A DNA stretch of 64,000 nt. Origin: Schizochytrium sp. TIO01. Taxonomy: Eukaryota; Sar; Bigyra; Thraustochytrida; Thraustochytriidae. The position numbers were made by a program, and so were the translations under genes. The notes beneath the pieces are model-generated. The model saw nothing but the letters and a program-made list of their open reading frames with translations, did no database searches and had not been told where the DNA came from. Location of the stretch: positions 642,501 to 706,500 of the forward strand of contig SMSO01000032.1 in the NCBI GenBank assembly GCA_004764695.1, read 5' to 3'. Shown here piece after piece: positions 1-64,000 of this stretch; positions within the stretch are counted from its first letter, which is position 1; each line of letters starts with the position of its first letter.

Positions 1-1
1 C

Positions 2-325
2 CAGCGCACCCTGGATATGTGCGAGAAGTCGGTGAGCAAGTACATGTCCAAACACAGGTCTTGCATCCTGGAGCTCGCCATGCTTACAGGCAAGTCACAG
101 CTCGAGTCCACGAGGGACAAGATGCACACCAACGAGTGGTGCTCATTCGAGTTCAAGAAAGGAAAGGTTGCCACGCTCCGTGAACAAAAGGTTCAGAGTC
201 TCAAAGCTCAGTCCTGCGTTGTCTGCGGTGCCAAGCTCTCCAACCTTGCCACCTTCCTCAGCTCCGTCGATCGCCAAGTTTGTGCTCTCGAATCTGAGCT
301 CCACGTGCACTCCATCTCATGCTAA
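2..325 (+). CDS. 3' end of an unidentified gene, cut by the window edge
   Basis: The frame is open from the first bases of the window and stops at 323-325, so this is the C-terminal ~107 residues of a longer protein and the ATG at 17 is probably internal. The piece is basic and Cys-containing. It has a CVVCG knuckle (Cys-x-x-Cys-Gly) about two thirds along and ends in HSISC. The spacing could suit half of a small zinc-binding fold, but no second Cys pair completes a RING or zinc ribbon here. I do not recognise the family. It is followed by several kilobases without a convincing gene. Confidence is moderate that it codes and low for any function. Confidence 0.5.
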   Translation, partial: QRTLDMCEKSVSKYMSKHRSCILELAMLTGKSQLESTRDKMHTNEWCSFEFKKGKVATLREQKVQSLKAQSCVVCGAKLSNLATFLSSVDRQVCALESELHVHSISC

Positions 326-1305
326 GCTTTAAAAGCGTAGCACTGCAGGTGGAGGCCTCCAGCAAATCGTGTAACCTTACATCCAAACTTTGCAAAACAA
401 GAATAATCCCGCTTCGATGAGAGGTCGCTTCGCTCAAACATATAATGTACCATACATACCTAGTAGCATAGTATCATCGAAAAGACCTCTCGTGCCCTTT
501 GCATCATCAGCTCAGGTCCTCTAACTAGTAGAAGAAAGGAGCGCATGGCAGCCTGCAGGCTGCAATCGATCAGAGAGACTAAAACAAGCCGGGAAACACC
601 CATCAAACAAACAAATAGTAATTCTTCTTCAATTCATCAGAAATGACCAACGAATACGTTTGTAAACTCTTTTGTCATCAAAATGTAGACCTAAATGTAC
701 CTTTATCTTCAACTTTTCTCAACACTTCGTTAGTACAATTTCTCATCTATCTTGACGATCAAACGAGCGCGCTTCTCGTGACCCCTTGTTGCTCTTTCTT
801 TCCTTTCTCCAAGAATGAAAACCAAGGCCTTCATTGCTTGCATTCCAATTCTTTTCGTTTTCTTTTCAAAAAATGTTTTTTAATTTATATCAGTCGAGTT
901 CAACTCTATAAAGCATAACAGTTGGCTTTATGCCTCTCCTACGATTACTCCTAGGCGACCCCTTACCACTGTATTTCGTAAGCCTGCCTTATTCTTTCTC
1001 CTGTCCTATACCAGGATGTGCTAGTGCCATCTTCCTAACAAATACCCTAAGAGAGACATACGAGAACTCGACCCAACACGCGGTGGTCTTGCACAAGGCA
1101 GATGGTTATGAAATACCTCGTACCTACTCCGCTCGAGCATCAACGGTCAGTCAGTCAGCCAGCCAGCAAGGCGAGTGAAGAAAATGCCACGGCCAAGTAC
1201 GCTGCATGTTTGTTATTATTCAGGTGCAATACTTGCCATCATCATGAAACATTTCGATGGCATCTGGGTCCGCTTCGAGGGCGTTATTTGGTGATCATGC
1301 TTTCA

Positions 1306-1432
1306 TTCAATCATTCAATCATTCAATCATTCAATCATTCAATCATTCAATCATTCAATCATTCAATCATTCAATCATTCAATCATTCATTCATTCATAA
1401 TCATTCATTCATTCATAATCATTAAATTATTC
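1306..1432. repeat. 8-bp tandem repeat (ATTCAATC)n
   Basis: Near-perfect tandem copies of ATTCAATC run through this block. It degrades at the right end into ATTC and ATAATC variants. It translates as an artefactual Phe-Asn-His-Ser-Ile frame and is not evidence of a gene. Confidence 0.95.
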
Positions 1433-1481
1433 ATTGCAGTCGCACTCCTCTCCGAAACACAGAAGAGAAAGAGTGCTTGGC

Positions 1482-1497
1482 AGGTAGGTACCTACCT
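1482..1497. repeat. perfect 16-bp palindrome AGGTAGGTACCTACCT
   Basis: The left half AGGTAGGT is the exact reverse complement of the right half ACCTACCT. Related GGTACCTACC sequences recur at about 1908, 2655, 3390, 42107 and 42840. All lie outside genes, so this may be a dispersed intergenic motif. Confidence 0.8.
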
Positions 1498-1645
1498 ACC
1501 TTCTGCTACAGTCTGTCTATACTCTGTCTATAGCAAGCTACATTGTCCTCGAGTGTGGCGAGTTCAACTTCCTCAGCATCATCACCACGCTGGTTAAAAC
1601 CTAAAAACGGAATGGTTCTCGCCTGAGCCCTGATTGAGTTATGAG

Positions 1646-1875
1646 AACAAACAAACAAACAAACAAACAAACAAACAAACAAACAAACAAACAAACAAAC
1701 AAACAAACAAACAAACAAACAAACAAACAAACAAACAAACAAACAAACAAACAAACAAACAAACAAACAAACAAACAAACAAACAAACAAACAAACAAAC
1801 AAACAAACAAACAAACAAACAAACAAACAAACAAACAGACAGACAGACAAAAAGACAAAAAGACAAAAAGACAAA
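1646..1875. repeat. long (AAAC)n microsatellite
   Basis: The tetranucleotide AAAC is repeated without interruption to about 1837, then passes through AGAC and AAAAAGAC variants. All reading frames through it are open, which creates the spurious Asn-Lys-Gln-Thr and Cys-Leu-Phe-Val ORFs on the two strands. Confidence 0.97.
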
Positions 1876-2145
1876 TGCCTTTTCTAGGCAGATGTATAGA
1901 TGGGTGGGTACCTACCGCTGACATGAAAAGACAGCGAGCATTTCAAGGGGTCCTGGATTAGCAGTAAGCTTCCTGCTTGCACCTGAGCACGACATTTCCA
2001 TGAACGAATTGAAGCGAACGGAGAGAAGTAAGTACCTAAAAGAAACTTTTACACCTCGCACGGAGTCGAGCAACGAAGACAAAGGACTTTCATGGCACCG
2101 GAGTGTGGCACGATGCAACCTTTTTTGATATTCAACAGCAGAAAA

Positions 2146-2190
<45 letters not shown>
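2146..2190. repeat. (ATTG)n microsatellite
   Basis: About eleven tandem copies of ATTG/GATT, ending in GTTTGCC. On the minus strand it translates as an artefactual Ile-Asn-Gln-Ser repeat. Confidence 0.95.
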
Positions 2191-2191
<1 letters not shown>

Positions 2192-3380
2192 TGCCATTTG
2201 AGAATCAAGAGTGGCATCCGTTCCTATTCGGAAATCAGCACCTCGCGACTGGATGAAGGCAACTAGCTTCTTACCTCCCAGACTGCCTCGTCGACTGGAA
2301 ATTTGCAATCGGGTAGAAGGAAATCGACAGCACAAGTTCATTCATCCGTGGCATTGCCAACATGAAGATATGCAACACGACATTTGCCTCGTTTGGGGCC
2401 CAATTCCAACAGCAACGTGTAAAACATACAGCGCTAGCTTGAAATCAACTAAACCATCGCCAGGGCACCTGGAACTCGATACTTAAATCGGCGTGGCCAT
2501 CGCCCTCGTCGTGCCAAGATGCCGAGCAATTTGTTCATGACGGGGAACATTTCAAGGAGCAGAGATTAGCTTTCAGCCTCTTGCTCTCCCTCCAGCAAAT
2601 ATATCTTACGAATCACATGCCGAGAAGAACAATCGATGCCTAAGTGCTGATTTGTACCTACCAGCAGGAAGACTGTGTCGACTCTGCAACGCGCTGCTGC
2701 GATGATGCATGCACAAGCAAGCTTACAAAGGAACGCTCCCCGCACTTGGTTATCATAGAACGAACGAAGAAACTTGTTTGTCCAAGCTGGTCTGGTTGAG
2801 CTCTATGAAAAGGCCCTGGCAAAGGTACTGCATAAATGGTTACATCATTTATTTGATTCATTGTCGAATTGGTTTTTTTGCTGTTGATGAAATTGTAATG
2901 ATGAAAGAAAGAGCCTCTTCGGCTGACCGGACTTTAAAGTAGACGCGGTCTAGGAGGTACTTAGTGAAATGTGTAGAAGGGCCATTTCTGCAACACATTA
3001 CATTGTGTCGGCCGACCCAAAGGATACCTTTTCATCTGAGTGAGGCTCGTCAGCCGTCTTGCACGAAGACGTAACTAGCGAAGGTAGCAGTAATGAAGGC
3101 TCGCTGACAACACCAGAATGGGATGGAGTGGCACAGCACTGACTTTGACTTTGATGTTTTTTGTAGCAACTGTTATACAGGAATGAATGGAAGAAATGGT
3201 CCAAAATCCATCGTGAAATTCAAGACCTAACATTCAGGAGAGATGAAATTGCTTGCGAAAGTAGAACAGAATATGCAAAATATCGAGATGGTTATGGACT
3301 TATATATGAACTTAAAGAACGAGGTGCGAAAGTTGAAAGAAGGAGGATTAGCATCTTTGTGAAAAATTGTATTGTTGTGT

Positions 3381-3440
3381 AGTAGGTAGGTAAGGTACCT
3401 ACCTACCTACCTACCTACCTACCTACAAGTCTAGGTAGTA
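3381..3440. repeat. (ACCT)n array with inverted AGGT arm
   Basis: A short GTAGGTAGGT arm is followed by AAGGTACCT and then seven or more ACCT copies. The two arms are complementary, so the array could fold back on itself. It is the strongest copy of the AGGT/ACCT motif seen in several intergenic places of this window. Confidence 0.85.
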
Positions 3441-4501
3441 GTTCTTTTTTATTTATCTCTATAATCAAATTAACGATATATATTAGTAATAACAAAAAGT
3501 AGAACATATGACTTTGTTCAAGTGCACAATTTTTGCCAAACTTATTAAATGAAGACGAAAACATATCTAAGACAGGGCTCACGGTTGTGCAGTACTACTC
3601 TCTGTGGAAAGGCTTTGGAATTTATTTCAATTATCATTTTTTCCTTCAAGAAAAGATGAGACTCCAAAAGCTGACCGATAAGATACTCATTCAAGAAGCA
3701 TCGCTAATTTAGATGGATCTAAAAACAAGTGCAACAAAGTAAGAAAAGGATTCAAAGTTTAGCAGAAAAGTAGTATTGATTAGGCTGGATATTATTTATT
3801 TATAACAAAACAAAGCTCTACAGGTCATGATTCGATGACCTTAAATGACCTTGAAAATGACGAACCTGTTTAGGCGAATGAAGTACGTGCTACCGTTCTA
3901 CAAAGGATAACATGCCCTACCAAAAACACACAATCCCTCTTCTCAAGATCCTTGATCCAGGCTTAATCCGATTAAATATATGATTTCTTTAGTACGATAG
4001 CTGAAGGCCAACCGTAAGTAAATGCGACAGTAGGTGATTTGTTTAAAGGTGTAGCAATTATTTCTGCTTCACACAAACATTCTATAGTCAGTTCAGGAGG
4101 TTTTATTTGGGCTGACAATAGCAGGGCTTCCCAGTTCAGAGGTACGTAGAGGGTGAACGAAATGCGTTTTTTGATTTTGTGCTACATTGTTTCTGCAGTG
4201 CAATGAAGCTAACTATCTTTGTTGCTTTTCACCCAATAGTTTCGCGGTCTGATTCATTTTCAAGCGATAATACGCAAACGATACATAAATACACCTTGGT
4301 CATCAGCTCTGAGAATCGTACAAGTCTTATGAAAATTAATTGAATATCATCAACATGAACCTCATCGTTGAGCTCATAGTACACATTCCTGCTTGTCTAA
4401 ACCAATCTTAATGTTGATTGAGAGAAACCAACACTATTTTTATTCATAAAGTAATTTTTGAGTACTGAAGTTGAAAGTTCAATGGAAGTACTAGCTCTAC
4501 T

Positions 4502-5206
4502 TTATTCCAATGCCGCAAGCAAACCTCGAGCACCCTCTCCAGGTACTTTTGCCAGTATCTTCACGAGCCTTAAACGCTTAACACACAGCCTAGTTTCGAC
4601 AGCATCCAGGTCTAGACATCTTTGTAACACTGCCAAAGCCACAGAAGCCGTAATCGAAGACCCCGTTCTCGCCGAAGCAAGTGCAGCACCTGTTACTGCC
4701 GCAAGAAAGGCAGTGTCAGTCAGCATAGCATGCCGAAATCTTGAGTCTAAGCAGAGCCACCTGGCAACCTCCAAAGCAGCGAATGACGCGCAAAGGCCTT
4801 GTTCTACAGCGGTCTCGAGCGCCACGAAAATTGCAGCGTGAGCTTTCTTTGAGCCTAGCTTTGAAGCCGCTTCCGATACAGCTGCAGAAACAGCTTCTAC
4901 GCTTCGTAAACGCAACAACGCCGCCAAAAGGCCAGCAGAAGCCTTAACAGCACCCGCACCGGCAAGCCACTCAGCGTCACTCGCTGTCACGAGTTGATAT
5001 TTCTCATTCTGCTCAGGTTGGCAACTTGGGAGCGCTTCGGAACTTCTCTCGTTCTGATTGGAATGACGCAAGTCACCGTGAAGAGGAGAAGGCGCGCTCT
5101 GCGAAGGTACAGAAGGACAACATCGAGCTAGCTCAAGAGCATAGAATGACACAGAGGACATGGCGCGCCAGAGAAAGAGCTCTGCGTAGAGGAACAATTT
5201 CATCAT
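4502..5206 (-). CDS. Ala/Leu-rich helical protein, possibly ARM/HEAT-like
   Basis: An open frame of 234 codons begins with two ATGs at 5201-5206 and ends with TAA at 4502-4504. Residues ~1-20 are hydrophobic, ~35-75 are polar and Ser/Gln/Asn-rich, and ~75-234 are dominated by amphipathic Ala/Leu/Val helices with Glu, Lys and Arg, such as AGLLAALLRLRSVEAVSAAV and ASVALAVLQRCLDLDA. This pattern suits a short ARM/HEAT-type solenoid, but I cannot assign a family. An opposite-strand frame at 4458-4841 is also open and also Ala/Ser-rich. I prefer the minus strand because it is longer and its helices are regular. It could be an exon of a larger gene or chance coding. Confidence 0.45.
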   Translation of the reverse strand: MMKLFLYAELFLWRAMSSVSFYALELARCCPSVPSQSAPSPLHGDLRHSNQNERSSEALPSCQPEQNEKYQLVTASDAEWLAGAGAVKASAGLLAALLRLRSVEAVSAAVSEAASKLGSKKAHAAIFVALETAVEQGLCASFAALEVARWLCLDSRFRHAMLTDTAFLAAVTGAALASARTGSSITASVALAVLQRCLDLDAVETRLCVKRLRLVKILAKVPGEGARGLLAALE

Positions 5207-5866
5207 ATGGTGTTAAAATTAAAATGCACAACGTACATTTTCAAGAAAGGACAAAATAATAATAAGAAGAAGAATGATAGTGACAAATAGGACTGTTTAT
5301 CACACCCTGATTTTTCCCACGAAAGGTATCAAAATCGATATGAATTGTTCGGACTTTCAGAGGTGGAGATCAAAATCGGAGTGATTTAACACAGATCCAA
5401 AGAGCACAGCTTCACTTGAATTCTTGAAGAACTCGAATTTTACTCCGATACTGCCTGTTTTAGATTTGGAAATAAAGAAGATATGAGAAACGAAACGAGC
5501 TCTGATACGACCTCTGCCGAGTACATCAAGTTTCATGTGGCAAACAATTCATTCAAGATATATAGGTTTCCCACCAAGACCTCCACTCGAGCTTCGAGCA
5601 AGATGCGTGCTTGGTCTATCTACAAATGAGCTTCTTGGTTGCTTTGCAGTTTTATTTTTTAAAGTTATCTGTTGAGCAAAGAGCATAAAATATGAGATAT
5701 GAATATACCCAACACTCGAATAGTCAAAATGCAAAACCACAAAGCTTAGAACCTCCTCTCGCGCACCAAACATTGGCCCTGGACGTCTGTACGTGTGAAA
5801 GAAAAGATCTGCACATAGCTGGGGTCAAAGCGTAACATCCTTTGCAGCCAGTAAGCAGCTAGCTTC
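5207..5866. other. intergenic gap
   Basis: This AT-rich spacer lies between two divergently oriented genes (minus strand to the left, plus strand to the right), so it should contain both promoters. I see no clear TATA box, repeat or RNA gene in it. Confidence 0.5.
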
Positions 5867-7852
5867 ATGGCAGCTGCTGACGCATCCGCTGTGAGCGGCG
5901 AAGGCACTGGCGCAGATGGCGCGGGTACCACGGCTGCTGATGGCGGTAGGCGGCACTGGCGCACAGGAATGCTGACTAAACGAGGGCTCTTAGAGAAGCG
6001 TGTCCTTGAGCTTGCCGCAAAACAGAAACCTGATGTGCTGGCAACTCATGGCACTGTGCAGTGGGCACCGTTCGAGAAGGACTCGCTGCTGGTACCGTGC
6101 GTTGTTGTACCCGCGACAAGACTGCGATCAAGAGAGCAACTACAACTAGCAAAGGAAGCACTAGCATCCAGAAGACCTACTGTGATTGTGTTTTGGCTGG
6201 GCTATGGTAGTTTTGGCAAAGTTAGGCTGAAAGACCTCGTCCCATACAAACGCAGAGGAGCAGACCCCAATGTGGTTGCGGCTAACCTAAACGCCAATGC
6301 GAGCTTACACGCGAACTCCAACGTGATCAGTGGCTCTGCTGATACAAATATAGGTACGGTGAACTTGAACGGAACGAAGACGGATGCAGGGGATTTGAAT
6401 GTCAGTGTGGCATATACGGCGAGTATGAATGTAAATGCCTCAATTGCAAATTACATTTCTATCGGGAATGCTACTAACGCCATGGGGATTGCTCTTGATC
6501 CAACAGGGTCAAACGCAGCAGGAGCTCAAGCACTGGCACTGGGTTATGGACTACTGGATAAAAATCTGGCTTTTCTTGAGCACGCAAGGCATGAAGCCGA
6601 CGCAGCGTTGGAAGACCCACTCGCATATGTGGAGAGGCATAATGTGCAGGCATCACTCGCGGACGAGTCAGAAGATGCTCGTTCTGTGAGATCAGGTCGC
6701 TCATCAATCGCTACACGTCGACATGGGCAAACTTCAGGGGCGCTTTTCTCATCATCTGGTACAGGAACATCGAGAATACCTTCAGGACCCATTCATGGAA
6801 GCGACCCCTTTGAACCAGAGTGGGTCGATCGATTAAGCTCACAGATCGCTCGCCGTCACCAGCTTCCACAACACACTAGTAAACCCATCCCAGCGTCGCT
6901 GGCAGTCGCTATCAACGGAGCCGACGAAATTGCTGCGGCAGCAACCGAAGGCGCAAGTGCTAGTATTTCTGCAGATGGAACCGGACAGAATGATGACACT
7001 GTTCTCCACGCCTTCGAGGAAGCTCAGGATCTAGCAGTGCAACTCGAAAGTCTTGGAGATGCGCATCGTAATGGAGGTGCAGGGAGTGATGAGGACCTTC
7101 ATAAAGATAATGCGGACATCATGGAGGAGGAGGACGAAGAGGATGACATGAGCGACAGCTTCGACGATGATGAGGATGATGATAATGATGACAGTGACGA
7201 GGATGATGGAGACAACGAGGATGAATACCTTCCTGAGGATGTGGTTCCTTCCGCTGCTAGGAGGCTTAAGTCTGCATCTGCCTCAAAATCTAAAGAAAAG
7301 AAGCACAAGTCCAAAAAAGACAAAAAGGATAAGAAAAAGAAAAAGAAGAAGAAGAAGTCAGATAAAGACAAAGGCAAAGACAAGAAACGCAAACGCAAGG
7401 AACGCTCTGATGAAAAGTCTTCTAAACAGCCATCGAAACGTACAAAGATTGAAGAGTCCACGAGTAAGGCCCCTTCACCATCAAACCCAACGGAATCAAC
7501 AGCAACAACAGCAAAATTATCAAGTGACCAAAAGGGCACTACGGTTGCTGCTCTAAAGCTATCTCCAGAAGAGTCTCTGCATCGTCTCCAAAAAACTAAA
7601 AAGAAACTCATTGCATTTGTTGAGCACCCAGAGCTTGCATCAAACGAAAAGGCAGTCGGAAAGGCCGTTCAGCTTCTCCAGGAACTCGCCGCATTTCCTA
7701 TAACTGAGACTTTGTTGCGTCAAACTGAAATAGGACCCATTGTTGCTTCCCTTCGATCGCATGAGAACGATCAGGTGAAATCGTATGCGCGAGCTTTGCG
7801 CAGCATTTGGAAAGAAGCTCTTGTGTCACAACAAAGTCAAAGTGCAACCTGA
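5867..7852 (+). CDS. PWWP-like plus TFIIS N-domain chromatin protein (LEDGF/HDGF-like)
   Basis: A 661-codon single open frame. Residues ~58-127 look like a divergent PWWP domain: a TVQWAPF strand, a VPCVVV strand, then VIVFWLGYGSFGKVRLKDLVPY-like sequence matching the second half of the fold. The PWWP tetrad itself is not kept. Residues ~130-400 are low-complexity, rich in Asn, Ala, Ser and Gly. Residues ~420-456 are almost all Asp/Glu, and ~470-525 are Lys-rich (a nuclear localisation and DNA-binding tail). Residues ~565-655 fit the TFIIS N-terminal (LW/TND) four-helix domain, with FPITETLLRQTEIGPIVASL and a final SIWKEAL. In animals, PWWP plus this fold defines LEDGF/HRP2-type proteins that read methylated H3K36 and recruit partners during elongation. 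A nuclear chromatin role is inferred. Confidence 0.75.
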   Translation: MAAADASAVSGEGTGADGAGTTAADGGRRHWRTGMLTKRGLLEKRVLELAAKQKPDVLATHGTVQWAPFEKDSLLVPCVVVPATRLRSREQLQLAKEALASRRPTVIVFWLGYGSFGKVRLKDLVPYKRRGADPNVVAANLNANASLHANSNVISGSADTNIGTVNLNGTKTDAGDLNVSVAYTASMNVNASIANYISIGNATNAMGIALDPTGSNAAGAQALALGYGLLDKNLAFLEHARHEADAALEDPLAYVERHNVQASLADESEDARSVRSGRSSIATRRHGQTSGALFSSSGTGTSRIPSGPIHGSDPFEPEWVDRLSSQIARRHQLPQHTSKPIPASLAVAINGADEIAAAATEGASASISADGTGQNDDTVLHAFEEAQDLAVQLESLGDAHRNGGAGSDEDLHKDNADIMEEEDEEDDMSDSFDDDEDDDNDDSDEDDGDNEDEYLPEDVVPSAARRLKSASASKSKEKKHKSKKDKKDKKKKKKKKKSDKDKGKDKKRKRKERSDEKSSKQPSKRTKIEESTSKAPSPSNPTESTATTAKLSSDQKGTTVAALKLSPEESLHRLQKTKKKLIAFVEHPELASNEKAVGKAVQLLQELAAFPITETLLRQTEIGPIVASLRSHENDQVKSYARALRSIWKEALVSQQSQSAT

Positions 7853-8055
7853 TAGGTAAAGCAATTGTCATCCAAGCACATCCTTAAATGCAGCCTTATC
7901 TCCAATGGCGCAGCGCTTAAAAGCATATTTTCCGTCTCCACAGGATATATACAACATCTTTCGCATAGACGATAATCGTCTACTTAGCTTCACGCAAGTG
8001 TCAGGAATGAGCATATGCTATTAGGCACACACAACTGAAAACAAACTTGGGAGAG

Positions 8056-8083
8056 TATGCATGCCAAGGGGTTGGCATGCATA
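8056..8083. terminator. perfect 12-bp stem, GGGG loop hairpin
   Basis: TATGCATGCCAA at 8056-8067 and TTGGCATGCATA at 8072-8083 are exact reverse complements separated by GGGG. The element lies ~200 bp after the stop of the PWWP-type gene, between convergent genes. It could be an RNA 3'-end stem-loop, a protein-binding palindrome or a recent fold-back. The structure is seen directly. The role is unknown, and 'terminator' is only the nearest category. Confidence 0.5.
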
Positions 8084-8602
8084 GATAAAATCATACTTAC
8101 CCTCAAAATGATAATTCATTATTTTATGTTTTTTTAATCCTGGAAAGGCGACAGCGCATACACAAAGAATAGAAAACAAAAGAAAAAACACGCTGGGCAC
8201 CTTTATTTTGATTCTAAAATTATCGTTTGTAACTTATCTGTCCAAACCTCTTTTCTATCTTTTAGGTTCGTCTTGCAGATAATTTTAGGTCATTCATGTC
8301 AACTAATTTGATTCTAAATGCATCATATATAAACTATGGAGTTGTCTTCTTAAGTTGTGGCTACTAGTTAGAAGTTGAGATATAAAGCCGACATATAGAA
8401 CTTTAAATAGAAATCACATGAAAGAACATACCCAGTAGGATTGAAGAAGCGCATATTATAAAGAAGTAACAACTATATTTTTATTTTTTTATTGTTGTAC
8501 TAGTACTAGTCTTACAGTGACTTGAAAATAAATCTCGAAAATACAGAAGGGTGAGATTGCACTCCTAACCTTTTTCTGTCTGTGCTATCTGTTTTTTTAT
8601 TC

Positions 8603-8659
8603 TGTTTTGTTTTGTTTGTTTGTTTTGTTTTGTTTTGTTTTGTTTTGTTTTGTTTTGTT
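8603..8659. repeat. (TTTTG)n microsatellite
   Basis: A pentanucleotide TTTTG array with two TTTG variants. It lies just outside the 3' end of the giant minus-strand gene, so it may be transcribed as part of that gene's 3' UTR. Confidence 0.95.
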
Positions 8660-8790
8660 CGTACCCTCCCGATGTTTCTTTTTTTTCTTTTGTTTCTTCT
8701 AATTGCAGATAAATCGTGCTCTTTGTTTTGTTGTTGTTATTGTTGTAAATTTGTTTTTTATTTCTTTTTGAGAGAAGAGATATCTTTCTT

Positions 8791-11700
8791 TCATTTTGAA
8801 GATGTTGCTGACGACGAAACCCGGCAGAACCGCATTGTAATGGAAGGATACGATTCTTTGATCTTCGTCGATACCTCGCTAAAATTCAAGCCGCGGGTCG
8901 ATTCACCATTGATGCTCATGAGAACATCACCTGCACAGAGACGTCCACAAAGTTCCGCAGGACCCTTGGTGTTATTCTCAAGAGTCTTAAACCCAGTCAC
9001 TACAACGAGATTATTCGGTAACCTGCCCAGACGCAAACCAAGCCCATGACGAGTATCAAAACGAACCTCAAACGAAGAAGACGAGCCGTGCTTGACTTCT
9101 TCCAAAACTCGTTGTGGTGGTTCATCATCAGCATCTGATCCGCGCAAAAGAAAATTCAGTAAATCAGTTTCAAGTTCCACCTCGCCTGCGCTCAACGAGC
9201 TATCATCATCAGGACTCAACCACTGCCGTGGCAAAGGTTCCTCGGCACCATCAGAAAACCGAACAATGTATTGCCCATCACCAACAATTGCAGCTACTAC
9301 ACCCTGAAAAGCAGCACCTTCGCCACCATAAACGACACGCACTGGCGTATTCACAGGCAGAAAACGTTGGATGCGCCAGCGTGGAACATTAGCCTCCACG
9401 CTACCATCATCGAAAGCTACACGAAAGTCCGGCAAATCACCACCATCCATGACCCGAGCTAATTGCCAACGATCAGTTCTTTCATCAAGCACCTCAACAA
9501 TGTCACCACGGCAAATCTCTAGAAAGGAGCTCGAGCTAGTTGTTGCTCCTAAATGAGTAGCACTACTCTGCGCTGCACTGCTGATACTACCAGTGCTTCC
9601 ATTCTGTGAACTCTGTGCATGGGCATCATCAAGAGCAAGACCGCTGCCTGGACTGCGAGATCTGTCGTGGTGTTTTGCAGCGAGTAAATCTTCAATTCCA
9701 GAAAGTAGACGCATAGCAGAGGGCTCAACTGCGTCATCTTCATCACCATCATCGAACAAAACTGCATAAGTACCATCCAGCATGTTACGCCGCAAGACAC
9801 TGCCACAGTAGTAACTAGAGTCAAAGTCGTAGAAAACGACAACTCGGGTTGCAGGGGACAATTTCTCCTCCGAAGGCGTCGGTTGCTGTAGAAAAAGACC
9901 CGCGTAAAGCTCCAGGCGACGTGAGTCGACCTCGCGACCTGACTCGTAGCTTTTCTTCAACAAACCAGTTGTCTCAGAAGTCTCCTGATCGTCGTTATCG
10001 CCCAAGGAACCTGTCTCCCCCATCAACTCTGCTGAAGATTGAACAGTTTCCGATGGCTGAGAACTAAGTCGCGAATATCTGTGGAGGTCACCAGGTTTAC
10101 CTGATGACGCACTCGTAGCAGAATGAGTATCCTGAACCGGCTCAGACCATCCAAAAAAGCCTAACACTGTGCTCATGAAGCGACCTGACCTACGACCTCT
10201 CGACTTTCCTTTGCCACTTGACTTACGATGCCATAGTGAAGGCCGTAGTTGCAAATATACGTAGAGCAGAAGAACTGCACCGAGCAAACCAGCAGTGCTG
10301 CACAAAATAATCAACTTCCAGGAAAGAGCTGCAGCATTGAGACAAGACCGCTCCGGCACCTTACTACGGCGGCAAAACGCCATGGAAATGTCATCAAGCC
10401 CAATCAAACATGTATCGTTCGATGAACTGCTTTCTGGGCAGCAATACTGCACAACACTAGACTTGCAATCTAAGCAATCAGACTTACTAGCCAATTGAAC
10501 TGGTCCACCTGATCGTGCATGGAGTCTTTGGATAAGCGTAGGAGCATGCGTGGGAGCATCTGATTTGGTATCTGATGCAACGCAATAGTACGAGAACTCC
10601 TTTGATGCGTGGCGGCGAATTACCACATCCTCAGCTCGTGTCCACAGTCGTCCAGGTAGACTCTTGCCTACAGCACTTGCTGGATCCACAAGTTGCTTCC
10701 GAACAACTGTTTCCACGTCAAGAATATTCATTGTTGCATTCATGTAGATCACAAGGCTAACAACAAATGATTCACCTTCTCCGCTTTGGTCCTCCGACAA
10801 CTCTGTTAGAGTATCAAGTTCCACCAGACTCTTTTCAATTTCAAGAGCGCTTGCCACGATTGAATCAATGTGACTAGCACGGGCGCGCATATCCATAAGG
10901 ACACGACGATCATCGTGGTGCTTCACGTCTATGTCAAAACGAAAGCTGACCTCCAACATCATCTGCTCAAATGGGTCATTTGATTTCACGTTCGCGCATG
11001 AACCCAGGTTGCAGGGCCGCAGGCTCACCATCTCGTAGGGGCAGCCACCACTACTTCCCCCGTTGGGGAAGTACGCCTCACGGTGTCGCCTCTCAAAGCC
11101 TGGCCCACAAGCACGGTCACAAATAGACCACGGGCCCCAGGATCCAACACGGCATTCATTATCCAAAATATCCAACGCAATTTCATGCGAACTGCTTGCA
11201 TACAAAAGATCTGACGAAGCGCTTTCGATCCGAATAAGGCCTGTTCGTGTTTTTGGATCCACCAGTTCGTTTTCAGGAATTTTGAAATGCAGACGTTGTG
11301 TTGAGTTCCATGTGGACGCATCATAGCGAAGTGTCCATTTCTGGGTGAGGTGGAGACCATCATCTACCCCACTAAATACTGGCATCAGGACAGTCACACT
11401 GAGCACAACCTCGCTCCACGGCTCGGATGCAAGCGCTAAGCCGAGCTCCATGTCAGTTCCTTCCACAGTGTCGAGGCGATGGACACTTCCCAACCGGGAG
11501 AGGGCCGGTTCTTTTCCAATTTGGAAAACAACCCCTGCCCTTTTCGAGTCCACTAGATCAACCGCCATGCTGGTAACTGGTAATGAGGCGTAGCGAATAT
11601 CGCTGCTCATTACTTCATGGGAAATATGCCAGCGGCGCACTGAAGGCTGAGCAGGGTTTGCGCGTTCATCTAAGAAATTATCAAGCTTTGTCACGCTCAC

Positions 11701-14700
11701 GAATTGAGGCAGACTCCAATTATCCTTGGTGAACTTCAAACTAGATGGAGTAATGCTCAAACCAGTACCAATATAACATACGGAACCAGAGTTTGTGCAG
11801 TCTGCTGCCTCCCAACAACCGTCTGTATAGCTCGGACCGCCAAGTCCAGACCGGAGACAGTGTCCAGGCGGGCTCCTAATATCAATAAGAACATCACTTT
11901 CTGGCATGTGGCTTAAGACTGCCATGTAACGCACAAATGCACCTTCACCCTCCATAGCCTTAAGCACTGGCATTGCCGGGTTTTCGGAACGAACTTCAAG
12001 TCGAACTTGTGATGACTCAACAAAATACGCATCCATCACAAGAGGCTCTAATTTCTTATATGCTGGATCATTGGAAGAAACAATTACGTTTCTGAGTTGA
12101 ACGATGTCACCGGACGTACCAGACACATTAACGCCCCCAAACATGCCAGAAGAGCTTGCTCGTACAGTCACAGGAACATTCCACTCATCAGACTTAATCT
12201 TCAATGACTGTGGCTCGAGCCGTACCAAGCCATCCGCATTAACGTTCAAATGAACATCAGCAAAAGGCTGGCTCGTCAACTGAACAGCATAAATTTCGCG
12301 AAGCTCCGGCTCCACATTGACCTTACCATCATGGCCATCCCCAACAGCAAGACCAACATAGTCATTGTCTAAAACTCGAGCATCCAGCCAACGACTTTTT
12401 CCACCACTAAAATGTGAACGATACACAGGATCCAGTGTTGCTTCTAGATCTAAAGATAGACGTACCCAGCCATTATGTGAGCTAGGCTCTGCGAAACTGT
12501 CATCAATAGCCACAACTGTAACTATTTGTGGGAGGTCCCAATCTTCTGAAGTGAAGTCAAGCCATCTCTGGTTCACAGATAATCCCATATCCGTCATACA
12601 AGTACACTGACGTACCTCGCCTTGACGGCTTCGCACAACAACCTCGTTGCCAACGCCTAGACCACAAGGACGAGTAAAGTCTGGTAAAGGGCTCGTAGAG
12701 CCCGAGACGCGGCAGTATCCTTGAGAAGCATCAACTAATACGCGCACAGGTTTCAATGGCTTTGACCCAAGTGCAACTGAGAACTGAACAGCAGATCCAT
12801 CTTCTGATACTTCAAGTTTGCTCGAACCACCACGCATTGATACCTGCACTTCAGGATCGCGATTGTCCATGCGCTCTACCTGAAGTGAGTGGTTAAGTGC
12901 ATTGTATGACGAATCCAATGAGACAGCACGATGAATTAGAGAAAGAATTAAGGGTTTTCCAGAAGCAATCTCATCGTGAACTGCACGCACCCTCACACGG
13001 TGCCAGACAGCCCAGTCAGAGGGAGCAATCTCAATTGCACTTGGTGCAAGCTCGATCAGGTCGACATGTGCAGCATGAAAAGTTGTGATGTCGATCAGCA
13101 CTGGGGACAAAGGCTCAGATGTAAGTCGCACTTGATACGAAACATCAGTATCCTCACCCTCAATAATTTGAATAGTGTCTCGATCAAGTGTAATGCTCGC
13201 CATGTCATCATCGACAATTTCAACCATAACTGTATCCACAAACCCGAGGTCTTGATCGGCACGTGTAATATAGTGTTGTACTTGACCTAGATGAATAGGT
13301 TCTTCCGCGATATTGTCATCAATGGCCATAACCTTGACCTTTTGAGGCTGGCTCCATGTTAGGGATGTGAACACAAGCTTAGAAGGCTCGACGTTAACCT
13401 TGGTACCCATGAAGCACCTTTGCCCTGCTTCACAATCAGCGTTTGTAGAACAGAAGCTGTGTGAAAGAGGAATTTGGGACACCTCCACACCTTCTACACG
13501 TTGGGTACAAAAGCCAGACGATGCTTGAACATGAACCACTGTCGGGGCACTGGCAGGGGGTAATGATGTGAGAACCACCTCGTAATAACCCGAGCTTTGC
13601 TCCCCGTCCTGTTCAAATACACGCAGTAGACCATCTGTACCAGCTGGAAATTTGATACGTGCCAAAGGTTCTTCATCATCGGTGACATTCACGCTTAAGT
13701 CAACAAAAGGAAGGTCCTTGTAACCAGATCCCTCTGTCTCCAAAACATGACGAAGCGCAACAATTCCTGAGTTTGTGTCTACCATACCCTTTGGCCAGTG
13801 CATGCCGTCATTCAGCGGAGTTACGCTCACTGTGATAGGCTTGTCCCAGTTATCTTGAGTGAAGACCATGTTACTTGGTTCCGAAAATACTTGGGCGTCG
13901 TTGCGCAATGGCCATTGAATCACAGTTATATGGACAGGGGCTAGAGGACGTGACGATAGAGAGAGAGCATATTGTGCGCTATTCCCCTCAATCACCTGTA
14001 TAACAGACAAATCTCCATTACTACCATGTGGGTCCTCAGTTTGTGAATAAGAAGTACTTGTCACAAAACTAAGTCCTGTGGAATCTACATCAATGATGCT
14101 CACGTCAACACTTAAGCTTAGACCGTCAAATTCGGCTGACGAGCTTTCACTAGTCAGGCGTAGTAACGAGTTAAGAAAGTTTCCATCCATTACATGATCC
14201 TCCAATGCTTCTACACGAACAGTCTGCTGCACATTCCAGTTCAATGCTGTGAAATCCAACTCCGATGGCACGACTGTTGCATGCGAATTAGCAAAACACC
14301 AAGCATCCTCACCTTCGACAGCACATGAAGCATTCGTAGAGCACGCAATATCGGAGAAGCCTTTTTGAAGTGACACGCATCTTCCATGATGAATAACGGC
14401 ATGGATTTTGACTGATGTACCAGCAGCGGGGCGCGTGGCGAGCTTCACTCGCAAAGACGCAGTTTCACCTTCTCCCAGTACCATATGTGTAAGATCGGTA
14501 CGGAGCGCAGGCACGTCATCGTCCACAACCTTCACAGCTACATTGGCGTTCATCTGAATACCCAAGTCCATGTACATATGGTCTGAGTCTGAACTCAGTA
14601 CATGCAAGACGGTCGCAGAATCGCGATGAGGCTGAAAGTGGGCATCTACATCCCGTGCCTCAAGGCGAACCACTTGAGGAACATCCCAATTGTTTAGATG

Positions 14701-17700
14701 GAACCACAAATCCTCACCATCAGTTAGTCGAAGTATTGATGTTGCAGGCTCGTCACCATCCATAAGAAGCTTCACATGAACTCGACCGAGAGGCCTACTT
14801 GCAAGGCGCACACTATATTCGACAGGTTTTCCGCCTTCCACCACACGTAGAACACTCAACTCACGATTGTCTCCGTGCATGGTATTAGCAGGCGCCACGA
14901 CAACTCCCGGCTGAGAACGATGCGCAGATGAGCTTTCTAGAATCGTGACTCTAACAAAAGTTGGCTCGACAGAGGAAAAGACACCTTGCTTGGAACTCGA
15001 CACCTCTAGCCAGACTTGATCCTGATGTGTGCCCTCTACAAACTCATCCAAGTATGCTTGTAAGGCAACAACCTGTTCGGTATCATAGTTTGAGCTGTCA
15101 AAACGCAAAACTGGGTCTGCGAGCTTTGCTACAGTTGCACCAGTGCGACGAAGGCATTTGAAACCAAAAGGGCATTCGCTGTTTGTTGTACAACTGCGCC
15201 GCTCATTACCCATACCGAGTACTTCAGATAAACAAGTTCCATCACGAGCATTGACACGAACGTAAACAGTGGAACCAGATGATGGCGGCTGAGTTAAACG
15301 AACGCCAATAAACCCAGCACTGCCACCCTCCACTAGTGTCAATGATGATTGATTTACCAAAATACCAGCCGTCTCGTCATCAAGAATCTTCACAGGGACC
15401 GAAACAGAGTTTGCAGAAGCTCCCATTGAAGAAAAGAATGGGTCAATTGTGCCAACATCATGGAAAGATGCAAGACGGAAAGAAAGATCAGCATTGTATT
15501 GTGCCAAAGCTTGGGTAACCCTATCGTTCACTGCCTTGACTCGAAAGCTGGCACCCTTTGACCAAGCTTGAGGTTCGATCTTAAATACTGAGGGGACCAC
15601 CTCCAACTTATCACTATCAAAAACAGCTTCGATGTGCAAGGCTGTTCTAGGTTCGGCGCCCAAGTGCACAATGACTGTTTTCCACTGACTATCAGCCTCC
15701 TTTAGATTCAACATCAAAGGTGTTGCCGACAACTCTGGTACCCGAGTAGTATGTACATTTACTAGTGCAGCGCCGCTTGTATTCATGAAACGCTCGTCAT
15801 TAGCCGCAGTCACAACCCCGCGTGCGTAAATTGATCGGATTGCAGGGCCCGCCAAGGTTGTACTCTTGAGTGCAACTGAGACGGACTGTGGCGTATTCCA
15901 GTTTTCTTTGTTGAATACTAGAGTGCTTGGGCTAAACCGGACCAGGTCAACCGCCGGAGTGAGTGCAACACAGGTTTCGAGAAGAGGGCTTTCGCAGTCA
16001 GAAAGAGCATGCGAACATTTCTTTCCTACAGCCCCGGTCAATGTGTTAACACAAACCTGGGATGTAGAGGAGCTTTCTGCCATGGCAGAGCCGCTAGCCT
16101 GTATGCGCACCTGTACTTGCTCACCATGAGGCATTGAAGACAAGTGCACGAGCAACACGCCTTCCGAATCCTTATCCACCATTATCTCGCCAGCAGCAGC
16201 TCCATTCGCGCCTGAGGTCTCCACAATAACGCCAGCAGCATCCACATGAAACAATCCGACGTAAAAAGTATCATCCTTAGGTACAGAGCACGTGCAGTCA
16301 TGTGCAGAGCCAATGCATGCACCTTGTAGCACGCGGCCGTCAAACCCACGACCCATACACACGAGACCTCCAGCGTAACCACCAAGTGCTGGTAATCCCT
16401 CAATACGAACTCGCGTCTGCTTGCCAGGTGAGCCATTTGGAAAGACTACAACAGGGCTTGCTGTTTCGCAAAGAAACGGGTCGTGCATGAGCAGAGCATG
16501 AGCTCTACTGAAACCTTCCCGAATTGAGCGCTCTCCAACATTAGAAATCTTCACACTAAATTCTCCTGCGGACCGTGCAAAGGTGAAGAGATGCTGCCCA
16601 GGGAGAAGTTTCAGTAAAGGTAACACGGCATCCTGATGAACTTGAATAGCAACATCCGTACCACACGCAGATAGGCGCTCAGGCATGCTATCGTTTCCGT
16701 CGACAAGGCGTCGATTCAGGTTATCAAGGGTAGAGCTAACAAGATCGACCATTGACACCAAAGTCTCGGTATCAGATGCGCCCTCGAGTGCAAATGCCGC
16801 GGCCCCAAGCCGAAGAACAGCATCTTGTGAGGAAGATGGAAGCCTAGCGAGCAGGGCTAAGATTGGGCTTAGACGCACAAAGGTACTATTTCCGCGAAGA
16901 GTCTCAATAAGGCTGGCAAGAAAAGCATTGGCATCGTCAGCAGCCGGAGCAAAATGTTCGCACCTAGAGCCGTAATGGGATGGAGGGCACTGGCATACGA
17001 ACCGAACAGATTTTGACCAACTAGAATCCGCTTCACAAGAACCCAAAGGACCGCAGTCTGAATCAGAAGTACACATGGCCCCATGTTTGGAAGATGAAGC
17101 GGCAGTTTGCAAATGAGGATACAGCTCTGCAGCCCAAATAGAGTAGAGTTGCAGGACTCGCTCCGGCTCGGAGCTATGACTCGCAAGCTCGCTTTGCATG
17201 TACTGCGCCAAGCTACTACTGCCCAAGTCCAAAGATGATGCAAAAACTTTCGTAGACGCCACACATGCTTCCTCTGCTTGTGTAAATATCTCATGTTTGG
17301 GCTTTGAAACATGTGATCGAGCGAGACCCAAAACTACCCATTCGCCCGAAGGGATCACCGTGTCGAGATTGTTCAACTTGGTGTCAAAGCCGTATATAAT
17401 TGGAAGCCTCTCCGAAATACTACACGGTGAGACCCCTTGTACATAAGGGACCAGGGCGAATGAATATTCCACCTCGGTGTCGTGCTCGAGCCCAGACCAC
17501 CCATCCATACGTGCATGTACTGTGGAGACCGCACTTTGCATTGAGGTCTTGGAAAGAGAGATCTGGCCTGGAGCAGGTGCAACGTTCAGAGCAGAAATGA
17601 GGCCATTGATACTCTGATGCATATCAGGAGAAACTGGAAATGCGCCCTTTGCATATCTCTTACTAGACGAAGTAGCGCGGATGCGATGCTTAGCCAGATG

Positions 17701-20700
17701 GAGCCACTGGTGAGGCACCACGAGAGCATCTTTACCCAATGAAATTACCACGGTGGAATTGCTTACCCAGCGACAGATGGAATTTGTGCCTAAAGCAGTT
17801 GCAGTCGTTACAGTTTCTAAGGTGAATCCATTGCAGATGGAGTATTCTTCGGACGTCCCTGAAAATAAGGCTGAGCAATCTGAGCTACGGCTTTCGATAT
17901 CAACAGCTTGATCAAAGGTGACGACGAGGTGACGGCCTGAAGACGTCATATTCACGGAAACAAGGGTAGGAGCGGGACCCCATACCGGCGACGCAACTGC
18001 AGCAACCAGCACCGGAGTACTGAGAAGGGGGCAACATAGGTCAGCAGGAGATTGCGGTGAACAAGTCATCGACGTACCCGGAATATTCATCATTTGACCA
18101 CGGAGCATCTCCCTTTCCAGATCAGGATGCCCCGCACCCCACATTGAGGTCTCACAAGTCTTGCTTCGAAGTAGAGGACCATTGTAATTTTGATCCATGC
18201 TAGTTATCTCAAAGTTTACTTCTTGCAAACCATGCGCAGCGATTTCTTCCGAAACTTCGGGAGCCGCATCGAACAATTCCACAACTTGTGGCGTGGCCCA
18301 GTTTTGGGGTTCAAACACAAGTTTGTTGGCGATGCGCGCAGCAGTGCGACTGTGCGATTCTCATGAGTGACACGACCAGAACATGGATCTTCATGGCGGA
18401 TCAAGATTGTGCGCGGTGGAACGTGGACTTGCACCATGACCTCATCGATTGGTGCAGATGTGAGACTCAGGTTGACAAAACTAGGTTTGCCCCCTGATAC
18501 AGTCACGCGATCGATACTCAATGCAAGGCCAGCCCAGTCCTTATCCATGGTGACAACTTCGATACCAGGGCCCGCACGCTCCTCCATATTATACAAGGAA
18601 TCACCGTCACAATGAGTGCTCGGGTAAATGACACCTACTGAAGGTTTGCCTCCAGCAGTTGGAAGTGTTTTGGCTAACACAGCAATAGTCTGAGACACAT
18701 TCCAAGATGCGCGATTAAACACCAAGGTAGTCGGAGCAACTGTAACCTCTGAAGGGCTGTGAAGTTGTACCTCAACAGATTCTGCTGTAGGCATGCTTTG
18801 AAGCGCAACTTCAACATGAGCCGGTGCCCCTGATTCAGACAAGTAAAGCATATTTGTATCAAAGATACCCCAGTGGCCTCTTTGTCACCAATAGAGATTG
18901 GAAGAGATCGACGTACCTCATTGTATGTTGGATCTGAACTCTCAGCAATATGCTCAAGACTAGCTGCTCCACGAGCAAACGCAAGATGGGCGTCAAAGGC
19001 ATCTTGGGCAACTGAAATTGTAATGGTTTGATCCACATTCCAATTGTTAGAGGTAAAGTTCACGACGGCAGGGTCCACAGTCACTCCCAAAGTTTGCAAG
19101 TCATTGTCACTACAACGGCAGTTTGCGTCCAAACGAGGGTTGCATAACTGACCAGCACACACTGTCATTGTAGGTAAAACAAAAACGCGAACTGCATATT
19201 TGCTTTTGTGCAAAGGCTCGGGCAAACTTGCGAGTGAGATTGAGTATTTGTACTTTCTCAAACCTTCTGACGAGTCTCCCAATGCAAGGCTTGACTGTGA
19301 CAATATAAGACCCTTTTCTCGGTCTGACGAAGCCCGCACATCAGCCAAGACCGAAAGATTTTCGTACAAGACATCTTTGTTGATTTGGGGAAATTCTGTT
19401 GACACGAAGGTCTTGCTTTCTAGAAATACTCCAGCAACAAGATTGATCCAAGACTCAACAGAAACCTTTGCTGCTGATGTACCGTGCGATTGGCAAGGCA
19501 TCACAACTTCAATAGACTGCCATGTATTCCATGATGATGGGGAAAAAGTAAGTTCAGAACGACTGAGCGATACCTTGGGGCGTTTGCTAGACCCAGAGCA
19601 GCCCCATTCTGAGAACATGGCCGCTTGAACAGGAGTTGCGAAAAAGTGAATCAATTTACCACTTTGGCCCGATCCAGAAGATGGAAATCGTGTTGATAGA
19701 CAGTCTATGTCTTGACACACAGCATACTCCAACAAACCTGAGCCCAACCAACGGAGAATCTTTAAAGTTTCCCATGAGTCACTTAACACAAAGAAGCCAA
19801 GTGCGTCCTTTGAGCCCCATGCAAGAAGCGACGAAGGGACACTGTCTTCAAGACCCAAAATAGAAGCCTCTCGCTTATCATGATACACAGTCATGGACGT
19901 AAACAAGGCGCAGCTATTGGAAGGGTCTACATGCTCGTTGCGAGCATTGACAACAACATTTGCTACAGGCTTACTTGCGAGTTTCACACGAATCGTGCCT
20001 GCATTGCCTTCTCCGCAGCCCTTCAACTGACTTGTTTCTACAATCAAATGTGCTTTGCGGCCGTGAGCGGGAATACTGACTGCTACACTTGGCAAAGCAA
20101 TAGTTTTATCGTCGGCCTCGTGGCGCAGAGCAATCCACGCTGCCCCCCATATGGCATCAGCAAACTCTAATGCTTCAGGGTTTTCTGAAATGATGAAACG
20201 AGCGGGGTCGTTACCAGGCGACAATAATTCCGAGGTAGGAGAAATCTGAAGACGAGAAACGCCAAGGTCGATACAATCACAGGTGGAGTCACACGATTGG
20301 TCACTGAGCGTACCGTCAGTATTCAGACAAAGCGCAGAAGTTTGTAGAGGCGAAATGCGAATAGACTTATCGAGATGGTCAGCTAGCTTCACAGCATACT
20401 CAGTTTCGCCCTTGCCCTGACCTAGATATAATGTTCGTGGCGCAATGTACACAGCACCATCATCGTCATCGCCAATAGACAGTGGGAGATCCCACGTAGC
20501 TTGAAAACCATCCAGGCTTAGTACATGACTCAAGATGGACGTTTGCAGTCCATCATGACGCATATCTTCCAAAGCTGTGACTGTGATATTAGTCGATGCG
20601 CCAAGTGAGAGTTCAATATCTGTAGGAAAGACATTCACCATCTTTGAGGCAGCAAGAATTGACAGATGAAAGGTAGGTTTTTCGGAATATCCAAGCGAGT

Positions 20701-23700
20701 TGCCCTCAGAGCGAACTCGGACTGAGTATACGCGTTGCTCCCCTTCGTCAAGAGACACAGCACTTTCGGAAAAGACTAGGTCAATAGAATTGAGAGCATC
20801 TGCAAACACGTCAACCATGAGCACCTGGCTAGGTAGGCCGTTCTGGCCATAGTTACGGTCCTTTGAATCGGTTCGCGCAACCAACCTAAATGAGTCTAAG
20901 CGATCCGCAACCATATCAAGGGTTTGCGCGACGTTCCAATTTTCGGGCGTGAAAGTCATTTCTGATGCACTCAGCGATGTTTTACCACGAGCACCCTGAA
21001 CTGATAGAAATACCGTAACAGTCGCCCAAGGTTTGGAACGTAGATGAAAGCTTGTTCTTGTGGCCCGGTTCACAGTTGCAGAAAGGCGACCATAGTTAGC
21101 ACCCTCCACCCAAACAATCCCAGGGACATCATTGTCAAGAATGAAGACCTTTACATATGTCGGTTCAGCTGCATTGGTTGCAGCCAAGGTGATAAGTGTG
21201 TGATCTTCAAAAGCCTCCACAATGTCATCATCAAAGGCTTGCAATAGAACAACCTGGGGAGCAGACCACGAAGTCTCTGTGAAGATAAGCTCATCAACGT
21301 TTGCATATGCCTTAGTACCCTGAATGCACTCATTTCCAAGAGCGCAATCGCTTCCGAGAGAACACATAGACCCAAATGCGGGCTCCTCATTCCGAGCGAT
21401 AGATTCGCAGTGGCCGCCAGGTACAGACAGCTTCACAACAACTGGACCTGAGCCTGGAAGGGGACGCGCATGCAGACGGACGGTAAACGCTGCAACCATA
21501 CCTCCTTCCTCCACAAAGACGTGTGACGTGGAGACCACCACACCACTATGAGGGGATGTATCTATTTCAATAGGTAATTCTGCTGCGGTAAGGTAACCAT
21601 ATGCATGATCTCGTGAGGAAACATGATGGAGAATCCGAGAAGCCATGATAGCCTCGGGAATAGAACAAGTTTCCCCAGTCACAGTAACTACCTGAGGAAC
21701 ATCCCAGTTTGTTAAATCAAAACGCAGAGTATTATCACCACGGTGGCCTTGACGAACTAGTTCTAGGCCTTCTCCGTCGATTGTTACCGACACGCGCACT
21801 GCACCAAAAGGTTTAGAACGCAGTTTCACAGAATACTGTTTCAATGCATTGTCTGCAAATCGCAGTGTTTCAATGCTGATTTCCAACCCCGCCTTGTCAG
21901 CATCAATCACGTTCACCATGAGATTTGACTTGCGTTCTTTATATCCAGGATCTTTCGTTAGCAAGGAATGGCTTACTGTAATATGTTGAACAGATGGTTC
22001 CGCAACATGATCAGGAACTCCTTGCACACGAATATGAACCGGCGTGGACCAATTTTGAGAAGTGAACATTGCTTGCTGCCCATACAATTGAACGGTAGTA
22101 TCCGTCAAGCAAGTTCCAGGAATAGCTCCCCATGAGCCCTTACAATCAGCATCGTGACTACAGAACTGATCAAAATGGGGTTCTTTTGCTTCACCCACGA
22201 GGCAGAATCCACTAGGTGCTTGCACAATAAGAACAGCAATAACTGGGGCAGAATCAGACTCTTTAGATATCTGAAGAGCAGTAGGTGAGTCGTGTAGGCA
22301 GCGGGCATTGAGATCCTGAGCTAAAGTCCGAAGGGATGATCCAAGCGGAACAGCTTGTTTCAGAGGCCGTATACAATCAGCACTAGATTCACAAGGCATG
22401 GTATGGTCCACGTCACGACCAGCGCCGTAACGGGCACAAAATCGATCACGCGGCTTCGATTGCAAGCGTAATTCATAAAACTTATCCTCGCCATCCTCAT
22501 TCACTTCAAGCACTTGTTTTGAAAGATGAATGCCTCCAGTATCATTGTCGATAACCCTGAGAGTTACAGTTTCAGAGAGACCCTTGAATCTTTCATCTCG
22601 AGTAACAACATGATGAACAAAGGAAACATGTCGCTGATTTCCAGTAGTCGGGTCGCCATCTGCGTATTCATCATCGTGAACCAGGAAGCGCACTGGTACA
22701 GGAGTGCTCCAGTTACTTGGTCCAAATGTAAGCTCGCACATCATATGGGCAACACAATCAGTTAATTCGATACCCGGAGACGTACTGATTTGAACAACAA
22801 CATGAGATAGAGGGCGCGATGCAAGCCAGAGTGAATAAGAACCGTAAGTGCCCTCATGAATAGGCTCCTCAGGCAGCCGGGTCTCGAGACGTGCGACATC
22901 TCGATCAAGAATGTCAATAAAAACACCAAGCAAATAGCGGTCATAAGCAGAGTCATATGCACTAGAGGCCTCCAGAAGGACCTTAGTGCGATGCCGTACA
23001 GATTCAGAAAGGCCATCCTGGAATGCGCTCAGACGCACAGCCTTGGGTACTTGCCAGTCCTTTTCCAGAAAGGTCACTGTGCCGGTTGGCAAAAGTGACT
23101 TTACCTTGGTCTCAACCTCACACCGCGAGGCTTCAAGGCAAGCCGATGTGTCACAATACGCACGGCAATCAGAATCAGATGAGCAGAAAAGTTCCTCGTT
23201 AGCAACGCCCTCGCCTGTGACACAATGGCCAGAGTAAGGGCGAACCGTAACATCAACGCGACCAGTCGGACGCTGGGCGAGTGACACATAAAATGTCAGG
23301 ATATCTTTGGAATCGGACGATGCTTCATCAACAACAAGTTGTTTAGCTGTAAACGGAATTGAGCCTGCTTGATCATGTAAAATTACAAGCATTGCTGAAG
23401 ATTCTTGACTCTGGTCATAATGAGCATCTTCAGGATCAAAGATATTGCAAAGGAGATCAGCTGCGCGAATTCCATTATAGAAAGGATCTTCTGAAGTTGC
23501 CCGGTGAACAAGGCGAGCTCGGTGAGGAGAGGGAACTTCACGAATACCATCTTCGATCGCAGTCACCGTTAGAGCATGCTCTTTGAACCATGCATTAGGT
23601 GTGATTGTGATTTCGCGACGTGATGTGACTACTTCAGAACTACTGCTAATAGAAATCGTCACTGGCGACCATGGTTGAGAACTAAGACGCACTGAATAGG

Positions 23701-26700
23701 TTTCTCCTGCCATACCCTCGGTTAGTGAGACACTGTAGCGACTGAGGATAATAGCGGGCTCCTTCGCTTCCTCCACAGCTAAAGTAATTGGTGCAGCAGC
23801 AAGGGAAGCGTACACAGGGTCGGGACTCTGAACACGGTGCGACACAAAGGTGCGCTGGCGAACTGGTTCAAGGATATCATCTTCAAGAGCATTCACTGTT
23901 ACCAGTTGTATGTCGTTCCAGTTCTCACTTGTATACACAAGCTGAGCCGGTGAAACCTCAATGGTGGCTAGCTTGAAGCAATATTGAGAAGAGACATCGC
24001 AATGTCCATCATAGCTGCACGGACGGCTGTAGTCAGGCAATGACCCTAAATCGCGACTTCTGCAGAAGCCGTCCATAGCGTGCAATGAGATAGTTGCAGC
24101 CATGTCTTGGTGAACAGAAGAAACCCAAGGTTTGCTCTTAAGGCGTACACCATATACAAATGTTTCACCCTCAGAAAGAACCACATTATCTAGAAGGGAC
24201 TGAGGCGATGTAACGAATTCTAAACCAACCTCATCATTGTCCTGAATTTCTACTTCTACATTAATAGGGTTGGTTTCAGCATAATCACCATCGAGAGAAT
24301 CAGTAGAAAGAGAAATACTACTGTATCTCTTACCTTCAGACCAAGCGAAGTCATCAGCAACTGCCACAAGGCGCACAAGTTGACTGCGATCCCAGTTGGT
24401 GCGATTAAAGACAAGTAAATCTTGATCAAAGGCCAGAAAGCCAAGCCCGTGCTCCGTAATATGAACAGTAACAGGAGCAAGAGGCTTTGAGTGCAGCTGA
24501 ATTGCAATATCGACGCTCTCGCCTTCATCTAAGGTAATCCAGCGCCTTCCATCCGGCAGATCGACCCTAATCCCAGCAATATCATCATCGACAATATCCA
24601 TACGCAGTTCGTTGCCAACAATTTCGCTATCATCCATGTAAAAGTTCAAATCCTCACTATCATATAGTGAGTCTCCAGAAGACTGGGCTGAAAGATAGAT
24701 AATACCGGTATGAATTTTTCTTCCAGGACAGCGTCACCAAAGGCTCCAACCCAAAGTTCTTGAGGTTCAGCCCACGACTCTTGAGAAAATGTCAGCCGTT
24801 CAGGGAACGCCCAGACTTTCGTATCATGCTCGCATGAGTCTTGACCATGTTGACAGGAGTGTTCAACAGAACAGCTTTCGTCAGTGAGAACATGGTCAGG
24901 AGATACACAAGTGCCAGAAATTGCAGAAGCAATAACTGTAACCTCGCCTCGAGGCTCGGACAGTAGTTGTATAAGGAAGCGTTTACTCTGACCCTCCAGT
25001 AATAAACTGCCCATGGCCGATTCTGAGCCAATACTGAGTTGAACGCCTGCAATATCATCATCACGTACAATAGCCTCAATCTCAACATGATCAAGATCAA
25101 AATAGTCAGCATCAAACGCCGAGGTTGTACGGAAAACCAATTGCGACGAGCGAACACCGAGAGGTTCAGCAATATCATCATTCACAGCAGATACATGTAC
25201 ATCTTGAGGAATCTGCCAGTTGGATACATCGAACTTGAGTGTCGTTGGCCAAGCGCTAAGCTCGTCCTCTGCAAAGTGGGACTCGACTAGAACTTCTCCA
25301 GTTGGACGACTAGATAATGCAACATGAATGACAGAACCATGGATCGAGCCAGCATGATCCTCCTCAAGGTAGAGTTGGAAAGACGAAACATTCAAGCCAG
25401 GCACATCAGCATCTATAAGAAGAAGCTCCACGGGCAAGAGTGGTGAAGCAGCAAAACGTGCGTCAGCACCTGAAGCTTCGATATTCATTTCAAGCCGTAC
25501 ATGCGCATCCGGATGAGCTGCAACATCGTCATTTACGTGCAAAGTTACAGTCCGTACGACATCCCAATTCTCTGGAGTGAAAACTATTGGACCGCGTGCT
25601 GACAGCTCAACACGATCTGCTCCTTCACCTACAAGACTGAGACGGAGAGCAACTCTCTTTTCGGGTCGGTCATGCAACAGGATATTGACAGTACGGTCAG
25701 AGGTACGTTCGTGAAGAACTAGGGACTGAGGCCAGACTGTAAGTCCATTGTGTCGATCCACCACCTTCACTGCGAGCTCTGCAGCTTTACTGCCTGATGT
25801 GACATCTGTGTGCATCACATGAACTACAGTGGGTGGGCACAAAAGAACAGAGGAGCCCTTAGTAAGAACAGTTTCACAAGTTGACTCACCATCATCAAGT
25901 GCACGCAATGATACACGCTGAGGTACATTCCAGTTGTTTTCATCAAAATGCAAGGTATTTAAACGAGGAGCCACAATCTCCACAGGCAAAGCCACTAAGA
26001 CCTCAACTCGAACGCGTTTACGAGGATTACTCATGAGCCGAACGTCATAAAATGAGGTATGCCCATTTTTATTTAAGATTACCTCATCAACAGAAATGCG
26101 AACTCCGTCCTCGTCATCATTGATGACTGAAGCAATAACCTCATCGATAACATTTGAATAAGCTGGGTCTTGTGACTCTGTGATGAATTGAACAGTAATG
26201 TCTTGCTCATCTATTGACTCTGCATAGTCATTATCTACAGGGATGAGTCGTACAGAGTGAGCTACAGACCAAGAATCGGGGAGAATTTCTAGGGTACGTG
26301 GCACCACTGAAAGGCGGTGAGTAGCATTTTCTGGGACCTTAGCTTCAATATAAACTGGAGAGTGCGGGCGGGATGTTAGCTGAATAGTTAACATACTTGC
26401 TACCCAGTCATCAGACTTGAGGTTCTCAGAAAAGCTCAATGCCTTCTTACTGAGTTGAAGACCAGGTTCGTCGTTGTCGAGAATAGCGACCATAATATTT
26501 CCGTGGCTGGCCGTGGATGTGTCATATTCTACACAGTCGCCATGAGGTCCCATAGCTACACAAACAGCTTCATCATCATTGAACATTACATCTTCGCTTG
26601 CTGCTCGCGGAACAATAAGCGTACGAGCCACTGTAATTCCACTTGCAATGTCATCATCGATGGCAGAAATGGTGATTCGTTGCGGAAGTGCCCAGTTTGA

Positions 26701-29700
26701 AGCTGAAAAGGACAACCGCGGAGGTGAGACACGAACTCGGTCATTGAGAGCACAAAAAATATCCTCGTTATTGATCGCGCTGCCCACACAATCGGCATCT
26801 GACCTGCACGGAGTCACACGCGGCCGCAACTCGCCAGAAACAGCGGAGATACAGTGGCCGTTTGAGATATTGAAGTCTACCGTCACAGCCCGGTCTGCAT
26901 GCAGTGCTGATACTTGTGGTTTGCGAGCAAGCCGCACCTCTACAGTCTCTACCAGACCATCTTCTGAGACACTGACGGTATGTTTTGAGAGAACGATACG
27001 CGTTGAGGCATCTTGAACCACCTGGACAGTAAGTTCTTCAACAAGCTGATGATAAACGTTGTCAGGGGAAACAGCCTCGTGCAGAATAACAGCAACGTAC
27101 TGATCGGCCTCACCAACATCTGACTGCACAGAAACTCGCGCCTCTTGAGGATGATTCCACGACTTGGGACCAAATACTAACTGTCGAGGCTCCACTGCAA
27201 TACCTGTGGCGCTCATGGCAAGATTTACAGTAACGGGAGCCCACGGGCGGCTAGCCAGTGATACGTTGTATGTCGCGGAATCAGCTTGCGCATCGAGGTG
27301 CAAAAGAGGTTTAGAAAACTCAACAGCTGCAATATCGGCATCTTCAATCTCAATCAATACGGCGCACTCACTTGCCTCAATCAAACTAACACCATTCGGA
27401 CTAGCCATGGTATCCACTTGAAAGCATGTGGCACGGACGAAGCGGTTATCGCGGTCACTACTCATGCTCAATCCAACCTTGGACATGTGCACAGGCGCTT
27501 CCACACGCTCGTCCACGAATACGCGAAGTGTTACTGTTTGAGGAATATGCCAGTTGTCCATGTCGAAAAACAACGTCTTGTCGTTCATTGCCAAGTATGC
27601 ACCAGTTCCCTTGACACATTCAACACTGCGCCCAAGTGCTTTATCTGTGCTTGCTAACTCACAATCCATATTCGTAGCACAAGGCCCGAGGTGAAATACA
27701 GGTCCGTTTCGGCGATCGAGACAGAATCCGTCATATTCTGTTAAATCTACACGAACAAGAGCACCCTCGCGCGGGGAAGCAGCTAGCCAGACATCAAAGT
27801 AAACTTCCTGCATAGGATTTAACTCACTGAGACCTTGTACGCGCGTGGTACTCATTACGAGACCAGGAACATCAGAGTCAGTGATGCGCATTGGAACTGG
27901 TTCAACAGAAAGCCCATGATACAGAAAGTCCTTTGAGCCAACCACAAAATGGATTTCCTCAAATGTTGCCTTTGAGTCAGACGTGAGCATCAGACCATCA
28001 CAAGGAATATGCATAACAACGCTACGTGGAGTCATCCAATCGTCCGGTGTAAACACCAACTGCGGAGGATTGAAGATTGCTTTTCGCGAAGCATTAAAAC
28101 GCATGTACACATCTTGCGCTGGAGCCAATGACGAATTTGCAAGGCGTACAACAAGCATAGTAGACGCTCCTTCTGAAAGGTCAAGCGAAGTTGGAGTAAC
28201 AACAAATTGTGGTTCCTCGCCATGGGACTGCGTATCGTTGACGAAAACCATGACAACAGGGGCATCTGCCTCTGTAAACGTTGGATCAGAAGATGAAACC
28301 TTGTGGTACAGCTGTACCACTTGCAAAAAGTCTTCTTCGACCCTGTCATCAATTGCTCGAACCGTAACACGTTGCGCATCTCCCCAGTTTGCCGAAGTGA
28401 ACTCCAACACTAAAGGATCCAGTTCAATATCCTCTCCAGGAGGTAATATCACACTAACTGAGACAATGCTTGTTGGCTCCCTGGCAAGTTTAATCGTGTA
28501 AACACCAGCAGACCCCCCCTCGGTAAGCTCAAGTTTTGCAGGGCGGATAACTAAGGCCGCAGACTCATCCGTGCCATGCGTGACATCATGAATCACAACA
28601 TTGATCGTATCAGCATCCTGATCATCCTCGTCCACAACAAATCTCAAATCCTTCGACTCTAACCGGTGGCGGATAACAACAGTATGAGGGTCATCCTCTA
28701 AAACGCCGTCATCCCGTGCATATACCTGAACATACTGAGAAGTATTCCAGTTCCCTGGTATAAAGAAGATCTCTTGAGGAGATGCGTCAAGTTGGTCCCG
28801 AGGTGGGAGGACCACAGTCGCTGTGACAGCTGAATCAGGTTGCCGATCGAGTTTAATGCCATACTCTCGTACAGTACCATCTCCTTCCCAGAGCTCAATG
28901 CCAGTGTCAAAGATCACTAGATGGCCACGCTCCTCTTCGCTCAGTTCCATCAGATTACGACTCTTTGCACGGGATGTGCGGACATTACGAAGAAGCACCG
29001 TTTCTGCGTCTGGGTGATCCGCAGTGATATAGATATCGTAAGAAGTGCTTGCCTCAAGACCTTCAAGCATTCCCTCTTGTTCCTGGCTTCCACCCACGGC
29101 ACGTACCATCGAGTAAAACGCATCGTCAAAGTCGCTGTCAGCACATGCAAGAATGTCCTCCTTGGAGGGCTGAGGGCTGCCTGCCAACAATGCATAGAGC
29201 CATACCTGCATGGTTTGTGAGGCACGGAAACGCACAGCCACAGAATCGTCCGTGCGCTTACCAGCAACAACCCGTTCGAGGACGGCGCCGGCATTGCGAC
29301 CTTCAGCAAGATCATCACCAGCTTCTGCCGAGCTTGAATTTGCTGATTCAATTAAGAGAGAATTATGTTGCTTACAGTCACAACCGCCACGCTCACCGCG
29401 GTTATTGTAGCACCAGCCTCCATCAACATCTCGGTCAATGCAGCGATAGTGTGCAACACCCTTGTGGTAAATAGGGAAAACGCAGGCGTCACCTTGTGCA
29501 GCAGCTCCAGTGCCTGTGGTAACACACTTGGGCATTTGACGTGAAGATGCTGCAGGTAAACTTTCATGAGCGTCACCAGTTTGGGAAGTAGGGTTTACGC
29601 CGCTGCACTTACAGCCTGCAATATTTCCATTCACAACACAAAATCCTTCTCCTCCCCAACCAGATCCAATGCACTCGTGATGTTCCTGGCCGTCATACCA

Positions 29701-32700
29701 AAAGGGGAACGAGCAGGGCAATCCGGCTTTGGCTTCCCCCAAGCCATTGGATGCACATTCTACCCGGGGATGAGCAAGATCACCAAGGGAAAGCTGATCA
29801 AAGTCAACATTGATCTCCTGCCGAGCTTTGCTTCCAGAAAATGGGCCACACTTACAGCTTGCCCACTTTCCGTTCCGCATAAAGCAGGAGCAGGAGGACG
29901 CCACGCACGTACATGGCTCATGGCATTCAACTCCAGCCGTGAGAAATGTACCTCGTTCACCATCAGAAACACAAATAGGTGGCATAGTGGAGCTAGAGTG
30001 TGCATTAACCTGAACGGACGCGCAGCTGGGGGCGCGCATCGACATCATGTTTACACCAAGCGCATGTAATCTCTCAACAAGATCCTTTGCGATCTGACTA
30101 TGTAATTTTTCGAAGGTTTCACAGAATGAACGACACTCCAACATAGTTGGGCATTGAAAAGTTAGGGTCATTTGAATACCCCCCTTGAATCCTCCAACTG
30201 AGGCAACCTTTCCGGATCGGCGCGAGACAACCTCAGTCGCCAGGGCTTCGAAAAATCCTGGCATGTGTGCTTTGCGCTGGGTTTGTGAGGCGGGAACCAT
30301 ACCAAGATAAGCCTCGATAGTATGAACAATGCGCCTCGCACGACTAGGCTCAATGGTGCGGATCCCGCCGAGCCATACATCAAGAACATGAGTCCCCACG
30401 CTCGGGCTGCTAGATGAGTCCATATCATGTTCAGTCATAGATGTGTTCAAAGCCTCGTTTTTGGCAGAAAAGTCGCCCAGAGTCGGCGCTTCTGTTGAAA
30501 ATGAGGCAAAATCTTCAAAGCCTTCAAGGCTGGCAAGGATTCGTCGACTTGCGACCGAATAAGAACTCTGAACGTCAACATACAAAACATCACGCTGAGT
30601 TCCATCGGTAACAGTCTGATCAACAAAGCCGTCTGAGGTAAACGAGTACTCTGATGGCCCAGTGGCCTCAAATATGGTTCCTGATGCAAGATCGAGCCCA
30701 CTCCTGCGAGACAAGAGTGGAGCAAACCGAATGGTTTCACTATAAAAGCGGTCCATCACTACAGTTATAGAGCCACTCACGTCTGCCTCTCCCTGGACAT
30801 CAATAACACCATAAAGAGGCATTGTACTTTCATCCACAGATGTTGCGGCAACCTCAAGCGTACCTGTTAAACGAGAAGTGTAAGTTCCTGTCACAGTAAG
30901 AGTACCCGAAGGTTCTGCGTCAGAACCTGGATGAACAATGCCTTCGTTCAGTAAATCACCTTCGATAGTCGCATATCCAAGCAAAGTACCACCTTCCATA
31001 ACCGAAAGACCACCAACATCATCATCAGAAATTTCATTCAGGTCAGCCAAAAGGAAATCAGGTACAATATCACGTATGACCTGTGCAGACTCCTGAAGAG
31101 CAATCAAAGCTCCATCAAGCTCAAGTGAGCCATGAACTTCAATTTCACCTGTACTGATGATATCCACCGCGGCAATCAGAGATGCGTCCTGATCAATCAT
31201 AATGGTTCCAACTGAAATAATTTGGGGATCGGCATCACTGGTCGATGACAACTTCGAGACACTGTCGGATGTGAAGATTAACTCAGCACTAGGCATCACA
31301 AAGATGTCCCGGGTCGCTGTCAAGCCACCGTCAATCTGACAACGCGCACCAGTCTGTAGAGAAAGTTCACCAGTTTTTAGTAAAATGTCATGAAACACAG
31401 CACCCTTGTCACTAGAGCCTGTTCCAGCAGCATCATTAGCAATAATCACAGATCCATCCACTTCCATAAATCCTTGGAAGTCTGCGCTTGCACTGAGTAA
31501 GAGTTCGCCTACTACAGTCAAAATAGCACTGGAGGCCGATGCACAAGAGCCACGCATGTCAACAAAGGCTTGCGAATCAATGGTCATTGATCCAGCAATT
31601 TGCACAAAACTTGAGACTGAGGAAACAAGAGTAGCATTGTCAAAGATGGTAAGCTCACCCTCTGCATCAATAATAAGCTCACCTTCATTTACAAGCCATT
31701 CGCCTTCCCGGACTTCGGCAAGTCCCACAATAGTTGCCTCACCTGTTGGCTGAACAATGAGACTACCTGTGGACTCGACACTACCTCCCAATTGCGCAAC
31801 AGAGGCCAGTGTGACGTTTCCGTAGTTGCGGAAGGTGCCCGAGTTTACGAACTGAGCACTTGTAGACTGACCCACGCCAGACCCTGATCCTGATGAAGAA
31901 AACACAAGATTTGCGCCAGCACTGATCATCATATCTCCTGCGTTCTCGGTAGAACCTTGGAGGGTGAATGAAGAAGACCAGAATGCTGCTGAGCCCGTTT
32001 CATGAATTTCCATGCCACCACGGAGCAGACCATCACCAAGGAAGTCAACTTTGCACCCTGCACCGATAAGGATTGTTCCGGCACCACCTACCTCGCCGTC
32101 GAACTCAGCATTAGCACCTAAAAGCTCCATTACACCATCGACTTGCGTTGCACCAGATGAAATTACAGTATTCGTAAACCTTGTATCCGCATCAGTGGTG
32201 ACAAAAAGGGAGCCATCATTTCGCATAGTCGCACCGATGTAGGCTTGTCCACCAAGATAAAGCTGTGCTGAGTCTACAACCGTCCATTCTGCTGATGTCT
32301 GAGACACTGTGACCTCACCTAGTAGCTCCCACTCACTAGATTCAGCTAGGACTACGGCACCAAATCCTTGCACCCGAGACTCTGTTGTGGAAGTGCATTC
32401 TGCCGATGCACAAATAAAAACGCTCGATGCGTCGGTACCTGTATCAAGAATACCATCGTGAGCAAAAGAACCCGCCATAGTGACATTGGCGTTATCTAAA
32501 TAGACAGCACCCCCTATGTCAATAGTCACATCACCGGTGAAGCGTGCCGTACCACGAAGGATCACAGCGCCCGAGAAGGAAGCCGATCCTTGACTTATAA
32601 GAGTGGAGCTGAAAATTGATGGTGCAGTGTTTTCTGAAGCAATCAAAAGCCGGCCACGGTTAAGAGTGTGGCCTCTACTCCGCAACCGGCCTTTAGCGAC

Positions 32701-35700
32701 AAGAGATGCATCGTTATCAATCGATAAAACACCATCGGAAACCCACAACGCACCTTGGTCAAGGGTCACACGAGTGGCTTGCACCACAACCACAGCATCA
32801 TGTGCAACGATTACGGAGCCACCAATTGCGCTCGATCCAGAGAAGGTCAGAACACAGGTGTTGTTTACAGCCAGAAGGCCATCCAAAACTGAACTGTGAA
32901 GATTGAGCTTAGAGTCTGAGGATGTACACGCCATTGTAGAGCCTTCCTTTGCTTCAAGACTTCCAGTGCTTTGTAGTTCTGTACCCTCCATTGTAAGGGT
33001 GGCAGTACGAGCCACAATGACTGTACCTTTGCTGGAAAGCGCAACGTATTGGTCTGTAAGAGAACGATATGCAGTTCCTGTTACGAGATCCTGCGCAAAG
33101 ATGGAATTACCCATAAAACGAAGTTTACCACGAGAGGCAACAGAGATTTGAGCGTTTTCATCTGAAGAAAATTCATTCTCAAAGACAAGTATGCCACCAT
33201 CTTCCACGCTAACAAATGCGCCCTTTGTTTGATAGTATATTCCATCAAAATATACGGCTGGTGAGTACACATCAATTTGCGCTCCATCGACAGTAGTAGA
33301 TCCAGTCTCTGTTACTGCAAAGTCACCGTAGAGGACAAGTGAGCTCCCGTAACCCAACTCTAGTTCACCATCACAAATGAAGAATGAGTCTTCGTCAAAA
33401 GTCGAAGCACCAAAGATTGCGACGCCACCTCCTTCCTCAACTGTGATGGAGCCAGACACTTCGAGCAAAGCTTCAAAGGTGACGTTGCCAGTGGAGGCAA
33501 CATGAAGGGAGCCACGTACGTATACATCTTGTGAGTAGATTGTCTCATCAAGCAACGTAAGGTTACCATCAATGGTGATATTACCAGCGCTGTCGAGCGC
33601 GCGTACGAATTCGACTTGGGCAGTAGGGCCAATGTACATGCGACCAAAATTCTGCATGGGCCGGTCAATCGAGGCAACACCATGAATAGCGATATCAGCC
33701 TCATCAGCAACGAAAAGTCCACCAGTATCTAGAATACGGCCATTAAAGTCCACAGAAGAGGACCTTGAAACATCAACTTCAACGCCATCAGCCTGGGCAA
33801 AGGCAACTGCGAGCGCACCCGCAGCAGATCCAGATGCCGTAGATAGCAAGCTCGCCTCAGGGGTTTGGTCGCGTCGTTGCCAACCATGAACCTGTTGCAA
33901 AGAGCGTCGCAATGTGCGTGCGGAAGTACGAGTCTCCAAGCGAACGCTAAGACCATCTGTAGAAGTTAATTTCAGTTGTCGAGTCAGAGACTCCAGTAGT
34001 GTAGCTTCGCTTGGGAAAGCCTCGCATGTGTGCACGGGAAGTGTCCACTCTACACCAACTCCTGCAGAGGCACCCATGTCAAAACGAACATTGGTTGTGT
34101 ACACACGATCGGGGCAAGAGAGCAGGCGACGTCCGGAGGCACTAGCCACGTCATACTTAAACAAGTTACGCTCAAACTCAGCGAGGATTGTTTGGGAATC
34201 AAGGCCAATGTGCACTCGACCAGTGTTCACCACATCACCTCCAACATTTGCAGAACCACCAAAGTATATCTGCCCATTGACTTTAAGAAATCCAGCACCT
34301 GTATACATGCCTGCGATAAGAACATTGCTTGACGACCCAACAATAAAACGCCCCTCGTTGACTACACGGTGAGAAAGCAATGTGTGACCCTCAAAGCTCA
34401 CAGTGCCATAAACAGTGAGGGCACCAGTGTGAACAACCGAGTTCATAAACACCATTGACTGACCTTGAGGAATGACCAGGTCGCCATCAGCAAACACTGG
34501 ACTGGTAAACACGGTCGTGCCAGACGAAGCAGCTCCGCCGGGACTCGAACTGAGTGAGCGTCGTGCCATAACAAGGTTCTCTGGATATTCAACGGCAATA
34601 ACTCCGCCACTTGAAAGGCGAACTTGACCATCCACCCGAAGACGCGAGGCAGTGTCAAGGAAGGCTCTTACTGCAGCTCGGGTGCCGACAACATGTATGG
34701 CACCTGATAGCTGGGGTGTATCCCGGTCACAACCCTCCTTTTTGTTGCTAGGTGCAATGACAACCTGAGAGTCTTCAATAGAAAGTACCGAGCCTTCTGC
34801 GAACTCAAGTGAGCATGTACCAACTGCTGTGAGCGTTGTGTCACCAACTAAATTTATGCGAGCACCACTTTTAGCTCGCATAATACCACGCACAATTACC
34901 TGTGCGGAAAGTTGTGTCTTGCTCTGAAGAAGTTGATACTGTAAGAGAGCTGCTTTGTCAACAAGTTCATTGACCAGTGAGGTCTGGACTGAGAGTGTTT
35001 TAAGGCCAAACTCGTTTTCAACACGAGGTTGTCCTTCAAGTTTAACAAAGGCCTCTGAGCTAGGGACCTCCCAAACTGCATCAGAACCAACACGCAGGAA
35101 ACCCCTATTAATAAGACCAAAGGCAGAGCGGAAGGTGCCAGCAGTAATTTCCAGGAACCCATCGTTAAGGATCCGCGCATCAATGGTGGCTGAGCCCTTC
35201 ACTTCGAGGTAACCAAGGTTACGCAAGCCGCACTCTCGTCCAGAAGAAGCGCAGCGAAAAGCCAAATCTCCCTCGAGAACCATACTTGCACCAGGAAGGA
35301 TGGTCAGCTTGGTGCGAGGTGACAGCAGGGCACCAGCGCCGCGCTCCACCAGTCCATGGCCAAAGAGGTCAACTCGCGCAAGATCGAGAAGTGGCATAAT
35401 TGCAGAGGAGTGTTCAAGGTCCTGCTCCTCATGGTGATCATCATCGTGAAGATCGCTTGAAGATATTTCCAAATCGCCTAGCACAACGAGAAAACCACGG
35501 TCAGAGCCCGTTAGTGTAACCGAGCCACCTAGACGGAGCAGACCACCGGGAAGAACAACTATTCCCTGCTCTAGATGTACCGAGTCAGCGTCCGTGAGGT
35601 CAAGTATGCCACCACGACCAATAACACTAAGGCGCCCGATCCGAATGCTACCGGTCAAGAAAAGGGTCTTCGTACTATCTCGATCCTTCTTGGCAGCACC

Positions 35701-38700
35701 AAGAAAGAATCCATCAAGAAGCACGCGGTTCATTGGATCGCGGCTACCTTCCACATGAAATTGGCTTTCCACCATAGCGCTAAAGTCGTAAAAGCTCATA
35801 ATTACATGAGCAAAAGCATCAATACTGGGGCCCAGATATGTGGATAGCCGGCAGCCCAACTGGGCTTGGCATAACACCTCTGGCTTTGAAAGTCCAGTGT
35901 AGTCAACAAAACGGAAAAAGTCCCCATATTGATATTTGTATTCAAGGTCATCGTACTGAGCAAAATCAACCTCTGACAGCTTATGGAGGCTGTCTAGATG
36001 CTTCATGAGATAACGAGGACCACTGAAGGTATCCGCTGCACCATTGTATAGCTTTGCATACATTTCCGCCCATGTCTGAGCTGCGGCAGAGCCTGGTACG
36101 AGCGCGCTATCCACACCTGGCAGAGTGTACGCCAGTATAGATCCTCCAACCTGTTCTGCGTTGCTTCTGCACGCACCGCAAGCACCACGGTCACAGTCAT
36201 GAGCGGGGCAATTGAGAATAATAGGGACACCAACATCAGAGATAAAACTGCCGTCGTCGCAAATATCATCATTAAGATGTTGCTCACACGAGGTATACCC
36301 AAGTCGGGCAGACGCGCACTCGCCGTTTGTGAGGCGCTTGCCGTTACAGTCCAAAATCCAGTCCCCCTCTGCAGCTGGGTCCGAACACACGGCCAACACG
36401 CGATCACAAAACCCAGTCCGACAATCTTCATTGTCCACGCAATGCAGACCGTTCAAACATGGGCCACAAAACGGACCACCGCAATCGACATCAGTCTCCT
36501 CGCCATCCTTTACTCCGTTTGCACAAGTTTGTGCAATACATTCGCCGTCAGGGCTACAAAGACCTGATGCACAGTCACGATTGAGAAGGCAGGTAGCCTC
36601 CCCAATCTCTTGACATGGAGAGCACTCTGGGCCACCGCAGTCCGGGAAAGTCTCGAAGCCGTTCTGAACTCCATCAAGACAAGATGGTGGTCTACAAGTA
36701 GAGTCAGACGGGGCACACAAGAGTGGGTGAGTACAATCTGTATTGGCGCTACAAGAAGCTCCAGTAAGGCATCCATCGCAATTGGCGCCACCGCAATCAA
36801 CATCAGATTCATCAACATCTTGCACCCCATTTGCACAGTGGCGAGGCAAGCAAGTATATGAAACAGGAGAACAGATATTAGAATCGCAGTCCGTGTTTGC
36901 CTTGCACTCGCGACCTACTGCACACGGAAGACACGAGTCACCACCACAAACTCCGCCTGCACACTGTGGTTGAACGCAACGTGCGGCGTCTTCATCACAA
37001 ATAAGATCACCATCACAATCATCGTTGCCGTTGCAAGTACTGAATTCTGCACATGCCTTTTCGCAGTTAGGACCACCACAGTCCACATCTGCCTCGCCGT
37101 TATTCATCACGCCATCATTGCAGGTTCCAGGGATACAGAGGTTGTCCTTGCAGACCTTGCTTGAACAGTCTGAGCCAACTTGGCAGAGAGACCCGTCAGC
37201 GCACGGGGCGCAATCAGGCCCACCACAGTCAACATCCGTTTCGGAGCCATCTTGGCGCTCGTTGAGGCAAGAGTTTTTCACACAAACACCAGCCCCTCCA
37301 CAAAGAAGATCATCCGCACAATCCTCGTTTACTGAGCAGGCCATGCCCGTCTGATTGCATGGTGAGCATTGAGGGCCACCACAATCAATATCGGTTTCCT
37401 CCTGGCCTTGCTTGCCATCACGGCAACTTGAAGGCATCAATAAGAGTTTACGCGCCTGCAGGTCAGAAGGTAGGCACTGCTGCATTAAAGGATCACACTG
37501 GAGTGGGATGGCACAGTCGCGATCTTTCACACACGTCGCAAGAGGAGTTCTGCACGGCGCACAATCTTGGCCACCACAGTCAACGTCTGTCTCATTTCCA
37601 GACATGACCCGATCAAAGCAGGATGCCAACGAGCATATCTCACGTTGAGGGTCGCATAAAAGACCAGATTCGCAGCCGTGGTCTTGAAGGCAGTGAACAC
37701 CTACCGGGCACGGTGCACACCCACCAGCGCAGTCAATGCCAGTTTCGTTGCCGTTTTGGATTCCATCATTGCACTGACGAGGAAAGCATCGACCTAGTCG
37801 AGGATCACAGAAGCCACTCTTGCAATCATTATCTTCAGCACAAAGGTGAAGATTGGTACATTCAGGACAAAATGGACCACCACAGTCTGTATCTGTCTCA
37901 AGACCATTGCGAAGACCATCTGTGCAGGTAAATGGCATACAGATGCCACGCTCCTCACTACAAAGTTCTTTGCAATCACGAACACTAAAGCACTCTTGGC
38001 CATTGTCACACGGGCTACATTCATGACCACAGTCAAGTCCTGTTTCGTTACCGTTCAAAATACCGTCAAAGCAAGTGGCCGGTGCACAAACTTGGCGAAA
38101 GGGTTCACACAGAAGACCTGAGGCGCAATCACGGTCTCCAATGCACCCCACACCTTTGGCGCATGGAGCGCAACTTCCGCCACAATCAACGCCCGTCTCG
38201 TTGCCATTAAGCACACCGTCTGTACAAGCGGGTGGGACACAAATGCCCATGTCCAAGTCACAGGCACCACTAAGACAGTCTGCGCCGGACTCACAGAGCT
38301 GTCCATCCTCACAAGGTGGGCAGTCCCCAGAACAATCCACATCAGTTTCTGAACCATCCTGGCGACCATTCTGGCAGCTCAAGGGGTAACACATGCCTTG
38401 GGTCATGTCACAGAAAGACTCGTCAGCATTGCAATCGCGTGGGAGCTCACATGGGTCACCAATTGTACAAGGAGGGCATTCAGGACCACCACAATCAGTA
38501 CCTGTCTCGTTTCTGTCGCGCCGTCCATTTCGGCAGGTAGCAGCAATACAAATGCCGTCGTGACAAGCATGACTAAAACAGTCTGAGTTACGTTCGCAGA
38601 GGAGTCCTACATCGCAAGGTGTACATGATCCACCGCAATCAACGTCGGTTTCAAAGCCATCAAGAACCTTGTTTGAACAATGCGATTCAAGGCAAATACT

Positions 38701-41604
38701 ATTCACTTCACAACAATGCTGGTGCTGGCAGTCTGTATGAGAGAGACAGGTTGCGCCGTCTGCACAGCGGCCACAAACTGGGCCGCCACAGTCTACAGCG
38801 GTTTCCAAACCGTTCTTGATTCCGTCAACACATGATGCGTCCAAGCAAATGCCCTGTTCGTGATCACATAGCCCACTGGCACAATCGGACGCAGCTTCAC
38901 AGTCCCGCCCGGCAGCACATGGGCCACAGATGTTGCCGCAATCAATGTCAGTCTCGTTACCATTCAGGACACCGTCAAAACAGGATGAAGGCATGCAAAG
39001 ACCTGAATGGGAGTTACAGTGACCACTCTTGCAATCTCTGTCGAGATGACACTCTGCTCCATCATCACAAGGAAGACAATCAGGGCCACCACAGTCCGTC
39101 GCAGTTTCATTACCGTTAAGAAGATGGTCTGCACAAAGCTGATTGAGGCAAGTACTAGTACCCGGGTCACAAACGCCACTAATACAATCTGCAGCAGCTA
39201 AGCAGTGACGTCCATTTTCACATGGCAAGCAATCTGGTCCTGCACAGTCAATGTCCGTCTCATTTCCATTCAAGATGCGATCACGACAGTGAGCCGCAAG
39301 GCAGACACCCATGTCTGCATCACATGTACGGCTCAGGCAGTCGGAGTCTACTGTACAGGATGAGCCAGCAGCGCAGGGTGCACATTCTCCGGCGCAATCT
39401 ACATCGGTCTCATCGGCATCCTGCACGCCATTGCGGCAGGTATCTGGAACACAAACGCCCAGCTCATCATCACAAGCATTTGACTGACAGTCCTCATCAA
39501 CTTTACAGAAACTACCGACGGAGCATTTTTGGCATCCGCCTGAGCAATCAACATCGGTCTCATTTCCATCGAGGATGCCGTTGCTACATGAAACAGCAAG
39601 GCAGTGACCCTCCTCGGAGTCACAGATGCCGGAGGCACAGTCAGAATCATTGTCACACTGCTTCGCATCTGCACAAGGTGAGCAATCAGGACCGCCGCAG
39701 TCGACATCAGTCTCAAAACCGTCGAGGATGCGGTTTGTGCAGTGTGCAGGCAAACACACGCGTCGGTGTTCGCAACAATTCTGTGAATCACAATCGTCGT
39801 TTGACTCGCAGGTGGAGCCATCAGGGCAGCGACTACAAGCCGGTCCACCGCAATCCTGATCGGTCTCAAGACCATTTTTGCGACCGTCTACGCAAGAGGC
39901 ATCCAGGCAAGTGCCAAGGTTCTGGTCACAAAGACCGCTGAGGCAGTCCGAAGCAAGCGAGCACTCCTTGCCTGCGGCACAGGGCCCGCAAATATTTCCA
40001 CAATCAACATCTGTCTCGTTTCCATTGAGAATGCCATCGCGGCAGGTTTGCGGCATACAGAGACCTGACTCTGTGCTACAAAGGCCGCTGAGGCAATCTT
40101 GATCAGAGACGCACTCCAGGCCATCGTGGCAGGGTGGGCAAAAGGCACCACCGCAATCAACACCTGTTTCGTTGCCATTGAGAATACCATCGAAGCACGA
40201 AGTGAAAGTACAAATGGAGGCCTCCGGGTGGCAACTCACCGGGGCAAACGGTGCATCGAAATCATCAAGCTGAGGCATACTCTCAACACAATCTTCAGGC
40301 TGAAGACAATGCGCGCCTAGTGCGCACGGCATGCACTGGGGTCCACCACAATCCACTGCAGTCTCATTCCCGTTTAGAATCCCATCCATGCAAGAACGAG
40401 GAACACAAATACCTGTGTCGGCATCGCAGGCACCGCTGAGACAGTCCCTGTTAGAAAGGCAAGACTGGCCATCCTCACAGGGCGGGCAGTCAATACCACC
40501 GCAATCAACGCCAGTTTCGGCGCCATCGCGCACACCGTTGCCACAGGAGGCGTCAACGCAAATTGCGGTTTCAGGATCACAGAGCCCTGACTGACAATCA
40601 TCGTCAGTGTCGCACTCGTAACCTTCCGAGCACGGTGCGCACAAGGGACCTCCGCAATCGACGTCTGTTTCATTTCCAGACTTGCGCCCATCTGTGCATG
40701 ACGCTGGCAAGCAATGGTGGCGGAAGTCTGTCTCGCACCTTTGCGAAAGACAATCCTCGTCCACTTCACATCCACCTCCCTGTGGACACGGCGTACACGT
40801 GTCACCACCACAGTCGACGCCTGTTTCATTAAAATTCATGCGTCCGTCGCGGCATGATCTCGGCAGACAAACCCGGAAGTGCTCACAGCATATCTCTGAC
40901 CTACAATCGTAGTCCGCACGACACATCTCGCCCACACGGTGCCTCGTGTCACGAACTCTCCACATCGCCTCCTCATTTTCTTCCTCATAAGACTCATCGA
41001 AAGCTCCCCTGTTTTCTCCTATTAAGTCTCCATTCGGTGCACCGTCTGTTGCGGTTGAGTTCTGAATGGGATGAGCATTGGTTTCACTTTCTGGGTCGGT
41101 GTGGACACCTGCATTCTCCGAACCCTCATTGTGGTTCTGGTTCGCATCCTGTGCCGGTTCTAGTGCGGTGACAGCCGGGTTTTCTGGATCAGGACGATCC
41201 GATTTTGCGTTTGTGGCTGAAGACTTAATCTCATTTGCAGCCTCATTTGGGTTTGGTCGTGACTCAAGTCCGGCGTCGAGATTTGGATTTGAGTTTGCTA
41301 TGTTTAAATTTGAATTTGGATGCTCTTTGCCGGCGAGCTCGATTTCCTCCTCCCCGCGGTCACTCTGGGCATCTCGCCAGTACTCGGGGGTCTGATCCGT
41401 CTCTACACCACGGCCTACTGTTTCCTCTGCCGCCAGGACCGCCGCGCACAGCAACAGGACCGCCGCCAGCGCCGCCAAGAGCGCCGCACGGGCGCCTATG
41501 CCACCGCGGCGCCGCCGCTCATGCCAGCCTTGGGGTGCTTTGCGTGCCGGTGCTGCCGCTGGTACCGTCACTAGGGACGCCATGCGGTCGCCCTCCGACA
41601 CCAT
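8791..41604 (-). CDS. giant modular type I membrane protein (~10,940 aa), three apparent frameshifts
   Basis: Four minus-strand open frames (41604 to 24646; to 18674; to 18216; to 8791) join into one product. An in-frame TAG at 41644-41646 precedes the first ATG at 41604, whose product has a basic HERRRR stretch and then a hydrophobic signal peptide (residues ~36-59). Module order, with approximate residues: acidic Asn-rich linker 60-227; DCGG Cys-rich units 228-1745; beta-solenoid 1970-3660; Cys-rich and two FN2-like modules 3870-4080; FN3-like 4098-4215; Calx-beta-like NWN repeats 4225-7805 and 8528-10146; REJ-like and EGF-like island between them; TSP1 at ~10150; one TM helix ~10426-10452; cytosolic tail ~486 residues with three Tudor-like barrels and a PDZ domain. 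Many NxS/T sites fit a secreted ectodomain. A cell-surface adhesion or attachment receptor is inferred. Each frameshift is repaired by one base, so an assembly error is likelier than a pseudogene. Confidence 0.8.
8815..9083 (-). other. C-terminal PDZ domain of the giant protein
   Basis: About 88 residues at the extreme C-terminus fit the PDZ fold. There is a GLGLRLG carboxylate-binding-loop-like stretch, then VVTGF, a hydrophobic helix start, LCAGDVLMSINGES (the typical GD.l..iNG strand) and a final TMRFCRV strand. PDZ domains bind short C-terminal tails, so this end probably anchors the receptor to a submembrane partner. The family match is strong by pattern; the ligand is unknown. Confidence 0.8.
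9210..9850 (-). other. three Tudor/agenet-like barrels in the cytosolic tail
   Basis: Three ~48-residue units share a V.V.Y/D....Y..G.V...  ..Y.V.FDDG.E...... core. The first (9700-9850) has VVVFYDFDSSYYCGSVL and VLFDDGDEDD. The second (9365-9520) has DIVEVLDERTDRWQLARV and VAFDDGS. The third (9210-9360) has VRVVYGGEGAAFQGVV and VRFSDGAEE. These features are typical of Tudor-like SH3-type barrels. They lie between the membrane helix and the PDZ domain, so they would be cytosolic. Tudor barrels usually read methylated Lys or Arg in the nucleus or in RNP granules, so this place is unusual. Confidence 0.65.
9959..9976 (-). other. acidic dileucine sorting motif in the tail
   Basis: The tail carries SETTGLLKK, which fits the [DE]xxxL[LI] signal read by AP adaptor complexes. 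It lies ~95 residues after the membrane helix. It suggests endosomal or lysosomal recycling of the receptor. Such short motifs also occur by chance. Confidence 0.4.
10249..10329 (-). other. single transmembrane helix of the giant protein
   Basis: A ~25-residue hydrophobic run (core KLIILCSTAGLLGAVLLLYV) follows Cys-rich juxtamembrane sequence. It is followed at once by a strongly basic stop-transfer stretch (WHRKSSGKGKSRGRRSGRF). With the N-terminal signal peptide this gives type I topology, N-terminus outside. Confidence 0.85.
10995..11160 (-). other. thrombospondin type 1 (TSP1) module
   Basis: The module starts GSWGPWSICDRACGPGFERR, with the WxxW pair, the CxxxCG core and the basic R..R strand that layers with the tryptophans. 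It ends in LRPCNLGSC. TSP1 modules bind glycans and matrix proteins and are typical of adhesion receptors. It sits between the last NWN repeat and the juxtamembrane region. Confidence 0.85.
11165..16020 (-). repeat. second block of Calx-beta-like NWN repeats (about 12 units)
   Basis: Each ~100-140-residue unit has the pattern: l.v.EG....y.v.L.s.P...v.v.v, then a p..l.F...NW..PQ.V.V.A.DD core, then s.d..y....  v.V.D.D.ag. Examples of the core are ENWNTPQSVSVAL, NNWDVPQVVRLEARD and DNWSLPQFVSVTKLD. The acidic DD turns resemble Ca2+ ligands of Calx-beta sandwiches. Several units carry an inserted Cys loop with the form GxC...C.....DC....C. Confidence 0.75.
16020..18180 (-). other. REJ-like region with an EGF-like module
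   Basis: From ~17995 downwards the sequence reads PTLVSVNMTSSGRHLVVTFD, then paired Cys, CRWVSNSTVVISLG and LHLAKHRIRA. This matches the start of the REJ (receptor for egg jelly) domain of polycystin-1 and sea-urchin REJ proteins. An EGF-like module follows at 16955-17085 (CTSDSDCGPLGSC ... CQCPPSHYGSRCE), and then a mostly helical stretch and more Cys pairs to ~16020. No GPS autoproteolysis motif is evident. The REJ assignment is by pattern only. Confidence 0.55.
18315..18320 (-). other. apparent 1-base deletion, frameshift 3
   Basis: Between 18317 and 18318 one missing base (a second G on the minus strand after TTG) would join SPTNL of the upstream frame to VFEPQNWATPQ of the downstream frame. 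That restores the standard NWN core exactly. The site is not a homopolymer longer than two. Confidence 0.7.
18868..18871 (-). other. apparent 1-base deletion, frameshift 2
   Basis: A CCCC run on the plus strand. One extra base here turns the minus-strand frame from GDKEATG into GIFDTNMLYLSESG, the expected D.D.aG...l.lsE boundary between two NWN repeats. A homopolymer miscount is the simplest reading. Confidence 0.7.
24715..24719 (-). other. apparent 1-base deletion, frameshift 1
   Basis: A TTTTT run on the plus strand (AAAAA in the gene). One extra A joins GDAVLEEK to IHTGIIYLSAQSSGDSLYD, which gives the usual A.DD...E..h.g...l...s.D..Y segment of an NWN repeat. Without it the frame ends at a TGA at 24646-24648. 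Confidence 0.75.
28960..29310 (-). other. fibronectin type III-like module
   Basis: About 115 residues begin VLERVVAGKRTDDSVAVRFR, have QVWLYALLA in the middle and end in LEGLEASTSYDIYITAD, which resembles the L.p.t.Y.v.v.a strand of an FN3 sandwich. It separates the FN2-like pair from the first NWN repeat. The match is moderate. Confidence 0.45.
29365..29990 (-). other. Cys-rich segment with two FN2-like (kringle-related) modules
   Basis: The first FN2-like unit has LPCSFPFWYDGQEHHECIG, a GFCVV strand and CKC. The second has DACVFPIYHKGVAHYRCID, a GGWCYNN strand and CDC. The C.FPF.y.G..h..C....  WC....C spacing fits fibronectin type II modules, which bind collagen or choline lipids in animals. 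A further CTC/CSC/CKC Cys-rich stretch lies just N-terminal to them (29820-29980). Confidence 0.65.
30600..35700 (-). repeat. beta-solenoid-like stalk (~1690 residues)
   Basis: Short ~20-25-residue rungs repeat the pattern G.l.v.gs..f.g....., often as G.L.V..G.V.F.G or N.G...I...A. Examples are GSLHVASTGNVTFEALLEVS and NDGSLFVTTDADTRFTNTVI. Cys is rare, in contrast to the flanking blocks. The pattern is that of right-handed parallel beta-helices, as in filamentous adhesins. A stiff rod that holds the DCGG head away from the membrane is the likely role (inference). Confidence 0.65.
36370..40923 (-). repeat. DCGG Cys-rich repeat array (~29 units of ~51 residues)
   Basis: Each unit reads C....DC.sg.C....g.C.p..C.dGi.nG.ETdvDCGG..C.pC..G. 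The invariant points are the DC near the start, NGNET and DCGG. One unit near 36930-36980 is degenerate and lacks NGNET. Variant features recur every seven units: a CCEH/CCEV pair in units 1, 8 and 15, and a CGNICGPCAAG block in units 6 and 13. The array is extracellular, and the conserved Asn-Glu-Thr is itself an N-glycosylation sequon in many units. Binding function is unknown. Confidence 0.85.
41427..41499 (-). other. signal peptide of the giant protein
   Basis: Residues ~36-59 counted from the ATG at 41604 form a hydrophobic Ala/Leu/Val helix (ARAALLAALAAVLLLCAAVL) after a basic stretch, and end in a small-residue AA/E cleavage context. The n-region is long. The second ATG at 41583 would shorten it by seven residues. 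Confidence 0.75.
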
Positions 41605-42115
41605 CGCACGCGTCCGTGCCGCTGACTGCCGCCACGACACGCTCTACGCAGCTTCTCGCTCGGTTCTGCCTTCGCTCTGCGCGGTGATGGCTCCTCCGCT
41701 ATTTCGCGTGATGGCGCTTTATTCTCTACTTTCCCCTTCCCATAAACCACTTGTGAGTTTCTATAACCTATTTGCGGTCCCTATAATCGACTTGCGCAAC
41801 TGCCATTTTCTCCTACGCCCTTTTCGCCTACATTCGCTCTCCAGAATCGCAATTCTTTATTCTCGCAGCTACTATACACTATTCGCCATTCTCCACTTAT
41901 AGAACTCCTGGAACGGCCTTTTACCAACGCAAGAAGGAAGAACGAAGCGAGAACTTCCAATTTGGGGCAAAAGAAGAAGAGAGAAAATAGTCAGTGGAGC
42001 AGATCTACCAGTAGGAACTATATAGTGCTTGCATGATGGGCTTTAAAAGCTCGACTTGCAACCTACCATAAGCATCGTCAGGTTGGCTATGTGGAGGAGG
42101 CGCAGGTACCTACCT

Positions 42116-42140
42116 ACCTCTCTCGTCTAAAGAGAGAGGT
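42116..42140. promoter_or_regulatory. 9-bp stem hairpin upstream of the giant gene
   Basis: ACCTCTCTC at 42116-42124 pairs exactly with GAGAGAGGT at 42132-42140 across a 7-base loop. It directly follows an ACCTACCT run, ~510 bp before the giant gene's ATG. A regulatory or 5'-UTR role is possible but not shown. Confidence 0.35.
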
Positions 42141-42457
42141 GGCCGGGTAGTTAGTTAGCCAGTGGAAGAAGCACTTGTTTCTCTAGCTACAGTCTGCTCG
42201 TGGCCCTCCCTGGCTAGACGCTTGCTTCGAGTTCTGTGGGTGTCTCCGTCTTGGAGCGAGCTCCTTGGTCGAGTTCGAGCTTCTCCAGCTTCTTTCCTTC
42301 CCAGGGTCTCCAGGTCGGTCGATTGCACTCTCAACTATGAATGAATCAATGAATCAATGAACGAGGTTCCATTTCCCCCCTCTCGCTATTTGTGTTTTTC
42401 TGCGGTGAAAGGCGCTTGGCCGATTGAGAGTGGCGCCCCGCCATCTTGGAGCGACTG

Positions 42458-42517
<60 letters not shown>

Positions 42518-42534
42518 CCTGCCTGCCTGCCTGC
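42458..42534. repeat. (GCTT)n then (CCTG)n microsatellite
   Basis: About fifteen tandem GCTT copies run to ~42517 and change to CCTG copies until ~42534. All frames are open, which produces spurious Leu-Ala-Cys proteins. Confidence 0.95.
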
Positions 42535-44317
42535 TGGCCTGGCTGACTCGATCGCTGACCGCCTGTCTACGTCTCGCAGTTTGTTTTCGTCACGGTGGCG
42601 GCAGTGGAGAATCCGAAGTGCCAACTTCCGGCTTCTAGCATCAGTCGAATGAACGAGAGGTGTGCACCGACTGGCCTCCATCTTGCGGGGCTAGCGTCCC
42701 TTACCCCAAACTGTAGGATCTCACCTCGCTTACCAATGAAACGTGGAAATTACCGACTACCTAGGAAGTAGGTATATAGAGTATATATCTATACACTAGG
42801 CCCCTACTTAGTGACTTGAGGAGTTTCCCTTTTTTATGTAGGTAGGTACGTGTATATATATGTAGGTACACGGATACCTGAGAGGAACGGAGAGGTTGTA
42901 CGAGTGATAGATCGATGGCATCGTTGATGGCATAGGCGCTCAAGTAAGAACCTTCGAGGCGAACCATATGCAAGTTGCTTTGGAATGTGATGTGCGGCAT
43001 GGGATCCTCACTTATAATTCTGACAATGATAGCCTGTCGATGCTCGGTGGTTAGTGAGTTCTGCTACAGAAACATTCGGGAGTATGAAACAGGAGAGACC
43101 GTTGAGAGCTTGCAAATAGCCTCCCAGTTCAAATGCAGAAAAGTAGCAGTGGAGCCAGAATGGTCATAGTAGACTGAAGGTTAGCAACCCTCATAGGCTC
43201 GACAAGGTTTAGAAATGCACTACGCAACTTAAGTAATCGATTCTCTCTGTTTTTACAATTTAACCCAACTCATACCTGATGAAAAATTCTCAACTAAAAA
43301 AGATGGAGGGGAGCGAGAGAAAAGAAGAGTACGCCCAGCCAGGCAAGTCTTGGTGCGTATGCAAGTATCATGATGAAAAAATAGAATTAATATACTCAAC
43401 CATTGCGGTCGTTCTCACTTTGTCCGTCCCAGAGCAAAGCGAGGAGTTTCAGAATACATCTCAATGCTGAGCAGAAAAGGAAAATAACTTTACAATTGTT
43501 TGTGATGCAACTTTTGAATATGAATCTGTCTGAATACATCTAGCAAAATCTGACAAAGTATACTATTGATATAACAAGAGCAAATCAAGCAGCCGCGCAT
43601 ACCTTTCATTGTGAAATCCAATTATAGATCGAATATGAATGTACTGCATGAATTCTCCCTACTTCAATAAATGACGTCTTATCATAGTAGGAACAAGAGC
43701 CGTTGTCTACTCGACAGTGAAGGTAACGAAAACAGACTGCATTCTCTCAAAGTGGTTGTGCGGCAACATCTGCTTGCCCTTGAGCAATACGGAACAAGGG
43801 TATCAAAAGAAGAGGCAGGAAAATCATGTTTGCAGGTTATTCATTAGGAAAAGATGAAGTGAGAAAGGCTATCATGTATTTGCAGAAGTTTTGTGTTTTC
43901 TTTTTTTTAAAAAGGGTCCTCCCTCTGGATGTTTTACGACAGAGATTTGAAGCTGTCACCCTTTACTCCAATGATCATAAACAAAAATAGCCAAAACAGA
44001 GGACACTTGTACCTGGGCATTACTATGAAGTGGGTGGTCAGGAAAACCATTTGCAAAGTGGTAGCAAGTAACAAATCCTCACAGAGAATGAGCGGAGCTG
44101 ATGAATAACAATGAGTGATGATTATCAGCAGCTGGGCTGCAGATACACCATAATGTAGCAATTCATCAACCATTCTTCACTGCAGTGAAGTCTCTTTCTC
44201 CTACGTACGCATGCGCACGAATAGCTCTAAAATAAGTAAAAATAGAGCATAGAGGCCTTGCCAACTACAGATCCATTGTGCAGATACAAGGCTGAAAAGC
44301 AAAAGGCCGCCACTTCA

Positions 44318-45043
44318 TTAGTAGATGAAGGCGTTGACATCGCTCTGACGGGGCTTAAGGATACGGTCCTGGTTCTTGGTAAGAAGATCATGTACCATCA
44401 TAAAACCGTTGCGCATGCGGAGAAGCGTCATGCGAACAGACGCACGCTGGAAGGTATCGTTTTGCATGACAGATTCGTGATAGTCATGGATAAGGTTATG
44501 CTTGGTCATTTTGTGAGCAAGCTTGGCACGTTGGCCAAGCTGCTCTGAAGAGGTCTCAATGATAGCAAAACATACGCTCTCTAAACGGCTAAGCTCCGAG
44601 GCACATTCTTCCTGAACAGCAACACCAAAGTTGTTGCCGTCTTCGATGCGAGGAATGTTCAACTGAATCCATGTTTTGATTAGACCAATCAGCTCAGTAC
44701 CCTGGCGCACCATACCGACAGCCTTTTGCAAAAATCTGTTGAAAGTGGCATCCTCCTCAACCATTTCAGGCTCGACCTTTTTAGGGTCCTCCTCTGAGAC
44801 CTTGCTGGCAGCGAGCTCCTCGATGGTTGGAACTTTCGGTAACGCATCCGCAACGTTAGCCTCGAACTCGGTCATGAGGTCATCCAACTCCAAAATGAAT
44901 GCTGGCAGCTTTACATTTAGTGTGTCCTGTGCATCGGCAGCAATCTTTTTCTGTACCTCCGCCAATTTCCTCGAGGCCTCCACAGCAGCTGCAGACTCAG
45001 CCTCGTTGTTCTTCCGGCGTTTACGGCCTCTCGAGTCGCTCAT
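44318..45043 (-). CDS. PSME3-like: proteasome activator PA28/REG, gamma-type
   Basis: A 241-residue protein of the 11S (PA28/REG) family, which forms a ring on the 20S proteasome and opens its gate without ATP. The start is the ATG at 45041-45043; the frame can extend to 45106 only with a TTG. The activation-loop block PRIEDGNNFGVAVQEE is almost identical to the family signature. An N-terminal SRGRKRRKNNE stretch looks like a nuclear localisation signal. There is a charged homolog-specific insert (EEDPKKVEPEMVEED), a helical C-terminal half, and a C-terminal AFIY whose final Tyr fits the residue that docks in the 20S alpha pockets. Length matches animal REG-gamma (~254). The basic N-terminus favours a nuclear, gamma-like homoheptamer. 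It is followed on the same strand, after 2.7 kb, by the giant gene, with no sign of linkage. Confidence 0.93.
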   Translation of the reverse strand: MSDSRGRKRRKNNEAESAAAVEASRKLAEVQKKIAADAQDTLNVKLPAFILELDDLMTEFEANVADALPKVPTIEELAASKVSEEDPKKVEPEMVEEDATFNRFLQKAVGMVRQGTELIGLIKTWIQLNIPRIEDGNNFGVAVQEECASELSRLESVCFAIIETSSEQLGQRAKLAHKMTKHNLIHDYHESVMQNDTFQRASVRMTLLRMRNGFMMVHDLLTKNQDRILKPRQSDVNAFIY

Positions 45044-46711
45044 GATTTCCGTGCTTTCGTACAAAGTCAGACTCCTGGTGTTCCTGCAAACCTCAGGCCT
45101 TTTCAAGACCCGTATTCAGCTTCAAGTATTCGAGTTCCTGAACGGAGCCCGCCGCGAAGTCCGTCGTGAACAGTTTTGCGATCTCTGGCCACAGAGATGA
45201 ATTGCTCATGTATCACGAGAATCAATCCATCGATCACCTGCCACCCACCGCCTATGAATTATAAGGTACCCTCTTAATCTCTCCTCCCTGCAAAGTTAGA
45301 TAGGTGGATAGGTGCTAGGTAGTCGGTAGTTGGTAGTATTATAGCATCTCTCACAATGCAAGCTTAGTTCTTTCTAAGTAAACTTTAAGAAGCTCACTGG
45401 TGGCGTCGCGAAGGAAGGTTGAGAAATCCACTGAGAGCGCGGTTTTCGTGGCGATGTATGCAGATAGCGGGAAGAAGGGAACTCACTCGAGAAGGCAGAT
45501 GTGCCAACCTATGCAGGTTTATTTTCTGCAAAGTATACCTGGTTCCACATCCTTAGGCTAATTTAGTTCTTATGGTGGTTTTTGATGTTGATAAAGAGCA
45601 GTGGGTCTACTACTTTCTTTGAAGCGTGCAAAATATTTTAGGACATCTCAGGTCTTTAATTATTGGTGAAACCCTGTTCGCTAAGGGAATCTCAGACAAT
45701 CAAGAGAAAGTGGGCACATTCGAGGCACGGCTGATCAACGTATACTTTTTTCTAGGATATGCCAGAACGGAAGGTAGCAATCTTGTTTCTAATACATTAC
45801 CCCGCCGTGTCGCACTAAAAAATATATTGCTCATGCGTAATCATAACTTTGTATTGAATAAGAACACCTTCATTGAGGGATGTTACAGCATCAAATGTAG
45901 CCGCATTGGTTAATATTGTTCGGTCATACCTGTTGCGTGCCACAGTGATCGCCATTCAAAGCTTAAATATTGCTGACCTGTAGTGTAAACTATTTAATTG
46001 CGATGCAAGGTTGCATAATAAATTCTCTTTGTAATTATCATAATTCCTGTCCGAGGCTCTATATAGTGCTCTGTTAATGCCTATTGCAGGCCACTAATTG
46101 CTAAAGAAAACTGCTCATTTGTTCAACCAGGACCTAGTTGATATAGAACTACTTGCACACGAAGGCTTTGACACGAACTAACGCCATGTTGTCCACAAAT
46201 GTACTTCCTCCTGTGTGTATGCTATTTACAAGAGAAAATGTTCGCCCAACTACAAACCTGCATCGATCACCTGGGAGAAGAAAATGAATTCCTCCAGATT
46301 CACAATATACCACAACAACATCGTCCCTAGCTCAATTTCCTCGCTTCTCAGCAGCTCCTTTATCCCAAGTCAATTAGGCCTGTATTCCAAATCGATTCCT
46401 AAATTTCCATCTCGCCGCCACTAATCATTCGCATATCAGCTTGCGTCCTAAATTCGTCAGTGTCCAGAATTAGCTTCCCACTATAAAAAATACGCCTTTC
46501 AGCTAGGACTAGTAGTACATATCACTATCGCTACATGATAGCATTCATTTCTTTTGTAGGAATAGTCGGTACTGTTAACTACGAACATACTACCCTTACG
46601 GGTGCTACGAATTTATTTGATAATACGCGAAGTAGAACGAAATCGCAGAGCGCAAGTATAAGGTACTGCGAGCGCCGTCCACGTTGCTAGCGCACAGGAC
46701 CCGCGGCAGCC
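45044..46711. other. divergent intergenic region
   Basis: This region should contain the promoters of the PA28 gene (leftward) and the START-like gene (rightward). It is AT-rich, with a run of AGGT-like words near 45298-45335 (ATAGGTGGATAGGTGCTAGG). I find no RNA gene or open frame that I would support. Confidence 0.5.
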
Positions 46712-48520
46712 ATGCAGGGCCGCTCTAGCGCCCTGAGTGAGTCCTCTGGTTCGTCTTCGTCGTTGGCTCCGGGCACGCGAAAACGTGGCCGCCATGAGGG
46801 CATTTCTGGTCCAGAAGAGCACAACGAGGGCTATTCACGAGACCAAGGGTATCCTCGAGAACCAAGAGCTAAGCCGAGTGGAGATCGCTGCGGGGTTAAT
46901 AATAAACTCAACAATCGCGATGGTAATTTTGGTGTCGACACTCTTCATCAAGGCGAGGAAAGTCTCAACAACATCCCCACGTCTCAAAAGTTCTCAAGTT
47001 GGCACCACAATAAATCTAGTATAGGTTTAAATGCACCTACTGCGTATGATTCTGCAGAGTTTGGAAATGCGCAAGCTGCTGGGAATTTAGGTTTGGAAAG
47101 TGAAATGTATCCTTTTGCGATGAGTGCTGGAGCTGGTGAAGGTCGCTATCCTGAACAAGGTCACCAGAAGCTTCAAGCAGATGTATGGCCGGCGGAAAGA
47201 TCTGCGGATGAGCATGCGTCAAGCTACGTCAGCAGCGGGAATAGCTCAACTGTAGTGGGAACTCATGAGGAAGAAGACGAGGCAGATGATATTGGTCGCG
47301 AAGTAGGAGAGCTAAGGGTTCGAAATGAACAGCTGCTTCGAGAGAGGGAGGCTTTTCTCGAGCGAATTCGAAATCTAGAGGCAGCAATGAGAAAAGGCCT
47401 TGAAAGCGATGCTTCTTTACAAGCCGACCTTCAGGAGAATAACAATTTGCGTGAGCAAGTGGGCGCACATCGTGAATTTATGCAACGTTTCATGAAAATG
47501 CTTAATCAGCCACCTTCGGAAAATAGTGCACGTCGCAAGATCTACGAAGAGGGAGCAGAAAGTGCAACCAATATTTTGTTAAGCATGCTCGCAGAAAGTC
47601 AACAGCAAGGTTGGACACCAACGAAGATGGCTAAAGGATTTCGCCCCGTTGATCCTAGTTTTGAGCTACGATATACTGAGTCTGCACAACTGTTTGGGTC
47701 AGAAGTGGGAGGAAAACGCTTTCAGCTTCGTGTTGATTACAGTTTTGATGGTCTTAGTATTGAAGAGGTTATTGATCATGTCAGGATTGTGCTATGCACA
47801 CAGCATGGAAAAGATTGGTACACAAAAATCGGCTCTGATAGTCGCAAACGGGTGCAGATTCGTGAGTTGCCCAATGAAAGCAGCACTGAAAATGTTCAAC
47901 TTTATCACCATTTAAAGCGCTACGCTCCTCCTGAGAAAGATCGAGATGTTGTGTTCCTCTATCACGTGCGCAAATCTACTATGACGCGATCGACTTTGGC
48001 GCCTCCAATGCATGAGGTGAAGAAACGTGATGAAGAGCATCCTGGAGAATTTGTGTTCGAACGGCCGGCTCTTTGCCAGCCCCGAAAACGTGGTAGACCG
48101 TTAGGTTCAAAGGCCAGCAAAAACAGGTCATGGACTTTTGGTGAGACCGACGTGCATTTGGTGGTGCGTATGTCTACTTCGCTCCTTGCAGGTGCGTCGC
48201 GTTCTGAGGATGCCAAACGTATCACTTCGCCTGTCATTCACGGTGCGCTAGTTTTTAGTGATGAAACAGTCACAGAGGATGGCGAAACCAGTAACGATGG
48301 ATCTACACGTACAAGAATGGTTTTCCTTGGCTCTGTTCCTCAAGAATTCCTTGAAGAGGAGGAATTTGGTTCACGTGAGTCCATGGTAGGCCCCGACGAA
48401 GTACTCACCAAGCCGTTTTCAGCTTATCTATCTGATTTTTTACTAAGTGCCATGGCTGGAAAGCCGGGTGATCCACCTCCTCGTCCGAATGTATCAAAAA
48501 GGAAGGCTTCGCGAAAGTAA
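46712..48520 (+). CDS. coiled-coil plus START-like domain protein
   Basis: A 602-codon single frame. Residues 1-190 are Ser/Gly/Asn-rich and disordered. Residues ~190-265 form a coiled coil (VGELRVRNEQLLREREAFLE, then LQENNNLREQV). No clear basic region precedes it, so a bZIP call is not justified. Residues ~310-590 contain RVDYSFDGLSIEEVIDHVRI, LYHHLKRYAPPEKDRDVVF and a late YLSDFLLSAMAG helix. This layout resembles the START-like lipid-binding folds that stramenopiles often attach to coiled coils or bZIPs. An AT-hook-like QPRKRGRPLGSK at ~456, inside a loop, suggests a nuclear location or DNA contact. A lipid-responsive nuclear regulator is a guess. Confidence 0.6.
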   Translation: MQGRSSALSESSGSSSSLAPGTRKRGRHEGISGPEEHNEGYSRDQGYPREPRAKPSGDRCGVNNKLNNRDGNFGVDTLHQGEESLNNIPTSQKFSSWHHNKSSIGLNAPTAYDSAEFGNAQAAGNLGLESEMYPFAMSAGAGEGRYPEQGHQKLQADVWPAERSADEHASSYVSSGNSSTVVGTHEEEDEADDIGREVGELRVRNEQLLREREAFLERIRNLEAAMRKGLESDASLQADLQENNNLREQVGAHREFMQRFMKMLNQPPSENSARRKIYEEGAESATNILLSMLAESQQQGWTPTKMAKGFRPVDPSFELRYTESAQLFGSEVGGKRFQLRVDYSFDGLSIEEVIDHVRIVLCTQHGKDWYTKIGSDSRKRVQIRELPNESSTENVQLYHHLKRYAPPEKDRDVVFLYHVRKSTMTRSTLAPPMHEVKKRDEEHPGEFVFERPALCQPRKRGRPLGSKASKNRSWTFGETDVHLVVRMSTSLLAGASRSEDAKRITSPVIHGALVFSDETVTEDGETSNDGSTRTRMVFLGSVPQEFLEEEEFGSRESMVGPDEVLTKPFSAYLSDFLLSAMAGKPGDPPPRPNVSKRKASRK

Positions 48521-50199
48521 CAGTATATTGGCCTAACATTCGATCTGGCTGTCCTGTTGTACAACTTAATTTCTAACTCTTTCCGTTCTTGCGATTTCAC
48601 TGGAAGGGGGTGGTGCTTGCTCTATTGTAGCACTTTGAAGTATACTCTGCGTTGCTGTCCACATGCATATGTAAAATCACCTTTTTTAAATAGCCGCTGC
48701 TGCTGCAGCAGCAGCACCAGTAGGCTGGCTCAATTTTATTACTCTGCATTGAATGGATTGTACATGTATGAATTAGTATGAGGTAAATTGTAATGGACAT
48801 TAAAAAGTTAAATGAGTCAGCATATTATTATTGTCTCTAATCGTAGATAGAAAAAACAAACTTTCCCAGATGGCAGCCATTATAGTTTGCTTATCAGGAA
48901 GTAATTTCATAGTACTCTGGACTTTGTATATCTTACGACCTCCAGGTCATTCGGGATCATGGAACAATCTTTGCTATTGATGATGGGGTTGTAGCAGACA
49001 CCGAATATGTTGACTGTTACAAATCTGCCTTTTGTCCCAGGTACCTGTGGAGGACTGCTTTCGGTTCTCGATGAAAAGTTTTACAGTAGATTCCACCCAT
49101 CACTCTTAAAGGCGAGGCCTTAGTATTTCAACGTTTCCCTAGCTATGGCTTTGATATATTAACTTCGCCAGTACCGCTGTGATGCAGGTGCAACAAAGCT
49201 TGTGAATGGAGCAAAGGTAGAATTTATCGTTGTTCATAAATGTACAGAGAATGCTAGATAAATAGCCTGTTGAACCATTCAATGAAAATTGTCCAATTGA
49301 ACTGAACTTCCTAGCTAGAGATCAAACAAAATCCAAGTTCTTTCCATCTGTCTGAGCTAGGGATGCAAATGAACTTTAGTACATTCAAGTGGCAATATGT
49401 AAGAACCATTCAGATTTTGCGAGTAACCCACATTGTTTGCAACAACATGAAATTCTTTCTTGGGCGCTGAGAATCAAACCAAATCAATCCCACTTTCAAT
49501 TACTAACATAGGCTATATATGCTCCATAAGCATCCTTCAAAAGAATATGTTATGTTAGGCACCCAGTAGTCCTGATTTTGATCTGTGAAACGTGTATGAC
49601 AGAAAATACCATGTTATAGGATGCTAAATCTGGCTAGTAGTAATCTTGTAAAAACACTTCACGCCTTGAAACGTCTTCACCTTCATCTATTGACTATCGC
49701 TGCTCTTCTTATTCCCCGCACTGGCCCCGAATCCCTTTTCTTGTAAAAAATTTTAATACTTAATGTATATATTTTGCTACTATCAGACACAGTGATCGCA
49801 TCTCTGCACACCTTCTTAGGTGATCTCTGACTGCGAGCTGTGCACGTGCTTTCTCGTGTTAGACACAAGGACTGCAAATCAGCTTGCTGGTCTAGACAAG
49901 GTGCCCGAGGCTTGGCGCTGCTTATCAAGCGCTGGAGCACCCACCGAAGCTGCCACTAACATTTACGTTGCTCTTGCGAGCGCGAGGCAGTCCTTTTCAA
50001 GTTTCGGCAGCAGCTAGTGTTGCCGGATTAGACTGTCGCAACGACATCCAAACTGGCAAGAACGAAAGTAGGAAAAGAGGCAATATTTGTGTAAATACTT
50101 TCGTTTCAAAGTATTTGCACAAAGTATACTTTCTAGGCTCACGCACTATAGCTTGCAAGCAAACCTCGAAATTGACAAAGCTTTCATCATCTTAGAGCT
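48521..50199. other. intergenic gap between tandem plus-strand genes
   Basis: AT-rich spacer. A perfect 20-bp palindrome made of GCTGCT and AGCAGC words lies at 48696-48715, ~180 bp after the preceding stop. No open frame or RNA gene stands out. Confidence 0.55.
48696..48715. repeat. perfect 20-bp CTG/CAG palindrome
   Basis: GCTGCTGCTG and its exact reverse complement CAGCAGCAGC abut without a loop. It probably lies in the 3' UTR of the START-like gene and would fold as an RNA hairpin. It may be a microsatellite that inverted. Confidence 0.8.
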
Positions 50200-53184
50200 A
50201 TGAAAAGACTCTCACGGCGCCTTTCGAGGCTGCGACCTTCCTCGAGTTTGCTTTCGTCGCGGTCACTTAGCTCGGTCTCATCAGTCCAAAGCGAGAGGAG
50301 AAAGAGCCAAGAGAAGGCCAAACCTTGGATAGAAGGTAATAGTGACGATGAAAGCGAAGAGTGCGTACATCTTGCTGAGCAAGTTCTCGAGGATGACGAA
50401 CCCAACAAGCAAACGGACCGTGGCAGAAGCGAAGACACGGATGAAGAAAAGGCTCGATTACAGGCGCGAATTCGTGTAGAAGAACTGGTGATGCAGTCTG
50501 AAGACGAGCCGTGGCGTGTATGGGCTACTTTGTGGGAAGCAATCTCACAAGGTGCAGAACATCTTGTGAACCAGATTCTTGAACATCCAATTTTACACGA
50601 CCTAGTCCTGCAGTTGCATGAAGAGCAACAGGAACAGGAGAAACTTCAAGAGAATGACCTAAATGAGTATGGCAGACACGATGATGAAGGGTATGTACCA
50701 GAGGCTGACTCAAAGTTACAACGTTATCGTAATTACTCAAGATCAAGTCGTCGTATTGCCATGAGAGCTGCGTCGAGGCGGTACCAATCAGCGAGATTAC
50801 TTCGAAAGATTGACAACCTCGAAGGAGATCAATTAAGTGACAGTAGTGATGACGAAGGTGTAAGTGATGATGAGAGCGTTGAGGATCCAGAGATGCGGAA
50901 CAGTGGGCTAAAGAGCAAAAGGAATTTGGGCACTGCACCCTTGCTTGTTCGTATGGAAAAGGTGAGCCACCTCTCGGTAAACAATGGATATAGTGAAAAG
51001 CTCAAGACTGGATACTTTGTAACCATCACGGTAGAGCGCACTCTTTCTACAGCAAACACAGAAACCATTTGGTCTGCAGATGGATTTGTCGAATTCGATA
51101 TGGATATGGATCTTGGCCAGGTTGTACCTTCTGATCAACTCATTCTCGAAGTGTATGCTCGGTACTTTGGGAGGTTGCAGGAAGGAATCATTGTAAGCTT
51201 GGGCGTGTGCCGGGTGTGTCTTGCAGATATGGTGCGCGAATCAGTACGCGTGGCTGGTAAGCATGCCGATTCTATAAGTACAGCAACTATCTGGATACGT
51301 GACAAAGAAACTGATATCGTTGTGTTCGATGAGAAAATGCAAGAGCCAACTCGTGTGCAAATTAGTTTAAATTACCTGAGTTTGCTGCAGGGGGAGTGCG
51401 GCTTCCCAGAACCTCGTTCACTCAGTGGTCCCCATGGCGGACCGGCTGCCAATCTAGACGATGGCTTATCGAGAGATGATTTTAACATTCCTTCGGACGA
51501 CAGGTATGAGAAACATGTTTTTGTTGTTACACGAGGTACACGAGGTGACGTGCAGCCTTTCATTGCTCTTGCGCGAGGACTTGCAGAGCAGTGCAATTTT
51601 TTGGTTACAATCTGCACCGAAGATCGCTACCGGCCTCTTATTGAGAGGTATAGCAAAGTCAGGCGAGGAGCAATTCAGTTTCGTACAAGTGGCGGAGATA
51701 CAGAGAAGCGGATTAGCACAGGGGTGGCACGCTGGGCGTTACGACAAAATTCAATGCTGCTTCAATTAGCAATGTTGGGACATTCAGAACGTGAATTCTT
51801 CGATAGCGAACCAATGTTTTACTATTGGTGCCGATCACTAAGGCCAGATGTTATTCTCTTTGGCTTCACGACAACGCACATTGCTATGATTCTTTCAGAG
51901 AGCTTAGAGATCCCTCTAATCGGTTTTCTTCTGCAGCCTACAGTGATTCCAAGCAAACAGTATCCTGCGATCGCTTTACTTGATAACGAAGCAAATCCAG
52001 TAGTCTCACATATAGTTTACGAAAGAATCAAAGTGATTATGGAAAATAATCCTTTCGACTTCAATACTGCTTTGAATACGATGCGGCGAGGGCGGGGCTT
52101 GGAGCCATTCAGCCATCGCGTGAACGATCATTGCTTGATTGTATCTCAAAATATTCCTGTCATCGTGCCCATCAATGAGGTTGCATTTGGAGGAAAACCT
52201 CAAGAATGGCATTCTAATGCTGCCTTGACGGACTTTATCTTTTTACGCAGCGGTGCAATGCCAGACTTGGCACCCAAAATGACAAGCTTTCTTATGGACG
52301 TAAAACACGCAGGTGATCATGTGGTTGTTATGGCATTTAGCAGTATGCCTGTAGCTAGAACACAAATCTTAGAACTTGCGATCATGATGATAGAACAATG
52401 TGAAACCCGTCCTCGAGTGATTGCTCTTGTAGGGAACTCGAATGCCTTATGTCCAGATCATGCAGGTGAGCAGCAGATAAATAACCGTACTAGAAATGTT
52501 GAAGAACATGCCATGGATCTCATTTGTGAAGGTCGACTCTTAGTGGAAGCTGGAGCCCCATTTAGTAAATTATTTCCCCAGGTAGATTGTATAATTGCTC
52601 ATGGGGGGCTTGGTACAACAGGCGAGATTCTCAGAGCAGCAAAGCCTTGCTTAACTACCGGTGTGTTAATCATGGACCAACGATTTTGGGGAAGGCGAAT
52701 CTACGAGTTGGGCTGTGGCCCTCCTCCAATCCATGTTGAAGATCTTGAATCAGTATTGGTCGATTACGTTGATACATGCTTAGTTTCAGATTCAGCATAT
52801 GCTACTCGTGCTAAAGAAGTTGCTCAGCAGATGGATTTGAATGTAGGTGATGGAGTTGACATCAATGTGCAAGCTTTTGCACATCTACTGGAGCTTGCCT
52901 CTTCTGCGAAGAGTCATCGAGAGAGCATCATGCGTTCGTCTCGTAGTCTCTTTTCTGCAGTAGTAAACGATACAAGGCGTGCGCTTGGTTCAGACGTAGC
53001 CTACGTACGAGGCCTTATCACGTCCATGGCTGTTGAAAATGCAAAGCAAATGCAAACTATGGCTAGTGATCTGGTATCATCTCATTCGTCAAGTTCCCAA
53101 GCCTCCACGTCCGAAGTAGACAAACTGAGCAACCCCAGTATAGAGGATGAGGAGGATCATAATGGTCTTCGACGGGGTTGTTGA
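50200..53184 (+). CDS. sterol 3-beta-glucosyltransferase-like GT-B enzyme with N-terminal C2-like domain
   Basis: A 994-codon single frame; an in-frame TGA lies just upstream of the first ATG. Residues 1-240 are charged and partly acidic (SDSSDDEGVSDDES). Residues ~246-398 look like a C2-type beta-sandwich ending VQISLNYLSLL. Residues ~438-900 are a GT1/GT28-type glycosyltransferase: VTRGTRGDVQPFIALARGLA at the start of the N-domain, and IIAHGGLGTTGEILRAAKP plus MDQRFWGRRIYELGCGPPPI in the C-domain. These are the UDP-sugar and acceptor signatures of the UGT80/ATG26 sterol glucosyltransferase family. The reaction expected is transfer of glucose from UDP-glucose to a membrane sterol. The C2-like module would replace the GRAM/PH membrane-targeting part of fungal ATG26. 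The acceptor is not proven by sequence. Confidence 0.8.
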   Translation: MKRLSRRLSRLRPSSSLLSSRSLSSVSSVQSERRKSQEKAKPWIEGNSDDESEECVHLAEQVLEDDEPNKQTDRGRSEDTDEEKARLQARIRVEELVMQSEDEPWRVWATLWEAISQGAEHLVNQILEHPILHDLVLQLHEEQQEQEKLQENDLNEYGRHDDEGYVPEADSKLQRYRNYSRSSRRIAMRAASRRYQSARLLRKIDNLEGDQLSDSSDDEGVSDDESVEDPEMRNSGLKSKRNLGTAPLLVRMEKVSHLSVNNGYSEKLKTGYFVTITVERTLSTANTETIWSADGFVEFDMDMDLGQVVPSDQLILEVYARYFGRLQEGIIVSLGVCRVCLADMVRESVRVAGKHADSISTATIWIRDKETDIVVFDEKMQEPTRVQISLNYLSLLQGECGFPEPRSLSGPHGGPAANLDDGLSRDDFNIPSDDRYEKHVFVVTRGTRGDVQPFIALARGLAEQCNFLVTICTEDRYRPLIERYSKVRRGAIQFRTSGGDTEKRISTGVARWALRQNSMLLQLAMLGHSEREFFDSEPMFYYWCRSLRPDVILFGFTTTHIAMILSESLEIPLIGFLLQPTVIPSKQYPAIALLDNEANPVVSHIVYERIKVIMENNPFDFNTALNTMRRGRGLEPFSHRVNDHCLIVSQNIPVIVPINEVAFGGKPQEWHSNAALTDFIFLRSGAMPDLAPKMTSFLMDVKHAGDHVVVMAFSSMPVARTQILELAIMMIEQCETRPRVIALVGNSNALCPDHAGEQQINNRTRNVEEHAMDLICEGRLLVEAGAPFSKLFPQVDCIIAHGGLGTTGEILRAAKPCLTTGVLIMDQRFWGRRIYELGCGPPPIHVEDLESVLVDYVDTCLVSDSAYATRAKEVAQQMDLNVGDGVDINVQAFAHLLELASSAKSHRESIMRSSRSLFSAVVNDTRRALGSDVAYVRGLITSMAVENAKQMQTMASDLVSSHSSSSQASTSEVDKLSNPSIEDEEDHNGLRRGC

Positions 53185-56100
53185 CTCCAAATGTAAATTC
53201 CAATACTTCAATGTTAAGCTTGGTGGACAACAGATTGATAGCATAAACACCTTGCCGGGAAATGTGTTCTGTTTAGGTAGATGTTGATTGGCAAGGTAAG
53301 GCAAGATGCTTGAAGTCTTGACGAAAACATAGAAAGGCGTTGCAAACTTACGTTTTAAGAGATAGCCACCTGCTGAGCTTTAAAGTAAATTAAAGTGTAT
53401 TTATCTGTAATACAAAGAAAGATAGGAGAATTAATATCCTTAACCATGAATTCCCACGCATTCTGTCTAAATGCTTTTAACTCTTGATGCCTTGGCAACT
53501 CAATCACAGATCCGGTTGTCTAGTTCTTAAGATATACAAATCTTGAATTTTTAGGACTTACGACAGTGTTCTAAGTATTATAGCAATGCCTCATTTTTAT
53601 TCGATTGGTGATTTCAATACTGCTCATGCGCACAACATCAGTTATGAAACTATAGCCAAGTGTTCAACATAGGTTTCTGTGAGTGGCCTCTTGTATGCTT
53701 ATGGCTCTGAACGTCATAATCAATATTCGTAATTTTTAGCTTCCAGATGTAGACGCAAGCATTGTCTCTCCATATGTCGAATGGGTGAATATAGCCAGCT
53801 AGAATATAAGCTAGAAAGATGAAGGCAAACATGTTTTTTAAAGACATATAAATAAACTATGGTCGATCAGCTCGGAACTGGATTCCAAAGTGGGATTCTT
53901 CATGTTGTTATGTAGACATTGAGCCTGACTTTATCTGTATGCCAAATGATTGAAGAGGTGAGGATCACTCGCCTGCATTAAATTATATTCCATATTTCAC
54001 CATCCTTCATCTGTTTGATGTATCTGTACCCTTTTAGCTGTCGAAGTCCTTGGTTTCACAACCTCGCATTTGTTTGACTGGTCCTAACCTTATACGCGAG
54101 ATCTCAGCATTAAAGAACTTACGCTGACATGCCGAGCAATCCAGCAAAATTGTATCCACAAATCCCTTCGATTGAGAATTTTAGCATTACAACCGTCGAA
54201 AGGCATTGTATCCCCAAACTTCTGATCACATTTCGTCTTCAAACTCATGTAGAAAGTGTGCTAGGTAATTGAGTCTACATTAAGCAATACCTAAAGTAGA
54301 TAAGCGGGAGGTTGACATAGTTAATGTTTATGAGCTAGCGATCTGCGGACTTAAAAACTGAATTTATGAAATCATAATCTGTAGTAGCTCAAGCCTTGTC
54401 ATGACTTACTAACATCTCAAGCGTTTACATTTTCATGAAATCCTTAACTTCCAGCTCTGATTCCATCCAAAAGAAATACATGCAGTGCTTACGTTTTAAT
54501 ACATCAGCCACTTCAGGCCTTGCTATGTATCAACCGGAGTGCTTTGCTTTCGAGTTCTCTATGTTTATGTGCTCTTGTCTGAGATTCTGCAAAGAATTGC
54601 CAAAAAGCCTTGCTGTATTTCATTCAGTTACCACTTCGATTGCTGCACATAGTAAGCAATAAATTCCAGCTTTATTTCTTGTAATGCAATATAGACAATA
54701 TGAAATACATCAAACATTATTCAATTGAAGGAAGAAAATTGTCCAGTCCTAGTACATTAAATTCGAAAACGTTCAGGTCTGCAATCTCTGCTGAAAGGAA
54801 CTTGTAGATAACTTCTAACTAAAACCTTCGCGAGTATGTGCTGATTTTCTCAGCAGAAAAAGAACTTTGAAATACAACTAGTAGCCTCGAGCGTGTATGA
54901 AAACCTGATTGTCAAAGTCGATGCATACATTTAAAACGACTACCGATGAAAATTACCACTCGCCAACCTGGTATGAGGTATTTCAGAGCGAATATGAAAT
55001 GAATATCCAAAATAAACATAATAAATATTTCTGACTTATTATAAATATACAATTGAGCACCATGCTAGTCAGTCTCCATCTAGCCTGAACGAGCATTTCA
55101 CTACAAAAAGTAAGCTTTAATTTCGCAGGCACAATTGCTTACCGGTATCCAAGTGCAAGTTGACCGAAGGTACTAAAACGATAATTCGAATTAAATGAAA
55201 ATAAATGTAGACTCCCTATTGCTTGGTGAAAGCACTGGTTGACCACATTATGGCATTATATGTGTATGCTTCGACAAGACAAATAGCGATAGTGAATTGT
55301 TGCTCATAGCTATTGTGGGGTTATTCTTAAATATCTCACTCTACGCAGGGTAGGACACCTTTTTGCACTACACGTCGTCAGATAAACATTATGAGGCACT
55401 GTTTAAAAATCCTTTCGGATTGAGGAATATAGTAGTGAGGCTATATCTTGATATAATTAGCAGTTGCTAATACAATAGAGTGGGAAAAACATACTACCTA
55501 GGTTCTTTTGGTTTTCTTCATCAAAGTTCAACATAAGCCAGGCCGCTGTTCCAATCGGAAAACCCATAATTAAAGCCAAGTATTTTGGCAAAGGTTTTTG
55601 AAGCAGAATTTAGGTCAAGGTGAACAAATTTCACATCATTCCGAGTACATTTGAAGGTTCACAAGTTTCGCCTACGTTGATCATATAGTCTCATTTTGCA
55701 CATGACAAGCCGGACAAAAATAAATCTCTGCAATATGTGTTCCTCAGCCTAGATACTCCAGGAGTGCAGTCATTGAGCAAGGAGGTAAAGGCATCTCAAA
55801 AGTTGATTTATTTGGTGAGATCTTACACGTTTCTGAATCGTATAGAGCAAAAGTACAAGTGGAAATTTTCTTAAAGTATTTCCGCATAATCTGCTACGGA
55901 ATTCAATATTGTGCCAATTAAAAGGAACTATGCACTGAGCTTTGAGGTAATGCATTTCACCTGGATTAGGGCCATTGAAATGCAATAAGCTAATCGTAGG
56001 AAAATACCTTAGAGGTTGGTTTTAGAGAGCACGCAAAGAAAGAGTCGTAGCTACGTCTGGATATATAAATTCTCTGGGGTTAGCATTTCGGTATTCACTC

Positions 56101-56780
56101 CAATCGGATAAAGGCTTGAAGAGAAATGCAGAGAGGAATGCGCCTGGTTCATGTGAAGTCTGATGGCAAAACAATTTTATTTCCGGTCCTTGTCTTCATT
56201 ATCTATACGATAGAGTGAGCGTACGGGGGGACAAATAAGTGCATTCTTGTTGACATGTGTGATTTGTTTGATTGGAGCTTTTACCCAAGCTAAAAGATTT
56301 AAATAGGTTGTCTCTGGGTAGTGAAAATATTCTAAGGCACATTTGTATTCAAGGTACCGCACGAGACGAAAAATTGGACTGTCTTTAGAAAATCTCAAGC
56401 ATGATGACTTAAGCAGGGCGATGTTATATCATTTCGCATTAGTTTCCAAGGTATTTCAAATTTCTACAGAATAGATTCATAAAGTGATAACGCTGGCTTG
56501 TGCGAGTGGCGAGTCATCTTGTCGAGGGCGTACGATGATGCGGAAGAAGTTCAACTCGCGAAATAAGCCTGCACGCAAATGCATCGCATAGAATATCTAA
56601 GAAGATATTCCAACAAGACGCGGAGACTGTGTTGCGGAGCCCGGGCATGCGACGGGTTGTCAAGGCTTATAATATATTACGTTTTAGATCGTGCTCAGGT
56701 TGATTAATTCCCTGCGGCTCGGCCGTTAATTTGGCTTGATAGTGAGAATTGCTATGGATTAGAACGGGTGCGGAAATCGA

Positions 56781-58403
56781 GGTGGCATACGCATAAATGA
56801 CCATCATCGCAACGGGTGGCATACGGCTCGAAGGCGGAAAAAGTGTAAATTCTTTCCGAGTTCCGAAATACATGTGACAGAACCATGCTAGAATTTAAGC
56901 CGCAGTAGACTTTGCATGAATCAGTAGGTAATGTAATACTAATGGCTTGCAAACGAAGTGTTGCAAGTTCTTTGAACAGTAGTCAAATTAAGAATGGGAA
57001 GGGGAGAGTTATGACGTTCGTATTCCAAAAAAAGGTTTTGTCCGAAAACCGAAAAACAAAATCATTTTTTTTTTTTCAGGCGTAGAGCGATCGATGGCTT
57101 GAGATTTAGAGCATATGGGATTTCAAAAGTTATCAATAGTAAGACTTCTCAATGTTAATTATTTTGAGAAATTTGACATAAAGCAAGATTTATGCTTCAT
57201 ATGATAATTCCTTTTTAAAATCATGGGTGAGCACTAGAAGGTATGATTGAGGGTAAAGAAGGGGGCAACGTTTTGTACCATATCAAATAAGATAAAATGA
57301 AACTTCATTATTGACATTTCTCTTGAAGTTGATTATTTAAATTTCTGTGTAGAAATAAATCAATGTCAACTCTATGTGTTGAACGTATATGCGATTTCAA
57401 AATTCTTAGAAGCGTCACAAAGTGAGTGAGGGAATGCAGAAGGGTCGACGAACAAGAGGAAGTTATTTGATGCAAAGGAAATGTCAAGCGTCAGACAAGC
57501 AACTGCAAGACGAGGAGCCGTAATGGTATATTAACGTCTTAGTTTGAATCTGAGAGAGCGGGCTCTGGAGATGTCTGCTGAATTTGTCCTCGAGCATAGA
57601 CCGTTTTAAATATAGATTATTCTAATATACACTGACAGCAGTAGAGTTTGTATAGTCTAATTGGAATTTGAAGGAAATTTACTTGAAAATTTCGAAAGCA
57701 TCGGATAGATATTTCACAAACGCAGAAGAGCGAGAGTAATTCAATTGGCGCTTGCAATTTTTAAAGCAGAACTCTCAGGATAGTGTAAATTTGAAGGTCT
57801 GTTGATGCTGTTCTACAAGAAATGAGTTTCGATTTCTTTTAGTAATCGACGTTTTCATTTTATTAGGCGGCCGACCACGAATTTTTGTTTATTCCACCGC
57901 GCGTCGGATCCTCGGCCGGTACTCATCCCTCTTGAATGATGATGATGCGCCCTCTATCAAACGCATGTTCTTAAAAAGTGAAAAGGGTAACTTCCAAAAT
58001 CAAATATTTTTCTATTCTCCCCCATTTCATTTCATTAGGAAAGTTAGGGGAATATTAATTTTCATGCAGAAAGAAAGTCAGGAAACATAACAAGAATATG
58101 ATGATCAACAACAATATTTAAGATTAATAAAAAAAAATAAAAAAATAAATAGAATTAAAAAAATAGTACTAAATGATGAACGAACCTATTTGATTATTGA
58201 TCATTCTTCAAGACAAGACAGTTTCTTGAAAAAAATAAAAAATGAAAAAGAGAAAAGAGAAAAAGAGAAACACTAAACATGACCATGGTAATGATGGTAG
58301 AAAAAAGAAGAAAGTAAAACCAACTGAACTTGGAGAATCTATTCTTACCGTACGGTATTTAGTTCTAGAGGTGGCATACGTGCACACTGCGTGGTGGCAT
58401 ACG
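56781..58403 (+). repeat. four copies of the 11-mer GGTGGCATACG in two pairs
   Basis: Exact copies start at 56781, 56815, 58370 and 58393. The pair spacing is 34 and 23 bp. All are in the same orientation and outside any gene. They could be footprints of a dispersed element or a binding site. Confidence 0.6.
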
Positions 58404-59884
58404 CCGCGGCATTTAAAGTCAATCTCTAGCAGTCACGCTTAAGTTATCTATTGCCCTGTACAAATCTGCACCGCTTGATAGTGTCGCGAAGAGCCGCTCG
58501 CCGCGCCAAACTTCAAGACCTATCTAGCTATACATTTTAATGATCTTTAAGCCGGCCGGCTGTGCATAGGTAGATGGGTATCTGCTTCGTTAGTTGAATT
58601 GTAATTCATCTAGTTCACGCAGTTGTGAATCTTGATTAGGAACCGAGTTGTTCATCCTGTGCCAGCATCACCACGATGAGAACTGCCACGTGTTTATGTG
58701 CCGCCTATCAACGGTCTACCTACATGTACATGCGTGGGTTTTTACCCAAGCAACAGGATTGCAAGCACTAATTAGGCACTACTATGCTATCATCTCCAGT
58801 ATGAGATAATGACGGGAGCCTTCGTTCGGCCTTGGAGCGAGTCTCTTCTTCACCATAAAGTTTGAATCCAGCCAGCTCTCTACTTTGGGTTAGTCTAATT
58901 TGTTGGATGCGGCGGCCATCCTGAGCAACTCAGCCAGGTGTGACCGAATGGCAAGCAAGCGACAGCAGCTGTTGGCTTGGGCGCGGTGGCCAACGCAAAG
59001 ATCATGTCCCAGATCTGCTGCATCATGATGCGTCGAGCCGTGAAGATGCTATTCAGAGTACGTTGCCGAGCTAAACTTGTTTCTGGAGATCGCGTCGTGC
59101 GATCTATGGCGACGCTATCCAAGATATGATGCTCCAAGTTCAAGAAGCAGGCTTCGATTGGGCGACGACGCATACTAGATCCAAGGTGCCTCGAAGTGAG
59201 AAGGTAGGTTTCACAACTGGCTGATTGGTGAACCTTCTCAAACTACAAAAGGGGAGCCAATACTTGGACTGATCAGTAGTCCTCGTCGCCTTCTCCGCAC
59301 TTTAGTCTTTTGTCCTGCTGCTCACCTTAAAGGTCACTCGCATAGAGAAAGCACTGTGTTTAGGAGCACTACTTTAAGTATCGCGGAGCGAATGTCTGTC
59401 CAAACATGATGCAACACGAGCAGGTGTGAACAAAAGTGTACGAGTTCTTGAATGTGACACGATGCAGCAAATCCTCTGCTTCTACTAGGACGGCATGTTA
59501 GTTATTTCTCTCTTGAGAATCAGTTGGCTGTCCAACTATATTTTCTCCAAGAGCAGCAGCACAAGATTGGAGGTTACAGAAGATGGGGCATAAATAGAGA
59601 AATAAAAGCTAGTAGGACTTGTTCTACTAAGTACCTAGGTCGAACAACAAGCTGGGTGAAAAGGGAAGAAGAGGAAAGTGACATACGTTGCGACTGTCGC
59701 TGGCTACTGGAGCATAGACAGGCACTAGAGCGAGCTTTGAGCCTGCCGTTTAGACTTTCTACCAGCTAGCTTTGTCGCGTCGTCGTCTTGGTGTAAGTTT
59801 GCTTCTAGTGTCTCCTTCCACTAAGTAGGTTTTCTCTGCTTCACTTCCAAGGTCAGATAATTCTTCATTTTACTGCCACCATAT

Positions 59885-60080
59885 CTAAAAAAAAATTAAA
59901 AAAAAAAATTCAATTACTTAAAAAAAGACCTTTTAATTGAAAATGTGTTTTAGTATAAAATTAATTTTGTTTGTTTGGTTAATTAAAATTAAAATTAAAA
60001 AGAGCTTGAATTGGAGCTTCTAATAATAATAAAAAACTATTACTCTTACAGAAAGCATCATGTTTTAAAAAAAAAGCTAA
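59885..60080. repeat. A/T-rich low-complexity block
   Basis: Runs of A, AAATT and TTAATTAAAATTAAAA words dominate this ~200-bp stretch. No open frame or structure is evident. Confidence 0.7.
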
Positions 60081-62211
60081 GAATAAAGAAAAGAATATGA
60101 GCTAAAATGCTTGTGCCCTTCAAGTAAGACTATCAATATTGATTGATATACTTTTCCCTTCTAGCTAGGCTTGAAGTTTGATTGATGTAGGCTGTATGTT
60201 TAGTTCCAATCAATAGTTATCTGCTGCTATTCGTAAATAAGAAACCACGCCTAAGGAAAAAGAAAATCCTTTGCGTAGTTCCAGTAAAGCTGTCAGAAAT
60301 GGTTTTCTGTCACGTAATTAGGGGTGTTACTTGCTCAGTCATTGCTCAGGCATCATGAGGGATCGACCTTCTTAATTATTGATAACAATCTCCAGCGAGA
60401 TAGACACTTCTTTCTTACGACGAAGCGGCCGTCATGTTACAATCCCAACTTGTAAAATAAACAAGGTTCTTATCTCTAGGTTGCAGTTCAGGACCTACTA
60501 TAAATCTAAGTTTTAGAAGTTGCTTTTCTTATCCTGACTCCATTTCAAATGAGGCAGCTCAGCAATTTCCGAGGCTGGACAAATTGATCCTTTCGATCTT
60601 CAAAACACGGCAACCAGCCTGCTTTGAAAGCGTCCACAGGGATGGCCGAAGGGGGGATTCCTAGCCGCCAGCGAGGCAGACCAAATTGCTTTAGCTTCAA
60701 GCCACTTGAATGTTGCAATCGCCGTGGTCAAATGAATGCAAGCAAAAATTGAACAGCACCATAAAATGATACATATTTATTTACTGATGAGTTGCTCAAG
60801 AAAACACCTCGATTTACCTGATAGAGGTTAATCATACGTCAATGCTAAGTTGGGGTTGAGCTTTCTGTTGTAGATGATCTGCATGTCAATTTTCAGGCCG
60901 TCTTCTCAAGATAGCTAAATCTACCTGTGCAAGTGTTTAGAATAAAGCTGACTGGACTGCACCGTTGTGGATTGACCCGTCAGTCTAACTGTTCGCTCGT
61001 TGAGCAGCCACCATCTCCGCACTCGAGCCCGTTAGCTTCGGGTGCTGGCTGGACTTCATCTTGTTTGAGCCATTTCAAGAGAGCTCGCTCGCTCGCGTTC
61101 CAAAATGATCCAGTTATTATGACCGAGTTCACAAAAGGATGGCGCGTGGGCTCTGGATTGTTTCTCCTCTACTATTCCACATAAACACACACGCACCCAC
61201 GCACGCACGTACGCATACCTGCACGCAGGTCCTGCCGAGCTTCACTGGGCTCTTTTCCTGCAACCGATGTCTTCCGCTCGCCTGCCTACCTAACTGAATG
61301 AATTCAAGCTGCTGCGCTCTTTCTTATTCCTCGAGATCGATCTCAACGAAGCTGTCGGGTCCACCTTTCACGGGCCCTTTCTGGAAGCACGCAAGTATAT
61401 ATATATATACCTATATGAGCTGTTTTCCTGAGAGACATTTAGCCGCTGTCGGCAGCGCCCCCGAAGTTAAACTCCGTACCTGAAGCCTGGTCAGAACAGC
61501 CCGTATCTCTGCTTTCCACTTGGCTGAGCGAAGGGAGCAAAGGCTTGAAGGGTCTATATTTTACTTATAAGAAGAAGCGCCCACTTCGAGGAGGAGGAGA
61601 AGAAGAAGAATGACAGAGAGTATGACTTCCCACCAGAAAAAAGATCAACTTCCTCCAATGCGGTCTATGTTTTACTCTCTGAATCAGACCTGGCTAGGTA
61701 GCCACCCTAGCTAGCTGCTATTCCGGTAAGAGGAGAGTGAGCGATTGAGTGAGTGAGTTGGATATGATGGCAGCTAAGCAGCAGCTTCTGAAGGCCGCTG
61801 GACGAGATCAACCTTGTCGCAGGCTCCGGCTTCGGCTGTTCGATAACAGCGCTGACAGTTAGCACGCACAGCTCAGCTCAGTGACTATCGGCGGCACCAC
61901 CGTGGTTTGTCTGTCTTTTGCAGCCGCACCCGAAGCCGCATCCAGGTAGGCACTAGCAGGCGCTACGCACGGCCTACTGGGTAATGAGGCAAGGCTCCTG
62001 CAACCAGGCAGCAAACCACGCAGAGCAGAGGCCTGAAAAACCCGAGTTTTGTCGTCTGTTTATTCGCTGCCACCGCTGAGCAGCACGTCCGATGGGCCCA
62101 TTCTGAGCTACTGTCGTCTGTTGTCAAGGTTTTATGGATTTCTTTCTTTATGGTTGTTTATTTGCATGCATTTTTTATTGCCCTCATCTGTCGTCAAATC
62201 CACTGATTCGC

Positions 62212-62289
62212 TCTTTCTTTCTTTCTTACTTTCTTACTTTCTTACTTTCTTTCTTTCTCTACGCTCACTCATCTCACATAAAGAAAGGA

Positions 62290-62369
<80 letters not shown>

Positions 62370-62384
62370 GAATAAATAAATAAA
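62212..62384. repeat. compound microsatellite (CTTT)n...(AAAG)n(CAAG)n(AATA)n
   Basis: CTTT/ACTTT copies at 62212-62259 face AAAG copies at 62280-62324 across ~20 bp, so the two arms can pair. CAAG copies (to 62369) and AATA copies (to 62384) follow. Open frames through it (Lys-Glu-Arg, Gln-Ala-Ser-Lys) are artefacts. Confidence 0.95.
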
Positions 62385-62663
62385 TGGTAAGCATGTTCTT
62401 CCTGTTGCTCTGTTTTGTTCCAGTTTTCATGCCCCAAAGTGTGCTAGGGTCGCGTCACATACGCGCAAAGGACCACATTCTCTGTGCGCCCTCCTCGTGC
62501 CTTGTACATCCTGGCCTTTTCCTTACCGTTCTCAGTAATAGTCTCCCTAGCCTCCTTCACCCGAGTCATTCAGCTCAGGTATTTCCTGCATCCTTTTTAT
62601 TTCTTTTCCCTTTTCCCTTCCTTCTTTTCCTTCAATTTTAAATAAAAGTTCAGGTTAATCAAT

Positions 62664-62710
62664 AATTCAATAATAATAGTAATAATAATAAATAATAGTA
62701 ATAAATAGAG
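62664..62710. repeat. (AAT/AGT)n AT-rich trinucleotide block
   Basis: Irregular AATAAT and AGTAAT copies. Simple repeat only. Confidence 0.8.
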
Positions 62711-62819
62711 GTTTAACAGAAAGAGAGTTTATGATCCTATTCCACCTTTGCTTTCTTCTCTCTGCGGTTCGAGCATCGCGCTCTTTGTAGAGCTTTGGTC
62801 TTGCGAGGCCCTCGGTTTC

Positions 62820-62874
62820 GCAGCAGCATCAGCATCAGCGGCAGCATCAGCGGCGGCAGCAGCAGCAGCAGAAG

Positions 62875-62904
<30 letters not shown>
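62820..62904. repeat. (CAGCAT/CAG)n then (GAA)n trinucleotide repeats
   Basis: CAGCATCAG-type copies to about 62870 are followed by a pure GAA run of about eleven copies. The plus-strand translation is poly-Ala followed by poly-Glu within a 103-codon frame. I regard that frame as a repeat artefact. Confidence 0.9.
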
Positions 62905-62905
<1 letters not shown>

Positions 62906-64000
62906 GGCTCAGTCGATGTCAAACGCCTGTCCAGGCAGCCGTCCACTCTTCAGGCCTCCCATGCAATCAATTCGATTTTCCCTCTGCTGGCTGGCGTTTG
63001 TTTCCCTGAGGAGGCTTCTAGCTGGCGCTCCATCTTCCCAGCCCTGTGTGAGTCCATGATATCAATGCGATTTTGCTAGCTAGCCCTACTAATAAGACGA
63101 GGGTGAGCCTGACCATCGAGCGAGATCTCAGATCTGTACGTAGTAGCTCTCTCTGCAGCTCCACGAGGCCTCTGCGCTCGCTCGCCACGCATACTATGTA
63201 AATCTCAAGCCAGGCATGAGGTTTATTTTGCCCTTTCTGAGAAACTAGGTAGGCATTTGTTGAAAAAGGATGGTAAGACGGATCGAAGGAAGCAAACCTA
63301 AGCAAGCCAAAGGAGAGCATGAGGATTCTTCATAGTTTCACGATTATGAGACACTTCACCAGTAGCAGCTGAGAGAGAAAGGGGCGAAAACAAAAACATG
63401 AGAGGAATCACTTTATTGACTATTTCTGTTCTATTGCAAAAAAAATATAAAAATATAATTTTAAATACGAAGAAGAAAACGAAAATAGTTGAAGTGAGAA
63501 ACCCGATCTTCGAATGCTAGCTAGAACGGTACTACACACTTGTCTAGTTGCTATACCCGGCATTAGAATACAGCATTTTCTTCATCAGCGTACTACTACT
63601 GATAGTAGCTAGCTAGTTACTCACTAGCTGAGTACCTAAGTACTACTATTTGAGGCAAATGAATGAGTGCATAAATCAGCAGTGAATTCCCGCCTGCATT
63701 TCTTCATACATGCGTGAGTAAAGAGCCCCGGCCGGGACGCTTGCCACGCTTATGCCAGGCTTTAACCCCTTTTCCTGTCTTCCATGGCGGTTATGGGCCT
63801 GCTCGTGGACAGGGTCGAGCTTTTGCGCACAGAGAAAGCTGTGAAGAGCTTTAATTTGGAGTTCCACTCGAGCTTAGAATTTGAAGAACTTGCTCGAACC
63901 TAAATTTATTCACTACTTCTCTAGTGGCACATGTTATTATTGGAGTTCTAGCAAGTAACTAGGGTGGCTTAGACAATCAATTGTTAAATCTTGCTACCAG

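Follow-up and report, generated by a model that had tools for sequence, protein, structure and literature searches.

One gene without a detectable intron for a probable ~10,900-residue surface protein

When four open reading frames lie end to end on one strand, do they represent one gene, and what kind of protein would such a gene specify? The question is raised by a window of 64,000 nucleotides (positions 642501-706500 of one contig in a 64.06-Mb, 37-contig assembly), in which four minus-strand ORFs abut across 41640-8791 (Table 1). A sequence-only reading had taken them for a single coding stretch without a visible intron, encoding a receptor of ~10,940 residues. Codon-usage segmentation trained on other ORFs called 41430-8872 coding without a gap, leaving the ends (41604-41431 and 8871-8791) unassigned, and when ORF1 served as the training set, a further scan recovered this frame order, with windows of weak signal scattered along it and denser near 19.8-19.2 and 18.2-17.2 kb. 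The four frames contain no further stops, and the joined path amounts to 10,935 codons, corresponding to a protein of ~1,173 kDa (1.17 MDa). Together with repeat matches across the joints, these results bear out the earlier reading as to continuity, size and the lack of a visible intron, and support one gene without a detectable intron that codes for a giant protein of ~10,900 residues.

An intron free of stops and a multiple of three in length might have escaped notice in this gene. Short GT..AG candidates for an intron at joint 1 were rejected, as they would delete a conserved repeat strand that, by eye, the shifted frame retains. Searches of Rfam with the whole window and of PHROGs with three pieces gave no match, and all NCBIfam matches to the giant protein were far below cut-off. 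Elsewhere in the window, a proteasome activator PA28 C-terminal domain is encoded on the minus strand at 44321-45106 (E 1.8e-38), a 994 aa protein with a glycosyltransferase family 28 match on the plus strand at 50200-53184, and a 661 aa protein ending in a TFIIS/Med26 helical bundle on the plus strand at 5867-7852, convergent with the giant gene.

Table 1. Features of the giant gene; positions count from the first letter of the window.
Feature	Position	Strand	Basis or remark
Whole coding stretch	8791..41604	-	ATG at 41604, stop codon ends at 8791, four frames
ORF1	41640-24646	-	5664 aa from GTG; first ATG 41604
ORF2	24649-18674	-	1991 aa
ORF3	18851-18216	-	211 aa
ORF4	18318-8791	-	3175 aa
Joint 1, overlap of two open frames	24649..24733	-	Switch placed at 24718
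Joint 2, overlap of two open frames	18677..18884	-	Switch placed at 18870
Joint 3, overlap of two open frames	18219..18360	-	Switch placed at 18352
N-terminus with signal-peptide-like hydrophobic stretch	41413..41604	-	Kyte-Doolittle 19-residue window, peak 2.83 at 41487
DCGG cysteine array	36376..40863	-	28 units of ~51 residues (one irregular) and degenerate stretches
Beta-solenoid-like region	30574..35646 (approximate limits)	-	Sequence pattern read from translation; collinear with P0002
FN2 block	29389..30018 (approximate outer limits)	-	Pfam fn2 match 29623-29715; further copies degenerate, by eye
FN3-like segment	28945..29289 (approximate limits)	-	Similarity to P0002
NWN repeat array	11155..28935	-	~37 Ig-like repeats of ~120 residues, interrupted ~18177-16174; own HMM
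Interrupting region (REJ-like/EGF part of the earlier reading)	16174..18177	-	Weak matches only
TSP1 domain	10996..11154	-	TSP_1 23.6 bits (cut-off 21.6), TSP1_spondin 37.1 bits (cut-off 41)
Transmembrane span	10246..10329	-	Hydropathy peak 2.45 at 10314
Tudor-like/SH3-like modules	9214..9843 (approximate lower limit)	-	Tudor_3, two stretches, best 9703-9843
PDZ domain near C-terminus	8821..9054	-	PDZ_6 27.7 bits (cut-off 27); PDB PDZ matches

The joined path depends on three direct frame switches, each of -1 and all within 6.4 kb, that were placed by the codon-usage segmentation. A repeat HMM built from the giant protein matches both flanks of every joint. At joint 3, the two matches each supply one half of a single repeat (model positions 2-66 and 58-106), while at joint 1 the upstream match ends at model position 88 and the pattern resumes, by eye, in the downstream frame. 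Joint 1 is also spanned by the relative P0002, which is known as a protein model and in which the matches to the last part of ORF1 and the first part of ORF2 lie side by side; a second relative, P0018, provides no further bridge, its best matches for both sides overlapping. As controls for the break rate, 19 further 10-kb loci of the assembly were used, in which 67,953 bases called coding (runs over 150 bases, both strands) contained 4 direct switches versus 3 in 32,559 for the giant gene, rates that are not different at these numbers (p 0.69). The control switch at L031 (4764-7015) is also a -1 break and lies directly ahead of a RIO1 kinase match (2.4e-50) that starts at model position 36 right after the switch, the frame before it having no RIO1 match of its own. 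The switches in L032, L035 and L028 are of the opposite sense, the last in low-complexity sequence.

Since switches of a comparable kind are seen at other loci of the assembly, including one at the start of the RIO1 match, assembly indels are the likeliest cause of the three breaks, as judged from the assembly sequence. Real frameshifts in the strain, with the gene either recently turned into a pseudogene or divided into two or more shorter products, would account for three breaks of the same sense within 6.4 kb of a 33-kb gene; such a truly broken gene is nevertheless distinctly unlikely in view of the coding-like codon usage on either side of the breaks, the absence of further stops in the four frames, a break rate not shown to exceed that of the other sampled coding sequence, and the control break at RIO1. 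Joining of the frames by programmed -1 frameshifting would suit the common sense of all three shifts, but it is most improbable, since no standard slippery heptamer was seen by eye at the three joints and other genes of the assembly show similar breaks in both senses. The breaks can be understood without a mechanism that joins the frames, assembly indels being the better explanation.

The DCGG array, the solenoid-like region and the NWN repeats have no Pfam match above cut-off. The signal-like start proposed earlier agrees with the hydropathy profile, and the DCGG array was recovered as 28 units from 31 regex matches after three second matches had been left out. In an alignment of 27 units, without the irregular one at 40243-40401, 10 columns are invariant and cysteine occupies 8 of these. 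The best DCGG fold model reached a pLDDT of 85.9 (the other four 70-72), with E 2.2 for the best of 17 PDB matches, and a PDB profile search listed Dickkopf-1 at E 0.68 only, behind Bm4233 at 0.27. For the proposed beta-solenoid, the sequence pattern and the collinearity with P0002 stand, without a Pfam match.

The FN2 module was confirmed by a Pfam match above cut-off (PF00040, E 1.8e-7, 31.4 bits versus 22.2), by similarity of the block to the relative P0010 (score 249, shuffle maximum 68) and by weak PDB matches to MMP-9 (E 0.0025) and MMP-2 (E 0.0055). The stretch preceding it scored 41 against P0010 (shuffle maximum 48) and 53 against P0002 (maximum 50). The FN3-like part of the earlier reading is retained only as a segment similar to P0002 (score 89, shuffle maximum 44), as it has no Pfam FN3 match; against P0010 it scored 33 (maximum 38).

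The central array accounts for much of the protein. Our own repeat HMM gave 39 matches, of which two pairs are probably single repeats, so that the ~38 NWN repeats noticed earlier become ~37. In 26 repeats scanned against Pfam, no family reached E 0.01, and Calx-beta is not one of the 11 families that appear at E up to 1; the ~12 further matches of the array were covered through whole-ORF Pfam scans, likewise without Calx-beta. The repeat was modelled with a pLDDT of 94.7, and the model resembles the Calx-beta domain of NCX1, tied with other Ig-like sandwiches. Acidic columns are conserved at the repeat edges and may form a calcium site. The likeness to the Calx-beta domain of Na+/Ca2+ exchangers lies in the modelled fold and, by weak alignment, in the acidic edge motif, whereas in sequence it is limited to a match of E 0.75, behind four unrelated entries. 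Calx-beta, one of the families that the earlier reading named for checking, is thus not matched in Pfam, although the modelled fold resembles it about as closely as it does other Ig-like sandwiches.

A further property of the array is the distribution of its cysteines, whose counts alternate 4,0 throughout the last 12 repeats and less clearly over the entire array. In a periodicity test of a pattern that had been spotted beforehand, the set defined by regex (12 of 38 entries) contained no adjacent members (p 0.0066; lag-2 pairs p 0.0009), and among the entries carrying 4 or more cysteines (15 of 38) there was one adjacent pair (p 0.0019; lag-2 pairs p 0.0024); the partial match ORF2_727 was dropped and the halves at joint 3 were counted separately. 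No such period of two is apparent in the repeat bodies, whose similarity is 0.218 at lag 1, 0.230 at lag 2 and 0.231 at lag 4. Near joint 1 the series reads 4,0,4,1,6,2, followed by 1 and 4 in two HMM matches; it is 4,0,4,0,6,2,8 in P0018 and 1,4,0,6,2,8 in P0002. The 15 repeats of another relative, P0001, have at most 2 cysteines each.

The region that interrupts the array had been read as REJ-like/EGF. Pfam matches there to EGF_2 (E 1.5) and to Swi3 (E 0.0093) stayed below cut-off, and REJ is absent from the matches listed up to E 5 for two pieces of the region, a search in which HMMER filters drop most weak matches; the REJ-like assignment is accordingly not supported. The C-terminal modules fared better, with TSP1, Tudor-like and PDZ domains all above Pfam cut-off and one membrane span evident from hydropathy. 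The TSP_1 match passes the cut-off in a 279-aa piece and falls to 20.1 bits in the whole of ORF4, and TSP1_spondin is below cut-off in both. Tudor_3 reaches 36.8 bits (cut-off 25.8), and the PDZ model PF00595 scores 22.6 in ORF4, below its cut-off of 23.2, and 29.1 bits, above it, in a genome search. The protein has one strong hydrophobic span and two weaker stretches (1.88 and 1.86), and the strong span is followed by a tail of 484 residues.

Paralogues were sought in the same genome with the last 796 residues as query, in counts that are lower bounds. At least 18 matches were obtained, one being the query itself; the 17 others comprise 15 that fall on the Tudor-like modules and 2, at 40 and 32% identity, on the PDZ end, and none covers the membrane span or the TSP1 part. 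When four of the matched loci were read on a single strand, two (L011 and L014) showed tandem arrays of Tudor-like modules in long open frames. Because of these matches and arrays, the Tudor-like module looks common inside the cells of this organism. By eye, L011 contains EF-hand-like sequence too.

Proteins with much of this module order were detected elsewhere. One search with 2,560 scored candidates yielded one protein (P0001), another with 981 scored candidates yielded 16, including P0002 and P0010, and a third with 804 candidates yielded three, the query included (P0002, P0018 and P0010). Among the 16, NWN-type repeats are also present in P0008 and P0015 (60 and 18 matches). P0002, an unnamed ENA entry of 6,793 residues, is 35% identical across 73% of the query, and P0018, likewise unnamed in ENA, is 70% identical to P0002. 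Together with P0010, they share with the giant protein much of the succession of DCGG units, solenoid-like part, FN2 and NWN repeats, to which P0002 adds a signal-like start (by eye) and the FN3-like segment, and P0010 a signal-like start and a span (both by eye) and a PDZ-like end. Unlike the giant protein, P0002 and P0018 stop inside a repeat and are devoid of TSP1 and tail, and P0018 starts inside the DCGG array. The C-termini of this pair lie at a similar point of an NWN repeat, a shared end that is possibly a splice donor.

Of the relatives detected, P0010 alone is compact and has a PDZ-like end (PDZ score 52, shuffle maximum 42), and it differs from the giant protein in having one detected NWN repeat and no TSP1 match; its Tudor part (31, maximum 43), like its FN3-like part, does not rise above shuffles. 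The record is labelled Batrachochytrium salamandrivorans BASA81, a label that may reflect contamination because P0010 is the single member of its cluster. P0001 (3,962 aa, unnamed) resembles the giant protein in its NWN-type repeats, followed by TSP1 and, by eye, a membrane-span-like stretch, and differs in the subtilase and EGF modules at its start and in ten TSP1_spondin stretches; neither fn2 nor PDZ was found in it by Pfam at E 0.1. A juxtamembrane similarity to P0001 was rejected (score 34, shuffle mean 37).

Among known proteins, ADGRV1/VLGR1 is a giant surface protein with many Calx-beta-type repeats and a seven-pass membrane part with GPS/GAIN. The protein described here shares its giant size and has many repeats whose modelled fold is Calx-beta-like, but it has one strong span near the C-terminus, and neither GPS nor 7TM is among the Pfam matches of ORF4, so that an ADGRV1-like adhesion GPCR is not supported. 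Such an architecture is not described among the open-access results listed, and no open-access paper was found on Calx-beta in labyrinthulomycetes or on Calx-beta with thrombospondin in stramenopiles. For Aurantiochytrium limacinum, a proteome study of 2025 regards identification of the ectoplasmic net proteins as a first step (PMC12221091), and the words PDZ, fibronectin, thrombospondin and Calx are absent from its main text.

What might such a protein do? Modules of the outside type (FN2, TSP1, cysteine arrays) precede the span and those of the inside type (Tudor-like, PDZ) come after it, and the product of this one gene is probably a single-pass type I surface protein of ~10,900 residues that acts as a long adhesion tether. 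Briefly, the DCGG array, the solenoid-like part and FN2 at the far N-terminal end would bind substrate or matrix, the ~37 Ig-like repeats with their conserved acidic edge positions would form a calcium-stiffened stalk, and the 484-residue tail would couple the tether to cortical scaffolds. Cysteine arrays and solenoids are also present in wall and matrix proteins, and the giant protein has no known ligand; a structural role after secretion or in the wall, or that of a sensor for some other kind of ligand, is conceivable but less likely, as the strong hydrophobic span is followed by a tail with intracellular-type modules.

If the host is a thraustochytrid, its attachment apparatus, the ectoplasmic net, would be the first place to look for the proposed adhesion tether, and a role there is offered as a suggestion. 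A bolder view, which we regard as speculative and unlikely, is that the protein is the founding member of a protist family of megadalton, calcium-stiffened tethers, built from a Pfam-less Ig-like repeat partly arranged in plain/4-cysteine pairs and ending in a Tudor-PDZ tail, and that in thraustochytrids it is a receptor of the ectoplasmic net at the core of attachment. Apart from this view, the protein would add a repeat family outside Pfam and a giant-receptor architecture and, should the host be a thraustochytrid, provide a concrete candidate for cell attachment.
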